A stretch of 46,140 nt of DNA from Clostridia bacterium (lineage in GTDB: Bacteria > Bacillota > Clostridia > Christensenellales > Borkfalkiaceae). The position numbers and the translations under genes were made by a program. This document shows, piece by piece, positions 1-46,140 of this stretch (its first letter is position 1; each line of letters begins with the position of its first letter). Location of the stretch: contig JAFTVF010000008.1 in NCBI GenBank assembly GCA_017465865.1, forward strand, positions 1 to 46,140, written 5' to 3'. Under the pieces are notes generated by a model. It was not told the DNA's origin. It saw only the letters and a list, made by a program, of their open reading frames with translations, and did no database searches.

Positions 1-1
1 A

Positions 2-820
2 ATGGGCGCGTTCTCCCGCCATGCAAAGATCATTGATTTTAATGCGCTTCGTTTGGGCATGAAATTAGGCTCAGATCGGCGTTTTGCGGACAGTTTTGAA
101 TTTGGTACGGTGTTTATTACCGAGGGCGGTAAAGAACGTGGAAACAAGGTCGAAAACGCGGGGAAACGCAAAGACAGCGCAACGGCAAACCAACTCAACG
201 ACGGGTTTAATCTTTGGCTGAAAATGATACGGCATTCCGCAACCGTAGACGGTTACCCGTTCGTGCGTGTGATTATGGACGAGCAACGCCCGGAAAGCCT
301 CGGCGCGGACGCTCGGGAATTGTGCGAGATTGTACATATTCGGGATAAAAGCGAAAAACGGCTTGCAATGCCGTTCTTTGCGTTGACCGAACTACTGTAC
401 GTGTTCGTATTTAATAAGTTTGCGGAATTTTATTATCAGTACCGTTTTTACCGCTCGGATAATACCCTGCCTATGCTTTGGCTGAAAATCTTCGTGGCGA
501 AGATAGAGCATTATTATAAGGGCATTTATAATACGTTCGGGTATCACGTGTTGCATGTGGAAGTTGAACGCGGCACGCAAGACGGCGAAATGCGGAAAGC
601 GGAATACTATATCATGGACAAGAAGATATACAGCAAGCGTTTTTCTACGGATTGCTTTTCGGATTTCTTCACGGTAAAGGCGTTGCGTTCGCCCGTAGGG
701 CTTGCGGATATGCCCGAATACGAAACGGAAAAAGCGAGTTTTGCGGAAATGAAAATGCAAAACAGTTATTTCTTCAACGACCTCTACGACGGGTTGTTTG
801 ATGAGTATTTTGAAACGTGA
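2..820 (+). CDS. C-terminal part of a putative Zot-like/HerA-type ATPase (phage or plasmid), 5' truncated by window
   Basis: The reading frame is open to the left edge, so the ATG at base 2 is probably internal and the Walker A region is missing. About residues 70-115 hold an RH...VxxDEQRP.SLGADAR pattern. This resembles the post-Walker-B region of Zot/gpI-type morphogenesis ATPases, where RH and a DxQ/R pair precede a helical arm. An aromatic-rich stretch at about 120-160 may be membrane-associated, and the tail contains a TDCFSDFF motif. It lies upstream of two small basic proteins on the same strand. Alternative readings are a conjugation ATPase or an unrelated P-loop protein. The family call is tentative inference. 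Confidence 0.4.
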   Translation: MGAFSRHAKIIDFNALRLGMKLGSDRRFADSFEFGTVFITEGGKERGNKVENAGKRKDSATANQLNDGFNLWLKMIRHSATVDGYPFVRVIMDEQRPESLGADARELCEIVHIRDKSEKRLAMPFFALTELLYVFVFNKFAEFYYQYRFYRSDNTLPMLWLKIFVAKIEHYYKGIYNTFGYHVLHVEVERGTQDGEMRKAEYYIMDKKIYSKRFSTDCFSDFFTVKALRSPVGLADMPEYETEKASFAEMKMQNSYFFNDLYDGLFDEYFET

Positions 821-826
821 TTTCTA

Positions 827-848
827 CAAAGAGGTAAACACCTCTTTG
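827..848. repeat. 9-bp perfect hairpin between genes
   Basis: CAAAGAGGT and ACCTCTTTG flank a 4-base loop (AAAC) just after the stop of the first gene. No T-run follows on either strand, so it is more likely an RNA or ssDNA structure than an intrinsic terminator. Confidence 0.5.
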
Positions 849-900
849 AGAAAAATAAAAAATTTAGACAGCACGGATAGACGGCAAAGGAGAAACTTTT

Positions 901-1146
901 ATGGCAAAAGGTAAATTAAATGTAGTCAAAAAGACGAAAGGTGCGACGATTTGTGAAACACAAAGCGGAAAGCGTGTAACGCTGTTAACCCCCTCTGGTA
1001 AATGTACGCGTTACGATAGAGAATTGAAAAGCGGCGTTAATTCTCGCACTGGACAACCTTTGAATGCTTGTGCGGCTGGTTATCGTATGGGTTATCGCGC
1101 AGCTTTGGGCGAACAAGCAAAAATTTACAAAAAGAAAAACAAATAA
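901..1146 (+). CDS. small basic hypothetical protein, phage-like
   Basis: An 81-residue Lys/Arg-rich protein. Its start is fixed by AAAGGAG ten bases upstream. The C-terminal half (RYDRELKSG..S..G..L....GYRMGYRAALGEQAKIY) looks like one compact conserved fold and would suit a nucleic-acid or virion-associated protein. I do not recognise a named family. It sits between the ATPase-like gene and another small basic protein in one transcription direction, with a long hairpin immediately downstream. Confidence 0.65.
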   Translation: MAKGKLNVVKKTKGATICETQSGKRVTLLTPSGKCTRYDRELKSGVNSRTGQPLNACAAGYRMGYRAALGEQAKIYKKKNK

Positions 1147-1160
1147 TTAAACGAGCGAAA

Positions 1161-1193
1161 CAACACGCGACTGTAAAATGCGGTCGCGTGTTG
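1161..1193 (+). repeat. 11-bp stem hairpin
   Basis: CAACACGCGAC (1161-1171) pairs exactly with GTCGCGTGTTG (1183-1193) around an 11-base loop. It lies 15 bases after the stop of the 81-residue gene, with no T-run after it. It may be an attenuator, an RNA processing site or an ssDNA structure. Confidence 0.6.
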
Positions 1194-1220
1194 CCGTATT
1201 CAAAAAATAGGTGGTAATTT

Positions 1221-1610
1221 ATGGCAAAGTATGTAGGTAAAATTTTCAGGGTAAACAATACTGCTTTGAATATAAAAAGACGCGGAACGCATTACGTTCA
1301 CGTTACGTGGTATAATCCATTTACGCGTAAATTTCGTTGTAAGGTAATTACCTCGTTGGAAGATAAAAAGGTTTTATCGGAAGATGAAAAACGTGTTTTG
1401 AGTTCAACACCGTATCATAAAGAAAAGGATAATACCTATAATTTATTTTCCAAACGGAAATATTCAAAATTGAGGAATGGTGATATTCAACCTATTTCTG
1501 CACAAAAGACAAAAGGGTTTGAGGTTTGGTCGGGATATTCAGGATCACGCGATTTATTCGTTTCCGTATTGAAAGGAAACGAACAAAAACACTTAAAAAT
1601 TGAAAAATAA
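1221..1610 (+). CDS. basic hypothetical protein of the accessory module
   Basis: 129 residues, very rich in Lys/Arg/Tyr, with an AGGTGG ribosome site eight bases before the ATG. The N-terminal 45 residues look beta-rich (KIFRVNNTALNIKRRG..YVHVTWYNPFTRKFRCK), the rest less ordered. There is no signal peptide or membrane segment. It is the last + gene before the convergent, palindrome-rich interval. Function unknown; a DNA-binding or structural role is only a guess from its charge and neighbours. Confidence 0.6.
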   Translation: MAKYVGKIFRVNNTALNIKRRGTHYVHVTWYNPFTRKFRCKVITSLEDKKVLSEDEKRVLSSTPYHKEKDNTYNLFSKRKYSKLRNGDIQPISAQKTKGFEVWSGYSGSRDLFVSVLKGNEQKHLKIEK

Positions 1611-1613
1611 AAG

Positions 1614-1638
1614 GATAGGCGCGAATTTCGCGCCTATC
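1614..1638. terminator. 12-bp palindrome after the + block (possible terminator)
   Basis: GATAGGCGCGAA (1614-1625) and TTCGCGCCTATC (1627-1638) are perfect complements separated by one base, four bases after the stop of the upstream gene. An intrinsic terminator is possible, but the following bases are not a T-run, so a cruciform or protein site is equally likely. Confidence 0.45.
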
Positions 1639-1796
1639 GTTCGTCAGTCTGACTATGCCTTTAATCTACCCCATTTTATATGTGCGGTTACACATTGATT
1701 ATTTCCAACGCATAGTTTACTTGACCGTATTTTTATTATATGTAATTTATCGATAAAAGTCAACGATTTTTTATAGCTTTTTTAGATTTTACGTAC

Positions 1797-1911
1797 ACGG
1801 GGATTGCTCCCCGTCTTTTGATGTAGTTTAACGTTAAATCACTTTCCCTGGGAAAGTAGTTAGGCGCTTGATTACTTGTGGCGCCATAAGTAGTAAATCG
1901 ATTTACTACTT
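1797..1911. repeat. cluster of four palindromes in the convergent intergenic region
   Basis: Four inverted repeats occur in 115 bp: ACGGGGA/TCCCCGT (1797-1814, then CTTTT, which can serve as a + terminator); TTTAACGTTAAA (1827-1838); ACTTTCCC/GGGAAAGT (1841-1857); and a perfect 24-bp palindrome at 1888-1911 that covers the stop codon of the next minus-strand gene. The rest of the 1640-1905 gap holds no gene that I can support. The density exceeds what a bidirectional terminator needs and resembles the intergenic origin regions of small replicons; that is inference. Confidence 0.55.
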
Positions 1912-2112
1912 ATTCCATTTATAATGGTCGTTGTAATTTCTTTTTCGGCATTCATTGCAAAATACTTTTTGATTTTTGCCAAAGCTCCAACCTAATGAAC
2001 GTACAGCTTGCGCGCCATTGTAGTTTATTGGTGTTTGGTTTACGGTTGCTGTTTTTTTGCAATTATCGCATATGCAATAGTAGTACGGTATATTGTGTAA
2101 CTTTACACCCAT
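1906..2112 (-). CDS. small zinc-ribbon protein
   Basis: A 68-residue protein with two CxxC knuckles, CDNC near residue 15 and CNEC near 52, the arrangement of a four-Cys zinc ribbon. The ATG follows GGGAGAAATAATT. It is the last gene of the minus-strand accessory operon, two bases after the preceding stop. Such small ribbon proteins are common in phages and plasmids and usually bind nucleic acid. The metal binding is inferred from Cys spacing only. Confidence 0.65.
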   Translation of the reverse strand: MGVKLHNIPYYYCICDNCKKTATVNQTPINYNGAQAVRSLGWSFGKNQKVFCNECRKRNYNDHYKWNK

Positions 2113-2114
2113 AA

Positions 2115-2594
2115 TTATTTCTCCCAGTGTTTTTTATCTATGTCTTTGACGATTTCGGCTTGCGGATTTTGTCTGCAAAGCAATTCAAATTTTCTAATTG
2201 CCTCGTGGCGTTGTTTCCCCTCGTATACGTCGTAGCGTAGCTGTATGTTCTCTACGTCGGCGCGGTCGGGTACGTTTTCAATAAGCAGGTAATAAAAAAC
2301 TTTGTATTGGTTGTTTTTAGTATACCGCCATTCGCGCTTTAAGGTTATACGTTTATGGTAGTTTGCGGAATTGATTTCCTGAAAGCGGTTGTACAGCTCC
2401 TCGCGGTAGATTTGTAAAAGTGCAATTTTCTGTTTCAGATCTTCGATTTCGCAGACGGCTTTTTTATCGTATTCGCGCGCCTCGGAACGTGATTTTATTC
2501 TATCGGGGCGTTTTATGTAGTTGCTGTAACCGTGTAAATTTTGCAAACCGCTATTATCGCAGTAATTAAAAAATTTTTCAAGGTGTTCGTTCAT
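2115..2594 (-). CDS. hypothetical helical protein of the accessory operon
   Basis: 159 residues from the ATG at 2594, chosen because GGAGGAAAG sits just upstream and the start overlaps the previous stop (ATGA). A longer frame would begin inside the neighbour. Residues ~35-75 are a charged helix or coiled coil (EAREYDKKAVCEIEDLKQK followed by leucines and glutamates), then a beta-like segment rich in aromatic residues. No family recognised. Translational coupling implies co-production with the 59-residue and DUF3850 proteins. Confidence 0.65.
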   Translation of the reverse strand: MNEHLEKFFNYCDNSGLQNLHGYSNYIKRPDRIKSRSEAREYDKKAVCEIEDLKQKIALLQIYREELYNRFQEINSANYHKRITLKREWRYTKNNQYKVFYYLLIENVPDRADVENIQLRYDVYEGKQRHEAIRKFELLCRQNPQAEIVKDIDKKHWEK

Positions 2595-2770
2595 TGTTCT
2601 TTCCTCCAAGTATAGATTATAAATTTATTGTTGGTTATGCGTTCGGGAAACGTGGCGGTGTAGCCCTGCTGTTTCTTTTCTTTCATAAAACGGATCGCGG
2701 AGGCAAGGTCGTAAAACTCATCCGCCCTTGCCGTTGTTCCGTTTTTGGTTTCTTTGCAAAGTGTTTTCAT
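2591..2770 (-). CDS. 59-residue hypothetical protein, translationally coupled
   Basis: This short frame starts with ATG at 2768-2770, overlapping the stop of the DUF3850 gene as ATGA, and ends in a TGA (2591-2593) that overlaps the next ATG. It opens MKTLCKETKNGTTARADEFY and continues with an amphipathic helix and a short beta-rich tail. The two four-base overlaps are strong evidence that it is translated. Function unknown. Confidence 0.7.
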   Translation of the reverse strand: MKTLCKETKNGTTARADEFYDLASAIRFMKEKKQQGYTATFPERITNNKFIIYTWRKEQ

Positions 2771-3147
2771 TGCGGTTTCTTTCCGTTGATTGCGAGAATA
2801 TCGAAAGTGAATGCAACGTATCCGATAAAATCTTTACTTGCGTTATCGAGATTGAAAATATCTTTAATACGGATAAGGCAACGTTGCCCTGTGTAGTTGT
2901 GTTGGATATACTCACCGCATTTGCCGTTTCGGGTGCATTGACAATGACACCAAGCATCGCCAAATTGGTCGATTTCTTGTTTGAAGAAATTTTCGCATTG
3001 CGGAATTAGTTCTTTTCCGAGATATTCTTCGAGTATTACTTTATCGCCTGTTTGAAAATTACGGTCGTTTAATCGGATTTCAAACGGTTTTTTGCCGTCA
3101 ATTACGGCTTGGAAGTATTCGGGTTTTGTTTTAAGGTGGTGTGTCAT
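2767..3147 (-). CDS. DUF3850 / ASCH-PUA-like domain protein
   Basis: 126 residues. The ATG at 3147 is preferred over an upstream in-frame one because AAGGAG lies ten bases before it and the extra N-terminus would overlap the next gene. The start, HHLKTKPEYFQAVIDGKKPFE followed by IRLNDR.F..GD...LEEY, is the DUF3850 signature, a PUA/ASCH-like beta-barrel thought to bind RNA or modified nucleotides. A Cys/His insertion (CHCQCTRNGKC around residues 70-80) is unusual. DUF3850 genes are typical of phages and plasmids, which fits the neighbourhood. Confidence 0.8.
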   Translation of the reverse strand: MTHHLKTKPEYFQAVIDGKKPFEIRLNDRNFQTGDKVILEEYLGKELIPQCENFFKQEIDQFGDAWCHCQCTRNGKCGEYIQHNYTGQRCLIRIKDIFNLDNASKDFIGYVAFTFDILAINGKKPQ

Positions 3148-3161
3148 TGTTTTTTTTCTCC

Positions 3162-3338
3162 TTATAATTTTATTATGAATTTTTGTCCCTCTTCGGTTTG
3201 TTTGAAATCGTATATTTCTTGTTTTATATTTGCTGGGATAAAGTCGTTTCTTATACACCAAGAATTAAATTCTTGTCCGTCTAAATTAAAAATGCCCTGT
3301 TTAATTAAGTCCGTTAAAATGGTTTTTATAAATTCCAT
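3162..3338 (-). CDS. 58-residue hypothetical protein
   Basis: ATG at 3336-3338 preceded by GGAAAGGAT; stop at 3162-3164, 14 bases before the DUF3850 start codon. The sequence opens MEFIKTILTDLIKQGIFNLD and ends in GQKFIIKL, a small alpha/beta domain with no Cys pairs or membrane segment. Spacing and a good ribosome site place it in the operon. Not recognised. Confidence 0.6.
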   Translation of the reverse strand: MEFIKTILTDLIKQGIFNLDGQEFNSWCIRNDFIPANIKQEIYDFKQTEEGQKFIIKL

Positions 3339-3380
3339 TGTTTTATCCTTTCCCCGTCTTGCCGATAGGACAGCATTTTT

Positions 3381-3575
3381 TTAATCGAAGAATCCGTCGC
3401 CGTATGCTTTAATTAGCATATCCATTAATCTATCATCTATATAGCCGAAATAACCTACGCAATAACAAACTATATTAAATCCCTTTTTTGGTATTCCATT
3501 TTTTATTGCGTTTTTGATAAAGTTTATAAATTCGCCGTAATCACCGTTTAAGATTTTTTGTTTTGTACTATACAT
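3381..3575 (-). CDS. 64-residue hypothetical protein
   Basis: Starts after GGAGAAAAGAAAT. It opens MYSTKQKILNGDYGEFINFI and is followed by a Cys/Tyr/Gly-rich middle (CYCVGYFGYIDD) that may form a short hydrophobic helix. It lies between the DnaJ-like gene and the 58-residue gene on the same strand. No family recognised. Confidence 0.6.
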   Translation of the reverse strand: MYSTKQKILNGDYGEFINFIKNAIKNGIPKKGFNIVCYCVGYFGYIDDRLMDMLIKAYGDGFFD

Positions 3576-3598
3576 ATTTCTTTTCTCCTTTGGGGCGG

Positions 3599-4087
3599 TT
3601 AAGCCGCCCCGAGCCTTTTTTGTTGTTCTTCGTCTTTGATGATCTCCGAGCCGTGAAGCCTGCGGATTTCTTCAAACGTTAATTTGTGCTTGTTGTTTGT
3701 CGGGTTGTCCGTCCACGCCCACGCTTTTTTGCCTGAGCAGTAGAAGAACCCAAGCTCTTTGAGCTGTGCGCGGTATTCGTACGCATTGAATACCCACAGC
3801 CACGAACCGCAAAGCTCGATACGGCAATTAAAAGTGATAATCGCGTTTATGATCTCGCGGAAGTTGTCGGGAACGTCGGCGCGGTCGTCGGCTTTTGTGT
3901 ACGTCTTGCCGTCAGCGGTGGCGTGTACGTTCTTGACCCGTTTTAATAGTTCGTCGTATTCGTTGTTGATTTGTTGCATATCTGCGGTATTTCCGCCCCT
4001 GTCGGGGTGGTGCGCGAAAGCAAGTTTTTTATATTGTGCTTTCAGTTCTTCGATCGTCTTAACGTCTTTGAAAAATTTATAAATCAT
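3599..4087 (-). CDS. DnaJ-domain protein (phage/plasmid type)
   Basis: 162 residues. Residues 1-50 form a J-domain with the essential HPD at 27-29 (FAHHPDRGGN) in helix-loop-helix context. Residues ~75-160 are a second domain with a WLWVF...YR..LKELGF.....KKAWAW core, seen in DnaJ-like proteins of Bacillota mobile elements. There is no Gly/Phe or Cys-rich region, so it is not a housekeeping DnaJ. It presumably recruits host DnaK for replication or assembly; that role is inference. Confidence 0.8.
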   Translation of the reverse strand: MIYKFFKDVKTIEELKAQYKKLAFAHHPDRGGNTADMQQINNEYDELLKRVKNVHATADGKTYTKADDRADVPDNFREIINAIITFNCRIELCGSWLWVFNAYEYRAQLKELGFFYCSGKKAWAWTDNPTNNKHKLTFEEIRRLHGSEIIKDEEQQKRLGAA

Positions 4088-4139
4088 AGTTTAACCTCTT
4101 TCCGCGGGATATACCGCCCGCGGTCGGTGTTGTTTTTAT

Positions 4140-4376
4140 TTAAGGTATAAGAACTTCTTTTTCTACAAGCCATTCTTTCAGTCTTCGAGAAATAAAAATT
4201 TGTATTTCATCTATATACATTTTGAAAAGTGCTTGCGTGCTTCCGTCTTTGTCGGTAAATGTACCTGATGGAAATTCTTCCACTTGAATGAATGCCTCGT
4301 CAGGGCATTCATTCAGACTTTGTAAAAGTTCTTTTATGTCGTTTTTTCTTTTTAAGTAAATTTCTTTTTCGAACAT
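4140..4376 (-). CDS. 78-residue hypothetical protein
   Basis: ATG at 4376 preceded by AAGGAG across a run of A. Mostly acidic, with a helical N-terminus (YLKRKNDIKELLQSLNE) and a C-terminal helix (FISRRLKEWLVEK). Not recognised. Confidence 0.55.
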   Translation of the reverse strand: MFEKEIYLKRKNDIKELLQSLNECPDEAFIQVEEFPSGTFTDKDGSTQALFKMYIDEIQIFISRRLKEWLVEKEVLIP

Positions 4377-4488
4377 TAGTTTTTTTTCTCCTTAATTGAT
4401 TGACTTTCTTTTTCTTTGGTTATATAATAAATACAGGTGTTGAAGTTAAGGGCGTAGGCAGGTTGTTTGCCCTTATACTTCGGGTGTT

Positions 4489-4508
4489 GCCGTTCGGAAA
4501 CGAACGGC
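4489..4508. repeat. 8-bp hairpin with GAAA loop
   Basis: GCCGTTCG and CGAACGGC flank the tetraloop GAAA, just beyond the stop of the 36-residue frame. Read on +, ATTTTATTTTA follows, so it would work better as a + terminator than as the end of the minus gene. Confidence 0.5.
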
Positions 4509-4516
4509 ATTTTATT

Positions 4517-4627
4517 TTACCCTATTATCGTTAAAATGTGTTCGATAATTTGGGTATCTGTCCAACCTTTCGCCCGTAGGTCTAAAATCATACGGGCTAA
4601 TTCGCTACCGCTCAAAAACTCGTTCAT
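4517..4627 (-). CDS. 36-residue peptide gene
   Basis: ATG at 4625-4627 after AAAGGTAAAGGACA; stop at 4517. The product opens MNEFLSGSELARMILDLRAK and then reads GWTDTQIIEHILTIIG, a compact two-helix pattern reminiscent of small helix-turn-helix or protein-binding peptides. The good ribosome site and position at the head of the minus operon support it. Length makes this uncertain. Confidence 0.45.
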   Translation of the reverse strand: MNEFLSGSELARMILDLRAKGWTDTQIIEHILTIIG

Positions 4628-4697
4628 TTGTCCTTTACCTGCCTTTGTTTATTCGTCGGCGCTCGACTTAACCGCAAACCCCACTAAAAATATAATT

Positions 4698-4726
4698 AGA
4701 GGTGTAAGGGTGCGCCTTACACCTCT
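4698..4726. terminator. 12-bp hairpin, terminator-like on the minus strand
   Basis: AGAGGTGTAAGG and CCTTACACCTCT pair perfectly around GTGCG. Read on the minus strand it is followed by an AT-rich tract ending in TATTTTTAG, suggesting termination of minus-strand transcription before the small-gene operon. Confidence 0.5.
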
Positions 4727-4739
4727 TAACGAGGGGTAC

Positions 4740-4874
4740 GCATATCCATAGAGGGCGACTGTCAAGGGGTAAATTCTGTGTCCTTGCAGAATTTAAGCTA
4801 AAAATTCTTATGGTAAGCTACCGCATTAAGGAATAAGAATTTTTACGACCCTTGACAGGCGAACTCGGATATGC
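4740..4874. repeat. nested inverted repeat, ~135 bp structured element
   Basis: Outer arms GCATATCC (4740-4747) and GGATATGC (4867-4874). Second arms CTGTCAAGGG (4759-4768) and CCCTTGACAG (4849-4858). Inside are hairpins AAATTCTG/CAGAATTT (4771-4794) and AAAAATTCTTAT/ATAAGAATTTTT (4800-4844), the latter enclosing GGTA/TACC. All arms are perfect. It can fold as a closed multi-branch RNA or DNA cruciform and stands between the accessory operon and the transposase. It could be an origin, a transposon-end relic or an RNA element. Confidence 0.65.
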
Positions 4875-5024
4875 TATATAAAATCCTACCGCAAAAAACA
4901 AAACCGCAATTCGGCAGTGCCGAAGCAGGATCGCGCGGCCGCCGAATTACGGTTTTTCGGCGGTACGCCGAAGAAGAAAAATGCAACATTTAACGTGGTA
5001 TACACGACAAAGGAGATTTACTCA

Positions 5025-6113
5025 ATGAAAAACGAAACGAAAAAAAGAAAGCCGAAACGTCCTTATAAATGCCTTACTTGGCAACAGCGTTTACAGCTCG
5101 AAGCCTATTTGAAAACGAAAACGCCGAAAAAAGAAATAGCCCGATTGTTGGGCGTTCATATTAGTACGGTATATAGAGAAATTAAACGCGGTACGTATCA
5201 GCACAAATTAAGCTATAATTATTGGTACGCATACGGTGAAAAGAGATATAAAACCGTAGAGCGGTATAGCCCCGATATGGCAGAAGAAAAATACCGCCAA
5301 AAATTAACCGCACGCGGTAATTCGTTGAAAATCGGTAATGATTATGAATTGGCTGAATATATTGAACGGCGAATTGTAGACGAGGGATTAACGCCCCTTG
5401 CCGTTCTCGGCGAGATTGAACGCAATGGAATAAAATTCAATACAAAAATTTGCATACGCACGCTGTATAATTACATAGATAAAGGCGTATTTTTGCGCCT
5501 TGACTTAAAACATTTACCGTTAAAAGGTTCACGGAAACCACATAAGCGTAAAATAAAAAGAGCCTCTAAACCGTCAAGAGGTACGAGCATAGAAAAACGC
5601 CCTGACGTTATAAACGACAGAGCGGAATTTGGACATTGGGAAATGGATTGTGTCGAGGGAAAAAAGAAGAAAAAGGAAACGTTGCTTTGTTTATCGGAGA
5701 GATTGACTCGAAAGGAAATCGTTATAAAAATGCCCGATAAGACTACTGATAGTGTTGTGAAAGCGTTAAACGCGATAGAACGAAAATACGGAAAACTTTT
5801 CCGAAAGGCATTCAAAACGATAACCGTAGATAACGGTGTAGAGTTCTCCGATTGTCAAGGTATGGAGAAATCCGTATATAAAGGACAACGGACAAAAGTA
5901 TATTATTGTCATCCATACAGCAGTTATGAACGTGGCACAAACGAAAGATTAAACAGAGAGATACGCCGAAAAATTCCGAAAGGCTCAGATTTAACGAAAT
6001 ATAGTCATACTGAAATTCAAAACGTAGAAGATTGGTTAAACAATTACCCTCGACAGATTTTAGGCTTTGCAACCCCGAACGAGCTTTTTAATGCTTGTTT
6101 ATCCTTACTATGA
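5025..6113 (+). CDS. IS30-family transposase
   Basis: 362 residues from the ATG at 5025, which follows AAAGGAG; the longer frame upstream lacks a ribosome site. An N-terminal helix-turn-helix lies at residues 34-56 (KKEIARLLGVHISTVYREIK), then the IS30 DDE core: D208 in HWEMDCVEG, D269 in TVDNGVEF, and E307 in RGTNERLN, followed by IRRKIPKG. All three catalytic residues are present and the length matches the family (~320-380), so it appears intact. I could not find clear terminal inverted repeats at 4880-5020 or 6115-6190, so it may belong to a larger element. Confidence 0.93.
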   Translation: MKNETKKRKPKRPYKCLTWQQRLQLEAYLKTKTPKKEIARLLGVHISTVYREIKRGTYQHKLSYNYWYAYGEKRYKTVERYSPDMAEEKYRQKLTARGNSLKIGNDYELAEYIERRIVDEGLTPLAVLGEIERNGIKFNTKICIRTLYNYIDKGVFLRLDLKHLPLKGSRKPHKRKIKRASKPSRGTSIEKRPDVINDRAEFGHWEMDCVEGKKKKKETLLCLSERLTRKEIVIKMPDKTTDSVVKALNAIERKYGKLFRKAFKTITVDNGVEFSDCQGMEKSVYKGQRTKVYYCHPYSSYERGTNERLNREIRRKIPKGSDLTKYSHTEIQNVEDWLNNYPRQILGFATPNELFNACLSLL

Positions 6114-6155
6114 AAAATTTTTTAACTTTTTTCGCATAAACGCTTGACATATACG

Positions 6156-6188
6156 CTCGGCTTGTAAAAACCGAGTTTCTTTTCTTTC
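6156..6188 (+). terminator. intrinsic terminator of the transposase gene
   Basis: CTCGG/CCGAG, with two extra T-A pairs inside, makes a short stem at 6156-6175, followed by TTTCTTTTCTTTC. It lies about 40 bases after the transposase stop. Confidence 0.6.
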
Positions 6189-6195
6189 TATTCCG

Positions 6196-7674
6196 TTACA
6201 TCATATGAAAGAACGCTTTCGTGCCCGAAAGGAGCTTTTCGTCCAACACCCATTCTCCGCCGCGCTTGATCAGCCCGAATTCGCATTCCTTTGCCGCTTC
6301 GTATAAATCCGCGCCGTCGTAACCCACGATCTTGTCCGACATATCCTCTAAGATCCGTTTCGCCTCGGGCGTAAAACGCGAGGTCGTGATAAAGATACCC
6401 CGACAGTGCTGTTTTCCGTCCTTTGCCTGACGGCACGCGCACGCGCCGATAAATTGCTGTAACAGCGTTTCGCCTACGACCCACAGTTTTTCGTCGCCCT
6501 TTTCGGGGTTCCAGTTCTTCGACTGTATGTAGATCGTTTCCTTAAATCCGAGGCTGTCCGTCAGCTCGATCTCGCCGTCGATACCGCCGTCGTGATCCCC
6601 GCCGCTGATTTTCAACCCCTCTAACCGTCTACCGTTACGCATCGAGTATCTTTCCAGCAAATACACCGAATAGTATTCGAAATAATCCCCGCCCAGCGTA
6701 CGCATACGCTTCAAAAACGCCTCGCACAGCCGTTCGTCCGCCGTCATCGGCTTTTCCGCGGGTCTGCGTTTCGCGTTTGACGAGCTTCTGTTTTCTTCCC
6801 TTGCGGGCTTGCGTTCGATTTTCGGCTCGGGCTTTTTCTCCGCCGTCTTTTGCACGGGCTTTTCTTCCGCTTTGGGCTGGGGTTTGTTCTCCGTTTCCGT
6901 TTTTGCTTCTTTCGGCTCGTCCGTCTTTTCCTGCTTTTCCGCTTTCACGGGCTTCCGATCGCCCAGCAAAAAGCTGATATCCATCACTTCCGCTTTCGCT
7001 ACGGGCGCGGGTTCGGGCGTAGGTTCAACGACGGGCGCAACCTCTGCTTTGGGTTCTTCCTTTACTGCCTCGACGGGCGTTTCAACGGGTTTTTCTTCCG
7101 CTTTTTCTTCCGTCGCCTTGGGTTTTCTGCCCCGTTTTTTGGGCGCGGGCTTATCCTCGGGGATCGGTTCGGGCGCGGTCTCGGGCGTGATCGGCGCAAC
7201 GGGCGCGATCGGCTGGATCGGCGCGGGAGGCAACGGCTCTGCTTTCGTCTTTTTCGCCGTCTTTTTCACGGGTTTCTTTTCTTCTTTGATTTCTTCCGTC
7301 TTGACCTCTTCCGCTTGCGTTTCTTCCTTTTTCTTGCGCGAACGGGCGGGCTTTTTCACGGGCTTTTCTTCTTCCGTTTCCGCAGGGGGCGCTATTATCG
7401 CTCTCGCCTTTAACATATACGTGCCGTTATCGTAGCCGACCTCGCTTTCCTTTTTCATAATGTCGAGCACGGACCCGACTCTGCCCTTTACGTCGTTGAT
7501 ATTGTCCGTTTCTTCCCCGCCGAAGCGCTGGGTATACAGCGCGGAAACTTCGTCGATGAGTTCGTTATGCTTGTAGCCTTTTACCGCAAGCAGTTCTTTA
7601 ATGAGGGTTTTGGTCGCGTCCTTTTTTTCCGCACGCGTTACCAAAACCGTGGTTTCGTTTTTCTTTTTCGCCAT
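6196..7674 (-). CDS. Mrr-type restriction endonuclease with winged-helix N-terminus and long Lys/Pro/Glu linker
   Basis: 492 residues. About 20-90 is winged-helix-like (ELIDEVSALYTQRFG...DVKGRVGSVLDIM). About 95-310 is low complexity, dominated by K, P, E and A, with an AT-hook-like KKRGRKPK near 180. From 311 to 475 is an Mrr_cat PD-(D/E)xK nuclease: GGDHDGGIDG holds the catalytic Asp, IYIQSK the QxK, and GIFITTSRFTPEA the typical third strand. Mrr enzymes cut DNA with modified bases. The gene starts 18 bases after recO on the same strand, so it is read out with the housekeeping operon. Enzymatic sites look complete; the target is unknown. Confidence 0.8.
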   Translation of the reverse strand: MAKKKNETTVLVTRAEKKDATKTLIKELLAVKGYKHNELIDEVSALYTQRFGGEETDNINDVKGRVGSVLDIMKKESEVGYDNGTYMLKARAIIAPPAETEEEKPVKKPARSRKKKEETQAEEVKTEEIKEEKKPVKKTAKKTKAEPLPPAPIQPIAPVAPITPETAPEPIPEDKPAPKKRGRKPKATEEKAEEKPVETPVEAVKEEPKAEVAPVVEPTPEPAPVAKAEVMDISFLLGDRKPVKAEKQEKTDEPKEAKTETENKPQPKAEEKPVQKTAEKKPEPKIERKPAREENRSSSNAKRRPAEKPMTADERLCEAFLKRMRTLGGDYFEYYSVYLLERYSMRNGRRLEGLKISGGDHDGGIDGEIELTDSLGFKETIYIQSKNWNPEKGDEKLWVVGETLLQQFIGACACRQAKDGKQHCRGIFITTSRFTPEAKRILEDMSDKIVGYDGADLYEAAKECEFGLIKRGGEWVLDEKLLSGTKAFFHMM

Positions 7675-7692
7675 AATAGTTTTCCTTGTTCT

Positions 7693-8418
7693 TTATTCTT
7701 CATATAAACGAATGAGTTCGCCGAGATTGTCGTAATTTTCCTCGGTCTTTTCCGACAAGAACGCTTTCAAAAGCCGCAGGGCGCGTTTTCTGCCGCCTGA
7801 AAGCCGATCTTCGTCATAGGTAAGTCCCGCGCATTTGCGTAAGACTTGATAGGTGGATACGCTCGCCCGTTCCCCTTGTACCAGGCGGTCGAACGTCGTA
7901 AATCTTCCGTCCGAAAAATCGAACCATAATTTCTCGCCGATATCCCCGCCGCATTCCTCGGCAAAACTAAGATCGAGGGGATAACCGCTCTCGCGCAGGG
8001 CGATCAGGATAAATCCGACAAGCGCTTCCGCTGGGTCTTCCTCGCTCAGCGATAAGGCTTTTAAGCACTCGACCAAGCCGATAAACAAGCCCTCGTAGCT
8101 CTCGTTCTCCTGCAAGATACCTCGGCAGATCTCCGCCGCCGCGCAAGCCGCGTAAAAACGGGTGATGTCGTAGCGCAAAGAGAAAAAGCTCTCGTGCAGA
8201 TACGCGCCCGTAACCGTATACCTGCCCCCCCTTTCCGCGAGAATATACTCCGCAAAACAAAAGGGCTGTGCCGAAAACGCGAGCTTGGCTTTGGGCTTTT
8301 TCACCCCGCGCGCGCCTGCCGTGAGCTTGCCGAGCGTAGGGGAAAACAGCGTGAGCAGTTTGTCGTTGTCTTTATAATCGATCGCCTGTAAAACGACCGC
8401 TTCCGTTTTGATCTCCAT
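7693..8418 (-). CDS. recO: DNA repair protein RecO
   Basis: 241 residues with the RecO start (KTEAVVLQAIDYKDNDKLLTLF) forming the OB fold, then the helical domain. RecO loads RecA onto SSB-coated DNA with RecR. The central zinc-binding segment that normally carries four Cys has only one Cys here (FAEECGGD) followed by FDFSDGRF, so the zinc site appears lost. It sits downstream of yqzL and era as in Bacillus. Confidence 0.92.
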   Translation of the reverse strand: MEIKTEAVVLQAIDYKDNDKLLTLFSPTLGKLTAGARGVKKPKAKLAFSAQPFCFAEYILAERGGRYTVTGAYLHESFFSLRYDITRFYAACAAAEICRGILQENESYEGLFIGLVECLKALSLSEEDPAEALVGFILIALRESGYPLDLSFAEECGGDIGEKLWFDFSDGRFTTFDRLVQGERASVSTYQVLRKCAGLTYDEDRLSGGRKRALRLLKAFLSEKTEENYDNLGELIRLYEE

Positions 8419-8454
8419 ACCGCTCCCCTGCGCCGCCGCGCTTTGTCCGTGCGT

Positions 8455-8568
8455 TTATTTGCGCCTTAACAGATCGTAGTACAGCATATAATAGCTGATA
8501 CTGCCCGTCTTTTCAAAGAGTTCCCACGCCATTTTCGCCGCGCCGTTTTCCTGTTGCTTATCCCGCAT
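8455..8568 (-). CDS. yqzL: YqzL-family small protein
   Basis: 37 residues opening MRDKQQENGAAKMAWELFEK and closing with a Tyr-rich GSISYYMLYYDLL segment. The pattern AW.LFE.TGSI..Y..Y matches YqzL, a tiny conserved Bacillota protein of unknown role encoded between era and recO. The ATG at 8568 follows GGGAGGAG. The position between era and recO confirms the call. Confidence 0.88.
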   Translation of the reverse strand: MRDKQQENGAAKMAWELFEKTGSISYYMLYYDLLRRK

Positions 8569-8619
8569 GATTTTCTCCTCCCACTGCTATTTTGTGGAAG
8601 CGAGAAAATTTTATACAAA

Positions 8620-8856
8620 GCAATATGCCTAACGGCGCGATATGCTGTTGGCGCGATATTTGCCTGTGGCAAGCGATATGCCCTATCGGGCGCGATATGT
8701 TTTGCCGTACTCATACGCCAAAACGTAGTAGTAGGATTTATACAATTATAATTGTAAATACCAGCCACAACGCTTAGTGTAGCTAAGCATATCGCACGAG
8801 CGATAGCGAGTATATCGCACGCAGTATATCGCGTTTTCGCCTACGGCGAAAACATA
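8620..8856. repeat. fishbone repeat copy 1 (GCGATATG type)
   Basis: Left half: repeated GCGATATG (variant GCGATATT) alternating with hairpins such as TGCCTGTGGCA and GCCCTATCGGGC. Centre: TTATACAATTATAATTGTAA followed by ATACCAGCCACAACGC. Right half: hairpins such as CTTAGTGTAGCTAAG and GTTTTCGCCTACGGCGAAAAC alternating with CATATCGC/TATATCGC. The last unit is ATAATTCAC, close to the 8-mer of the other copies. It fills the yqzL-era gap and ends against the era stop codon (8859). No gene is supported here. Confidence 0.8.
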
Positions 8857-8858
8857 AT

Positions 8859-9752
8859 TCACTCTTTCGGAATATCCTCGTACCCGTACTCGCGTAACAA
8901 ATTCGGTCGGTCGCGCCAGTCTTCCTTGACCTTTACGTAGGTCGTTAAAAATACCTTTGTGCCGAGGAATTTCTCCATGTCCTGCCGCGCAAACGAGGAC
9001 ACCTCTTTAATCGCTTTGCCCTGCTTGCCGATCAAGATCGCTTTGTGGTTTGCGCGCTCACAGACGATATCCAGATTGATCTCGTACACGCCGTTTTCGT
9101 TCCGCTGAAAGATATTGATCACGATCGCGATCCCGTGCGGGATCTCCTTGTCGAACTTCAAGAGTATCTTTTCCCGCATGATCTCCGCGATCATAAACCG
9201 CTCGCTCTTATCCGACACGATATCCTCCTGAAAAAGTTTCTCTCCCTCGGGCATTTGTTTCACGAGAAACTCTTTCAACGGGCGGATATTCTTCCCCTTA
9301 CGCGCCGAAACGGGAAACACGTCGATATCCAAGCCCGAATCCGCGAATTTCGCCATGTCCAAGGGGATATTTTCCTTGGGCATAATGTCGATCTTCGTAT
9401 ACGCCACCGCCATGGGAATGTCCAGCGCTTTGTATTTTGCGATCAACGCGAAATCCTCCTCGCCGATCCCGTCGTGGCCGTCGAGAACGTAGAGAATGAA
9501 ATCCACGCCGCGCGCGCTCGTTTCCGTCGTTCGCATCATCATATCCGTCAGCGCGTTTCTCGCTTTATAGATACCGGGCGTATCCACGAACACGATCTGA
9601 TAATCGTCCTCCGTCAATACCCCCAAGATCCGATCGCGCGTGGTTTGGGGTTTGGGGGACACGATAGACACCTTTTCCCCGACCAACACGTTAATCAGCG
9701 TGCTTTTGCCCGCGTTTGCCCTGCCGATGACCGCTATATAACCGCTTTTCAT
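8859..9752 (-). CDS. era: GTPase Era
   Basis: 297 residues. G1 GRANAGKST (10-18), G3 DTPG, and G4 as TKID instead of NKxD, then a C-terminal KH domain (ILIGKQGKAIKEV). Era binds the 3' end of 16S rRNA and assists 30S assembly. Length and domain order are normal. It is flanked on both sides by fishbone repeats, one abutting its stop and one ~35 bases upstream of its start. Confidence 0.96.
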   Translation of the reverse strand: MKSGYIAVIGRANAGKSTLINVLVGEKVSIVSPKPQTTRDRILGVLTEDDYQIVFVDTPGIYKARNALTDMMMRTTETSARGVDFILYVLDGHDGIGEEDFALIAKYKALDIPMAVAYTKIDIMPKENIPLDMAKFADSGLDIDVFPVSARKGKNIRPLKEFLVKQMPEGEKLFQEDIVSDKSERFMIAEIMREKILLKFDKEIPHGIAIVINIFQRNENGVYEINLDIVCERANHKAILIGKQGKAIKEVSSFARQDMEKFLGTKVFLTTYVKVKEDWRDRPNLLREYGYEDIPKE

Positions 9753-9786
9753 TGCTTAAAAAATACTCCTGTGCTTTTTTTGATAA

Positions 9787-10018
9787 GTGAATTGAATTGC
9801 TGTCGCAATTCGTGAATTTTCGCTAACGCTCAGTGAATTGACGGCTACGCCGTCGTGAATTGCGTTTTTTCAAAACGCGTTATGGTAAAATTTATACAAG
9901 TATAATTGTTAATAACAGCCACAGCGCACGCTAACAGCGTGCAATTCACGCGCCGTCAGGCGCAATTCACGAAAAACGAAGTTTTTCAATTCACGCAAGG
10001 CACAGCCTTGCAATTCAC
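9787..10018. repeat. fishbone repeat copy 2 (GTGAATTG type)
   Basis: GTGAATTG units at 9787, 9812 (variant), 9833 and 9855 alternate with hairpins such as GACGGCTACGCCGTC. The centre at about 9868-9930 shares TTTATACAA.TATAATTGT with copy 1. The right half has CAATTCAC units separated by GCACGCTAACAGCGTGC, GCGCCGTCAGGCGC, GAAAAACGAAGTTTTTC and CAAGGCACAGCCTTG. Between era and the next gene, whose stop is at 10025; no gene is supported inside. Confidence 0.85.
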
Positions 10019-10024
10019 TTTCTA

Positions 10025-10873
10025 TTATTTGCTCACTTGTCCCAGCGAAACCGTTTGCCCCGCTTTCACGATAAACCGTCCGTTGAGATGATCGAGGTAG
10101 ACGTCGATCGTGCTGGGATTATACACCAGCTCGCCGTCCGCGGAAAACTCCAACCGATCGAACGCCTGTACGTAATCGTAGATCTCGCCGTTCGTCGCGT
10201 ACCAGATATCCTCTCTGCCGCCTACGTACGCGCAAAATTCCTCGATCACGTTCCAGTTGTCGTTGTTGTCGAATTCGTAGCTGTGTCCCCAAAGATAGAA
10301 CAGACGGGATTTTCTCCCCCAAAAATACGGGCTTTGCGCGCCCTCGACAAACTCTTTGGCAAGCTCCATAAGACGGGGATTTCTGTGATGACACGTCGCG
10401 GGAAGTCTGAGCCAGTCGGTAGGGATATCGAATTTCTCCGTGGATACCGTCGTTCTCGAATAGTGGATACCGCACGTTTTCAGCTGCGCCACTACCTCGT
10501 CGTTGTACGAGCCGTTGGCGTACGCCATGCCCTTTACGATCTTCCCGAACAGCTTTTCGAGCGCCTTTCTGTCCGAAAGGATATCGTCGAGCGCGAACGC
10601 GCCGTCCACTTCTGCCAAGGAACGGTGCTTGTAGCCGTGCACCGCCACTTCGTTACCGCTTTCCGTATACAGCTTGTACGCCTCCTCCGCCGTCATTCTG
10701 CCCTTGAATTCGGTGGGTGTAGCACCAAACATTCCGCTGTTTACGTTGAAAGTGCCCTTGATACCGTACTTTTGCATGATCGCGATCAAACGCTTGTCCT
10801 GCGCCACGCCGTCGTCGTAGCTGAGGGTTACGGCTTTGTCCTTAAAATCGGGAAACCGCATAAATCTTCTCAT
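10025..10873 (-). CDS. polysaccharide deacetylase (NodB-like), copy B
   Basis: 282 residues. NodB-type motifs: TLSYDDGV (metal-binding Asp pair, near residue 16), HGYKH (two His ligands, near 80), and WGHSYEF near the C-terminal side of the barrel. There is no signal peptide, so a cytoplasmic role or deacetylation of a small sugar is possible. Tandem paralogue of the next gene upstream, separated by 12 bases, with the same IYDYV.AFDRL..S..G tail. Start after AAGGAG. Confidence 0.85.
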   Translation of the reverse strand: MRRFMRFPDFKDKAVTLSYDDGVAQDKRLIAIMQKYGIKGTFNVNSGMFGATPTEFKGRMTAEEAYKLYTESGNEVAVHGYKHRSLAEVDGAFALDDILSDRKALEKLFGKIVKGMAYANGSYNDEVVAQLKTCGIHYSRTTVSTEKFDIPTDWLRLPATCHHRNPRLMELAKEFVEGAQSPYFWGRKSRLFYLWGHSYEFDNNDNWNVIEEFCAYVGGREDIWYATNGEIYDYVQAFDRLEFSADGELVYNPSTIDVYLDHLNGRFIVKAGQTVSLGQVSK

Positions 10874-10885
10874 ATCGTCTTCTCC

Positions 10886-11722
10886 TTAACCTCTGAGATC
10901 CACCGTTTGTCCCGCGGGCACAAGTATATTTTTGCCCTTGTAGCACAAATACACGTCCAACGCGCTGGGGTTCTGTACGAACGTTCCCGCCACCGAAAAC
11001 CGCAGCCGATCGAACGCTTTCACGTAATCGTAAATTTCGCCGTTCGTCGCGTACCAGATCTCCTCTCGGCCGCCTATGTATTCCGCAAACTCCTCGATCA
11101 CGTTCCAGTTGTCGTTATCGTTGAACTCGTAGCTGTGCCCCCAAAGATAGAACAGCATCGGGGTATCGTACCAGAAATGCCGTGCAGGCCCTGCCTCTAC
11201 GAAGGTTTTTGCAAGCTCCATAAGACGGGGATTGTTGTGATGACAGGTCGCGGGCAAGCGCAGCCAGTCGGTAGGGATATTGAATTTCTCCGTAGACACG
11301 ACGGTACGCGCGTATTCGATACCGCACATACGCAACGCTTCCACCGTTTTGTCGTCCACCGAGCCGTTGGGATACGCCATGCCTTTAATCACCCGACCGA
11401 ACAGGTCTTCCAGCGTTTCCCTGTCCTTGATAATATCGTGCACGATTTGGCTTTGTTCCAGCTCCGCAAGCGAGGGATGTTTATAGCCGTGAATGGCGAT
11501 TTCGTGCTTGCAATTTCTAAACAGCTCCACCGTTTCCGCTTTGGAAAACTTTCTCGGCGTTTCTTCTTCGGAAAACAAACCGCCGTTGATATTGAACGTA
11601 CCTTTAAGCCCGTACTCGTCCATGATCTCCATTAAGCGTTTATCAAACTTGACCCCGTCGTCGTAAGACAGCGTAACCGCTTTTTTTCTGAAATTCGGAA
11701 ACCGCATTTGACTGTAATTCAT
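10886..11722 (-). CDS. polysaccharide deacetylase (NodB-like), copy A
   Basis: 278 residues with the same motifs as its neighbour (LSYDDGV; HGYKH; PTDWLRLPATCHH; WGHSYEF) and clear end-to-end similarity, so the pair arose by tandem duplication. Starts after AAAAGGAG, eight bases after ybeY. In Bacillus this position between ybeY and era holds dgkA and cdd; both are absent here. No export signal. Confidence 0.85.
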   Translation of the reverse strand: MNYSQMRFPNFRKKAVTLSYDDGVKFDKRLMEIMDEYGLKGTFNINGGLFSEEETPRKFSKAETVELFRNCKHEIAIHGYKHPSLAELEQSQIVHDIIKDRETLEDLFGRVIKGMAYPNGSVDDKTVEALRMCGIEYARTVVSTEKFNIPTDWLRLPATCHHNNPRLMELAKTFVEAGPARHFWYDTPMLFYLWGHSYEFNDNDNWNVIEEFAEYIGGREEIWYATNGEIYDYVKAFDRLRFSVAGTFVQNPSALDVYLCYKGKNILVPAGQTVDLRG

Positions 11723-11729
11723 AGTTTAT

Positions 11730-12212
11730 TTACTCCTTTTCTCTCGTTATACCGAGTTTTTTCAAAATTTGTTCTTCCTTTTCCCGCATTTCCGCCTTGT
11801 CCGCGTCCGTCATATGGTCGTAGCCAAGACAGTGCATCACCCCGTGCACGATCAGGTAATGCAGTTCGCGCTCGTACGAGTGCCCGTATTCCTCCGCTTG
11901 CTCTTTCGCGCGGTCGCAACACACGGCGATCGAACCGAGCAACAATTCCTCTCCGTCGATCTCGTACGGATAGTCTTTCGCGCGGATCGGCTTGCCCTTG
12001 ATCCCGTCGAGCGCGGGATAGCTCAAAACGTCGGTAACCTTGTCCGTCGCGCGGGTTTCACGGTTCAAACGGCGTATCTCCCCGCCGTCCACGAACACGA
12101 GCTCTACGGCAAGCGTGATATCGGTATCCACGAACCCTTGCAGCGCACTTTCCAGCGCGCGGGCGTTTTCCGCGGGGAATTCCACTCCCTCGCAATCGAT
12201 ACGGAAATCCAT
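11730..12212 (-). CDS. ybeY: endoribonuclease YbeY
   Basis: 160 residues from the ATG at 12212 (after AAAGGAG; overlaps the pgpH stop as TAATG). The zinc motif HGVMHCLGYDH is complete, and TDVLSYP is typical. YbeY is the rRNA-processing and quality-control nuclease. A longer frame into pgpH is rejected because of the ribosome site. Confidence 0.95.
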   Translation of the reverse strand: MDFRIDCEGVEFPAENARALESALQGFVDTDITLAVELVFVDGGEIRRLNRETRATDKVTDVLSYPALDGIKGKPIRAKDYPYEIDGEELLLGSIAVCCDRAKEQAEEYGHSYERELHYLIVHGVMHCLGYDHMTDADKAEMREKEEQILKKLGITREKE

Positions 12213-13714
12213 TACAAATCTCCTTTCGTGCCGTTTTCGGTGCGTTTGTACTTGATATTCGGGTATTTGATACGGTGATGGTATACCCCCGTCAGCGCGT
12301 TGACGAGCGCCTGACGGATTTTCGTCAAATCCGCCATCGTGATATCGCATTCGGAGAACTGTTCAAGGTCCATACGCTCTTCGATCACCGCGCGGATCGC
12401 CTTTTCGGTAGCTTCGGGGGTACGGGCGTTCACCGCGCGTACCGCCGCCTCCGACGCGTCCGCGATCATGATGATCGCCGCGAGCTTGGTCTGCGGTTTC
12501 GGGCCAAGGTAGGAGAAATCCTCGATATTCAGCTCCCCGTCCGTCATTTTCAGGGCTTTGGCGTAGAAATACCGAATGGGCATCGTGCCGTGGTGCTGCA
12601 CGGCGATATCCGCCAAAAATTCAGGCAGGTGATGGGTGCGGATCAGGCTTTGCCCGTCCTTGGCGTGCGAACGGATAATGTCCGCGGACAGCTCGGGCGT
12701 AAGCTCGTCGTGCAAGTTATAATCGCCTTGGTTTTCGGTGAAATGCTCGGGGTATTGGATCTTTCCGACGTCGTGATACAGCGCCGCCGCACGCGCGTAA
12801 TCGACGTTCTCCCCGATCGCCGCCGCGCTCGCTTCCGCAAGCTGCGCCACCATCATCGAGTGATTGTAAGTACCGGGCGCTTCGACTTTGAGTTTTTGGA
12901 GTATCCGCGCGTCCGAGCCGGTCAGCTCCCGCAAACGGAATACGGTAAGACGGTTGAAGATATTTTCAAACACGGGCAGGATCACGAGGAAAATCATCGT
13001 GGATATCACGCCGCCGAACAAGCCGTAGCCCATACGCAGGAACACGCCTTGCAGGTCGGAAAGCTGGGTTACCGTGGACGCGTCCGCAAAGGTAGATATC
13101 TCCAAAAGGAAGATGATAAAGTCGATAGGGAATACGATAAAGATACCGACGGCAACCACCGAAAAACGGGTTTTGGCACGGCTGCAAAGGAAGATCGCGA
13201 ACATACCCGCCGAGAACGAGATAATGAGCGAAGAATAGTACTCTCTCGCCGTGATCTCCGTACCCGCAAAGGTATCGATAACGAACATCAGCAGCGCGCT
13301 GATAATGTTCATAAAAATCGCGTCCCTGCGCCCGACGAGCACGTAGACCATAAGCGCTACGAGCGCCACGGGACGGGCGTAAATATCGATCTGTTTTCCG
13401 ATGACCCACGACAGGATAAAGCACAGATCGAGCACCAAAAACAGCATGGTGATATTTTTCCCGCTCGAAATCAGGCTCTTGTCCTCGAACAGGTAATAAA
13501 AATACATGATCGTAATGATCAGGAACACGCTGAACAGCGCATACAGGTTATTTGCCGCATGCTCTTTCATATACGAACCGATATGTCCGAATTTTCCCCA
13601 AAAGAGCATACACGCCGCGATTGCGGTGAATATCGCCCAATGTAACAAAAACCAGAGCATACTTTTCAGCGTATCCCGTTTCGTCCAATCCTTACCGAAT
13701 TGTTTTACCGTCAT
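12212..13714 (-). CDS. pgpH: membrane HD phosphodiesterase PgpH-like (c-di-AMP), lacking the extracellular domain
   Basis: 500 residues: one N-terminal helix (20-42), a short loop, then about seven membrane helices up to ~265, then a cytoplasmic HD domain with NHSMMVA, HDVGK and HH motifs. PgpH family members hydrolyse c-di-AMP and are normally ~700 residues with a large 7TMR-HDED extracellular domain between the first helix and the 7TM bundle; here only about 15-20 residues lie there. The catalytic domain looks intact. Overlaps phoH by four bases. Confidence 0.88.
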   Translation of the reverse strand: MTVKQFGKDWTKRDTLKSMLWFLLHWAIFTAIAACMLFWGKFGHIGSYMKEHAANNLYALFSVFLIITIMYFYYLFEDKSLISSGKNITMLFLVLDLCFILSWVIGKQIDIYARPVALVALMVYVLVGRRDAIFMNIISALLMFVIDTFAGTEITAREYYSSLIISFSAGMFAIFLCSRAKTRFSVVAVGIFIVFPIDFIIFLLEISTFADASTVTQLSDLQGVFLRMGYGLFGGVISTMIFLVILPVFENIFNRLTVFRLRELTGSDARILQKLKVEAPGTYNHSMMVAQLAEASAAAIGENVDYARAAALYHDVGKIQYPEHFTENQGDYNLHDELTPELSADIIRSHAKDGQSLIRTHHLPEFLADIAVQHHGTMPIRYFYAKALKMTDGELNIEDFSYLGPKPQTKLAAIIMIADASEAAVRAVNARTPEATEKAIRAVIEERMDLEQFSECDITMADLTKIRQALVNALTGVYHHRIKYPNIKYKRTENGTKGDL

Positions 13715-14721
13715 CTTTCGTTACTCTCCTTCCGCGTTTTTTGCGCGGCTTTTTTCGTTTTGTCTTCCGTATCCTTTTCGTAAGCCCGAATAATCCGCAT
13801 AACGAGCGGATGCCTTACGACGTCTTTCGCCGTCAGCTCGCATACCGCGATCCCCTCTACGTCCTTTAAGATCGAGGTAGCGTGGACAAGCCCGCTGTCC
13901 TTGCCGTCGAGGTCGATCTGGGTTACGTCGCCCGTTACCACCGTCTTGCTCCCCTCGCCCATACGCGTTAAGAACATTTTCATCTGCTCTTTCGTCGTGT
14001 TCTGCGCCTCGTCAAGAATAATAAACGCGTTCGACAGCGTTCTGCCGCGCATGTACGCGAGCGGCGCGACTTCGATTGCGCCCCGTTCCATCAGCTTCCC
14101 GTACGTTTCCAAGCCCAACAGCTCTTGCAAGGCGTCGTATAAGGGGCGCAGGTACGGGTCTACTTTCGTTTGCAAGTCCCCGGGCAGAAAGCCGAGCTTT
14201 TCCCCCGCCTCTACGGCAGGGCGGGTAAGCACGATCTTTTCCACCTGCTTGCTCTTGAACGCCGACACCGCCATACACACGGCAAGGTACGTCTTGCCCG
14301 TGCCCGCAGGTCCTACGCCGAACACGACCGTATTTTTCTTGATCGCGTCCACGTAGTTTTTCTGTCCGACCGTCTTGCACTTGATCTGTTTCCCGCGCGC
14401 GGTAATCGCGACCGCGCCGCCTTGCAAAGCGGCGATCTCTTCCGTCCGACCCTCTTTTGCAAGCTCGATACAGTACGCCGTACGGCCTTTGTCGATCTCC
14501 TCGCCCGATTTCGCCAAGCCCAAAAGCGCCGTTAATACCTGCACGCCCTGTTCTACCGCCTCGTCCGAGCCTTCCACGCGGATCTTCACGCCGTCCACGT
14601 ACGCCACCACGCCAAGCTCGCGGGAAAGGAAGTTGAGATTTTCGTCAAACGCGCCCAAGATCCGCGCCAGCCTGTCCACAGACCCGACGTCTACCGACCG
14701 CGCCGTTTTTCCGATTGCCAA
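13711..14721 (-). CDS. phoH: PhoH-family ATPase
   Basis: 336 residues, Walker A GPAGTGKT, Walker B FIILDEAQN, and the PhoH TVVTGDVTQIDL motif. Starts with TTG at 14721, chosen because GGAGG lies eight bases upstream and the alignment begins there. The C-terminal ~25 residues are a Lys-rich tail. PhoH is a predicted RNA-acting ATPase that sits next to ybeY in most Bacillota. Confidence 0.93.
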   Translation of the reverse strand: MAIGKTARSVDVGSVDRLARILGAFDENLNFLSRELGVVAYVDGVKIRVEGSDEAVEQGVQVLTALLGLAKSGEEIDKGRTAYCIELAKEGRTEEIAALQGGAVAITARGKQIKCKTVGQKNYVDAIKKNTVVFGVGPAGTGKTYLAVCMAVSAFKSKQVEKIVLTRPAVEAGEKLGFLPGDLQTKVDPYLRPLYDALQELLGLETYGKLMERGAIEVAPLAYMRGRTLSNAFIILDEAQNTTKEQMKMFLTRMGEGSKTVVTGDVTQIDLDGKDSGLVHATSILKDVEGIAVCELTAKDVVRHPLVMRIIRAYEKDTEDKTKKAAQKTRKESNER

Positions 14722-14736
14722 ATGCGTTTCCTCCGT

Positions 14737-15651
14737 CTATAAATTCAGCGATTCCGTCGCCGTGTAAGTAATTTTTACGCGGAAAACTTCCCCCGCGCGC
14801 TCTATCTCTCGGCTTTTGATCTCGTCGTGCTCCGTAAGCCCCAGCGCCAAATACGCCGCCGCAAACGCGCTCTCCTCGTCCTCCGCCGAAATTTCCGCCT
14901 CGTACACGCACGCAATGCGTGCGCGCGCGATAATTTGAACGCGCACCTGCTCCCCTGATTCGGTGGAAAACCAGTCCCCGACAAGCTCCTCGCCCGCGGT
15001 TACCTTTTCCCCGATCTTTTTGAGCGCCGTGCCGCGTAATACCGTAAGGGCGATCAGCTCGCCCGTGTGTTTTGCCCACATAGCCCCGTCCTGCGCCTTT
15101 GCCTTTTCAAACGAGGCAAGCCGAATCTCCACCCGTACCCGAAAGCCCGATTTTTTCACCGAGCAGAACTCGACGTTATCGAGCGCGAGCAGCTGTGCGC
15201 AAATCAGGTCCTCTTTCCCCGATTTATAGCGGGAAAAGGGCTTTACGCCGTTTTGTTCGAGGGTGGCGTACGCTTCCCTCGCGTAGACCTCCGTACCGAC
15301 GAAATCCACGCCGAACACGAACCCGTCCGCAAACAGCGTGAGCGCGGCAAACAGCAACGCGCCCAGAAGAAAGCCCGAGCGGTTTTTGACAAATTCGGGA
15401 AGTCTGTTCAGACCTTTTTCGCCGATTTTTTTGACGGTATAGGGGCTGTACGCAGTTCCATTATAGCATACATTGGGATAAATTGCAAAAACTTTTTCGG
15501 CATCTTTTCTTTTTACGCTTAAAAGTATTTGCGTTTTTCCCGTTTTTTTTACGTGATAGACGGCTATTTTCTCTCTGCGAAGCCGAAGCAACGCCCGTTC
15601 GGGCATGATCCCCTCGATGAGCAGGCGTTGACGGAAATTCCCGAAAAGCAT
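14737..15651 (-). CDS. yqfD: sporulation protein YqfD
   Basis: 304 residues with one clear membrane helix at about 92-112 (GFLLGALLFAALTLFADGF), a short cytoplasmic N-domain and a long external C-domain. Context between yqfC and phoH and the length match YqfD, a forespore or mother-cell membrane protein induced in sporulation with yqfC. Starts after GAGGTGAACG. Confidence 0.88.
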   Translation of the reverse strand: MLFGNFRQRLLIEGIMPERALLRLRREKIAVYHVKKTGKTQILLSVKRKDAEKVFAIYPNVCYNGTAYSPYTVKKIGEKGLNRLPEFVKNRSGFLLGALLFAALTLFADGFVFGVDFVGTEVYAREAYATLEQNGVKPFSRYKSGKEDLICAQLLALDNVEFCSVKKSGFRVRVEIRLASFEKAKAQDGAMWAKHTGELIALTVLRGTALKKIGEKVTAGEELVGDWFSTESGEQVRVQIIARARIACVYEAEISAEDEESAFAAAYLALGLTEHDEIKSREIERAGEVFRVKITYTATESLNL

Positions 15652-15654
15652 CGT

Positions 15655-15927
15655 TCACCTCTTTTCGGACGCGCCGTCCGCGCTCGGTACGCGAACGGAA
15701 AAAATCCGTCCCGATAATTGCAGATCGCCGTCGTAGTATTTCTTAATGGATAAATTTTCGCCCGTTACCTCCACGGTCTCGCGCGGGAAACAGACCACGA
15801 CCCGCTCGGGAGAAAAATCCCCCACCGCTTTCACGCCCTCGAAATATCCCCCGCCGCCCGGCACGATGGTACAGCGCGCAAACGCCGCGCCGTCCGCACT
15901 TTTGAAAATCTCGTCGTATAACCGCAT
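15655..15927 (-). CDS. yqfC: sporulation protein YqfC
   Basis: 90 residues, almost all beta-strand, with the YqfC pattern RVVVCFPRETVEVTGENLSI and a YDGDLQLSG..FSV tail. GGAGGATAGC precedes the ATG. First gene of the recO-to-yqfC cluster as read on the minus strand. Confidence 0.88.
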   Translation of the reverse strand: MRLYDEIFKSADGAAFARCTIVPGGGGYFEGVKAVGDFSPERVVVCFPRETVEVTGENLSIKKYYDGDLQLSGRIFSVRVPSADGASEKR

Positions 15928-16017
15928 GCTATCCTCCGTTCTTCGTTACTATATGCCGAAAAACGCAAGGATATGACGGGGCGAGCCGTGAATTGTCCTT
16001 TTTGCCTTGCTCCTCTT

Positions 16018-17742
16018 TTAAGCGAACTGACCGTTATACAACGCGGCGTACGCGCCGCCCTTTGCCAACAGCTCCGTATGCGTGCCCTGCTCGACGACCC
16101 GTCCGTTTTCCATAACCAAAATACGGTCGGAATGTACGATCGTGGACAAGCGGTGCGCGACGATAAACGAGGTTCTGCCCTCCATGAGCTTTGTAAACGC
16201 GTCGCTGATTTTCAATTCCGTGCGGGTATCGATAGACGAGGTCGCCTCGTCCAAAATCAGCATGGGCGGTTTCGTCAGCATGATCCGCGCGATACAAAGC
16301 AGCTGTTTCTGCCCCTCGGACAGCGCGCCGCCGTCCGTGATCGGGGTGTCGTAGCCCTTTTCCATGCGCTTGATAAACCCGTGCGCGTGCGCCGCTTTCG
16401 CCGCCGCGATCATCTCCTCGTCCGTCGCTTCGGGCTTGCCCATTTTCAAGTTCTCCCGCACCGTGCCGTTTTTCAGCCACGTCTCCTGCAATACCATGCC
16501 GTAATTTTTCCGCAGAGAATTTCGGGTAAGCCCCCGTATATCCTTTCCCTCGACGAGCACCGCGCCCCCGTCCACGTCGTAAAACCGCATCAAAAGATTG
16601 ATGAGCGTGGTTTTCCCCGAACCCGTCCTGCCGACGATTGCGATCCGTTGCCCCGTTTCCACTTCCAAAGACAAATCTTGGATCAAAGCACGGTCCTTGT
16701 TATAGGAGAAATCGACCTTATCAAGCCGTACTCTGCCCTCCGCTTCGCCGAGCGTTTCCAAGCCCGTATCGGGGCTTTCCTCTTTTTCGTCGATCAGCTC
16801 GAAGATCCGCGCCGCGCAAGCAAATGCGCTTTTCAGCTCGGTAATCACCCCCGAGATCTCGTTAAACGGCTTGGTGTACTGGTTTGCATAGGAAAGGAAT
16901 TTCGTCAGTCCGCCGACGGTGAACCCGCCCGCGATCACGTCGAACGCGCCCACGAGCGCGACCGCCGCGTAAATGAGGTTGTTGATAAACCGCGTGGACG
17001 GGTTGGTGAGCGAGGAATAAAAGGTCGCGTTTAACGAGGCTTTTTCCAGCCGTCCGTTGATCTCGTCGAATTTTTCCTCGTTCTCGTCCTCATGCGCGAA
17101 CGCGATCACCGTTTTCAAACCGCCGATCGCTTCTTCGGCAAACGCCGTCTGTTCGCCGCGCGTTTCCGTCTGTTGCTTGAAAAATTTATGGGTATGCGTC
17201 GCCACGAACCGCGCCACGAGCAAGGAGATCGGCGAGGCAAGCACGACGATCAGCCCGATCTTGAAGTTGGTAACGAGCATGAACACGATCGTGCCGAGAA
17301 TGGTCATAATCCCCGTAAAGAACTGCGTAAAGCCCATCAGCAGTCCGTCGGAAAACTGATCCGCATCGGCTACCACCCGACTGACCGTGTCGCCGTGGGC
17401 GTGGGTGTCGATATACTGCAAGGGCAGCGCGCCGAGCTTTGCAAACGCGTCCTTGCGGATATCGCGTACCACGTTACAGGAAATACGGTTGTTGCAAAGG
17501 CTTAACAGCCACTGGCTGAACGCGGCAATCCCCACCGCTCCCGCCGTTTTTAAGAATATCCCTCTGAGTTTCGACCATTGTACACCGTATTCCACGATAC
17601 AGTCGATCCCGTCCCCGAAATACACGGGCACGAACAGGGTCGCCGCGACGGTAACGATCGCGAACAGGATCGAGCCTGTCAAAGACAGCGGATATCTGCC
17701 GACGTAGCGTAAAATTCTCTTGAACGTACCGCTCTTTTTCAT
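16018..17742 (-). CDS. ABC exporter half, catalytic Glu present
   Basis: 574 residues: six-helix membrane domain (1-~315) and ATPase domain with Walker A GRTGSGKT (371-378), signature LSEGQ (474-478, second Gly replaced by Glu) and Walker B LILDEA (495-500). It overlaps its partner by four bases. The variant signature here and the missing catalytic Glu in the partner together make one degenerate ATP site, as in TM287/288-type heterodimeric exporters. The substrate cannot be told; drug, lipid or peptide export are options. Confidence 0.92.
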   Translation of the reverse strand: MKKSGTFKRILRYVGRYPLSLTGSILFAIVTVAATLFVPVYFGDGIDCIVEYGVQWSKLRGIFLKTAGAVGIAAFSQWLLSLCNNRISCNVVRDIRKDAFAKLGALPLQYIDTHAHGDTVSRVVADADQFSDGLLMGFTQFFTGIMTILGTIVFMLVTNFKIGLIVVLASPISLLVARFVATHTHKFFKQQTETRGEQTAFAEEAIGGLKTVIAFAHEDENEEKFDEINGRLEKASLNATFYSSLTNPSTRFINNLIYAAVALVGAFDVIAGGFTVGGLTKFLSYANQYTKPFNEISGVITELKSAFACAARIFELIDEKEESPDTGLETLGEAEGRVRLDKVDFSYNKDRALIQDLSLEVETGQRIAIVGRTGSGKTTLINLLMRFYDVDGGAVLVEGKDIRGLTRNSLRKNYGMVLQETWLKNGTVRENLKMGKPEATDEEMIAAAKAAHAHGFIKRMEKGYDTPITDGGALSEGQKQLLCIARIMLTKPPMLILDEATSSIDTRTELKISDAFTKLMEGRTSFIVAHRLSTIVHSDRILVMENGRVVEQGTHTELLAKGGAYAALYNGQFA

Positions 17743-19469
17743 ACCGCGCGCCCTCCTTGTTCGTCTTGATATTGCGAAAAGTAGATCTCGCGGTACACCT
17801 CGCAGGTTTTCATCAGCTCGTCGTGCGTACCGATTCCCACGGCTTTCCCGTCGTCGAGTACGACGATCTGATCCGCATCGCGCACCGAAGACGTGCGCTG
17901 CGAAACGATAAACACGGTGGTTTTCAGCTCCCGCACCGCGCTGCGCAACGCCGCATCCGTCGCGTAATCAAGCGCAGACGAGGAATCGTCGAGGATCAGG
18001 ATATCGGGGTTGCGTACGAGTGCGCGCGCGATCGTAAGGCGTTGTTTTTGCCCGCCCGAGAAATTTTTACCGCCCTGTTCCACGGGCGCGTCCAAACCGC
18101 CTTTTTCTTTCACGAACTCCTCTGCCTGCGCGATTTTCAGCGCGGTATACAGATCCTCGTCCGTCGCGTTTGCTCTGCCCCAAAGCAGGTTTTCGCGGAT
18201 CGTGCCTTTGAACAGCTTGGCTTTTTGCGGCACAACGCCGATGCGCTCCCGAAGATAGCTTTGCAAGCCTTTACAGCGGGTATCCTTGCCGTCAACGCAT
18301 ACCTGCCCCTCGGTTACGTCGTAAAAATGGGGAATGAGATTGACGAGGGTGGTCTTGCCCGAGCCCGTACCCCCGATCACGCCCACCGTTTCGCCGCGGC
18401 GTACGCGGAAGGAAATCCCGTGCAACGCCTCGTCCGCGCCGTCGGTGTATTTGAGGGAAACGTTATCGAATACGACGAAATCTTCCGTCTTATTTCCCGC
18501 GGTTTCGTCGTCGATCAAGGACAGGGACGATTGCATTTTCAATACCGTTTCGATACGGCTGCCGCTCGCCGCCGCTTTCGCGACGGTTACGATCAGGTTG
18601 GCGAGCTTGATAAGCTCGATCAAAATCTGTCCCATAAGGTTGTATAAAGCGATCACGCTACCTTGCGAGAGCCGTCCGCTGTCCACGCGCATTGCGCCCG
18701 TCCACAAGAGTAAGATGATCGCGATATTGACGAGCACGTAGGTAAGCGGGTTGGTGATCGCGGCGATCCCGCCGACGAATTTGCGGCCGCGGGTGAGTTC
18801 TTCGTTGCGTTCGTCGAACTGTTTCCGTTCGTCCTCTTCCTTGCAAAAGGCGCGGAGCACCCTTGCCCCCGACAGATTTTCACGGGTGGATAGCAGCACT
18901 TTATCGAGCTTTGTCTGCGTTTTTTTATACAGAGGCATACACGCGAACATCACCGCGTACACGACGAGCGCGAGCACGGCGATCGCGCCTGCGAAGATCC
19001 CGAAAGAGGCGGGGTCAATGATATACGCGCACACCATCGCGCCGAACACGATAAAGGGCGAACGCAGGAACAGGCGCAAAAACAGATTAACGCCCGTTTG
19101 CAGTTTGTCGATATCGCTCGTCATGCGGGTGAGCATGGTAGCTTCGCCCATTTGATCGATATCTCGATAGCTCAGCGACTGTAATTTTTTGAACAGGTCG
19201 CGCCGAACGCCCGCGGAAACACCGACCGCCGTCCGCGCGGAAAAATACTGCGCCGCCACGGCGAACACGAACCCGAACAGCCCGAACCCGCCAAGGAGCA
19301 AGCACATGCGCACGATATACCCTTTGTCAGCGGACGGAATGCCCTTGTCCACGATCGCCGCCACGACGAACGGCACGAGCAATTCGAAAGTGGCTTCGAG
19401 AAGTTTGAACAGCGGACCGAGCAACGCCTGCCATTTATACGGTTTGAAATACCCAAGAATTTTTTTCAT
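17739..19469 (-). CDS. ABC exporter half with degenerate Walker B
   Basis: 576 residues; membrane domain 1-~310, Walker A GGTGSGKT (366-373), canonical FSGGQ (470-474), Walker B LILDD in which Asp495 replaces the catalytic Glu. Thus its canonical signature completes the active site on the partner, and its own Walker B forms the degenerate site. The -10 box ends nine bases before the ATG, so the transcript should be nearly leaderless. Confidence 0.92.
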   Translation of the reverse strand: MKKILGYFKPYKWQALLGPLFKLLEATFELLVPFVVAAIVDKGIPSADKGYIVRMCLLLGGFGLFGFVFAVAAQYFSARTAVGVSAGVRRDLFKKLQSLSYRDIDQMGEATMLTRMTSDIDKLQTGVNLFLRLFLRSPFIVFGAMVCAYIIDPASFGIFAGAIAVLALVVYAVMFACMPLYKKTQTKLDKVLLSTRENLSGARVLRAFCKEEDERKQFDERNEELTRGRKFVGGIAAITNPLTYVLVNIAIILLLWTGAMRVDSGRLSQGSVIALYNLMGQILIELIKLANLIVTVAKAAASGSRIETVLKMQSSLSLIDDETAGNKTEDFVVFDNVSLKYTDGADEALHGISFRVRRGETVGVIGGTGSGKTTLVNLIPHFYDVTEGQVCVDGKDTRCKGLQSYLRERIGVVPQKAKLFKGTIRENLLWGRANATDEDLYTALKIAQAEEFVKEKGGLDAPVEQGGKNFSGGQKQRLTIARALVRNPDILILDDSSSALDYATDAALRSAVRELKTTVFIVSQRTSSVRDADQIVVLDDGKAVGIGTHDELMKTCEVYREIYFSQYQDEQGGRAV

Positions 19470-19478
19470 ATCCCTTGT

Positions 19479-19507
19479 ATTATAGCACGATTACGCCCCG
19501 AAATCAA
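19479..19507 (-). promoter_or_regulatory. sigma-A promoter of the ABC exporter operon
   Basis: Minus strand: -35 TTGATT (19502-19507), 17-base spacer ending in TGC, -10 TATAAT (19479-19484). Expected transcript start near 19472, two or three bases before the ATG. Confidence 0.75.
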
Positions 19508-19539
19508 GGAAATTTACTTCCTTATAATATTCTGCGCGC

Positions 19540-19574
19540 AAAAAAAGGAGCGAAAAACCGCAGTTTTTCACTCC
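19540..19574 (-). terminator. terminator of the TPR-like membrane protein gene
   Basis: On the minus strand GGAGTGAAAAAC and GTTTTTCGCTCC form a stem (one mismatch; 19547-19574), followed by seven T. Lies just after the stop at 19588. Confidence 0.75.
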
Positions 19575-19587
19575 AAACGACAAATTT

Positions 19588-20532
19588 TTAATCTTGCTCC
19601 GCTTCCGTTTCTTCTTCGGGCGATACCAGCAACGCTTCGTACAGCTCTTTATACGCGCGGACGGCGAGCAACCGTTCGCCCTCGTCCGTCGAGGAAAGCC
19701 GTTCGTTTATGCGGTAGATACGGCAGGCGTTGATAAACTTATTCGCCACTACCAAAAAGACGATAAACAGTACTGCGAACACACAGCCGAGAACGATCGT
19801 AGGCATGATATATTCCGCGTCGGGCGTGGTGAAATTTTTCAGCCCGAGCACGATCGCCGCGATCAAACAAACGAGCGTGGGGATCGCCACCAGCCCGAAT
19901 ACAAGCCCGCGGCTCTTGCGCCGCGCGGACAAGATCTCCCGACGGGCAGCCTGTTTTGCTTCTACTTCCTTTGCGAGCGGCGTTTCCTCTGCCGTCAGCT
20001 CGGTTACCCGCTTTTCAAACACCTCGCGGTAATCGCGCTTGACGATCTCCGCCGCCTCGTAACCAAGGTCGTATTCCAAGCTCTCGATACCCGCCTCGAC
20101 GTATTCCCCGATCAGCTCGTCGGGGTCGGTAAAATCCGCGGTCTTTGCCCGCCAGTAGCCCACGGACGCCACCGTAGCCTGCCCGTCAAGCCCGAGCGCT
20201 TTCTCGTATACTTTCTCCGCCTCGCCGAAATTGTTTTCGCCAAGCAGCGTTTCGCCCTCGGCGCACAGCCGTTCGTATTCCGCTTTCCGCGCCGCCGCTT
20301 CTTCTTCCTTGCGCTTTTTGAGCGCGGCGGCTTCTTCGGGCGTAAGCCCTACGAGGTCTTCGTCGTCCTCCTCGCCGTCCATGACGGGGAATTGAAATTC
20401 GATCTCCTCGCCCGCCGTTTCTGGAATTTCGTCGTCCTTTGCAAGCTCGTCCGTAACGTCCACGAACCCGTCTTTCGTCTTTTTCATACGCACTCCGCGC
20501 CCGTATTCGTCGTCGATCATTCTTTCTTCCAT
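19588..20532 (-). CDS. hypothetical membrane protein with TPR-like segment
   Basis: 314 residues. Acidic N-terminus (to ~85), a helical TPR-like pair (about 85-150: RLCAEGETLLGENNFGEAEK, then YEKALGLDGQATVASVGYW), a coiled stretch and two membrane helices (about 208-230 and 240-262), then a charged cytoplasmic tail. Probably a membrane-anchored scaffolding protein; no named family. Downstream of ispE on the same strand, 22 bases apart, so likely co-transcribed. Confidence 0.65.
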   Translation of the reverse strand: MEERMIDDEYGRGVRMKKTKDGFVDVTDELAKDDEIPETAGEEIEFQFPVMDGEEDDEDLVGLTPEEAAALKKRKEEEAAARKAEYERLCAEGETLLGENNFGEAEKVYEKALGLDGQATVASVGYWRAKTADFTDPDELIGEYVEAGIESLEYDLGYEAAEIVKRDYREVFEKRVTELTAEETPLAKEVEAKQAARREILSARRKSRGLVFGLVAIPTLVCLIAAIVLGLKNFTTPDAEYIMPTIVLGCVFAVLFIVFLVVANKFINACRIYRINERLSSTDEGERLLAVRAYKELYEALLVSPEEETEAEQD

Positions 20533-20554
20533 ATCCTTGCTCCCTATATATTTT

Positions 20555-21508
20555 TTACGGCTGACCGCCGCTTAAAAGCTCCTTTTCTTCGTCCGTCGGC
20601 GCGTAAGGATTGCGCCAAGCCCCGCTCTTTTTCTTGCCCGTGTAATCGGGCGTAACCGTCTGCACGACGATCGCGCGGTATTTGCCGCGATATCGGCTCT
20701 TCGCCCATTCGCAAAGCTCCCGCGTTTCAAACAGCGCCGCCACACAGCTCCCCGAGCCCGTCATCACCGCGCCGAGCGGCGAAAAGGCTTTCGCCGCCTC
20801 GTACGCCCGTTCCACGTCGGAATTGAGGTGCGTTGCGGGCACGTACAGATCGTTCGTTAAATACCTGCCCCCGCTTTCCAAGTCGTTTTTCCGCAAAGCC
20901 GCGATACAGCCCTCCGTCGCGTTTTCCCTCCATTCGAGGGTTTTTGGCAGCTCGTCGTACTTCTTATAACACCCGCCCGAGGACACCTCGCTGTCGGGAC
21001 ACAGCAACAGAAAATGCAGTTTGGTCGGCAGATCGAGAGCGGTTACCTTTTCCCCTCTGCCCTGCATACGCGCAAACCCGCCGTCGAGCATATACCCCGT
21101 ATCGCTCCCCAGCGTATCCGCGAGCTTTTTAAGCGCCGCCCGATCCTCCACGCCGTAGAGCTGCGCCATACCGTTGAGAACGCCGCTCACGTCCGCAGAC
21201 GACCCGCCAAGCCCCGCGCCCATAGGGATATTTTTATACACGGTAATATTCGCGCCGTTCGTACCGAACGCCGCCGAGAACGCTTCCGCGGCTTTTAAGG
21301 CGTTGTTTTTTTCGGGCGGGATACTCTCGCTGCCCAGCCCGTGCATCGTTACCGCGCTCAACGTATCCTTGCGCGGCTTTAAGACGACGAGATCGAAAAG
21401 ATCCACGCTCGTAACGAGGCTGTCGAGCATATGGTATCCGTTTTCGACGCCCGTAATTTCCAGCGTGAGATTGAGTTTTGCATACGCCTTGATCTTGACC
21501 GTTTTCAT
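20555..21508 (-). CDS. ispE: 4-diphosphocytidyl-2-C-methylerythritol kinase IspE
   Basis: 317 residues from the ATG at 21508, which aligns with the family start (KIKAYAKLNLTLEITG..NGYH). The GHMP glycine-rich loop PMGAGLGGSSADV is at 95-107, and TGSGSCVAALF is the third motif. It phosphorylates CDP-methylerythritol in the MEP isoprenoid pathway. An upstream GTG would add 13 residues without homology. Confidence 0.93.
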   Translation of the reverse strand: MKTVKIKAYAKLNLTLEITGVENGYHMLDSLVTSVDLFDLVVLKPRKDTLSAVTMHGLGSESIPPEKNNALKAAEAFSAAFGTNGANITVYKNIPMGAGLGGSSADVSGVLNGMAQLYGVEDRAALKKLADTLGSDTGYMLDGGFARMQGRGEKVTALDLPTKLHFLLLCPDSEVSSGGCYKKYDELPKTLEWRENATEGCIAALRKNDLESGGRYLTNDLYVPATHLNSDVERAYEAAKAFSPLGAVMTGSGSCVAALFETRELCEWAKSRYRGKYRAIVVQTVTPDYTGKKKSGAWRNPYAPTDEEKELLSGGQP

Positions 21509-21562
21509 CTTCTTCCCAAAAAAAGCGGCGAGGAACACTCGCCGCACGGATTGTTCTTTTTA

Positions 21563-21591
21563 ATTGTAACACATTTTTCGTAAAAATACAA
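21563..21591 (-). promoter_or_regulatory. promoter of ispE
   Basis: Minus strand: -35 TTGTAT (21586-21591), 17 bases, extended -10 TGTTACAAT (-10 at 21563-21568). Gives a ~48-base leader to the ispE ATG. Confidence 0.6.
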
Positions 21592-21618
21592 TGCTTTACC
21601 GTGTAATTTTTATGAAAA

Positions 21619-23106
21619 TTACTTGATTTGCCGATAAACGAAGATCCGTTCTCCCTCTTTGAGCGGGAATTCAAGGTCGGGATTGCTTCTTTGTAATTCC
21701 TCGGGATCGCAGTTCAGGCGCTTTGCGACCTGCCAAAGCCCCTCGCCCGCGCGGGGCAGGAACACCGAAAACGCGCTGTCCTCTTGCGGGTATTCCTCTC
21801 CCGCGCTCACTTCGGATACGTATTCCCAGCTCCGCTCGTCAAACACGCGGAAACTAAGCTTTAAGGTGGCTTCCGCTTCCGTTTCGCCGCTCTTTTTGCG
21901 ACGGATATTCAAGCCGCATACCACGCAATCGGCTTCCACGATATCCCCGTCCGCGTCCACGGGAAATACGAACGGCAACGACAGCTCGGCTTTTTTATGC
22001 GAACCGTCCGCCGCGCAAAGCAAGACGTCCGCGAGCACCGCGCCCTCCGCTTCCGTGCCCCGCTCGCCCTTGCGGCAGACGATCTCCGCGCGGGGCAATA
22101 CCGCCGCTTGCAGTGTATATTCGCCGTCCGCAGGCGGGGAAAGCACGGCGATCCCGCTCACCCGTTCGGTGCATTTTACCGTGTTCGTTAAATACCTGCT
22201 GCCGTCGTTTGCTTTTTTTAGCGTGATTTCCGCGCTCCGCGAGAACGCGTCCGCCGCGACGGAAATTTCGTCGTTGATATACAAGAAACAATCCGCAGAC
22301 AGGCAATACGAAAGTACGATTTTGCTCTTGCCTTTCTCCTCGTCCGTGCCCGCCGTCAAATGCGCCGATTTCACAGCCACGCGCGCGCTCGCCGTGATAT
22401 GCCCGAACGCTTCTTCGCAAGGGATCTGCATACGGAACGGGATCAGCCGTTCGTACGAGCAAACGCTCTCGTCGCTCTTTAATACGCAAATATTCAGGCT
22501 CAGCTCGCCCTCGATATCGATCTGACCTGCGTTCGCGCTCACGCGGTGCACGATCGCGTTTTCGCTGTGCAAGAGGATATCGCCGAGATAGTCCGCCTCG
22601 AATTCGTCCTCCGATTCCGTTTCCCCCGACACGCATACCGTCTTGCAAAGCGCAAGCGTGCCTTTTCGCACGATCAGGTCTTCGCCGCCTGTCAAATACT
22701 CGATCTGTTTCCCGCCGTATACGGTAAGCTCCGCGTCCACGATCACGGAGATATACAGCCCCGAACCCTCTCTGCGCCAGTTGATATTCTCGGCGGAAAG
22801 CGCGGCTTTTGCAAAACACGCGGGCGTAACGGCGTTGCCCTCGATCTTATGGAAAAATTCCGCGCCGCGTTCCGCGCGGCAGATCTTTTTATCGCCGTCC
22901 TCGTATACGATACTCAGTAACATTTTCCCGCTGTAATGCGCTTCGCCGTCCGCGCAAGCGCATTCGGCGGGGATCGCTTTGGCGTGCACGGCAAGGATAC
23001 TGCTGATCTCGCTGCCGGGCAAACGACATTCCACGATCGACTGTCCGCGAAGTCGGCACACCTCCCCGATATAACGGTAACTTTCAAACTGCGGTTGTAT
23101 TGACAT
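21619..23106 (-). CDS. DUF3794 (SPOCS) and LysM protein, spore-envelope type
   Basis: 495 residues from the ATG at 23106, set by AAGGAGGTCAACAAT; the longer frame would run through the veg promoter. Three DUF3794-like beta repeats fill residues 1-~430, and a LysM domain closes the protein (about 449-495: GEGLWQVAKRLNCDPEELQR...NPDL). The same architecture is found in SpoVID/SafA-like coat morphogenesis proteins of Clostridia. No signal peptide, which fits assembly from the mother-cell cytoplasm on the forespore. Confidence 0.85.
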   Translation of the reverse strand: MSIQPQFESYRYIGEVCRLRGQSIVECRLPGSEISSILAVHAKAIPAECACADGEAHYSGKMLLSIVYEDGDKKICRAERGAEFFHKIEGNAVTPACFAKAALSAENINWRREGSGLYISVIVDAELTVYGGKQIEYLTGGEDLIVRKGTLALCKTVCVSGETESEDEFEADYLGDILLHSENAIVHRVSANAGQIDIEGELSLNICVLKSDESVCSYERLIPFRMQIPCEEAFGHITASARVAVKSAHLTAGTDEEKGKSKIVLSYCLSADCFLYINDEISVAADAFSRSAEITLKKANDGSRYLTNTVKCTERVSGIAVLSPPADGEYTLQAAVLPRAEIVCRKGERGTEAEGAVLADVLLCAADGSHKKAELSLPFVFPVDADGDIVEADCVVCGLNIRRKKSGETEAEATLKLSFRVFDERSWEYVSEVSAGEEYPQEDSAFSVFLPRAGEGLWQVAKRLNCDPEELQRSNPDLEFPLKEGERIFVYRQIK

Positions 23107-23245
23107 ATTGTTGACCTCCTTGACCTCGACAGGGTTTTTTCGTCTGTTTATCTTATGTGGAAAAACAGCGGAATAGAACGCGGGGAAAAGGAGAATTTTT
23201 CTTATCCTTTGGATAAATTTGTCGGTTTTGGGGCATACTTCCTGT

Positions 23246-23485
23246 ATGATCAAGCCGACGAAAAACATCAAGGACGTTAAACAAATGGTGAAAGACTGTT
23301 CCGCGCAACGGGTCGCGGTGCGGGTGAATTTAGGCAGAAACAAGAGCGTGAGCTATTCGGGGATCTTATCGGGGATCTATCCCGCGCTGTTTACCGTCAA
23401 GCCCGACGACAAGGATTTTTTGGGCAAAACGGCGTACTCGTATTCCGACGTGCTTTGCGGCACGGTCAAGATCAAACGCATCTAA
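23246..23485 (+). CDS. veg: Veg family protein
   Basis: 79 residues from ATG 23246: RVAVRVNLGRNKSVSYSGIL then YPALF.V and YSYSDVLCGTVKI match Veg, a small conserved Bacillota protein that in Bacillus stimulates biofilm-gene expression. A TTG 27 bases upstream is an alternative start. Divergent from the DUF3794-LysM gene; the shared ~140-bp gap must hold both promoters. Close to ksgA and ispE as in Bacillus. Confidence 0.85.
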   Translation: MIKPTKNIKDVKQMVKDCSAQRVAVRVNLGRNKSVSYSGILSGIYPALFTVKPDDKDFLGKTAYSYSDVLCGTVKIKRI

Positions 23486-23520
23486 AACGGAAAAGAACCG
23501 CAACCGCGGTTCTTTTTCGT

Positions 23521-24363
23521 TTACAATTTAATAGCGCCGATATCGAGCAGTACGTCGGACAGCCTTGCCAAGCGCTGGGGTGATAAGGTTTCCCCCCGCG
23601 CCTTTTCGTCGATGCCCGCTTCCGCTAACACCGACTTCGCCGTATCACGGGTCAGCTTAAAGCTGTTGACGAGGTTGTTTTCAAGCGTTTTTCTACGGTT
23701 GAGAAAGGCGCATTTCACCGTCTGACGGTAAGCACGCTCGTCTTTTACCGATACACGCCCCCGTTCAAAATCGATTTTCACCACCGCGGAGTCCACGTTC
23801 GGGCGGGGATAAAACAGATTTCTCGATACCCGTTTTACGATCTTCGCGTTGCCCTTTAACGCGATCGCCGCCGTGATCGACCCGTATTCGGGCGTGTCCT
23901 CTTTCGCGCAAAACCGTTCCGCAACCTCCTCTTGTACCATAATCGACAGACCCTGTACCTTGTCGCTTTCTTCCAAAAGTTTGGTAACGAGCGGAGTCGT
24001 GATATAATAAGGCAGGTTTGCAACGACGGTATATTCCCCGATCTCTTTTTCAAACGCTTTCAGATCGATTTTGTTAAAGTCGCGGAAAATGACTTCAACG
24101 TTATCCAGCCCCGCGAGCGTTTCGGCAAGCACGGGTTGCAGATCGCGGTCGATATCGAACGCGTATACCTTGTTCGCCGCCTCCGCGAGCGCACGGGTCA
24201 GCGTTCCCGCACCGCAACCGATCTCTACCACCGTCGTATCTTTCGTGATCCCCGACGCTTCGACGATCGAACGCAAAAGATTGGTATCGGATATGAAATT
24301 CTGCCCGAATTGCTTTTTGAAATGAAACCCGTGTTTTTCAAGTACCGTGCGAAGTTCTTGCAT
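23521..24363 (-). CDS. rsmA: 16S rRNA dimethyladenosine transferase RsmA/KsgA
   Basis: 280 residues: KKQFGQNFISD start, SAM motif EIGCGAGTLT, catalytic NLPYY, and the C-terminal helical domain with FLNRRKTL. It dimethylates two adjacent adenines near the 3' end of 16S rRNA. Normal length, ten bases after the radical SAM gene. Confidence 0.96.
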   Translation of the reverse strand: MQELRTVLEKHGFHFKKQFGQNFISDTNLLRSIVEASGITKDTTVVEIGCGAGTLTRALAEAANKVYAFDIDRDLQPVLAETLAGLDNVEVIFRDFNKIDLKAFEKEIGEYTVVANLPYYITTPLVTKLLEESDKVQGLSIMVQEEVAERFCAKEDTPEYGSITAAIALKGNAKIVKRVSRNLFYPRPNVDSAVVKIDFERGRVSVKDERAYRQTVKCAFLNRRKTLENNLVNSFKLTRDTAKSVLAEAGIDEKARGETLSPQRLARLSDVLLDIGAIKL

Positions 24364-24373
24364 GATCAGCCTC

Positions 24374-25270
24374 TTAGGAATCGGTGATATAATCGCGGAT
24401 ATACAGCGGGATATTCACGCTCTGGGCGAGGCGTTTACAAGCCTCTACTTCCTCTTCCCCGATACAATCGACGATAGAGAACCGACAAGGCACGCCGTTT
24501 TTACGGCAGAGCTTTGCAAACTCGATCAGCCCCGCAAAGCCCGCTTCGCCGAACTGCGAACGGCAGATAGGCTGGTATTTTTCCACGCAGGACGCGTTGA
24601 GGGAAATATTCACGAAATCGATCTTGCCTTTTAAGTCGGGGACGATATCCCGCTTGTTGATGAGATTTCCCTGTCCGTTGGTGTTCAAACGGGTCTTTAA
24701 GCCCTTTTCGTGGAAATAATCACAAAGCGCGACCATTTCGGCTACCTTGTACGTCGGTTCGCCGAAACCGCAGAACACGGCTTCCTTGAAACGGGTCAAA
24801 TCCCCCATTCCGTTCGCCGCCGAAATCACCTTTTCCGCCGTGGGATCGCCGTGGCGCAGCCACAGATAGTTCCCGTAATAGCTCGTGCGCTCGTTGCGTA
24901 CGCAAAAATCACAGCCGTTCGAGCATTTGTTGGTCAAATTCACGTACAGATTGCCGTCGAGCGTATACAGGTAGGTATCCTTGCGGTTTTCCTCTTGCTT
25001 ATTCGCCCCGCCTTTGTTCTGTTCGTTTTTATTGCCTTGACCTTGCTTGTTGTCGCGGTTTTTGTTCTTCTTTTTTCCGCCGTTTTGCGCGTTATTGTTT
25101 GCGTGTTGCTGCGGTTGCTGATTTTGTTGATTTTGTTGATTTTGCGCGTTTTGTACCTGCGGGTTTTGGGGATTGGGATTTCCGTTCCCACCGCCGCGTT
25201 TGCGCTTGCGCCGTCTTTTTCTGCCGCCGCCGCTTGATTGCATTTGTTCTAAATTCTTATTTTCTTCCAT
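24374..25270 (-). CDS. TatD-linked radical SAM protein with Asn/Gln/Lys-rich N-terminal tail
   Basis: 298 residues. Residues 1-~97 are low complexity: an Arg/Lys cluster (KRRRKRKRGGG), then long Asn/Gln and Lys/Asn runs. From ~98 is a radical SAM domain with CSNGCDFC (Cys116, 120, 123) binding the 4Fe-4S cluster, and GFGEPT as the Gly-rich motif. It fits the radical SAM family that is regularly encoded beside tatD, here five bases after it. The substrate is unknown. It stands where rnmV lies in Bacillus (between tatD and ksgA). Confidence 0.85.
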   Translation of the reverse strand: MEENKNLEQMQSSGGGRKRRRKRKRGGGNGNPNPQNPQVQNAQNQQNQQNQQPQQHANNNAQNGGKKKNKNRDNKQGQGNKNEQNKGGANKQEENRKDTYLYTLDGNLYVNLTNKCSNGCDFCVRNERTSYYGNYLWLRHGDPTAEKVISAANGMGDLTRFKEAVFCGFGEPTYKVAEMVALCDYFHEKGLKTRLNTNGQGNLINKRDIVPDLKGKIDFVNISLNASCVEKYQPICRSQFGEAGFAGLIEFAKLCRKNGVPCRFSIVDCIGEEEVEACKRLAQSVNIPLYIRDYITDS

Positions 25271-25275
25271 AGGAT

Positions 25276-26061
25276 TTATTTCAATCTGAAAAACAGCGTT
25301 TTCGCATTCGCGAGAATTTGCGTTTTCAGTTCCTCCTCGTTTTCATTCCGAAGTCTCGCCAGCGTTTCGACGATATACTTCACGTTCTTAGGTTCGTTTG
25401 GAAATACGCCGCGAAAGGGCGCGGGCGTGAGATACGGGCAGTCCGTTTCCGATAAAATACGGGTAGCAGGTATGCGTTGAACGCTTTCCCAGACCTTTTT
25501 CGCGTTTTTGAAAGTGGACGGTCCGCCAAAGGAAAAATACAAGCCGAGCGCCGCAAAATCCGCCGTCATTTCAGCCGAATACGAATAGCAGTGCATCAGT
25601 CCGCCCTTTCTTAAAAGGTAGGAATATGTGTGTAAAAATTCCAGCGTTTCCTGTGCCGCATCGCGGCTGTGGATCACGACGGGAAGTCCTAATTCGTCCG
25701 CGATATCGAGCTGTTTCAAAAAGAACTCCCGTTGCGTGTCTTTGGGCGGATTGTCGTCGAAATGATAATCCAGCCCGATCTCGCCCACGGCGATACATTT
25801 TTCGTTTTCGCAAAGCGCGCGGAGCTTATCCAAATCGCCCGCTTTGTATTTGTTCAGCTCGCTCGGGTGAAATCCCGCGGTAAAATACACCTGTTCGTGT
25901 TTCTCCGCAAGGCTTGCCGCGATATACGACGAATCGAGATCGTATCCCGAACAGACGATCAAGCCCACGCCGTTTTCTTTCGCGCGGCGTATCGCGCCGT
26001 CTGCCCCGCCTATCTCCTCAAATTCGTTTCCCGTCAAATGACAGTGGATATCGATATACAT
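25276..26061 (-). CDS. tatD: TatD-family metal-dependent hydrolase/DNase
   Basis: 261 residues; HCHL near the start, GEIGLDYHFD, VIHSRDA, MHCYS and ETDCPYL..P are the metal-ligand motifs, all present. TatD proteins are 3'-5' exonucleases and hydrolases. The ATG is one base after the metG stop (TGATATG), so translation is coupled. Confidence 0.94.
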   Translation of the reverse strand: MYIDIHCHLTGNEFEEIGGADGAIRRAKENGVGLIVCSGYDLDSSYIAASLAEKHEQVYFTAGFHPSELNKYKAGDLDKLRALCENEKCIAVGEIGLDYHFDDNPPKDTQREFFLKQLDIADELGLPVVIHSRDAAQETLEFLHTYSYLLRKGGLMHCYSYSAEMTADFAALGLYFSFGGPSTFKNAKKVWESVQRIPATRILSETDCPYLTPAPFRGVFPNEPKNVKYIVETLARLRNENEEELKTQILANAKTLFFRLK

Positions 26062-26062
26062 A

Positions 26063-28048
26063 TCAGCCCAAAACCGTACCGCTGGGCACGTCCTTTTCGG
26101 GCGCGACGAGGGACAGCTTGCCGTTTTCGTCCTCCGCGCACAAAATCATGCCCTCGGACACGATCCCCGCGATCTTTCTCGGCGCGAGGTTGGCAACGAA
26201 CACGACCTTTTTCCCGACCATTTCTTCGGGCGTATAGTGCTCCGCGATTCCCGAAACCACGGTACGGACTTCTTCGCCGAATTTTACCGTTTCTTTTAAG
26301 AGTTTGTCTTTCTTGGGCACTTTTTCGCAAGCGATAATCTCGCCCACGCAGAGCTGTACCTTTACGAAATCGTCAAAGGTGATCGGCGTTTTCTCCTCTT
26401 CTGCCTGTGCATTTTCGACCACGGGTGCTTTCTCCGCAGGCTTCGCCTGTTCCGCCGCGTACGCCGCCGCCTGCGCCTGACGGATCTTTTCGATCTCGGG
26501 CGCAAGGGTCTTGAAATCGAGCCGCGCAAACAACGGCGGTATCGCCGTTACCGTTACGCTCTCGCGCAGACCGAATTTCGCGCAGTCTTCAAGCGTTCTG
26601 CTCTCCGCGCCGTAAGCGGTGAAGATCTTCGCGCTCGTTTCGGGCATAAAGCTGTCGAGAAGGCTCGCGCCGATCTGGATCGCCTCGGCGAGGTTATACA
26701 GCACGTCGTTAAGACGGGATTTTTTACTCTCGTCTTTTGCAAGCGCCCAAGGCATCGTTTCGTCGATATATTTGTTGGCTCTTCTAAACAGAGTAAATAC
26801 TTCCGAGATCGCATCCGCGATACGAAGCTCGTCCGCTTTCGCGCGGACTTTTTCCACGGTTTTGGTGATCGTAGTCTTGAACTCCGCATCAGGGTCTTGT
26901 TCGTTTTCGGACTTAGACTGCACGACCGTACCGCCGAAATATTTATCGATCATGGCGATCGTACGGCTGACGAGGTTGCCCAAAACGTTGGCAAGCTCGG
27001 TATTGAACCGTTCGCAAACGAGCTCCCAAGTGATCGAGCCGTCGTTATCGAACGGCATTTCATGGAGCACGAAATAACGCACCGCATCCACGCCGAACAG
27101 CCGTGCAAGATCGTCCGCGTAGATGACGTTGCCTTTGGATTTGCTCATTTTCCCGTCGCCCTGTAACAGCCAGGGATGCCCGAATACCTGTTTGGGCAAA
27201 GGCTCGCCGAGCGCCATCAGGAAAATGGGCCAATAAATGGTGTGGAAACGGAGAATATCTTTCCCGATCAGGTGCAGATCGGCAGGCCAGTATTTTTTAT
27301 AGTTTTCGCCGTGGTTGCCGTCCGCGTCGAACCCGATGCCCGTGATATAGTTGGTCAATGCGTCCAGCCACACGTATACGACGTGGCGATTATCGAATTC
27401 CACGGGCACGCCCCAAGTGAACGAGGTACGCGACACGCAGAGATCCTGCAAGCCTTTCAAGAGGAAATTGTTCATCATTTCGTTTTTACGCGAAACGGGC
27501 TGGATAAATTCGGGATGGGTGTTGATATGCTCGATCAGCCGATCGGCATACTTGCCCATTTTGAAGAAATACGCCTCTTCCTTGGCGGGCTTTACGTCCC
27601 TGCCGCAGTCGGGGCATTTCCCGTCCACGAGCTGGCTTTCCGTCCAGAACGATTCGCAGGGCGTGCAATACATACCTTCGTAATACCCTTTATAAATATC
27701 CCCTTGGTCGTAGAATTTTTTGAAGATCTTCGATACCTGTTTTACGTGATAAGGGTCGGTCGTACGCATAAATTTATCGTAGGAAGTCCCGACGAGATCC
27801 CAAATCCCCTTGATCTCGCCCGCAACGGTATCGACGAAGCTCTGCGGCGTAACGCCCGCGGCTTCGGCTTTTTCCTGAATTTTCTGACCGTGCTCGTCCG
27901 TGCCCGTTTGGAAGAACACGTCGTAGCCCTCTTTGCGCTTGAACCGCGCGATCGCGTCCGCCAAGATCGCCTCGTAGGTGTTGCCGATATGCGGCTTGCC
28001 CGAGGTGTATGCGATCGCGGTGGTAATGTAATAAGGTTTTTTTGCCAT
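26063..28048 (-). CDS. metG: methionyl-tRNA synthetase with C-terminal tRNA-binding domain
   Basis: 661 residues. PHIGN (19-23) and KMSKS (300-304) are the class I signatures; a zinc knuckle uses Cys128, 131, 145 and 148. The last ~110 residues are a MetG C-terminal EMAP/Arc1p-like OB domain (VGEIIACEKVPKKDKLLKE then RTVVSGIAEHY). A Lys/Ala/Glu linker joins them. Start after AAAAGGAG. First gene of the metG-tatD-rSAM-ksgA operon. Confidence 0.97.
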   Translation of the reverse strand: MAKKPYYITTAIAYTSGKPHIGNTYEAILADAIARFKRKEGYDVFFQTGTDEHGQKIQEKAEAAGVTPQSFVDTVAGEIKGIWDLVGTSYDKFMRTTDPYHVKQVSKIFKKFYDQGDIYKGYYEGMYCTPCESFWTESQLVDGKCPDCGRDVKPAKEEAYFFKMGKYADRLIEHINTHPEFIQPVSRKNEMMNNFLLKGLQDLCVSRTSFTWGVPVEFDNRHVVYVWLDALTNYITGIGFDADGNHGENYKKYWPADLHLIGKDILRFHTIYWPIFLMALGEPLPKQVFGHPWLLQGDGKMSKSKGNVIYADDLARLFGVDAVRYFVLHEMPFDNDGSITWELVCERFNTELANVLGNLVSRTIAMIDKYFGGTVVQSKSENEQDPDAEFKTTITKTVEKVRAKADELRIADAISEVFTLFRRANKYIDETMPWALAKDESKKSRLNDVLYNLAEAIQIGASLLDSFMPETSAKIFTAYGAESRTLEDCAKFGLRESVTVTAIPPLFARLDFKTLAPEIEKIRQAQAAAYAAEQAKPAEKAPVVENAQAEEEKTPITFDDFVKVQLCVGEIIACEKVPKKDKLLKETVKFGEEVRTVVSGIAEHYTPEEMVGKKVVFVANLAPRKIAGIVSEGMILCAEDENGKLSLVAPEKDVPSGTVLG

Positions 28049-28089
28049 AACCCTACTCCTTTTCCTGATTTTCTGCTTTGTTTCGTTTT

Positions 28090-28118
28090 ATTATACAACA
28101 TTTACGGAAAAATGTAAA
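28090..28118 (-). promoter_or_regulatory. promoter of the metG operon
   Basis: Minus strand: -35 TTTACA (28113-28118), 17-base spacer, -10 TATAAT (28090-28095); leader about 35 bases to the metG ATG at 28048. Confidence 0.75.
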
Positions 28119-28152
28119 TCGTTTTGCCGTATTTCACGCCCTTTCCGCATAA

Positions 28153-28180
28153 AAGAACGAAGCTACTTCTCCTCGTTCTT
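28153..28180 (-). terminator. terminator of the BspA-like lipoprotein gene
   Basis: AAGAACGA and TCGTTCTT pair around a 12-base loop; on the minus strand TTAT follows. Eight bases beyond the stop at 28189. A modest terminator. Confidence 0.5.
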
Positions 28181-28188
28181 CGCTTCTT

Positions 28189-29373
28189 TTACCAAATCGT
28201 CGGTATACCGCTTACGTAATGCCATAAATTCTCGGCCTCAAGCTCAATTTCACTGTAATAATACCATTTGGCTGAAAATAAACATTCCGTATTGCCGTAA
28301 GCAAAAAGCAAACTTCTTGTTTCCGCCGTTCCCTTATAATACACAGTTCCCAAATTATCGCAGCGTACAAAAGCATCCGTACCAATAGCCTCGACTCCTT
28401 TCCCTAAAACAATGCTGTTTAACTCTGCGCAATCCATAAACGCTACTCCCCCTATTACGGTTACCGTATCGGGAATTTCCACATACGATAAACTATCACA
28501 AGAATAAAACGCCCCACTTCCGATTTTCTGCAATCCCTTACAAATTTCTATCTCCGTTAAATTATCACAACCGCGAAAAGCACATTCGCCAATCTCTGTA
28601 ATTTTGCTCCCAAACACTACTTTTTCCAATTCGTCGTCATTATAGAAAGCATACCGATAAACTCTTGTTGTCTTTTCGGGGATTATCAATTGTTTTGATT
28701 CTCCCATATACGAAACCAAAAAAATCTCTTCGCCTTGAGTATAATATATATAACCTTCCGTGTCAGTAGAAATCTTACTGCCACCTTCCTCCGTATAAAC
28801 ATTCTTCACATAATAGCTCGCACAACCATCAATTTCCTCTTCGCCTTCTTCTGGCATTTCCGTTGAAATATTCAATGTAGATCGATTGTAAATTTCAATC
28901 AGTTTACTGCAATCATAAAACGCCTGATCTCCTATTTCTTCTACTGCGGCACCAATCACTACGCTTATTAAATTATAACACCAACGAAATGCTCCTTCAC
29001 CGATTTCAGTAACTGTATCGGGTATGGTAATATTACGCAAATTATAACACCATTGAAAAGCCGTATTTCCTATTCTCGTTACGGTATTTGGAATTATTAC
29101 TTCTTCAATCTCATAACACTCACCAAATGCATTTTCTCCAATCTCTACAAGCGGCTTCCCATCAATTTTTTCGGGAAGAACCAAAGTCGGATTTTTCGCC
29201 TCCTCTGCGTCTTTTTCAAAACCAATTACCACATACCCATTCCCTTTTTCTTCATATTTCAAACCGTCTAAAATTTTTATATTATTGTTCGTCTTATTTA
29301 AAATACATCCTGAAAAAATAATCGCACATACAGCGATCGTTACCGTTATCAGGAACTTCTTCAATCCGTTCAT
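28189..29373 (-). CDS. BspA-like leucine-rich-repeat lipoprotein
   Basis: 394 residues from ATG 29373, which has GAGGA nine bases upstream; an ATG five codons earlier lacks one. Lipoprotein signal IIFSGC puts the lipidated Cys at 23. Two blocks of BspA/LRR_5 repeats (I.IGE.AF..C..L..I.IP.TVT.IG) are interrupted near residues 180-225 by a non-repeat stretch. Surface adhesin or ligand binder by family. Distinctly more AT-rich than its neighbours, with its own consensus promoter and terminator, which suggests horizontal acquisition. Confidence 0.88.
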   Translation of the reverse strand: MNGLKKFLITVTIAVCAIIFSGCILNKTNNNIKILDGLKYEEKGNGYVVIGFEKDAEEAKNPTLVLPEKIDGKPLVEIGENAFGECYEIEEVIIPNTVTRIGNTAFQWCYNLRNITIPDTVTEIGEGAFRWCYNLISVVIGAAVEEIGDQAFYDCSKLIEIYNRSTLNISTEMPEEGEEEIDGCASYYVKNVYTEEGGSKISTDTEGYIYYTQGEEIFLVSYMGESKQLIIPEKTTRVYRYAFYNDDELEKVVFGSKITEIGECAFRGCDNLTEIEICKGLQKIGSGAFYSCDSLSYVEIPDTVTVIGGVAFMDCAELNSIVLGKGVEAIGTDAFVRCDNLGTVYYKGTAETRSLLFAYGNTECLFSAKWYYYSEIELEAENLWHYVSGIPTIW

Positions 29374-29408
29374 AATACTTTTCCTCATTTTAATTTATCT
29401 TAAAATTT

Positions 29409-29437
29409 ATTATAGCATTTTTACAAGTTTCTGTCAA
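29409..29437 (-). promoter_or_regulatory. consensus promoter of the BspA-like gene
   Basis: Minus strand: TTGACA (29432-29437), 17 bases ending in TGC, TATAAT (29409-29414). Perfect match at both boxes plus an extended -10. Confidence 0.85.
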
Positions 29438-29502
29438 TGTTTTACGCCCTATCAAGCGCAAAACCCGTTATTTTCCGCGCGCTGACCGCATATATTATCC
29501 GT

Positions 29503-30117
29503 ATGAATATCCTTTTTACCGCCGTGTTCCTTATCTGTACCGCTCTGCTCCTTTTTAACGCGCCCGAAGCCTTTCTTCCCGCCCTCATCGACGGCGCGGG
29601 GAAAAGCGCAACCCTGTGCCTGTCCTTGCTTGCGACCTACGCCCTGTGGATGGGGCTTATGCGCGTATGGGAGGACAGCGGCGTGGCGCGCGGCATATCG
29701 CGGCTGCTCAAACCAGTAGCGCGGAAATTATTCCGCACTGACGACGACGAAGCGCTCGGCGCGGTGTGTATGAACCTTTCCGTCAACCTGCTCGGTATCT
29801 CGGGCGCGACGACCCCGTACGGCGTGAAAGCGGCAAAGCTCCTCGATAAAACCCCCGAAGCGGAATACGCCTCCGCTATGTTTTTCGTGCTGAACGCGAC
29901 CTCTTTACAACTCTTTCCCGCCTCGATCGTCGCTATGCTGACCTCTATGCACAGCGCAAACCCCACCTCGATCATTCTGCCTACTCTCTTTACTACTTTG
30001 TTCTCCACTCTGCTCGGCTGTACGCTCACCTTTCTTTTTATCCGTCCTAAAAGCAAGAGCAAACAGCCCGTATCTGCGCCCAAAATTTTGAAAACGAAGG
30101 GGGTAAGTATGCGATGA
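29503..30117 (+). CDS. spmA: spore maturation protein A (nucleoside-recognition domain)
   Basis: 204 residues from ATG 29503; the frame is open upstream but has no other good start. Multi-pass membrane protein with the Gate-domain pattern LWMGLMRVWEDSG and LSVNLLGISGATTPYG. Overlaps spmB as ATGA. SpmA and SpmB are needed for spore core dehydration in Bacillus. There is no Shine-Dalgarno; TATATT at 29491-29496 would place the transcript start at the ATG. Confidence 0.88.
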   Translation: MNILFTAVFLICTALLLFNAPEAFLPALIDGAGKSATLCLSLLATYALWMGLMRVWEDSGVARGISRLLKPVARKLFRTDDDEALGAVCMNLSVNLLGISGATTPYGVKAAKLLDKTPEAEYASAMFFVLNATSLQLFPASIVAMLTSMHSANPTSIILPTLFTTLFSTLLGCTLTFLFIRPKSKSKQPVSAPKILKTKGVSMR

Positions 30118-30629
30118 CCCATTTTTTCGCGTTGATCGTTCCCCTGATTTTTTTGCTCTCGTTCAGCTTTGCACACTTCCGCAAAGTCCGCGTATACGAC
30201 AGCTACGCGGCAGGCATTAAAAGCGCGCCGCCGCTCATTCTTTCCCTCTTTCCCTATATCGCCGCCGTTACGATGCTGTCTATGCTGCTCACCGTCAGCG
30301 GGCTGGGCGCAAAGCTCGCGGAATGGCTCTCGCCGATCTTCTCTTTTCTGGGCATACCGCAGGAGATCGCTCCGCTCGTGCTCATCAAACCCCTCTCGGG
30401 CAGCGGCTCGATCGCCGTACTGTCCGATATCCTCGAACGCTACGGCGTGGACAGCTATATCTCCCGTTGCGCGTGCGTGGTGTACGGCTCGTCCGAAACG
30501 GTGTTCTATATCGGCGCGGTGTATTTCGCGGGCATCAAACGCAAAAAATTCAACGCCGCGCTCGTTATCTCCCTCGTTTCTTTCCTCGCTTCGGTTATAT
30601 TCGCCTGTTTTCTTTGTCGAATTATGTAA
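30114..30629 (+). CDS. spmB: spore maturation protein B
   Basis: 171 residues, four to five membrane helices, with the SpmB motifs YDSYAAGIKSA, IKPLSGSGSI and CVVYGSSETVFYI. Translationally coupled to spmA. Its presence, with yqfC/yqfD and the DUF3794-LysM gene, points to a spore-forming lineage. Confidence 0.9.
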   Translation: MTHFFALIVPLIFLLSFSFAHFRKVRVYDSYAAGIKSAPPLILSLFPYIAAVTMLSMLLTVSGLGAKLAEWLSPIFSFLGIPQEIAPLVLIKPLSGSGSIAVLSDILERYGVDSYISRCACVVYGSSETVFYIGAVYFAGIKRKKFNAALVISLVSFLASVIFACFLCRIM

Positions 30630-30673
30630 TTTTCCCGCACTTTTCACAAAACAGCTCTTATTTTTTGTGAATT

Positions 30674-30694
30674 TGTTAAAATTTAACATTTTTT
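30674..30694 (+). terminator. weak terminator after spmB
   Basis: TGTTAAA/TTTAACA hairpin (30674-30688, one-base loop) followed by TTTTTT. All-AT stem, so efficiency is doubtful. Confidence 0.4.
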
Positions 30695-30743
30695 GGTGGA
30701 ACGATATACTTTTTAGGGTTTTGAAAAAAGTTAAAAAATTTTC

Positions 30744-30772
30744 TTTACTTTTTTTGTTCGGCGTGATAAAAT
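30744..30772 (+). promoter_or_regulatory. promoter upstream of the small-RNA candidate
   Basis: -35 TTTACT (30744-30749), exactly 17 bases, -10 TAAAAT (30767-30772). No coding frame follows on +. Confidence 0.65.
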
Positions 30773-30778
30773 ATACTC

Positions 30779-30885
30779 GTAAATCGGTCGTGCGACCGAC
30801 TATCTAACACAGCTCATCATTTTCCCCCTTATCATATAAGGTAACCGCCTCGAAACGCAAGTTTCGAGGCGGTTATCTGTTTATC
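30779..30885 (+). ncRNA. candidate small RNA with three hairpins
   Basis: From the predicted start (~30779) to the terminator there are about 100 bases without an ORF. They form TCGGTC/GACCGA (30784-30799, loop GTGC), CCTTAT/ATAAGG (30827-30841, loop CAT) and a 15-bp terminator hairpin with GCAA loop (30842-30875) followed by TCTGTTTATCC. The unpaired stretch 30800-30826, which ends in five C, could be a pairing seed. The promoter-to-terminator geometry is the evidence; the family is unknown. Confidence 0.5.
30842..30875. terminator. 15-bp GNRA-capped hairpin, small-RNA and possibly glmM terminator
   Basis: TAACCGCCTCGAAAC and GTTTCGAGGCGGTTA enclose GCAA; a T-rich tract follows on +. It lies 13 bases beyond the glmM stop on the other strand, so it may act both ways. 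Confidence 0.7.
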
Positions 30886-30887
30886 CG

Positions 30888-32276
30888 TTATTCTATTGCA
30901 TAGCCTTTCGCTTTGATGACCTTGACTACTTCGTCGGCGTATGCGTTACAAAGCGCTTCGCTTTCCGCCTCGACCATCACGCGAACGACGGGCTCCGTAC
31001 CCGATTCCCGCAACAATATCCTACCGTCCTTGCCGAGCTTGCTCTCCACGGCTTTTACCGCCGCAAGCACCTCCGCATCCGACCGCACCGCGGCTTTGTC
31101 CGCGACCTTGGTGTTTTTCACCACCTGCGGGTATACCGTTACGGGCGCGGCAAGACGGCTCAAAGAGGATTTTTTGTCGATCATAGCTTGCATGATCTTC
31201 AAGCTCGTCAAGATCCCGTCGCCCGTCGTGGCGTATTTCGAGAAAATGATATGCCCCGACTGCTCGCCGCCGATGCTGTGCCCGTGCTCCGCCATGTATT
31301 CGTACACAAATCTGTCCCCTACGGCGGTCTTGGCGTATTGTATCCCGATCTCGTCCAAAGCCTTATACAATCCGAAATTAGACATAACGGTCGTTACAAC
31401 GGTATTCCCGAGCAGTTTCCCGCGTTCTTTGAGATACCGCGCGTAAATGTACATAATCAGATCCCCGTCCACGAGATTGCCCTTTTCGTCCACGCAAAGG
31501 CATCTGTCCGCGTCGCCGTCGAACGCAAAACCCACGTCCAAGCCGTTGTCCACGACGAATTTTTGTAAACCCTCGATATGCGTCGAACCGCAGCCGCGGT
31601 TGATATTCGTGCCGTCGGGGTCTGCGCCCATGACGAACGTCGTCGCTCCCAAAGCGTCGAACACGCTTTTCGCGATATTCCAAGCGCTGCCGTTCGCGCA
31701 ATCCAAGCCTACTTTATAGCCCTTGAAGCTGTGCATACCCAGCGAAATCAGATACCCGATATAACGGTTTCTGCCCGCTACGTAGTCTACCGTACGCCCG
31801 ATCTCGTCCCGTTTTGCGTACGGCACTTCGGTAAACTCCTGCCCGAAAACGGTTACTTTGCCGTCGAGATAGTTCTCGATCAACGCGGTCGTGCGGTCAT
31901 CCATTTTTTCGCCTTGACCGTTGAAAAGCTTGATCCCGTTGTCGTAAAAGGGATTGTGGCTCGCGGAGATCATAATCCCGCAGTCGAACCCCTCCGAGCG
32001 CACCACGTACGCAACCGACGGGGTGGTGGTAACGTGCAACAAATACGCGTCCGCGCCCGAAGCGACTAGCCCTCCGACCAGCGCGTATTCGAACATATAT
32101 CCCGAACGCCGCGTGTCTTTACCGATGACGATCCGCGCGCGTTCGGCGCTGCCGTTACGGCTTTTTTTCTCTTTGATATACCAGCCGAGAAAACGCCCTA
32201 CCTTGAAAGCGCGCTCGGCGGTCAGGCTTTCGTTGGCTTCGCCGCGAAAACCGTCCGTTCCAAAATATTTACCCAT
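30888..32276 (-). CDS. glmM: phosphoglucosamine mutase GlmM
   Basis: 462 residues: FGTDGFRG start, catalytic phosphoserine loop ISASHNP (SASHNP at 104-109), metal loop DGDADRC, sugar loop GGEQSGHI and phosphate loop RESGTEP. Converts glucosamine-6-P to glucosamine-1-P for peptidoglycan precursors. Start after GAGGAAATAAAATTT. Confidence 0.96.
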   Translation of the reverse strand: MGKYFGTDGFRGEANESLTAERAFKVGRFLGWYIKEKKSRNGSAERARIVIGKDTRRSGYMFEYALVGGLVASGADAYLLHVTTTPSVAYVVRSEGFDCGIMISASHNPFYDNGIKLFNGQGEKMDDRTTALIENYLDGKVTVFGQEFTEVPYAKRDEIGRTVDYVAGRNRYIGYLISLGMHSFKGYKVGLDCANGSAWNIAKSVFDALGATTFVMGADPDGTNINRGCGSTHIEGLQKFVVDNGLDVGFAFDGDADRCLCVDEKGNLVDGDLIMYIYARYLKERGKLLGNTVVTTVMSNFGLYKALDEIGIQYAKTAVGDRFVYEYMAEHGHSIGGEQSGHIIFSKYATTGDGILTSLKIMQAMIDKKSSLSRLAAPVTVYPQVVKNTKVADKAAVRSDAEVLAAVKAVESKLGKDGRILLRESGTEPVVRVMVEAESEALCNAYADEVVKVIKAKGYAIE

Positions 32277-32395
32277 AAATTTTATTTCCTCTTATTTTCG
32301 AATTTCTTTTGCTTGCCCACAGCAAGCCACACTCTTATTTCCTGTTCTCACATTTCCCGAAAAACGCCCTTTCCGTCTTCCCTTATCATTTCCTC

Positions 32396-33055
32396 TTATT
32401 GCTTTCGGACGATTACCCCGCCCGTCTTGTAAATACTGTTTTCCGCCACCGTACCGCGTACGCAAGAGAGCGGATAGACCTGAGAATTTCTGCCCACGAC
32501 CGTACCGGGGTTGAGCACGCTGTTACAACCGATCTCTACGAAATCTCCCAGCATTGCGCCCACTTTTTTCATACCCGTAGCTACGGTTTCTTCGCCGAAC
32601 CGTATCGTTACGGGCGTTTTGTCCGATTTCACGTTGGACGTGATCGAGCCTGCGCCCATATGCGCTTTATAGCCGAGAATACTGTCCCCCACGTAATTGT
32701 AATGCGGGGTTTGTACGCCGTCGAACAATAGAACGTTTTTCAGCTCTGCGGAGTTCCCCACCACGCAGCCCTTGCCTACGAGCGCGCTGCCGCGGATATA
32801 CGCACAATGCCGCACCTCCGTTTCCGCGCCGATGATACAGGGCGCGCCAAGGTACGCCGTCGGCGCGATCTTCGCGCTATGATGTACCCAGACTTCGGGC
32901 GAAAGTTCGCGGTATTCTTCTTTATCGAGGGTTTTGCCAAGCTCGCGGATATATTCCTTTAAGCCCAACAACGCTTCCCACGGATAGGTGAAGCGCGAAA
33001 GATACTCTTTTGCTTGCGTATATTCCAAATTATAGAGTTGTGTTATCGTATACAT
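32396..33055 (-). CDS. left-handed beta-helix (hexapeptide) protein like the GlmU C-terminal domain
   Basis: 219 residues. The N-terminal 45 residues are helical; from ~50 hexapeptide repeats form a left-handed helix (VHHSAKIAPTAYLGAPCIIG, GKGCVVGNSAE, GDFVEIGCNSVLNPG). The layout matches the acetyltransferase half of GlmU without the uridylyltransferase half. Next to glmM, the preceding pathway step, so a glucosamine-1-P acetyltransferase or a related nucleotidyl-sugar role is reasonable. A full-length GlmU may exist elsewhere. Confidence 0.75.
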   Translation of the reverse strand: MYTITQLYNLEYTQAKEYLSRFTYPWEALLGLKEYIRELGKTLDKEEYRELSPEVWVHHSAKIAPTAYLGAPCIIGAETEVRHCAYIRGSALVGKGCVVGNSAELKNVLLFDGVQTPHYNYVGDSILGYKAHMGAGSITSNVKSDKTPVTIRFGEETVATGMKKVGAMLGDFVEIGCNSVLNPGTVVGRNSQVYPLSCVRGTVAENSIYKTGGVIVRKQ

Positions 33056-33153
33056 ATCTTCTAATAGTTTTGCCTCCTTCTTATTTATTTTATTCGCATT
33101 TTCGCGTTTTCGCTATTTTTCGGAGGAAAGGGCTTCCAAAAAATAACAACTAC

Positions 33154-33182
33154 ATTATAGCAAACCCGCCTGTAAATGTCAA
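33154..33182 (-). promoter_or_regulatory. consensus promoter of the beta-helix/glmM operon
   Basis: Minus strand: TTGACA (33177-33182), 17 bases, extended TGC-TATAAT (-10 at 33154-33159). It begins 18 bases after the terminator of the ~630-nt RNA unit. Leader of ~90 bases with AAGGAGG unusually far (17 bases) from the ATG at 33055. Confidence 0.85.
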
Positions 33183-33200
33183 ATCCTCACGCTCTTTTAT

Positions 33201-33234
33201 ACAAAAAATCAAGCCCCTGCGTTTCCACAGGGGC
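33201..33234 (-). terminator. terminator of the ~630-nt RNA unit
   Basis: GCCCCTG (33213-33219) and CAGGGGC (33228-33234) form the stem; on the minus strand TTGATTTTTT follows. Strong intrinsic terminator. Confidence 0.85.
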
Positions 33235-33381
33235 GTTATTTTCATATTCAGTTTTAAGACGTATCTTTCTTATTTTTTTCACCTGTTTGTGCCGACCATA
33301 CGCCGCGTGCAGGCTCTTCACCGCTTATCCTCAGGTTACTTATTTTACTTTACGCCCTCGTTTTCATAGTTCATTGGACTG

Positions 33382-33438
33382 TTACCTCGCTTTCCCTTCT
33401 TTGTTAAAGTACCGTGCCTGTAAAGAGATCTGAATCAT
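33382..33438 (-). CDS. mini-ORF 3 in the RNA unit (18 residues)
   Basis: ATG at 33436-33438 with AAAGGAGG ending nine bases upstream. The peptide is MIQISLQARYFNKEGKAR. Its stop overlaps a GAGG that precedes a further 9-codon frame (33345-33374, MNYENEGVK). Translation is unproven. Confidence 0.35.
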   Translation of the reverse strand: MIQISLQARYFNKEGKAR

Positions 33439-33494
33439 CTTTCCGTACCTCCTTTCACGATATTTATCTGTTTTCGCCAACCTCCCGTCGGCGT

Positions 33495-33536
33495 TTATCT
33501 GTACGTTGGTTCTCCTTTCGAAGCAGTACAAATCAT
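33495..33536 (-). CDS. mini-ORF 2 in the RNA unit (13 residues)
   Basis: AAGGAGG ends nine bases before the ATG at 33536; the peptide is MICTASKGEPTYR. GTACA/TGTAC (about 33542-33523) can pair and would place the start codon in a hairpin loop, a possible translational control. Confidence 0.3.
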   Translation of the reverse strand: MICTASKGEPTYR

Positions 33537-33643
33537 TTTCCTGTACCTCCTTCTATTCTCTCCCGTCTTTATCGCCCGACGGCAGCGCCTTTCGGATATG
33601 CACAGGCTTTCGCCTTGTCTTTGCTTTTAAGGTTTCCGTTTTA

Positions 33644-33679
33644 TTACAGGGTCTTCACCCCTCCGTGTGCAGGAATCAT
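33644..33679 (-). CDS. mini-ORF 1 in the RNA unit (11 residues)
   Basis: AAAGGAGG lies 12 bases before the ATG at 33679; the peptide is MIPAHGGVKTL. Like the two others it begins Met-Ile. A three-codon frame with GAGG (33757-33768) lies further 5'. Weakest of the three because of spacing. Confidence 0.25.
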   Translation of the reverse strand: MIPAHGGVKTL

Positions 33680-33839
33680 CGCTTTTCGTACCCTCCTTTC
33701 GCTTATTCCTTTCGCCGTATCCCTACGGCCCTTTGCCGCCCCCTGTCGGCTCACCTCTATTTGTGCATCGGTGTATCCTCATACTTTTATTTGAAAGATT
33801 GAAACATTTTTTGTTTCGTTCTTTCTTTTTTGTACTTCT

Positions 33840-33867
33840 ATTATAGCACAAATTTTTCATTTGTCAA
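33840..33867 (-). promoter_or_regulatory. promoter of the ~630-nt RNA unit
   Basis: Minus strand: TTGACA (33862-33867), 16 bases ending TGC, TATAAT (33840-33845). Both boxes perfect with an extended -10, so a high transcription rate is expected. Confidence 0.88.
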
Positions 33868-33959
33868 GTGTTTTTTGAAAATTTTTTCGAAAAAATTAAA
33901 AAAATTTTTTGAAAGGGGCGGAAGTCCTTTATTTTCAAGGTATTCGGGAAATAAAAAAA

Positions 33960-33976
33960 TGTTGCGCGAGGCAACA
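33960..33976. terminator. bidirectional terminator after the MreB-like gene
   Basis: TGTTGC/GCAACA with loop GCGAG; T-runs follow on both strands. It ends the MreB-like transcript (minus). The AT-rich interval 33868-33955 has no gene that I can support. Confidence 0.75.
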
Positions 33977-33995
33977 CTTTTTTGGAAAACTCTTT

Positions 33996-35006
33996 TTATC
34001 CGTCCGTTTTTTTGGCAAATTGCAACAACAGCTCTTTATCCCGAAGCAGAACGCCGCCGCCGAGCACGGTGGCAAACTGCGGTTCTTCGCAAACGCGGAA
34101 ACGCATACCCAGCTTCGAGCCGATATACTGCGGCACGTACGGAATTTTCATTGCCCCGCCCGACAGATACACGCCGTTTCTATTCACCGTCGCCGCGACC
34201 TCCGCGGGCAATTTCCAAAGCACCGCCGTCGCGTATTCGATAACTTTATTGATATATACGCGGATACATTCGGTAAGCTCCGCCGCCTGTACGGAGGATG
34301 CCGAGGGCTGACAGGTTTCCGTCGAGCTGCCCTCCGCGACCATCGTGCCGAGCGCGCCGGGGGAGAGCGAGCCGATCTCGTTTTTGATCTTCTCCGCCGT
34401 CAACGCGCCGATAAGCAGACGGTTGTTCGTCGCGATCTTGGAAATGATGTTCGCGTCCATATTATTCCCGCCGATATTCATCGAAATTCCCGCGATGATC
34501 CCGTCGCCCGACACCACCGCCGCGTTGGACACGCCGCCGCCGATATCCAGACAGAACACGGGGTCCGCGTCCCCAAGCGCCGCGCCCGCGCCGAGCGCCG
34601 CGAGATAGGGCTGTTCGACGAACCATACCTTTTTCAGTCCGCATTCTTCCGTAAGCGCGATATAGTCGGCAAGAGAGCGTTCGGAGACCCCGCAGGGCAC
34701 GGAAAAGAGGATCTGCGCGCGACGGATCGCCGACGGTTTGATCCCGATTCGGGATAAAAATTCTTTCAGCATCGCCGCGGCGAGCCGCATATCCACGATC
34801 TCGCCCTCGTAGACGGGATAGACGATATTCGTATACTCGGCGGTCTTGCCGATGAGGTTTTTCGCTTCTTTCCCGATCGCCTTGATTTCCTGTTCCTCGC
34901 CCACGACCGCCACGCAGGACGGCTCGGCAAGCACCACGCCGCTGTTCGTGTCCGCGCGGTATATCTTCGTCATAGACGAGCCTAAATCGATTGCAAGTTT
35001 AATCAT
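33996..35006 (-). CDS. MreB-like actin-family protein
   Basis: 336 residues; phosphate-1 loop AIDLGSSMTKIY, connect and phosphate-2 motif FCLDIGGGVSNAAVV, adenosine motif YLSGGAMKIPYVPQYIG. These are MreB/Mbl-type actin motifs. It overlaps maf by eight bases; in Bacillus maf lies upstream of mreB-mreC-mreD, but here mreC and mreD do not follow. Likely directs cell-wall elongation; exact paralogue uncertain. Confidence 0.88.
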   Translation of the reverse strand: MIKLAIDLGSSMTKIYRADTNSGVVLAEPSCVAVVGEEQEIKAIGKEAKNLIGKTAEYTNIVYPVYEGEIVDMRLAAAMLKEFLSRIGIKPSAIRRAQILFSVPCGVSERSLADYIALTEECGLKKVWFVEQPYLAALGAGAALGDADPVFCLDIGGGVSNAAVVSGDGIIAGISMNIGGNNMDANIISKIATNNRLLIGALTAEKIKNEIGSLSPGALGTMVAEGSSTETCQPSASSVQAAELTECIRVYINKVIEYATAVLWKLPAEVAATVNRNGVYLSGGAMKIPYVPQYIGSKLGMRFRVCEEPQFATVLGGGVLLRDKELLLQFAKKTDG

Positions 35007-35580
35007 ACCACTCTTTTTCCGCCTTTTTTATCATTTTCTTGACAAGCTCCAAGGGAAAACCCACCACGTTGGTGTAGCTGCCCTTGATTTTTTTGACAAG
35101 TCCGCCGTCCTGTATGCCGTACGCGCCCGCCTTGTCCATCGGCGAGCCGCCTTTGATATATTCCCGTATCCATTCGTCGGACAAATCGTTGAAATACACC
35201 TGCGTTTTATCCACTTTCGTATTACGGTAAATTTTCCCGTTCTTGACGGTTTGAAAACTCACGCCCGTATACACCGCGTGCTTTTTCCCCGACAGCATTT
35301 TCAGCATACGGAACGCGTCCGCTTCGTCCTTGGGTTTGCCCAGCACCCTTTTCCCAAACGCCACCACCGTATCCGAGCCGATGACGATCTTCCCCGCGTT
35401 TTCGGGGCGGTTCACCACTTCTTCCGCTTTCACCGCGCTCAAATACCCGACGAGGGCTTTGGGCGAGGCATAGCCCTGTACGCTTTCGTCGGCTTGGGAG
35501 GGAATAATTTCAAAGTCTTTGATAAGCTCCGCCAAAAGTTCTCTGCGCCGCGGAGAGGCGCTTGCGAGTATCCATTTCAT
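34999..35580 (-). CDS. maf: Maf-like nucleotide pyrophosphatase
   Basis: 193 residues: LASASPRRRELL start, SDTVV and DKAGAYGIQ motifs are complete. Maf proteins hydrolyse non-canonical or dTTP/UTP nucleotides. Coupled to the MreB-like gene. Confidence 0.95.
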   Translation of the reverse strand: MKWILASASPRRRELLAELIKDFEIIPSQADESVQGYASPKALVGYLSAVKAEEVVNRPENAGKIVIGSDTVVAFGKRVLGKPKDEADAFRMLKMLSGKKHAVYTGVSFQTVKNGKIYRNTKVDKTQVYFNDLSDEWIREYIKGGSPMDKAGAYGIQDGGLVKKIKGSYTNVVGFPLELVKKMIKKAEKEWYD

Positions 35581-35584
35581 ACGA

Positions 35585-35628
35585 TAAAAGAAAAAGCCGC
35601 CTTGCCACTATGGTGGAAACGCGGCTTT
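35585..35628 (-). terminator. terminator of ppx/gppA
   Basis: AAAGCCGC/GCGGCTTT with an inner CCAC/GTGG stem (35593-35628); on the minus strand TTCTTTT follows. Just beyond the stop at 35636. Confidence 0.75.
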
Positions 35629-35635
35629 CGTAAGA

Positions 35636-37147
35636 TTACAAAATTTCGAGATTTTTTCTGAACGCTTTCTTGAATTCGGGGTTTGCCGCTTCCGCATCGC
35701 GGATTTCAAGCGCCGCATCGCCCGTAACGATCGTCTTCATAATCACCGAATCGCCCAGCACGTCGCAGTTGATGCCCGTAACCATACCGCAATGCGTTCT
35801 GTCGAGGCTCTCCGCGATCCGAAGCAGTACGCCGAGTTTCTTCACAGCGTCAAGATCCTCTTCCAAGACGATGTCCTTATATTTCAGCCATTCGCCCATG
35901 GGGATCTCCTCGCGGTTATGACAGCCCGCTACGAACGCCGCAAGCACGATCTCTCTGTGCGTTGCGCCGCAGATCGAAGAATTGAGAATGGTGTACCAGC
36001 TGTGCTTTGCGTGTCCGTAATACCGCATACGCATACCGCAATCGTGCAGGCTCGCCGCGATCTTCAATACTTTGAGATACTGACGGGAGAATTTATGCAA
36101 CACGCGGAGCTGTTTGAAAAGCTGTACGGAAAGCTGGATAACGTGCTCGACGTGTTTGGTATCGCAGCCCGAATATTTCACCAAACGGTCGAGGGAATAG
36201 CTAAGTACGTCGGAAATGGGCTTTTCGGTCGTGATCGGCAACGCCTGATTGACCATCAAGCCCTCGCGCAAACCGTTGCCGCCGATCGTGAACATTTGGA
36301 CGTTCATATACGAAACGAACGCTTTCACGATCGCCATCGCCGCGGGCATGATATCCGCGCGCGCGGGCGAAAGCCCCTTGATCTTCTTGCGCTTGTCCAC
36401 GTCCAAGGCTTTGAGCATATCGTAAATGCCCATAAAATCCTCGGTGGCGAGCTTGTAGTTATGCGCCGTATCAAGCGGATATTTTCTGACGAGCTTCGCA
36501 ATCTTGAACAGGTTGCGGAACGACCCGCCTACGCCGATCATCTGCACTTCGGGATCGACCTCTTTCAGCCAAGGCAATTTCTTCAACTGCTCGGTGAAAA
36601 ATTCCTCGATATGCGCCGCCGCTTCTTCGGGCGTGCCGTCGCTCGCAAACAGATCGGTAAGGGTTACCGCGCCGAACGGCAAAGACGCATAGTTGAGTAC
36701 GTTTCTTCTGTTATAGTAAATGATCTTGGTACTGCCGCCGCCGATTTCGAGGATAAGCCCCTTGGGGATATCCATCGAGTTGATCACGCCGCGGTATACG
36801 AGGAACGCCTCCTCTTCTTCCGACAATACGCGAATGGTGATGTTACAGCTTACCTGAATTTCGTCGAGAAACGAGCGCTGGTTTTTCGCTCTGCGTACCG
36901 CCGCAGTGCCTACGGCGATGATACGCTCAACCCCGCTCGCATCGCACAATCTTTTGAACATTTTGAGCGTTTTGACGGTCTCCGCGATCCGCTGGGGTTT
37001 CAAAAACCCGTCTCTGTCCATGTCCTGTCCGAGCCTTACGCTCTCTTTCAGCTCGTCCACAACCATATAATGTCCGTCCGTGAACATATCCACAATCACA
37101 AGACGCGCCGTGTTCGAACCCAAATCAATGATACCGATCTTTTCCAC
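35636..37147 (-). CDS. ppx: Ppx/GppA phosphatase with HD-like C-terminal domain
   Basis: 503 residues. N-terminal actin-like fold: IIDLGSNTARLVI, GTAAVRRAKN, LEIGGGSTKI, GVGGSFRNL. From ~320, an HD-type helical domain (HDCGMRMRYYGHAKH, HR..VLAAFVAGCH). Family members degrade polyphosphate or pppGpp. Its own operon, with an ~80-base leader carrying a GCCGT/ACGGC hairpin. Confidence 0.92.
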   Translation of the reverse strand: MEKIGIIDLGSNTARLVIVDMFTDGHYMVVDELKESVRLGQDMDRDGFLKPQRIAETVKTLKMFKRLCDASGVERIIAVGTAAVRRAKNQRSFLDEIQVSCNITIRVLSEEEEAFLVYRGVINSMDIPKGLILEIGGGSTKIIYYNRRNVLNYASLPFGAVTLTDLFASDGTPEEAAAHIEEFFTEQLKKLPWLKEVDPEVQMIGVGGSFRNLFKIAKLVRKYPLDTAHNYKLATEDFMGIYDMLKALDVDKRKKIKGLSPARADIMPAAMAIVKAFVSYMNVQMFTIGGNGLREGLMVNQALPITTEKPISDVLSYSLDRLVKYSGCDTKHVEHVIQLSVQLFKQLRVLHKFSRQYLKVLKIAASLHDCGMRMRYYGHAKHSWYTILNSSICGATHREIVLAAFVAGCHNREEIPMGEWLKYKDIVLEEDLDAVKKLGVLLRIAESLDRTHCGMVTGINCDVLGDSVIMKTIVTGDAALEIRDAEAANPEFKKAFRKNLEIL

Positions 37148-37515
37148 TTTTTTCTACCTCTGTTTGCCGTAAACGGTTGACGGCAGTTGTATTTCAATCT
37201 TTTCCGCTTATCCTTTTTGTCATAGAGAAAGGCACTCCGCCGTCGACGATCCCTCGGCGGTTTGCCCTTTTTCCATTTTTCAAATTTCCCATAGTTTACC
37301 ACATAAAACGGCGTTTGTAAATACCCTTTTGAAAAATTTTTTTCATTTTTCGTAATTTTCCCCATTTTGGATAATTTCAGCCCGTTTTTTCGTACATTTT
37401 GACAATAAAAAATCCACCGCCAAGACGGTTTCCCCTACTTTATTTATTCCTTTATTATATATCCGCTATACAAAATGCACGAAAAAAGAAACGGCGCGCC
37501 GTAGCGCGTCGACAG
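37148..37515. other. AT-rich intergenic stretch upstream of ppx
   Basis: No gene supported. It contains a CCGCCG..CGGCGG inverted repeat near 37236-37262, several T-runs and a TATATAATA (minus strand, near 37455) that could be part of a ppx promoter. Otherwise I see nothing convincing. Confidence 0.4.
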
Positions 37516-37518
37516 ACC

Positions 37519-37728
37519 GTGAATTGCGACCTTACGGTCGCGTGAATTGAAAAACTTCGTTTTTCGTGAAATGCCCTTTCAGGGCGTGAATTGCAACGCA
37601 TAGCGTTGCGTTGTGGGAATATTCAATAACGCATTCATAGAAATGCAATTCACGGGCGCAAGCCCAATTCACTGAGCGTTAGCGAAAATTCACGATAGCG
37701 TAGCTATCAATTCACGGGCAAAGCCCGT
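37519..37728. repeat. fishbone repeat copy 3 (GTGAATTG type)
   Basis: Left: GTGAATTG units separated by GCGACC-TTAC-GGTCGC, GAAAAAC-TTC-GTTTTTC, GCCCT-TTC-AGGGC and GCAACGC-ATA-GCGTTGC. Centre GCGTTGTGGGAATATTCAAT followed by AACGC. Right: GCATT/AATGC, GGGC-GCAA-GCCC, the conserved TGAGCGTTAGCGAAAATTC block, GATAGC-GTA-GCTATC and ACGGGC-AAA-GCCCGT, alternating with CAATTCAC. Ends flush with the stop of the HAD gene (37729). Confidence 0.9.
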
Positions 37729-38379
37729 CTATTCCGTTAAAAACGCCGTAAGGTCGGCAAAATCGTTAAACACGAACGACGGCTCGGCTTCCTCGATCTC
37801 CCCGTCCTCGGCATAGCCGAGCTTTAACAGCGCGCAATCCACGCCGACCTCTTTCGCGCCCGCCGCATCCTGTCTGCGGTCGCCCACCATCAGACAATCC
37901 TCTTTCTCCGCGCCCAGCCTTTTTACCGCTTCGGCGATCACCGAGGCTTTGGTAGGCAGGCTTCCGTCCAAGCCGCACCCAACGCGCACCGTAAACTGCT
38001 CGCTCATACCGAAACGGTCGGTGATCATATCCGCAAACACCTGCGGTTTGGAAGTGGCGAGCGCAAGCACGTAGCCTTGCTCTTTCAAAATTTTCAGCGT
38101 TTCGACCGCGCCTTCGAACGGCTGGTTTTCATACACACCCGTTTTGGAATACTGTTGCCGATAGATCGCCGTCGCCTTTTCCGCGTCCGCTTGGCTCATA
38201 CCGAAAAAATGCGAGAACGAATACACGAGCGTAGGCCCTACGCATTTCCGTAACACCTCCTCGGCGGGTTCGGGACAGCCCATCTTGGCAAGCGCGTGGC
38301 GCATACACGAAAATATCCCCGGATGCGATTGGATCAGCGTGCCGTCCAGATCGAATAAAATATATTTGTATTTCCGCAT
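37729..38379 (-). CDS. HAD-family phosphoglycolate phosphatase-like hydrolase
   Basis: 216 residues: FDLDGTLIQS (motif I), LATSKPQ (II), Lys in PTKASVI (III) and MVGDRRQDAAGA (IV). A helical cap at ~15-80 fits the Gph/PGP subgroup, though the substrate cannot be set from motifs. Start after AAGGAG. Confidence 0.9.
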   Translation of the reverse strand: MRKYKYILFDLDGTLIQSHPGIFSCMRHALAKMGCPEPAEEVLRKCVGPTLVYSFSHFFGMSQADAEKATAIYRQQYSKTGVYENQPFEGAVETLKILKEQGYVLALATSKPQVFADMITDRFGMSEQFTVRVGCGLDGSLPTKASVIAEAVKRLGAEKEDCLMVGDRRQDAAGAKEVGVDCALLKLGYAEDGEIEEAEPSFVFNDFADLTAFLTE

Positions 38380-38427
38380 AAAAACTCCTTACTTACGGAA
38401 GATTTTACCATATTTTCAACGACCTTG

Positions 38428-38799
38428 TCAACCGTTTCGGGCTTTGCTCGCCTGATAAAACCCGACGAACGCAAGCCCGATCAAAAACGCGCCGAAGCCC
38501 CGTTTCAATACCTCGCCGGGCAAAGCCGCCGCAACGGTTACGCCGAGTGCGGAAAACGCGAGCGCAGGCAGAATGATCCATAAGATGCCCTGCGTTTTCA
38601 AAAGCCCGTTTTCCGCGTGCATCTTCAACGCGCCGACGCTCATCGGCAGAAAAGCAAACAAATTCGCGCACTGTGCGATTTTTTGTTCCACGCCCCCGAC
38701 GAGTACGAGCAGCGGAATGGTTACCGTGCCCCCGCCCATACCCATTCCCGCAGGGATGCCGCCTAAAAATCCTAATAATAAATACAAATAAAACGACAT
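38428..38799 (-). CDS. TauE/SafE-like half transporter, second half
   Basis: 123 residues from ATG 38799, four membrane helices with GFLGGIPAGMGMGGGTVTIP near the start, a TauE/SafE half-repeat. TauE proteins normally have two such halves in one chain. No ribosome site precedes the ATG; a fishbone repeat lies directly upstream. A TTG at 38823 is the only other start. Confidence 0.7.
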   Translation of the reverse strand: MSFYLYLLLGFLGGIPAGMGMGGGTVTIPLLVLVGGVEQKIAQCANLFAFLPMSVGALKMHAENGLLKTQGILWIILPALAFSALGVTVAAALPGEVLKRGFGAFLIGLAFVGFYQASKARNG

Positions 38800-38812
38800 A
38801 TGTAGTACGGCG

Positions 38813-39030
38813 GTGAATAGCAACGCACGGCGTTGCGTGAATTGAAAAACTTCGTTTTTCGTGAATTGCCCTTACGGGCGTGAATTGCACGCCTCTGGCG
38901 TGCGTTGTGGAAATAATTCAATAACGCGTTGCATAGCAACGCAATTCACGGGCGAAGCCCATTTCACTGAGCGTTAGCGAAAATTCACGAATTGCAAGGC
39001 AATTCATTTCATCGGCGAAAGCCTGTTCAC
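38813..39030. repeat. fishbone repeat copy 4 (GTGAATTG type)
   Basis: GTGAATAG, then hairpins GCAACGCACGGCGTTGC, GAAAAACTTCGTTTTTC, GCCCTTACGGGC and GCACGCCTCTGGCGTGC between GTGAATTG units. Centre GCGTTGTGGAAATAATTCAA followed by TAACGCG. Right half GTTGCATAGCAAC, GGGCGAAGCCC, TGAGCGTTAGCGAAAATTC and AGGC..GCCT units with CAATTCAC-type spacers. Lies between the two TauE-like half genes. Confidence 0.9.
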
Positions 39031-39050
39031 CGCATACCTGGTTCGTCTTT

Positions 39051-39419
39051 TTAATGGAAAAAGAACAAAAACGCGCCCGCGGCGAGTTGCAAAGCGGCAA
39101 AGATCAGATTTACCGTTTTTTCGGGCAATTTCCCGAGCAGCTTCGCCCCCACGAGCCCGCCCGCCGTTACGCCGAGCGCGGTGGGGATCAGCACCGACGG
39201 TTCGTAAAACCCCTTTACGGCGTATAAAATAAACGAGAGCAACGACACGGGCAAAATCAGCAAAATCGCCGTTGCGTGCGCCCTCTTGTTGTCCATTCCC
39301 GTTTTCGCGAGCATAGGCACGGCGATCATACCGCCGCCCCCGCCGAACAGGCTGTTTGCCGCGCCTACCACCGCGCCGCAGGTGATGCGTTGCGCGGTTT
39401 TGACCGTTTTCGTCTGCAT
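39051..39419 (-). CDS. TauE/SafE-like half transporter, first half
   Basis: 122 residues from ATG 39419 (GGGAGG seven bases upstream). Four helices and the GAVVGAANSLFGGGGGMIAVP half-repeat motif. Encodes one half of a TauE/SafE-type permease; the other half is the next gene. The family exports sulfite or organosulfur anions; substrate not deducible. Confidence 0.75.
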   Translation of the reverse strand: MQTKTVKTAQRITCGAVVGAANSLFGGGGGMIAVPMLAKTGMDNKRAHATAILLILPVSLLSFILYAVKGFYEPSVLIPTALGVTAGGLVGAKLLGKLPEKTVNLIFAALQLAAGAFLFFFH

Positions 39420-39534
39420 AGCTTTTCCTCCCAAATTTTCCCTTACGCGCGCTCTCGCGCGGGCGTTTCCACTATATTTTGCGTAATTTTTTCTAATTTA
39501 TCAAACTTTTTCTCGCTTTTCCCGCCATAAACGC

Positions 39535-39563
39535 TTGCCAATCCATCGATTTTGTATTAAAAT
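39535..39563 (+). promoter_or_regulatory. promoter of the large surface lipoprotein gene
   Basis: TTGCCA (39535-39540), 17 bases, TAAAAT (39558-39563). The leader contains CTCAAAG/CTTTGAG (39578-39606) enclosing GGAT/ATCC, a stable 5' hairpin. Leader ~80 bases. Confidence 0.65.
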
Positions 39564-39649
39564 AATAGAGTGCAATTCTCAAAGTCGGGATTTTATCCGC
39601 TTTGAGTATACGCTACGATCAAGAAAAACAAAACCAAAAGGTGGTTTAC

Positions 39650-42600
39650 ATGAGTACTAACAACAAACACCGCAAGAAAAATCTTCTTGCACTTTTCTTA
39701 TCGGTATTGATGGTATCGTCCACGGCAGCGGCGATCTCCGCTTGCTCGAAAGATTCGGCGGCTTCGTCCTCCTCGACGGAATCCGAGTCCTCGACCGAAG
39801 AATCCACGACCGTCAACGACGATTATATCATCAAGAACGCAGGCTTTGAAACCTTCGACACGAAAGACGGCTTAAACGCGATCGGTACGACGGTTACGGG
39901 CTGGACGCGTTCGACCAACTCCGCGTCCTCGGGCAGCGCGCTCTCCTCTAAGGCGGCGAGCGGTATTCTCGACACGAGCGCCGATGCTTGGAAACAGCTC
40001 ACGGGCTCGTATTACGAAGACCCCGACACGGTAGAAACGCTCACCGAAGCGGAAGCCGAAGCGATCTGGGACAGCCTTACCGTACGCGACAAGCTGGCGT
40101 ATTACGAGGCTTGGAAAGACGCGAACGACGGCACGATCTCCGACGAGCTGGAATTCTACGAAAGTTTTAATATCGATCTCGACGATATTCCCACCGTCGG
40201 CAACCCCGGCACGCACCTTAAAGAGGGCGACGAGGGCTACGGCGAGGACACGAATATCCTGATGATCCACAACTCCTATCCCGATAAGGATTCTTCGGCG
40301 ACCTACAAAACGATGGGTACGGCGCAAAAATACAGCTCCTCCACCACCGTTACCGTGCCCGCCGGCGCGTCCGCGCAGTTCTCGGTATGGGTAAAAACGG
40401 CAGAGCTTATGAGCTCGTCCACGAGCGGCGCTTCGCAGGAAGCAGTCGGCAAAGGCGCGTACATCAGCGTTACGCACTCGGTCGGCGGCACTTCTCTCGA
40501 CGCTTATCAGGTCAAGAATATCAACACCGAAAAAATGGACGAAGCCACCCTTGTCAACGGCTGGAAGGAATACACTTTCTACCTGCAAGGCTCTTCGTAT
40601 ACGAGCACGACCTTCTCGATCGTACTCGGTCTTGGTCAGGGCGGCGGTACGGACCGTCTTGAATACGTCAACGGCTACGCGTTCTTCGACGACGTTACCT
40701 GCGACATCATCACCAACGAAAAATATACCGAGCTGATGAAAGACGCGAACAAGTGGGATACGACCAACGACGCGCCCCTTGCCGACGCGAAATTCGATAC
40801 CGAGAAAAAGAATAAAACCGTAGACGCGTCCAAGAGCACGCAGGATATCTTCGCGTTCGACTTCTACGGCAAATTCACAGGCTCGGCGGATATCCTTTCC
40901 AACGCGACGGCAACCGCGACGAAAGACGAAAAGACGGGTTACACCTCTACGACGACCAACCCCGCGCCTTGGCTCGGCGACGGTTTCGACAACGGCAAAG
41001 ACGTTTATAAAACCTTGACGATCGCCGAACTCAACGACCCTGACAACAAATACGCTACGGCGGTTTACAACCAGCTCAAAGACGACGAGTTCGTAAAAGA
41101 CGAAAAAGTATTGATGCTCCTCAGCGCGCAGGGCGCGGCGTACGAAGCGAAATCCACGCACGAGCTCGCGTTTAACGCGGATACGAAATATATCGCGGTA
41201 TCTTTCTTTGTCAAGACCTCGGAAATGAACAGCTACACGGGTGCGGGCGTAACGCTCGTAGACGGCAACGCCAAGACCTCGTTCGACGCGATCGACACCA
41301 CGACGATCGATCCCGTAACCATCGGCGAGGACGAGGACGTTTACGACGGTTGGGTACAGTACTTCTTCTTCGCGGAAAACGATTCGGATAACGACAACGC
41401 GAGCTTTACTCTCTCGTTCAACTTCGGTCCTACCGCCATTGACAAGGCAACCACGAAAACCAGCTACCACGCGGGCTTTGCGGCGTTTGCGAAATTCGAG
41501 ACCTACGCGATGAGCAAACAGGAATTCGACAGCGTTTCCGCAGACAGCTATGCCAAGGTCGTGAAAGTAACCGCAAACAAAGCGGACGAAGCGGCGGGCG
41601 ACAGCGGCTTTGACACCGCGGCGGCAGTGCCTACGAACGCGATCGAAAACGGTATCGCGAACCTGCAAAACTACAAGGGCGTATACAGCGACAGCGCGTA
41701 CGTCAACGCTACGGGTACGAACACCGAAGTCAACGCCAACGCAAACGCGGGTCTTATCAGCAGAGAATACTTTGCAGACTACTACGACACGGCGACGGGC
41801 GCATGGCTTAACGGCTTGAAATCGGTAAGCGGCGCGGCTACGGCGGACGAGACTTGGAACACGGTATTCGGCTACGGCGCAAATATGGGTAGCGCAACGC
41901 AGCCCCTGCTTATCTGGAACGACGGTGCAAAAGACAAGGCTTACGGCTTTATCGGCAAATCCACGTCGGTTGCGGCAGACGCGTACACGGCGGTATCCGT
42001 ACGCGTAAAGGTCGGCGCTATTAACGAGGCTGACAAGGCGAATACCTTTGCGTATATCTATCTCATCGACACGACGGACAACAGCTACGGCTCGCCTCTT
42101 TCCATCGGCAGAGGTTTGACGTACTGGTATGACGACGACGGCAATATCTGCACGGGCGATCCTACGAAGAAAGATACGGAAATCGCGTTCAGACTGCAAG
42201 CCAACGGCTTGTACAAAGCCAGCAAGACTTGGAGCGGCTATTCCAAGCTCTCCGACGCGGACAAGGAAGCGTACTTTGCAAACCTTGACAACTACGCGAA
42301 AGACGAAGAAACGGGCAACCTGCTCGTAGCGGACGGCGGCGCAAGCCACGATTACAGCGATTACTGGAACAACGAGGGTATGGACGGCGTTGCGTTCTAT
42401 TATAATAAGGACAACAGCACCTACTATGCAGACAGAGCCAAGACCGTTCCCGTGAAAGCCCTTTCGACGATCGCCGATCTCGAACGTTTCGACGCGGTAA
42501 ACGGCGCGGACAACCAGATGGTTTATAAAGTCGGCAACACGAACGGCGAATGGGCGACGGTTACCTTCTATATCCACGCCGGCAACGACGCGAAGAACTA

Positions 42601-43162
42601 CCGTTTGGAGGTTTGGAGCGGTGAAAGAAACGGCGCAGCAAACCCTGCAAATTCGTACGTGATCTTCGACGCGAACAACCCCGGCACGGCGGATTCCAAC
42701 TTCTCCTCGTTGATCGAGGATTACGAGGACAAGGCGCAAACGAAAGTAGAGGGCGTGTTCTCCTACTTCGACAGCGCGAAATACCTGCGCTATAACGCGG
42801 AGCTTGACGAAAACAAGATCGGCAACCTCTACGAAAAGAGCTACGTTCCCTCCTCGTACACCGAGGGTATCGTATACCTTGCGTATGCGGACGGACTTGA
42901 CTACACGGCGTTTGCGGATTACTCGTATTCCGAAATCACCGTAGCGGCGACGGTCGAAGAGGAAGAAGAGGAAGAAGACAAAACGGACGATTCGACGGAC
43001 GACGGCACGAACGTATGGCTGCTTGCAAGCTCCATCGTTCTTGCGGCGGTATTGCTCCTTGCAATCGCAAGCATTGCCATTCGGAAAATTCTGAAAAAGC
43101 ACCGCAAGACCCGCGCTCCGAAAGTCAAGAAAGAAAAGACGAAAAAATCTAAAAAAGATTGA
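39650..43162 (+). CDS. very large surface lipoprotein with CBM-like repeats and C-terminal membrane anchor
   Basis: 1170 residues from ATG 39650 (AGGTGG upstream). Lipoprotein signal ending AAISAC (Cys32), then a Ser/Glu/Thr-rich linker. Three or so beta-sandwich-like units follow, recognisable by N.GFE...GW, F.VWVKT/FFVKT and GW..Y.F patterns (about 60-370, 440-680 and 700-1090), like carbohydrate-binding modules. Next come an Asp/Glu-rich stretch, one membrane helix (1123-1144) and a Lys-rich tail. Double anchoring (lipid and helix) is odd. No catalytic domain seen. Likely a cell-surface glycan binder. Confidence 0.75.
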   Translation: MSTNNKHRKKNLLALFLSVLMVSSTAAAISACSKDSAASSSSTESESSTEESTTVNDDYIIKNAGFETFDTKDGLNAIGTTVTGWTRSTNSASSGSALSSKAASGILDTSADAWKQLTGSYYEDPDTVETLTEAEAEAIWDSLTVRDKLAYYEAWKDANDGTISDELEFYESFNIDLDDIPTVGNPGTHLKEGDEGYGEDTNILMIHNSYPDKDSSATYKTMGTAQKYSSSTTVTVPAGASAQFSVWVKTAELMSSSTSGASQEAVGKGAYISVTHSVGGTSLDAYQVKNINTEKMDEATLVNGWKEYTFYLQGSSYTSTTFSIVLGLGQGGGTDRLEYVNGYAFFDDVTCDIITNEKYTELMKDANKWDTTNDAPLADAKFDTEKKNKTVDASKSTQDIFAFDFYGKFTGSADILSNATATATKDEKTGYTSTTTNPAPWLGDGFDNGKDVYKTLTIAELNDPDNKYATAVYNQLKDDEFVKDEKVLMLLSAQGAAYEAKSTHELAFNADTKYIAVSFFVKTSEMNSYTGAGVTLVDGNAKTSFDAIDTTTIDPVTIGEDEDVYDGWVQYFFFAENDSDNDNASFTLSFNFGPTAIDKATTKTSYHAGFAAFAKFETYAMSKQEFDSVSADSYAKVVKVTANKADEAAGDSGFDTAAAVPTNAIENGIANLQNYKGVYSDSAYVNATGTNTEVNANANAGLISREYFADYYDTATGAWLNGLKSVSGAATADETWNTVFGYGANMGSATQPLLIWNDGAKDKAYGFIGKSTSVAADAYTAVSVRVKVGAINEADKANTFAYIYLIDTTDNSYGSPLSIGRGLTYWYDDDGNICTGDPTKKDTEIAFRLQANGLYKASKTWSGYSKLSDADKEAYFANLDNYAKDEETGNLLVADGGASHDYSDYWNNEGMDGVAFYYNKDNSTYYADRAKTVPVKALSTIADLERFDAVNGADNQMVYKVGNTNGEWATVTFYIHAGNDAKNYRLEVWSGERNGAANPANSYVIFDANNPGTADSNFSSLIEDYEDKAQTKVEGVFSYFDSAKYLRYNAELDENKIGNLYEKSYVPSSYTEGIVYLAYADGLDYTAFADYSYSEITVAATVEEEEEEEDKTDDSTDDGTNVWLLASSIVLAAVLLLAIASIAIRKILKKHRKTRAPKVKKEKTKKSKKD

Positions 43163-43178
43163 TTTTTGAACGTGTAAC

Positions 43179-43216
43179 AAAAAGAGCAAACTTTTGAAGT
43201 TTGCTCTTTTTATTTG
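43179..43216 (+). terminator. terminator of the surface lipoprotein gene
   Basis: 15-bp stem AAAAAGAGCAAACTT/AAGTTTGCTCTTTTT with loop TTG (43179-43211), followed by ATTT. Confidence 0.9.
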
Positions 43217-43229
43217 CCCCTTTTAATAC

Positions 43230-43450
43230 GAGTGAATTGCAAGGCAAAGCCTTGCGTGAATTGAAAAACTTCGTTTTTCGTAAATTGCGCCTTATGTCGC
43301 GTGAATTGCAACCTACGGTTGCGTTGTGGAAATATTACAATAACGCGTTGCGAAGCAACGCATTTCACGACGGCGCAAGCCGTCATTTCACTGAGCGCAA
43401 GCGAAAATTCACGAATTGCATAGCAATTCAATTCACGAGCGTAAGCTCAC
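43230..43450. repeat. fishbone repeat copy 5 (GTGAATTG type)
   Basis: GTGAATTG units with CAAGGCAAAGCCTTG, GAAAAACTTCGTTTTTC, a decayed GCGCCTTATGTCGCG and GCAACCTACGGTTGC. Centre GCGTTGTGGAAATATTACAA followed by TAACGCG. Right half CGTTGCGAAGCAACG, GACGGCGCAAGCCGTC, TGAGCGCAAGCGAAAATTC, ATTGCATAGCAAT and GAGCGTAAGCTC with CATTTCAC/CAATTCAC spacers. Ends beside the stop of the DUF6809-like gene (43456). Confidence 0.9.
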
Positions 43451-43455
43451 TTTTA

Positions 43456-43734
43456 TCACTCGTCGTATCTGGGAGAAAAATCGCACAGCTCGAACGCCAA
43501 CCAAAAACCCGTCTTTATCCCCTGCGCGTAGGCTTGCTCTTCTAATTGCGCTATCACTCCGCAGTTACAAAGATAAAACTCTTCAAACAACTCTTTCTGT
43601 TCCTCCGTAAACGTCGCGTATAACGCTTCGTACGCCTTGTACTCTTCTTCGTCCCGTTCCGTCCGCTCTCTTTTCCTTTCCGATTCGTTTATCCACCCAA
43701 GATATAAATTTTTCAATATCTCTTTATTTTGCAT
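43456..43734 (-). CDS. DUF6809-like small protein
   Basis: 92 residues, helical and acidic: residues 1-35 hold a charged helix, then EEYKAYEALYATFTEEQKEL and a C-terminal GIKTGFWLAFEL segment. The pattern resembles DUF6809, small Clostridia proteins of unknown function. Divergent from an XRE regulator that shares its promoter region, so probably controlled by it. Start after AGGAGGAAG. Confidence 0.65.
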   Translation of the reverse strand: MQNKEILKNLYLGWINESERKRERTERDEEEYKAYEALYATFTEEQKELFEEFYLCNCGVIAQLEEQAYAQGIKTGFWLAFELCDFSPRYDE

Positions 43735-43745
43735 TTGAAACTTCC

Positions 43746-43819
43746 TCCTACTATTGTAGATATACTTATATTATATTCCCGCGATTGTAGGAAGTCAAGC
43801 ATTTTTCCTACTATTGTGG
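43746..43819. promoter_or_regulatory. three operator-like repeats TTCCTACTATTGTAG
   Basis: O1 TCCTACTATTGTAG (43746-43759); O2 in inverse orientation, CGATTGTAGGAA (43782-43793); O3 TTCCTACTATTGTGG (43805-43819). O1 and O3 are 60 bases apart in the same orientation. O2 lies in the minus-strand promoter spacer and O3 against the + strand -10. Probable binding sites for the neighbouring XRE protein. Confidence 0.65.
43770..43798 (-). promoter_or_regulatory. promoter of the DUF6809-like gene
   Basis: Minus strand: TTGACT (43793-43798), 17 bases, TATAAT (43770-43775). Leader ~29 bases. Confidence 0.75.
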
Positions 43820-43825
43820 TATAAT
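43817..43825 (+). promoter_or_regulatory. extended -10 promoter of the XRE regulator
   Basis: TGGTATAAT, an extended -10, ends nine bases before the ATG at 43835; no -35 match. The transcript would start about three bases before the ATG. Confidence 0.65.
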
Positions 43826-43834
43826 ATTTTTGTT

Positions 43835-44173
43835 ATGAAGAAAATTTTTTACAATGGTAACAAGTTAGACTACGCAGACGAGAATACGGAAACGAACGGT
43901 TTTGACGATTTACAAATTTTTCACGCTTTTGCGGACAGTCTGCGGGAATTAAGAGCATATTGCGGATTATCTTTAATAAAACTTTCCAACGCAATAGATA
44001 TTCCAAATCAAACTCTCTCCTCTTATGAAAGAAAATCCCGTACGCCGTCTGTCGTGCAGGCTATCAAAATTGCGACCTATTTCGGGCTTACAGTAGAGGA
44101 TTTTATTATATGCGGTTTGGGGAATATCAACCAAGATATTACCGAAGTATACGAAGAAAGAAAAAACTCTTAA
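43835..44173 (+). CDS. XRE-family transcriptional regulator
   Basis: 112 residues from ATG 43835. Residues ~33-90 form a five-helix XRE domain (RELRAYCGLSLIKLSNAIDI then PNQTLSSYERKSRTPS). The N-terminal ~30 residues are an acidic extension. Its mRNA is almost leaderless and an operator repeat overlaps its -10, which suggests autoregulation. Confidence 0.85.
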   Translation: MKKIFYNGNKLDYADENTETNGFDDLQIFHAFADSLRELRAYCGLSLIKLSNAIDIPNQTLSSYERKSRTPSVVQAIKIATYFGLTVEDFIICGLGNINQDITEVYEERKNS

Positions 44174-44179
44174 TTAAAC

Positions 44180-44217
44180 AAACCCCCTGCTTTGCAGAAT
44201 AGCAAAGCAGGGGGTTT
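44180..44217. terminator. bidirectional terminator between convergent genes
   Basis: 16-bp stem AAACCCCCTGCTTTGC/GCAAAGCAGGGGGTTT, loop AGAATA, T-rich on + and TTTGTTTAATT on minus. Serves both the XRE gene and the methyltransferase gene. Confidence 0.88.
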
Positions 44218-44225
44218 TATTCTAT

Positions 44226-45527
44226 TTAATGTAACAACCGCAGACCTTTGGGCAAATGGTTTTTAATCACGCCGTTTACCGCCTTGCCAAGCCCCAAAGG
44301 CTGACCCTCGACGAATACCGCGCACCAACCGTTTTGCGTTTGGCTGTCTACCGTTTCCCCGCGCAGGTATTTTGTAACGCGGGTATCCTCTGCGGATAAA
44401 TCGACGGCGTTTTTACATTCCGTTCTTTTTACGCTCATCACAAGCGAGTGCGACGGTTCAAACCTACCGTTTTTCATTTCGCCCAAGCGCACGCCTACGC
44501 GCAGGGTTTGCAAGCCTTTCCAATCGAATACCCCCTCGGGCAATTCGTACAGCACGTCGTTTATCTCGTGTAAACGCCACGCATACGGCGAACTGAAAAA
44601 GGCTTTTTCAAATTCCCGATAGGCTTTTTCCGTGGCTTTGGATACGGACGGTTTTATCTCTTTCAAACCGCTTACTTCCTCTCCTGAACCCTTTTCAAAA
44701 AGCGCGGCGAAATGCCCCTCGCCGTCTACTTTATGCGGATACAGCTTTTCCTGCTTTATCAGTCGCATTTCGGGGTGTTTTTTCAAATAATTGCATACCT
44801 GCCCCTCGTCTTCTTCCGTGGAAAAGGTACAAGTCGAATACACGAGCCGACCGCCCGTGCGGAGCATTTTGGTTGCCTCGTCTAAAATTTGCGCCTGTCT
44901 TTCGGCGCACGTAGCGACGTTCTCTTCGCTCCATTCGGCAAGTGCCTCTTCGGCATTTTTACGGAACATGCCCTCGCCCGAGCAGGGCGCGTCCACTAAA
45001 ATTTTATCGAAATAGCCCGTAAATTTGCTCGCAAGCGCAGCGGGGTATTCGTTGAGCACGACCGCGTTTTTCACGCCCATACGTTCGACGTTATGCGACA
45101 GTATTTTTGCACGCGAGGAAATCGGCTCGTTGAGTACGATAATCCCTTTTCCGTCCATGGCGCAGGCAAGCTGGGTGCCTTTCCCGCCCGGTGCACTGCA
45201 AAGGTCGAGCACTTTTTCGCCTGCTTTTACCTCCAAAAGTGGCGCTGCGCACATTGCCGAGGGCTCTTGCGAATAGAAAACGCCCGCGAAATGAAAAGGG
45301 TCTGCCCCTACCCTTTCCGCGCTCGTATAATACCCGTTCTCTTCCCATGCAACGGGCGCGCCCAAAAAGGGTAAAAGCGGTTTCAACGCACACCTGCTAC
45401 CCCGTAACGGGTTGAGCCGAACGCCCTTGAACGGCTTTTTATCATAGCAAGCGAAAAACGCCGCCCATTCGGTTTCGGGCAGCTGTTTTTTCATTCTTTC
45501 GATAAATTTTTCGGGTAATTTCTGCAT
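44226..45527 (-). CDS. RsmB/RsmF-type rRNA cytosine-C5 methyltransferase
   Basis: 433 residues: SAM motif LCSAPGGKGTQLA, catalytic DAPCSGEGMFRK and YSTCTFSTEEDEG (second Cys), then a PUA-like C-terminal domain. The two catalytic Cys are present. Family methylates cytosine-5 in 16S or 23S rRNA; the RsmF/YebU-like tail favours RsmF. Start after AAGGGGAACGCGG. Confidence 0.93.
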   Translation of the reverse strand: MQKLPEKFIERMKKQLPETEWAAFFACYDKKPFKGVRLNPLRGSRCALKPLLPFLGAPVAWEENGYYTSAERVGADPFHFAGVFYSQEPSAMCAAPLLEVKAGEKVLDLCSAPGGKGTQLACAMDGKGIIVLNEPISSRAKILSHNVERMGVKNAVVLNEYPAALASKFTGYFDKILVDAPCSGEGMFRKNAEEALAEWSEENVATCAERQAQILDEATKMLRTGGRLVYSTCTFSTEEDEGQVCNYLKKHPEMRLIKQEKLYPHKVDGEGHFAALFEKGSGEEVSGLKEIKPSVSKATEKAYREFEKAFFSSPYAWRLHEINDVLYELPEGVFDWKGLQTLRVGVRLGEMKNGRFEPSHSLVMSVKRTECKNAVDLSAEDTRVTKYLRGETVDSQTQNGWCAVFVEGQPLGLGKAVNGVIKNHLPKGLRLLH

Positions 45528-45539
45528 ACCGCGTTCCCC

Positions 45540-46140
45540 TTAATTTTGTAAATACGCCTCGAACTGTTCGGGCGTGAGTATCTGCGCTTTCCCGCTTTGC
45601 ACCGAGCGCAAACGCGGTCCGCTTTCGTTCTCAAAGCAGATATAAATATCACATTCCTCGGCGCGATAAGTCAGGTACGCGCCCTGCGCGAACGCCGCGC
45701 TCAGCAGGCGTTTAGAAAGAGGCAGTTGCATTTCCAAGGGATGGGAAAAGCAAACGGATTTGTTTTTCAGCCGTCCGTCTTTTGCCCGACGGCGTTTTTC
45801 CCTGTCCGCAAAGATATGGAATTCCGCTTTCAGGCGTTCCCGTTCCTCTTTGCGCTTTTCCTGCTCCGCTTTATACGCGAGCTGTGCGATCGAAGAGGTC
45901 TGCGTGATTTCGTAGTTCTCGATCCTGCCCGTTTTGATTTGGTATTTTTCCAGCATTTGTGCAAAAGTCAGTCCCTCTGCTTTGCACATTGCCTCCGCAA
46001 TTTTCATCGTCGCGTACGCGTCGTCCACGGCGCGGTGCGCGACGAACTCCACGCCCAGCTCCTGCGCGATAGAACCCAGCCCGAACTGCCGTGAAAAGTC
46101 CCCGATACGGTTCATATACACGAACTGCGTGTCCGCGAAA
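45540..46140 (-). CDS. DnaQ-like 3'-5' exonuclease with BRCT-like C-terminus, 5' part beyond the window
   Basis: The frame stays open past the right edge (FADTQFVYMNRIGD precedes the first internal Met), so the N-terminal DxE motif is missing. EFVAHRAVDDAYAT holds the last His and Asp of a DEDDh exonuclease. After a charged coiled stretch (EQEKRKEERERLKAEF), the final ~80 residues (VCFSHPLE..LSKRLLSAAFAQGAYL..DIYICFE...SGKAQILTPEQFEAYL) look like a BRCT domain. Likely a DNA-repair or proofreading accessory. 12 bases before the methyltransferase start. Confidence 0.75.
   Translation of the reverse strand, partial: FADTQFVYMNRIGDFSRQFGLGSIAQELGVEFVAHRAVDDAYATMKIAEAMCKAEGLTFAQMLEKYQIKTGRIENYEITQTSSIAQLAYKAEQEKRKEERERLKAEFHIFADREKRRRAKDGRLKNKSVCFSHPLEMQLPLSKRLLSAAFAQGAYLTYRAEECDIYICFENESGPRLRSVQSGKAQILTPEQFEAYLQN

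Follow-up and report, generated by a model that had tools for sequence, protein, structure and literature searches.

A dispersed, fishbone-shaped hairpin repeat in Clostridia with an arm resembling the Rfam family Gut-1

The window, the whole stretch of 46,140 nucleotides that was analyzed, contains five copies of a repeat of approximately 200–270 bases whose eight small hairpins are arranged like a fishbone; such elements are scattered over the host genome, mostly just past the ends of genes. Five elements had been put forward in the original prediction, and a motif-blind detector, which requires at least two occurrences of some 7-mer followed by two or more of its reverse complement, returned exactly these five in the window (Table 1), whereas 20 single-base shuffles gave a mean of 0. 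The window holds 22 occurrences of GTGAATTG versus 1.29 expected, the maximum in 100 shuffles being 4. The right end of copy 1, AATTCAC (8856–8862), holds the era stop codon TGA (8859–8861 on the minus strand), and copy 2 is located 6 nt past the stop codon of an upstream deacetylase gene and 34 nt ahead of the start of era. The outer hairpin of copy 3 extends to where the neighboring phosphatase-like gene (37729–38379, minus strand) ends; the genes on either side of copy 5 are convergent, and a terminator-like hairpin lies on its left at about 43178–43216.

Table 1. Positions of the repeat copies, their Gut-1 matches and era in the window
Feature	Positions	Strand	Description
Copy 1	about 8621..8862	-	GCGATAT subfamily; between era and recO-side small gene; long centre
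Copy 1 heptamers	GCGATAT at 8637, 8653, 8673, 8692; ATATCGC at 8789, 8812, 8826		
Copy 1 Gut-1 match	8618-8684	+	23.8 bits, E 0.075
era	8859..9752	-	GTPase Era; NCBIfam NF000908, 335 bits; copies 1 and 2 on either side
Copy 2	9787..10018	-	GTGAATT 4+4, long centre
Copy 2 Gut-1 match	9938-10020	-	32.2 bits
Copy 3	37519..37728	+	GTGAATT 4+4, heptamers 37519-37715, plus outer hairpin
Copy 3 Gut-1 match	37517-37596	+	49.1 bits (cut-off 50)
Copy 4	38813..39030	+	GTGAATT spine, right arm diverged
Copy 4 Gut-1 match	38938-39014	-	33.2 bits
Copy 5	43232..43448	+	GTGAATT 4+4, heptamers 43232-43436, plus outer hairpin
Copy 5 Gut-1 match	43335-43393	-	28.8 bits

The usual element consists of four heptamer-plus-hairpin units, an apical stem (GTTRYGG...CCRYAAC or a variant), and four inverted units. 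Three to five units per arm had been predicted; in a catalogue of 48 GTGAATT elements drawn from three genomes, 32 are exactly 4+4. This catalogue left out copy 4 with its diverged right arm and, by design, copy 1, and it also missed at least five further host elements (L004, L005, L008, L020, and a second one in L021). The constant unit, described earlier as an 8-mer, is 7 nt long, and the hairpin mostly opens with the following G and closes with C. GTGAATT forms the spine of copies 2–5, but copy 1 has no GTGAATTG, its spine being GCGATAT/ATATCGC with AATTCAC only at the right end. The subfamily spines are GTGAATT, GTGAAGT, GCGATAT, GTGAAAT, and GTGATAT, and subfamilies with differing spines coexist within one genome. 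The heptamer also varies between arms: among host elements flanked by tandem genes, the 5' arm has GTGAAAT at 29 of 76 heptamers and the 3' arm at 11 of 81, and spine complementarity is therefore not always perfect. Left and right heptamers can pair, as predicted, and folding gave the fishbone shape for one relative's copy and for copy 2, the latter as single-stranded DNA with a z of −8.6. In L087 and L088, the hairpins are ordered differently from those of other elements, and L085 is a nested case in which one element is inserted within another.

As had been proposed, the stems change in sequence and stay paired, with 91% Watson-Crick pairs versus 55% when shuffled; pairs were counted slot by slot, because alignment A1 misplaced L087 and L088. 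Of 291 segments between heptamers, 226 are perfect hairpins, and such segments are shared between copies, unlike the unique, non-palindromic spacers of a CRISPR array, which was rejected on this ground. The stems are exact while the loops vary freely. The loops follow a polarity rule: T..C outnumbers G..A by 182:9 across spines and families, and 116 of 125 triloops are closed by C-G, compared with 49 of 129 in control hairpins. TTCG/CGAA tetraloops are absent (0/75 versus 7/109 in controls). Read on the AATTCAC strand, the rule is C(GNA)G, and for a DNA mini-hairpin of this type PMC10527192 gives melting at 88.5 °C.

Called neighbors flank 45 elements, of which 38 sit in tandem gaps, 7 in convergent gaps, and none in divergent gaps, versus 28 divergent among 238 gaps without an element (Fisher p 0.012), and at least one gene ends at the element in all 45. 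In the tandem gaps, a median of 12 nt separates the stop codon from the element, with the next gene's start beyond. Relative to the genes, host elements run 11 in the same and 9 in the opposite orientation, whereas in the relative G034 the ratio for tandem genes is 11:1 (p 0.006). Terminator-like hairpins flank 18 of the 48 elements; they are no commoner in tandem gaps with an element (11/38) than in control gaps (44/106), and intrinsic terminators at the elements were rejected. Since most tandem-gap elements have no such hairpin beside them, most are probably transcribed.

The host genome contains at least 33 elements and 63 adjacent GTGAATTG-N(4-30)-GTGAATTG pairs, compared with 0 for a control pattern. 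Distribution is patchy: of 37 genomes of the same genus that were searched, 13 have GTGAATTG pairs; GTGAAGTT pairs occur in 15 of 57 and Gut-1 matches (E ≤ 0.001) in 35 of 57, while 15 of 57 genomes of one genus gave no trace in searches that covered part of the combinations of spine and genome. A de novo search of 40–100 kb samples of G062, G026, G036, G080, and G079 gave no fishbone, although Gut-1 matches exist in G062 (1), G026 (2), and G079 (1). Of 391 genomes chosen from throughout the class Clostridia, 64 have the signature of 4+4 units, heptamer code, and loop polarity. Spread beyond the class was rejected: 20 loci with non-clostridial titles, from the best 80 of 113, had heptamers without intervening hairpins. 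So was phage cargo, as the GTGAATTG pattern had 0 matches in the viral collection, and the 43 matches to a looser GTGAAAT pattern, with fishbones in 6 of 8 viewed, may be chromosomal stretches.

Orthologous loci, where presence and absence were to be compared, carry different elements or none. On the 3' side of era, the host has a GCGATAT element, G034 a GTGAATT element, and G006 a GTGAAGT element; G020, G016, and G005 have hairpin-free 7-nt arrays, and many other genomes short spacers. In the ilvD-leuC gap, the elements of the host and G034, which are not sisters in a tree displayed without support values, begin at the identical base, the heptamer providing the TGA stop; this is a comparison between species with about 84% identity in ilvD.

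The original prediction held that the layout differs from familiar REP/BIME, ERIC, or CRISPR layouts. A layout unlike everything known was not supported: judged by sequence, one arm is Rfam Gut-1 (RF01706), and the general logic of tag plus hairpin, placed head to head and 3' of genes, is that of REP/BIME. An Rfam scan of the window at the gathering threshold gave no match, and a permissive scan gave Gut-1 at 23.8–49.1 bits, all under the 50-bit cut-off. A match to a known Rfam family had been named as grounds for refuting the prediction, and this is half the case: the window copies are sub-threshold, but 8 other host matches lie above the cut-off (23 host matches have E ≤ 0.001), and L260 scores 51.8 bits. 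Gut-1 was described as three hairpins separated by GUGAAAU (PMC2864571), like one arm of the present element, and three hairpins with GUGAAAU-like linkers are present in the Gut-1 alignments of our elements. The Rfam model covers 77 positions and a single arm, whereas the present element has two facing arms around an apical stem. Among 28 Gut-1 loci inspected, 23 hold an inverted heptamer cluster of at least 2+2, and L385 scores as Gut-1 in each of its two arms, on opposite strands. No match to Gut-1 at E ≤ 0.001 occurs in the element-rich G034. The design is thus partly known; our literature search found no account of the two-armed whole, although the authors of PMC2864571 may have observed more.

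From sequence comparison, Weinberg et al. proposed Gut-1 as a likely noncoding RNA (2010, PMC2864571), whereas the present element reads as dispersed DNA. We put the probability that it is a dispersed DNA repeat, non-autonomous and active as hairpin DNA, at about one half. Dispersal, patchiness, differing elements at one locus, nesting, and the 3' bias speak for this, as do the C(GNA)G rule and the tRNA gene that adjoins the element at 9 of 14 Gut-1 loci tested. Against it stand the failure to find an enzyme, target duplications no more frequent than in shuffled pairs, the orientation bias of G034, the probable transcription of most tandem-gap elements, and the between-species nature of the ilvD-leuC comparison.

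The strongest rival, which we consider rather unlikely, is that the element works as RNA, with its hairpins under selection in the transcript. It would then be a structure in the 3'-UTR or between cistrons through which mRNA is protected, processed, or terminated or, as proposed for Gut-1, a noncoding RNA in its own right. The published view of Gut-1, the position between stop codon and next start, and the G034 bias, which an RNA role would predict, are all consistent with it, as are GNRA loops in 17 of 75 tetraloops and a tandem G-A mismatch kept on one strand of the host slot R3 hairpin in 14 of 19 elements. The host copy L089:8279-8479 folds well as RNA (z −7.0), yet its minimum-energy shape falls short of the full fishbone. 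Stem mismatches comprise 16 G-T and 12 A-C, and G-U to A-C is 12:10 on the transcript strand, with no G-U excess on the element strand either; this speaks against selection on RNA pairing specifically, although selection on shape, as originally suggested, is plausible. The mixed host orientation, the C-G loop closure, the frequency of GNYA (14) close to that of GNRA, and the absence of C(UUCG)G also favor DNA. At the tRNA loci viewed, a terminator-like hairpin separates the element from the tRNA gene, which likewise counts against an RNA role.

The missing G-U excess would also fit a mutational by-product, in which template-switch correction of quasi-palindromes perfects stems without selection and recombination between copies homogenizes the heptamers of each arm. 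The homogeneous arms of L087 and L088, one with GTGAAAT and its partner with GTGAATT, and free loop variation beside exact stems agree with this origin, but the fixed 4+4 count, the loop polarity, and the C-G closure are left unexplained, and we regard it as improbable. Slightly less probable again is a site serving the host chromosome, where DNA at the ends of genes would form cruciforms and be bound by a repair complex, a nucleoid protein, or gyrase, an idea put forward for BIMEs: the 3' location, the head-to-head palindromes as in BIMEs that bind gyrase and IHF (PMC2817692), and a loop rule symmetric between strands would suit it, but not the patchiness within one genus or the different spines within one genome.

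REP/BIME/REPIN sequences offer a close comparison for the DNA repeat, sharing a short tag plus hairpin, head-to-head pairs, compensatory stem changes, a location mostly downstream of coding regions, and an uneven occurrence between species (PMC3733652, PMC2817692). The tag here is a heptamer, GTGAATT or another, at the hairpin foot, not the GTAG/CGTC tetranucleotide; unlike REPs, the element has fixed 4+4 units and a tag itself able to pair across arms. GT pairing is described as frequent in GTAG REP stems, whereas our stems have no G-T excess. A cognate RAYT would be expected for REP/BIME, but the copy-rich draft genomes lack a RAYT-type transposase; CGTC REPs are likewise described without RAYT (PMC3733652). 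Element presence was not associated with the Y1 transposase PF01797 (13/30 versus 8/27; one match in the host), the reverse transcriptase PF00078 (5/30 versus 3/27), or IS110 PF02371 (2/30 versus 3/27), and all three are absent from the copy-rich draft genomes G034, G027, G006, G023, and G074. RAYT/IS200, reverse transcriptase, and IS110 were rejected as drivers on these grounds. A MITE of a DDE transposase is not indicated, flank repeats of the 48 elements not exceeding shuffled pairings.

By analogy, the whole may be a REP/BIME-like hairpin-DNA element spread by a putative enzyme. Hairpins and heptamer spine would fold once one strand is exposed in replication or repair; the enzyme would read heptamer-plus-hairpin units, as RAYT transposases read GTAG-plus-hairpin REPs, and copy the element to new sites. 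Insertions would persist mainly just past stop codons or terminators, since promoter and coding sequence are undisturbed there, and a transcribed copy may, as a by-product, shield or punctuate mRNA, as thought for REPs. More tentatively, the Gut-1 'RNA' could be a single arm of a mobile hairpin-DNA element that is widespread in Clostridia, with a fixed 4+4 fishbone fold, a recognition code of subfamily heptamer and C(TN1-2C)G loops, and a mover that is neither RAYT/Y1, reverse transcriptase, nor IS110, a second, independent solution to the role of REP/RAYT in Proteobacteria.

An orphan RNA family is thereby recast as a DNA element that has a measurable signature and can be tested, and the element warns that covariation alone is no proof of a functional RNA. 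An enzyme that reads this code, should there be one, would represent a new form of DNA mobility directed by hairpins in bacteria abundant in the gut; otherwise, the loop rule and heptamer subfamilies call for another explanation. A 7-nt unit in intergenic, patchy arrays is also described for the TAACTGA repeats, which occur across phyla; these are direct and hairpin-free, and in a Beggiatoaceae genome lie mostly just upstream of start codons (PMC4679880).

The original prediction had placed five repeats in the window on one constant spine. The five elements are real, as a motif-blind detector returned exactly these five and averaged 0 over 20 shuffles, but the spine (the heptamer between hairpins) is GTGAATT in four copies and GCGATAT in copy 1. 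The window corresponds to contig C18 in the host's draft genome, which spans 1.42 Mb and is 72.7% complete. Our catalogue comprises 48 GTGAATT elements: 28 from the host (17 stretches, counting the window itself), 12 from the related genome G034 (8 stretches) and 8 from G027 (6 stretches). It lacks copy 4 of the window and no fewer than five further host elements. Exactly four heptamers and four inverted heptamers occur in 32 of the 48. In the usual order, the left arm alternates heptamers with hairpins L1 to L4, starting with a heptamer; L4 is followed by an apical stem, GTTRYGG...CCRYAAC or a variant, and the right arm then runs from R1 to R4, each hairpin followed by a heptamer. Apical loops come in short and long forms, and a palindrome around TACAAGTATACTTGTA is frequent in the long ones. 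The 4+4 arrangement is found in three of four GCGATAT elements and in one of six GTGAAGT elements, the other five of the latter being 4+5 (two), 4+2 (two) and 6+4. In the host, GTGAAAT accounts for 29 of 76 heptamers in the 5' arm as transcribed versus 11 of 81 in the 3' arm, and often occupies a whole arm at once (L085, L086-L088, L093).

The stems covary, as predicted. Over the eight hairpin slots of 32 elements with 4+4 arms and assigned orientation, 91.4% of the first five pairs per slot are Watson-Crick, against a mean of 54.6% (maximum 58.9%) in 500 trials with the 3' halves redealt within slots; in the host only (19 elements), the value is 91.6% versus 68.3% (maximum 73.4%). Copies within a genome are related, and the shuffle therefore gives no strict probability. 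Stems recur while loops vary across 291 hairpins, 226 of them with perfect stems; their pairs comprise 1411 Watson-Crick, 16 G-T, 12 A-C and 73 others, many of the last come from host slot R3, where 14 of 19 elements carry a tandem G-A mismatch.

The loops obey a rule of their own. Read from heptamer to hairpin, the 3-4-nt loops of 331 hairpins are T..C in 182, G..A in 9 and neither in 140, a polarity common to GTGAATT, GTGAAGT, GTGAAAT, GTGATAT and GCGATAT spines; in the order-level sample alone it is not significant (7 versus 1, p 0.07). With a minimum stem of 4 for element and 7 for same-sequence control hairpins, C-G closes 116 of 125 element triloops versus 49 of 129 in controls, and TTCG/CGAA tetraloops number 0 of 75 versus 7 of 109. 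On the complementary strand the rule reads C(GNA)G; one account credits the DNA hairpin CGCGAAGCG with extraordinary stability and a melting temperature of 88.5 °C (PMC10527192). Folded as single-stranded DNA, copy 2 and the L101 element give a heptamer spine with hairpins. The L089 element, as RNA or DNA, and copy 1 fold strongly and form the fishbone only in part (Table).

The elements lie 3' of genes. For 45 elements with both neighbours called by a home-made gene caller, the gaps are tandem in 38 cases, convergent in 7 and divergent in 0, compared with 28 divergent among 238 element-free gaps (Fisher p 0.012). In tandem gaps the median distance is 12 nt from stop codon to element and 36 nt from element to next start, and the terminal heptamer supplies the TGA stop in 5 of 38. 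Orientation to genes is 11:9 in the host, 4:1 in G027 (one further undetermined) and 11:1 in G034, where the label is arbitrary.

The original prediction had set the layout apart from those of REP/BIME, ERIC and CRISPR. At the Rfam gathering threshold the window gave zero matches; under a permissive threshold all five copies match Gut-1 (RF01706), a single-arm model; among relatives, a Gut-1 match of 51.8 bits lies inside a GTGAAGT element. At E<=0.001, Gut-1 matches 35 of 57 genomes of the genus, 17 surpassing the cut-off. In the host, 8 of 23 matches are over the cut-off, and 64 of 391 genomes across the class match (39 over it); of the 14 controls, E. coli matched below the cut-off in genus and class scans alike. 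G034, rich in elements, gave no match in the genus-wide scan (E<=0.001), so the model detects only part. Counting the best cluster per locus, irrespective of the Gut-1 match position, at least 2+2 inverted heptamers occur in 23 of 28 Gut-1 loci and are absent from 5 with the heptamers allowed. tRNA genes adjoin the element in 9 of 14 Gut-1 loci.

Table. Features of the window and of related loci
Feature	Coordinates	Gut-1 bits (permissive)	Fold z	Observation
Copy 1		23.8	-5.7	Fishbone in part
Copy 2		32.2	-8.6 (DNA)	Spine with hairpins
Copy 3		49.1		
Copy 4		33.2		
Copy 5		28.8		
L101	10102-10324		-7.6 (DNA)	Spine with hairpins
L089	8279-8479		-7.0 (RNA), -6.1 (DNA)	Fishbone in part
Host C6	158896-159148			Gut-1 on both strands, facing each other
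L385				Gut-1 on both strands, facing each other
Window	1-6000			GC ~0.40 vs >=0.50 over most of remainder
Window	4100-6100			Few called genes
Window	10025-11722			Two tandem polysaccharide-deacetylase-like paralogues, DNA 71-81% identical in two repeat blocks

The best fit is a REP/BIME-like hairpin-DNA element with Gut-1 as one of its arms, a reading to which we give a probability of about one half. Its main rival, an RNA role of the element, seems rather unlikely; Weinberg et al. (2010, PMC2864571) include Gut-1, found in sequence from the human gut, among likely noncoding RNAs. The anatomy, the covariation, the loop rule, the 3' position and the tie to Gut-1 are direct observations. On the favoured reading the element would also be mobile, act as single-stranded DNA and be served by a dedicated enzyme, three points that we infer. 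Between 30 element-rich and 27 other genomes (GTGAATT count for 37 of 57), Y1 transposase occurs in 13 versus 8, reverse transcriptase in 5 versus 3 and IS110 in 2 versus 3; none of the three was found in G034, G027, G006, G023 or G074.

Different elements occupy the same locus. Among 30 loci compared 3' of era, the element is GCGATAT in the host, GTGAATT in G034 and GTGAAGT in G006; hairpin-free 7-nt arrays stand there in G020, G016 and G005, and short spacers at many loci. In these three arrays (L065, L068, L070) the units invert around a TTGTGG...CC-like centre. These three arrays may be a plain version of the element that forms fishbones elsewhere. In the ilvD-leuC gap (30 loci), host and G034 carry complete elements that start at the identical base and differ in hairpins, and G065 keeps a right-hand remnant; host and G034 are not sisters in the era+ilvD tree (support values not displayed). 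This would reflect either two hits on one site or the in-place rewriting of an old element. At the ilvD-leuC gap of several species (L292, L294, L297, L301, L304), another dispersed repeat with a CGTATATACGTCGCATTTC-like start lies close to the same stop codon. Elsewhere, a GTGAATT element contains a GCGATAT element (L085), and other repeats, GAGATTGCCGCGCTTC...TCGCAATGACA, interrupt the fishbone centre (L036, L038).

Within the genus, 13 of 37 genomes carry GTGAATTG pairs, as do 2 of 24 genomes from elsewhere in the order; across the order they mark 24 of 297 genomes, 11 of the 24 in family f16, several of these with hairpin arrays. Some other carriers have hairpin-free 7-nt arrays (G124, G143, G153) or single chance-like matches. 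For GTGAAGTT pairs, the count within the genus is 15 of 57 genomes. Named records with the pattern, a set from which the host's near records were possibly left out, include ruminant-gut clostridial metagenome assemblies. In records titled Saprospiraceae and Acidobacteria, GTGAATT is repeated in tandem and faces an inverted partner, but hairpins are missing (L117, L121, L139, L168, L177, L180 and others).
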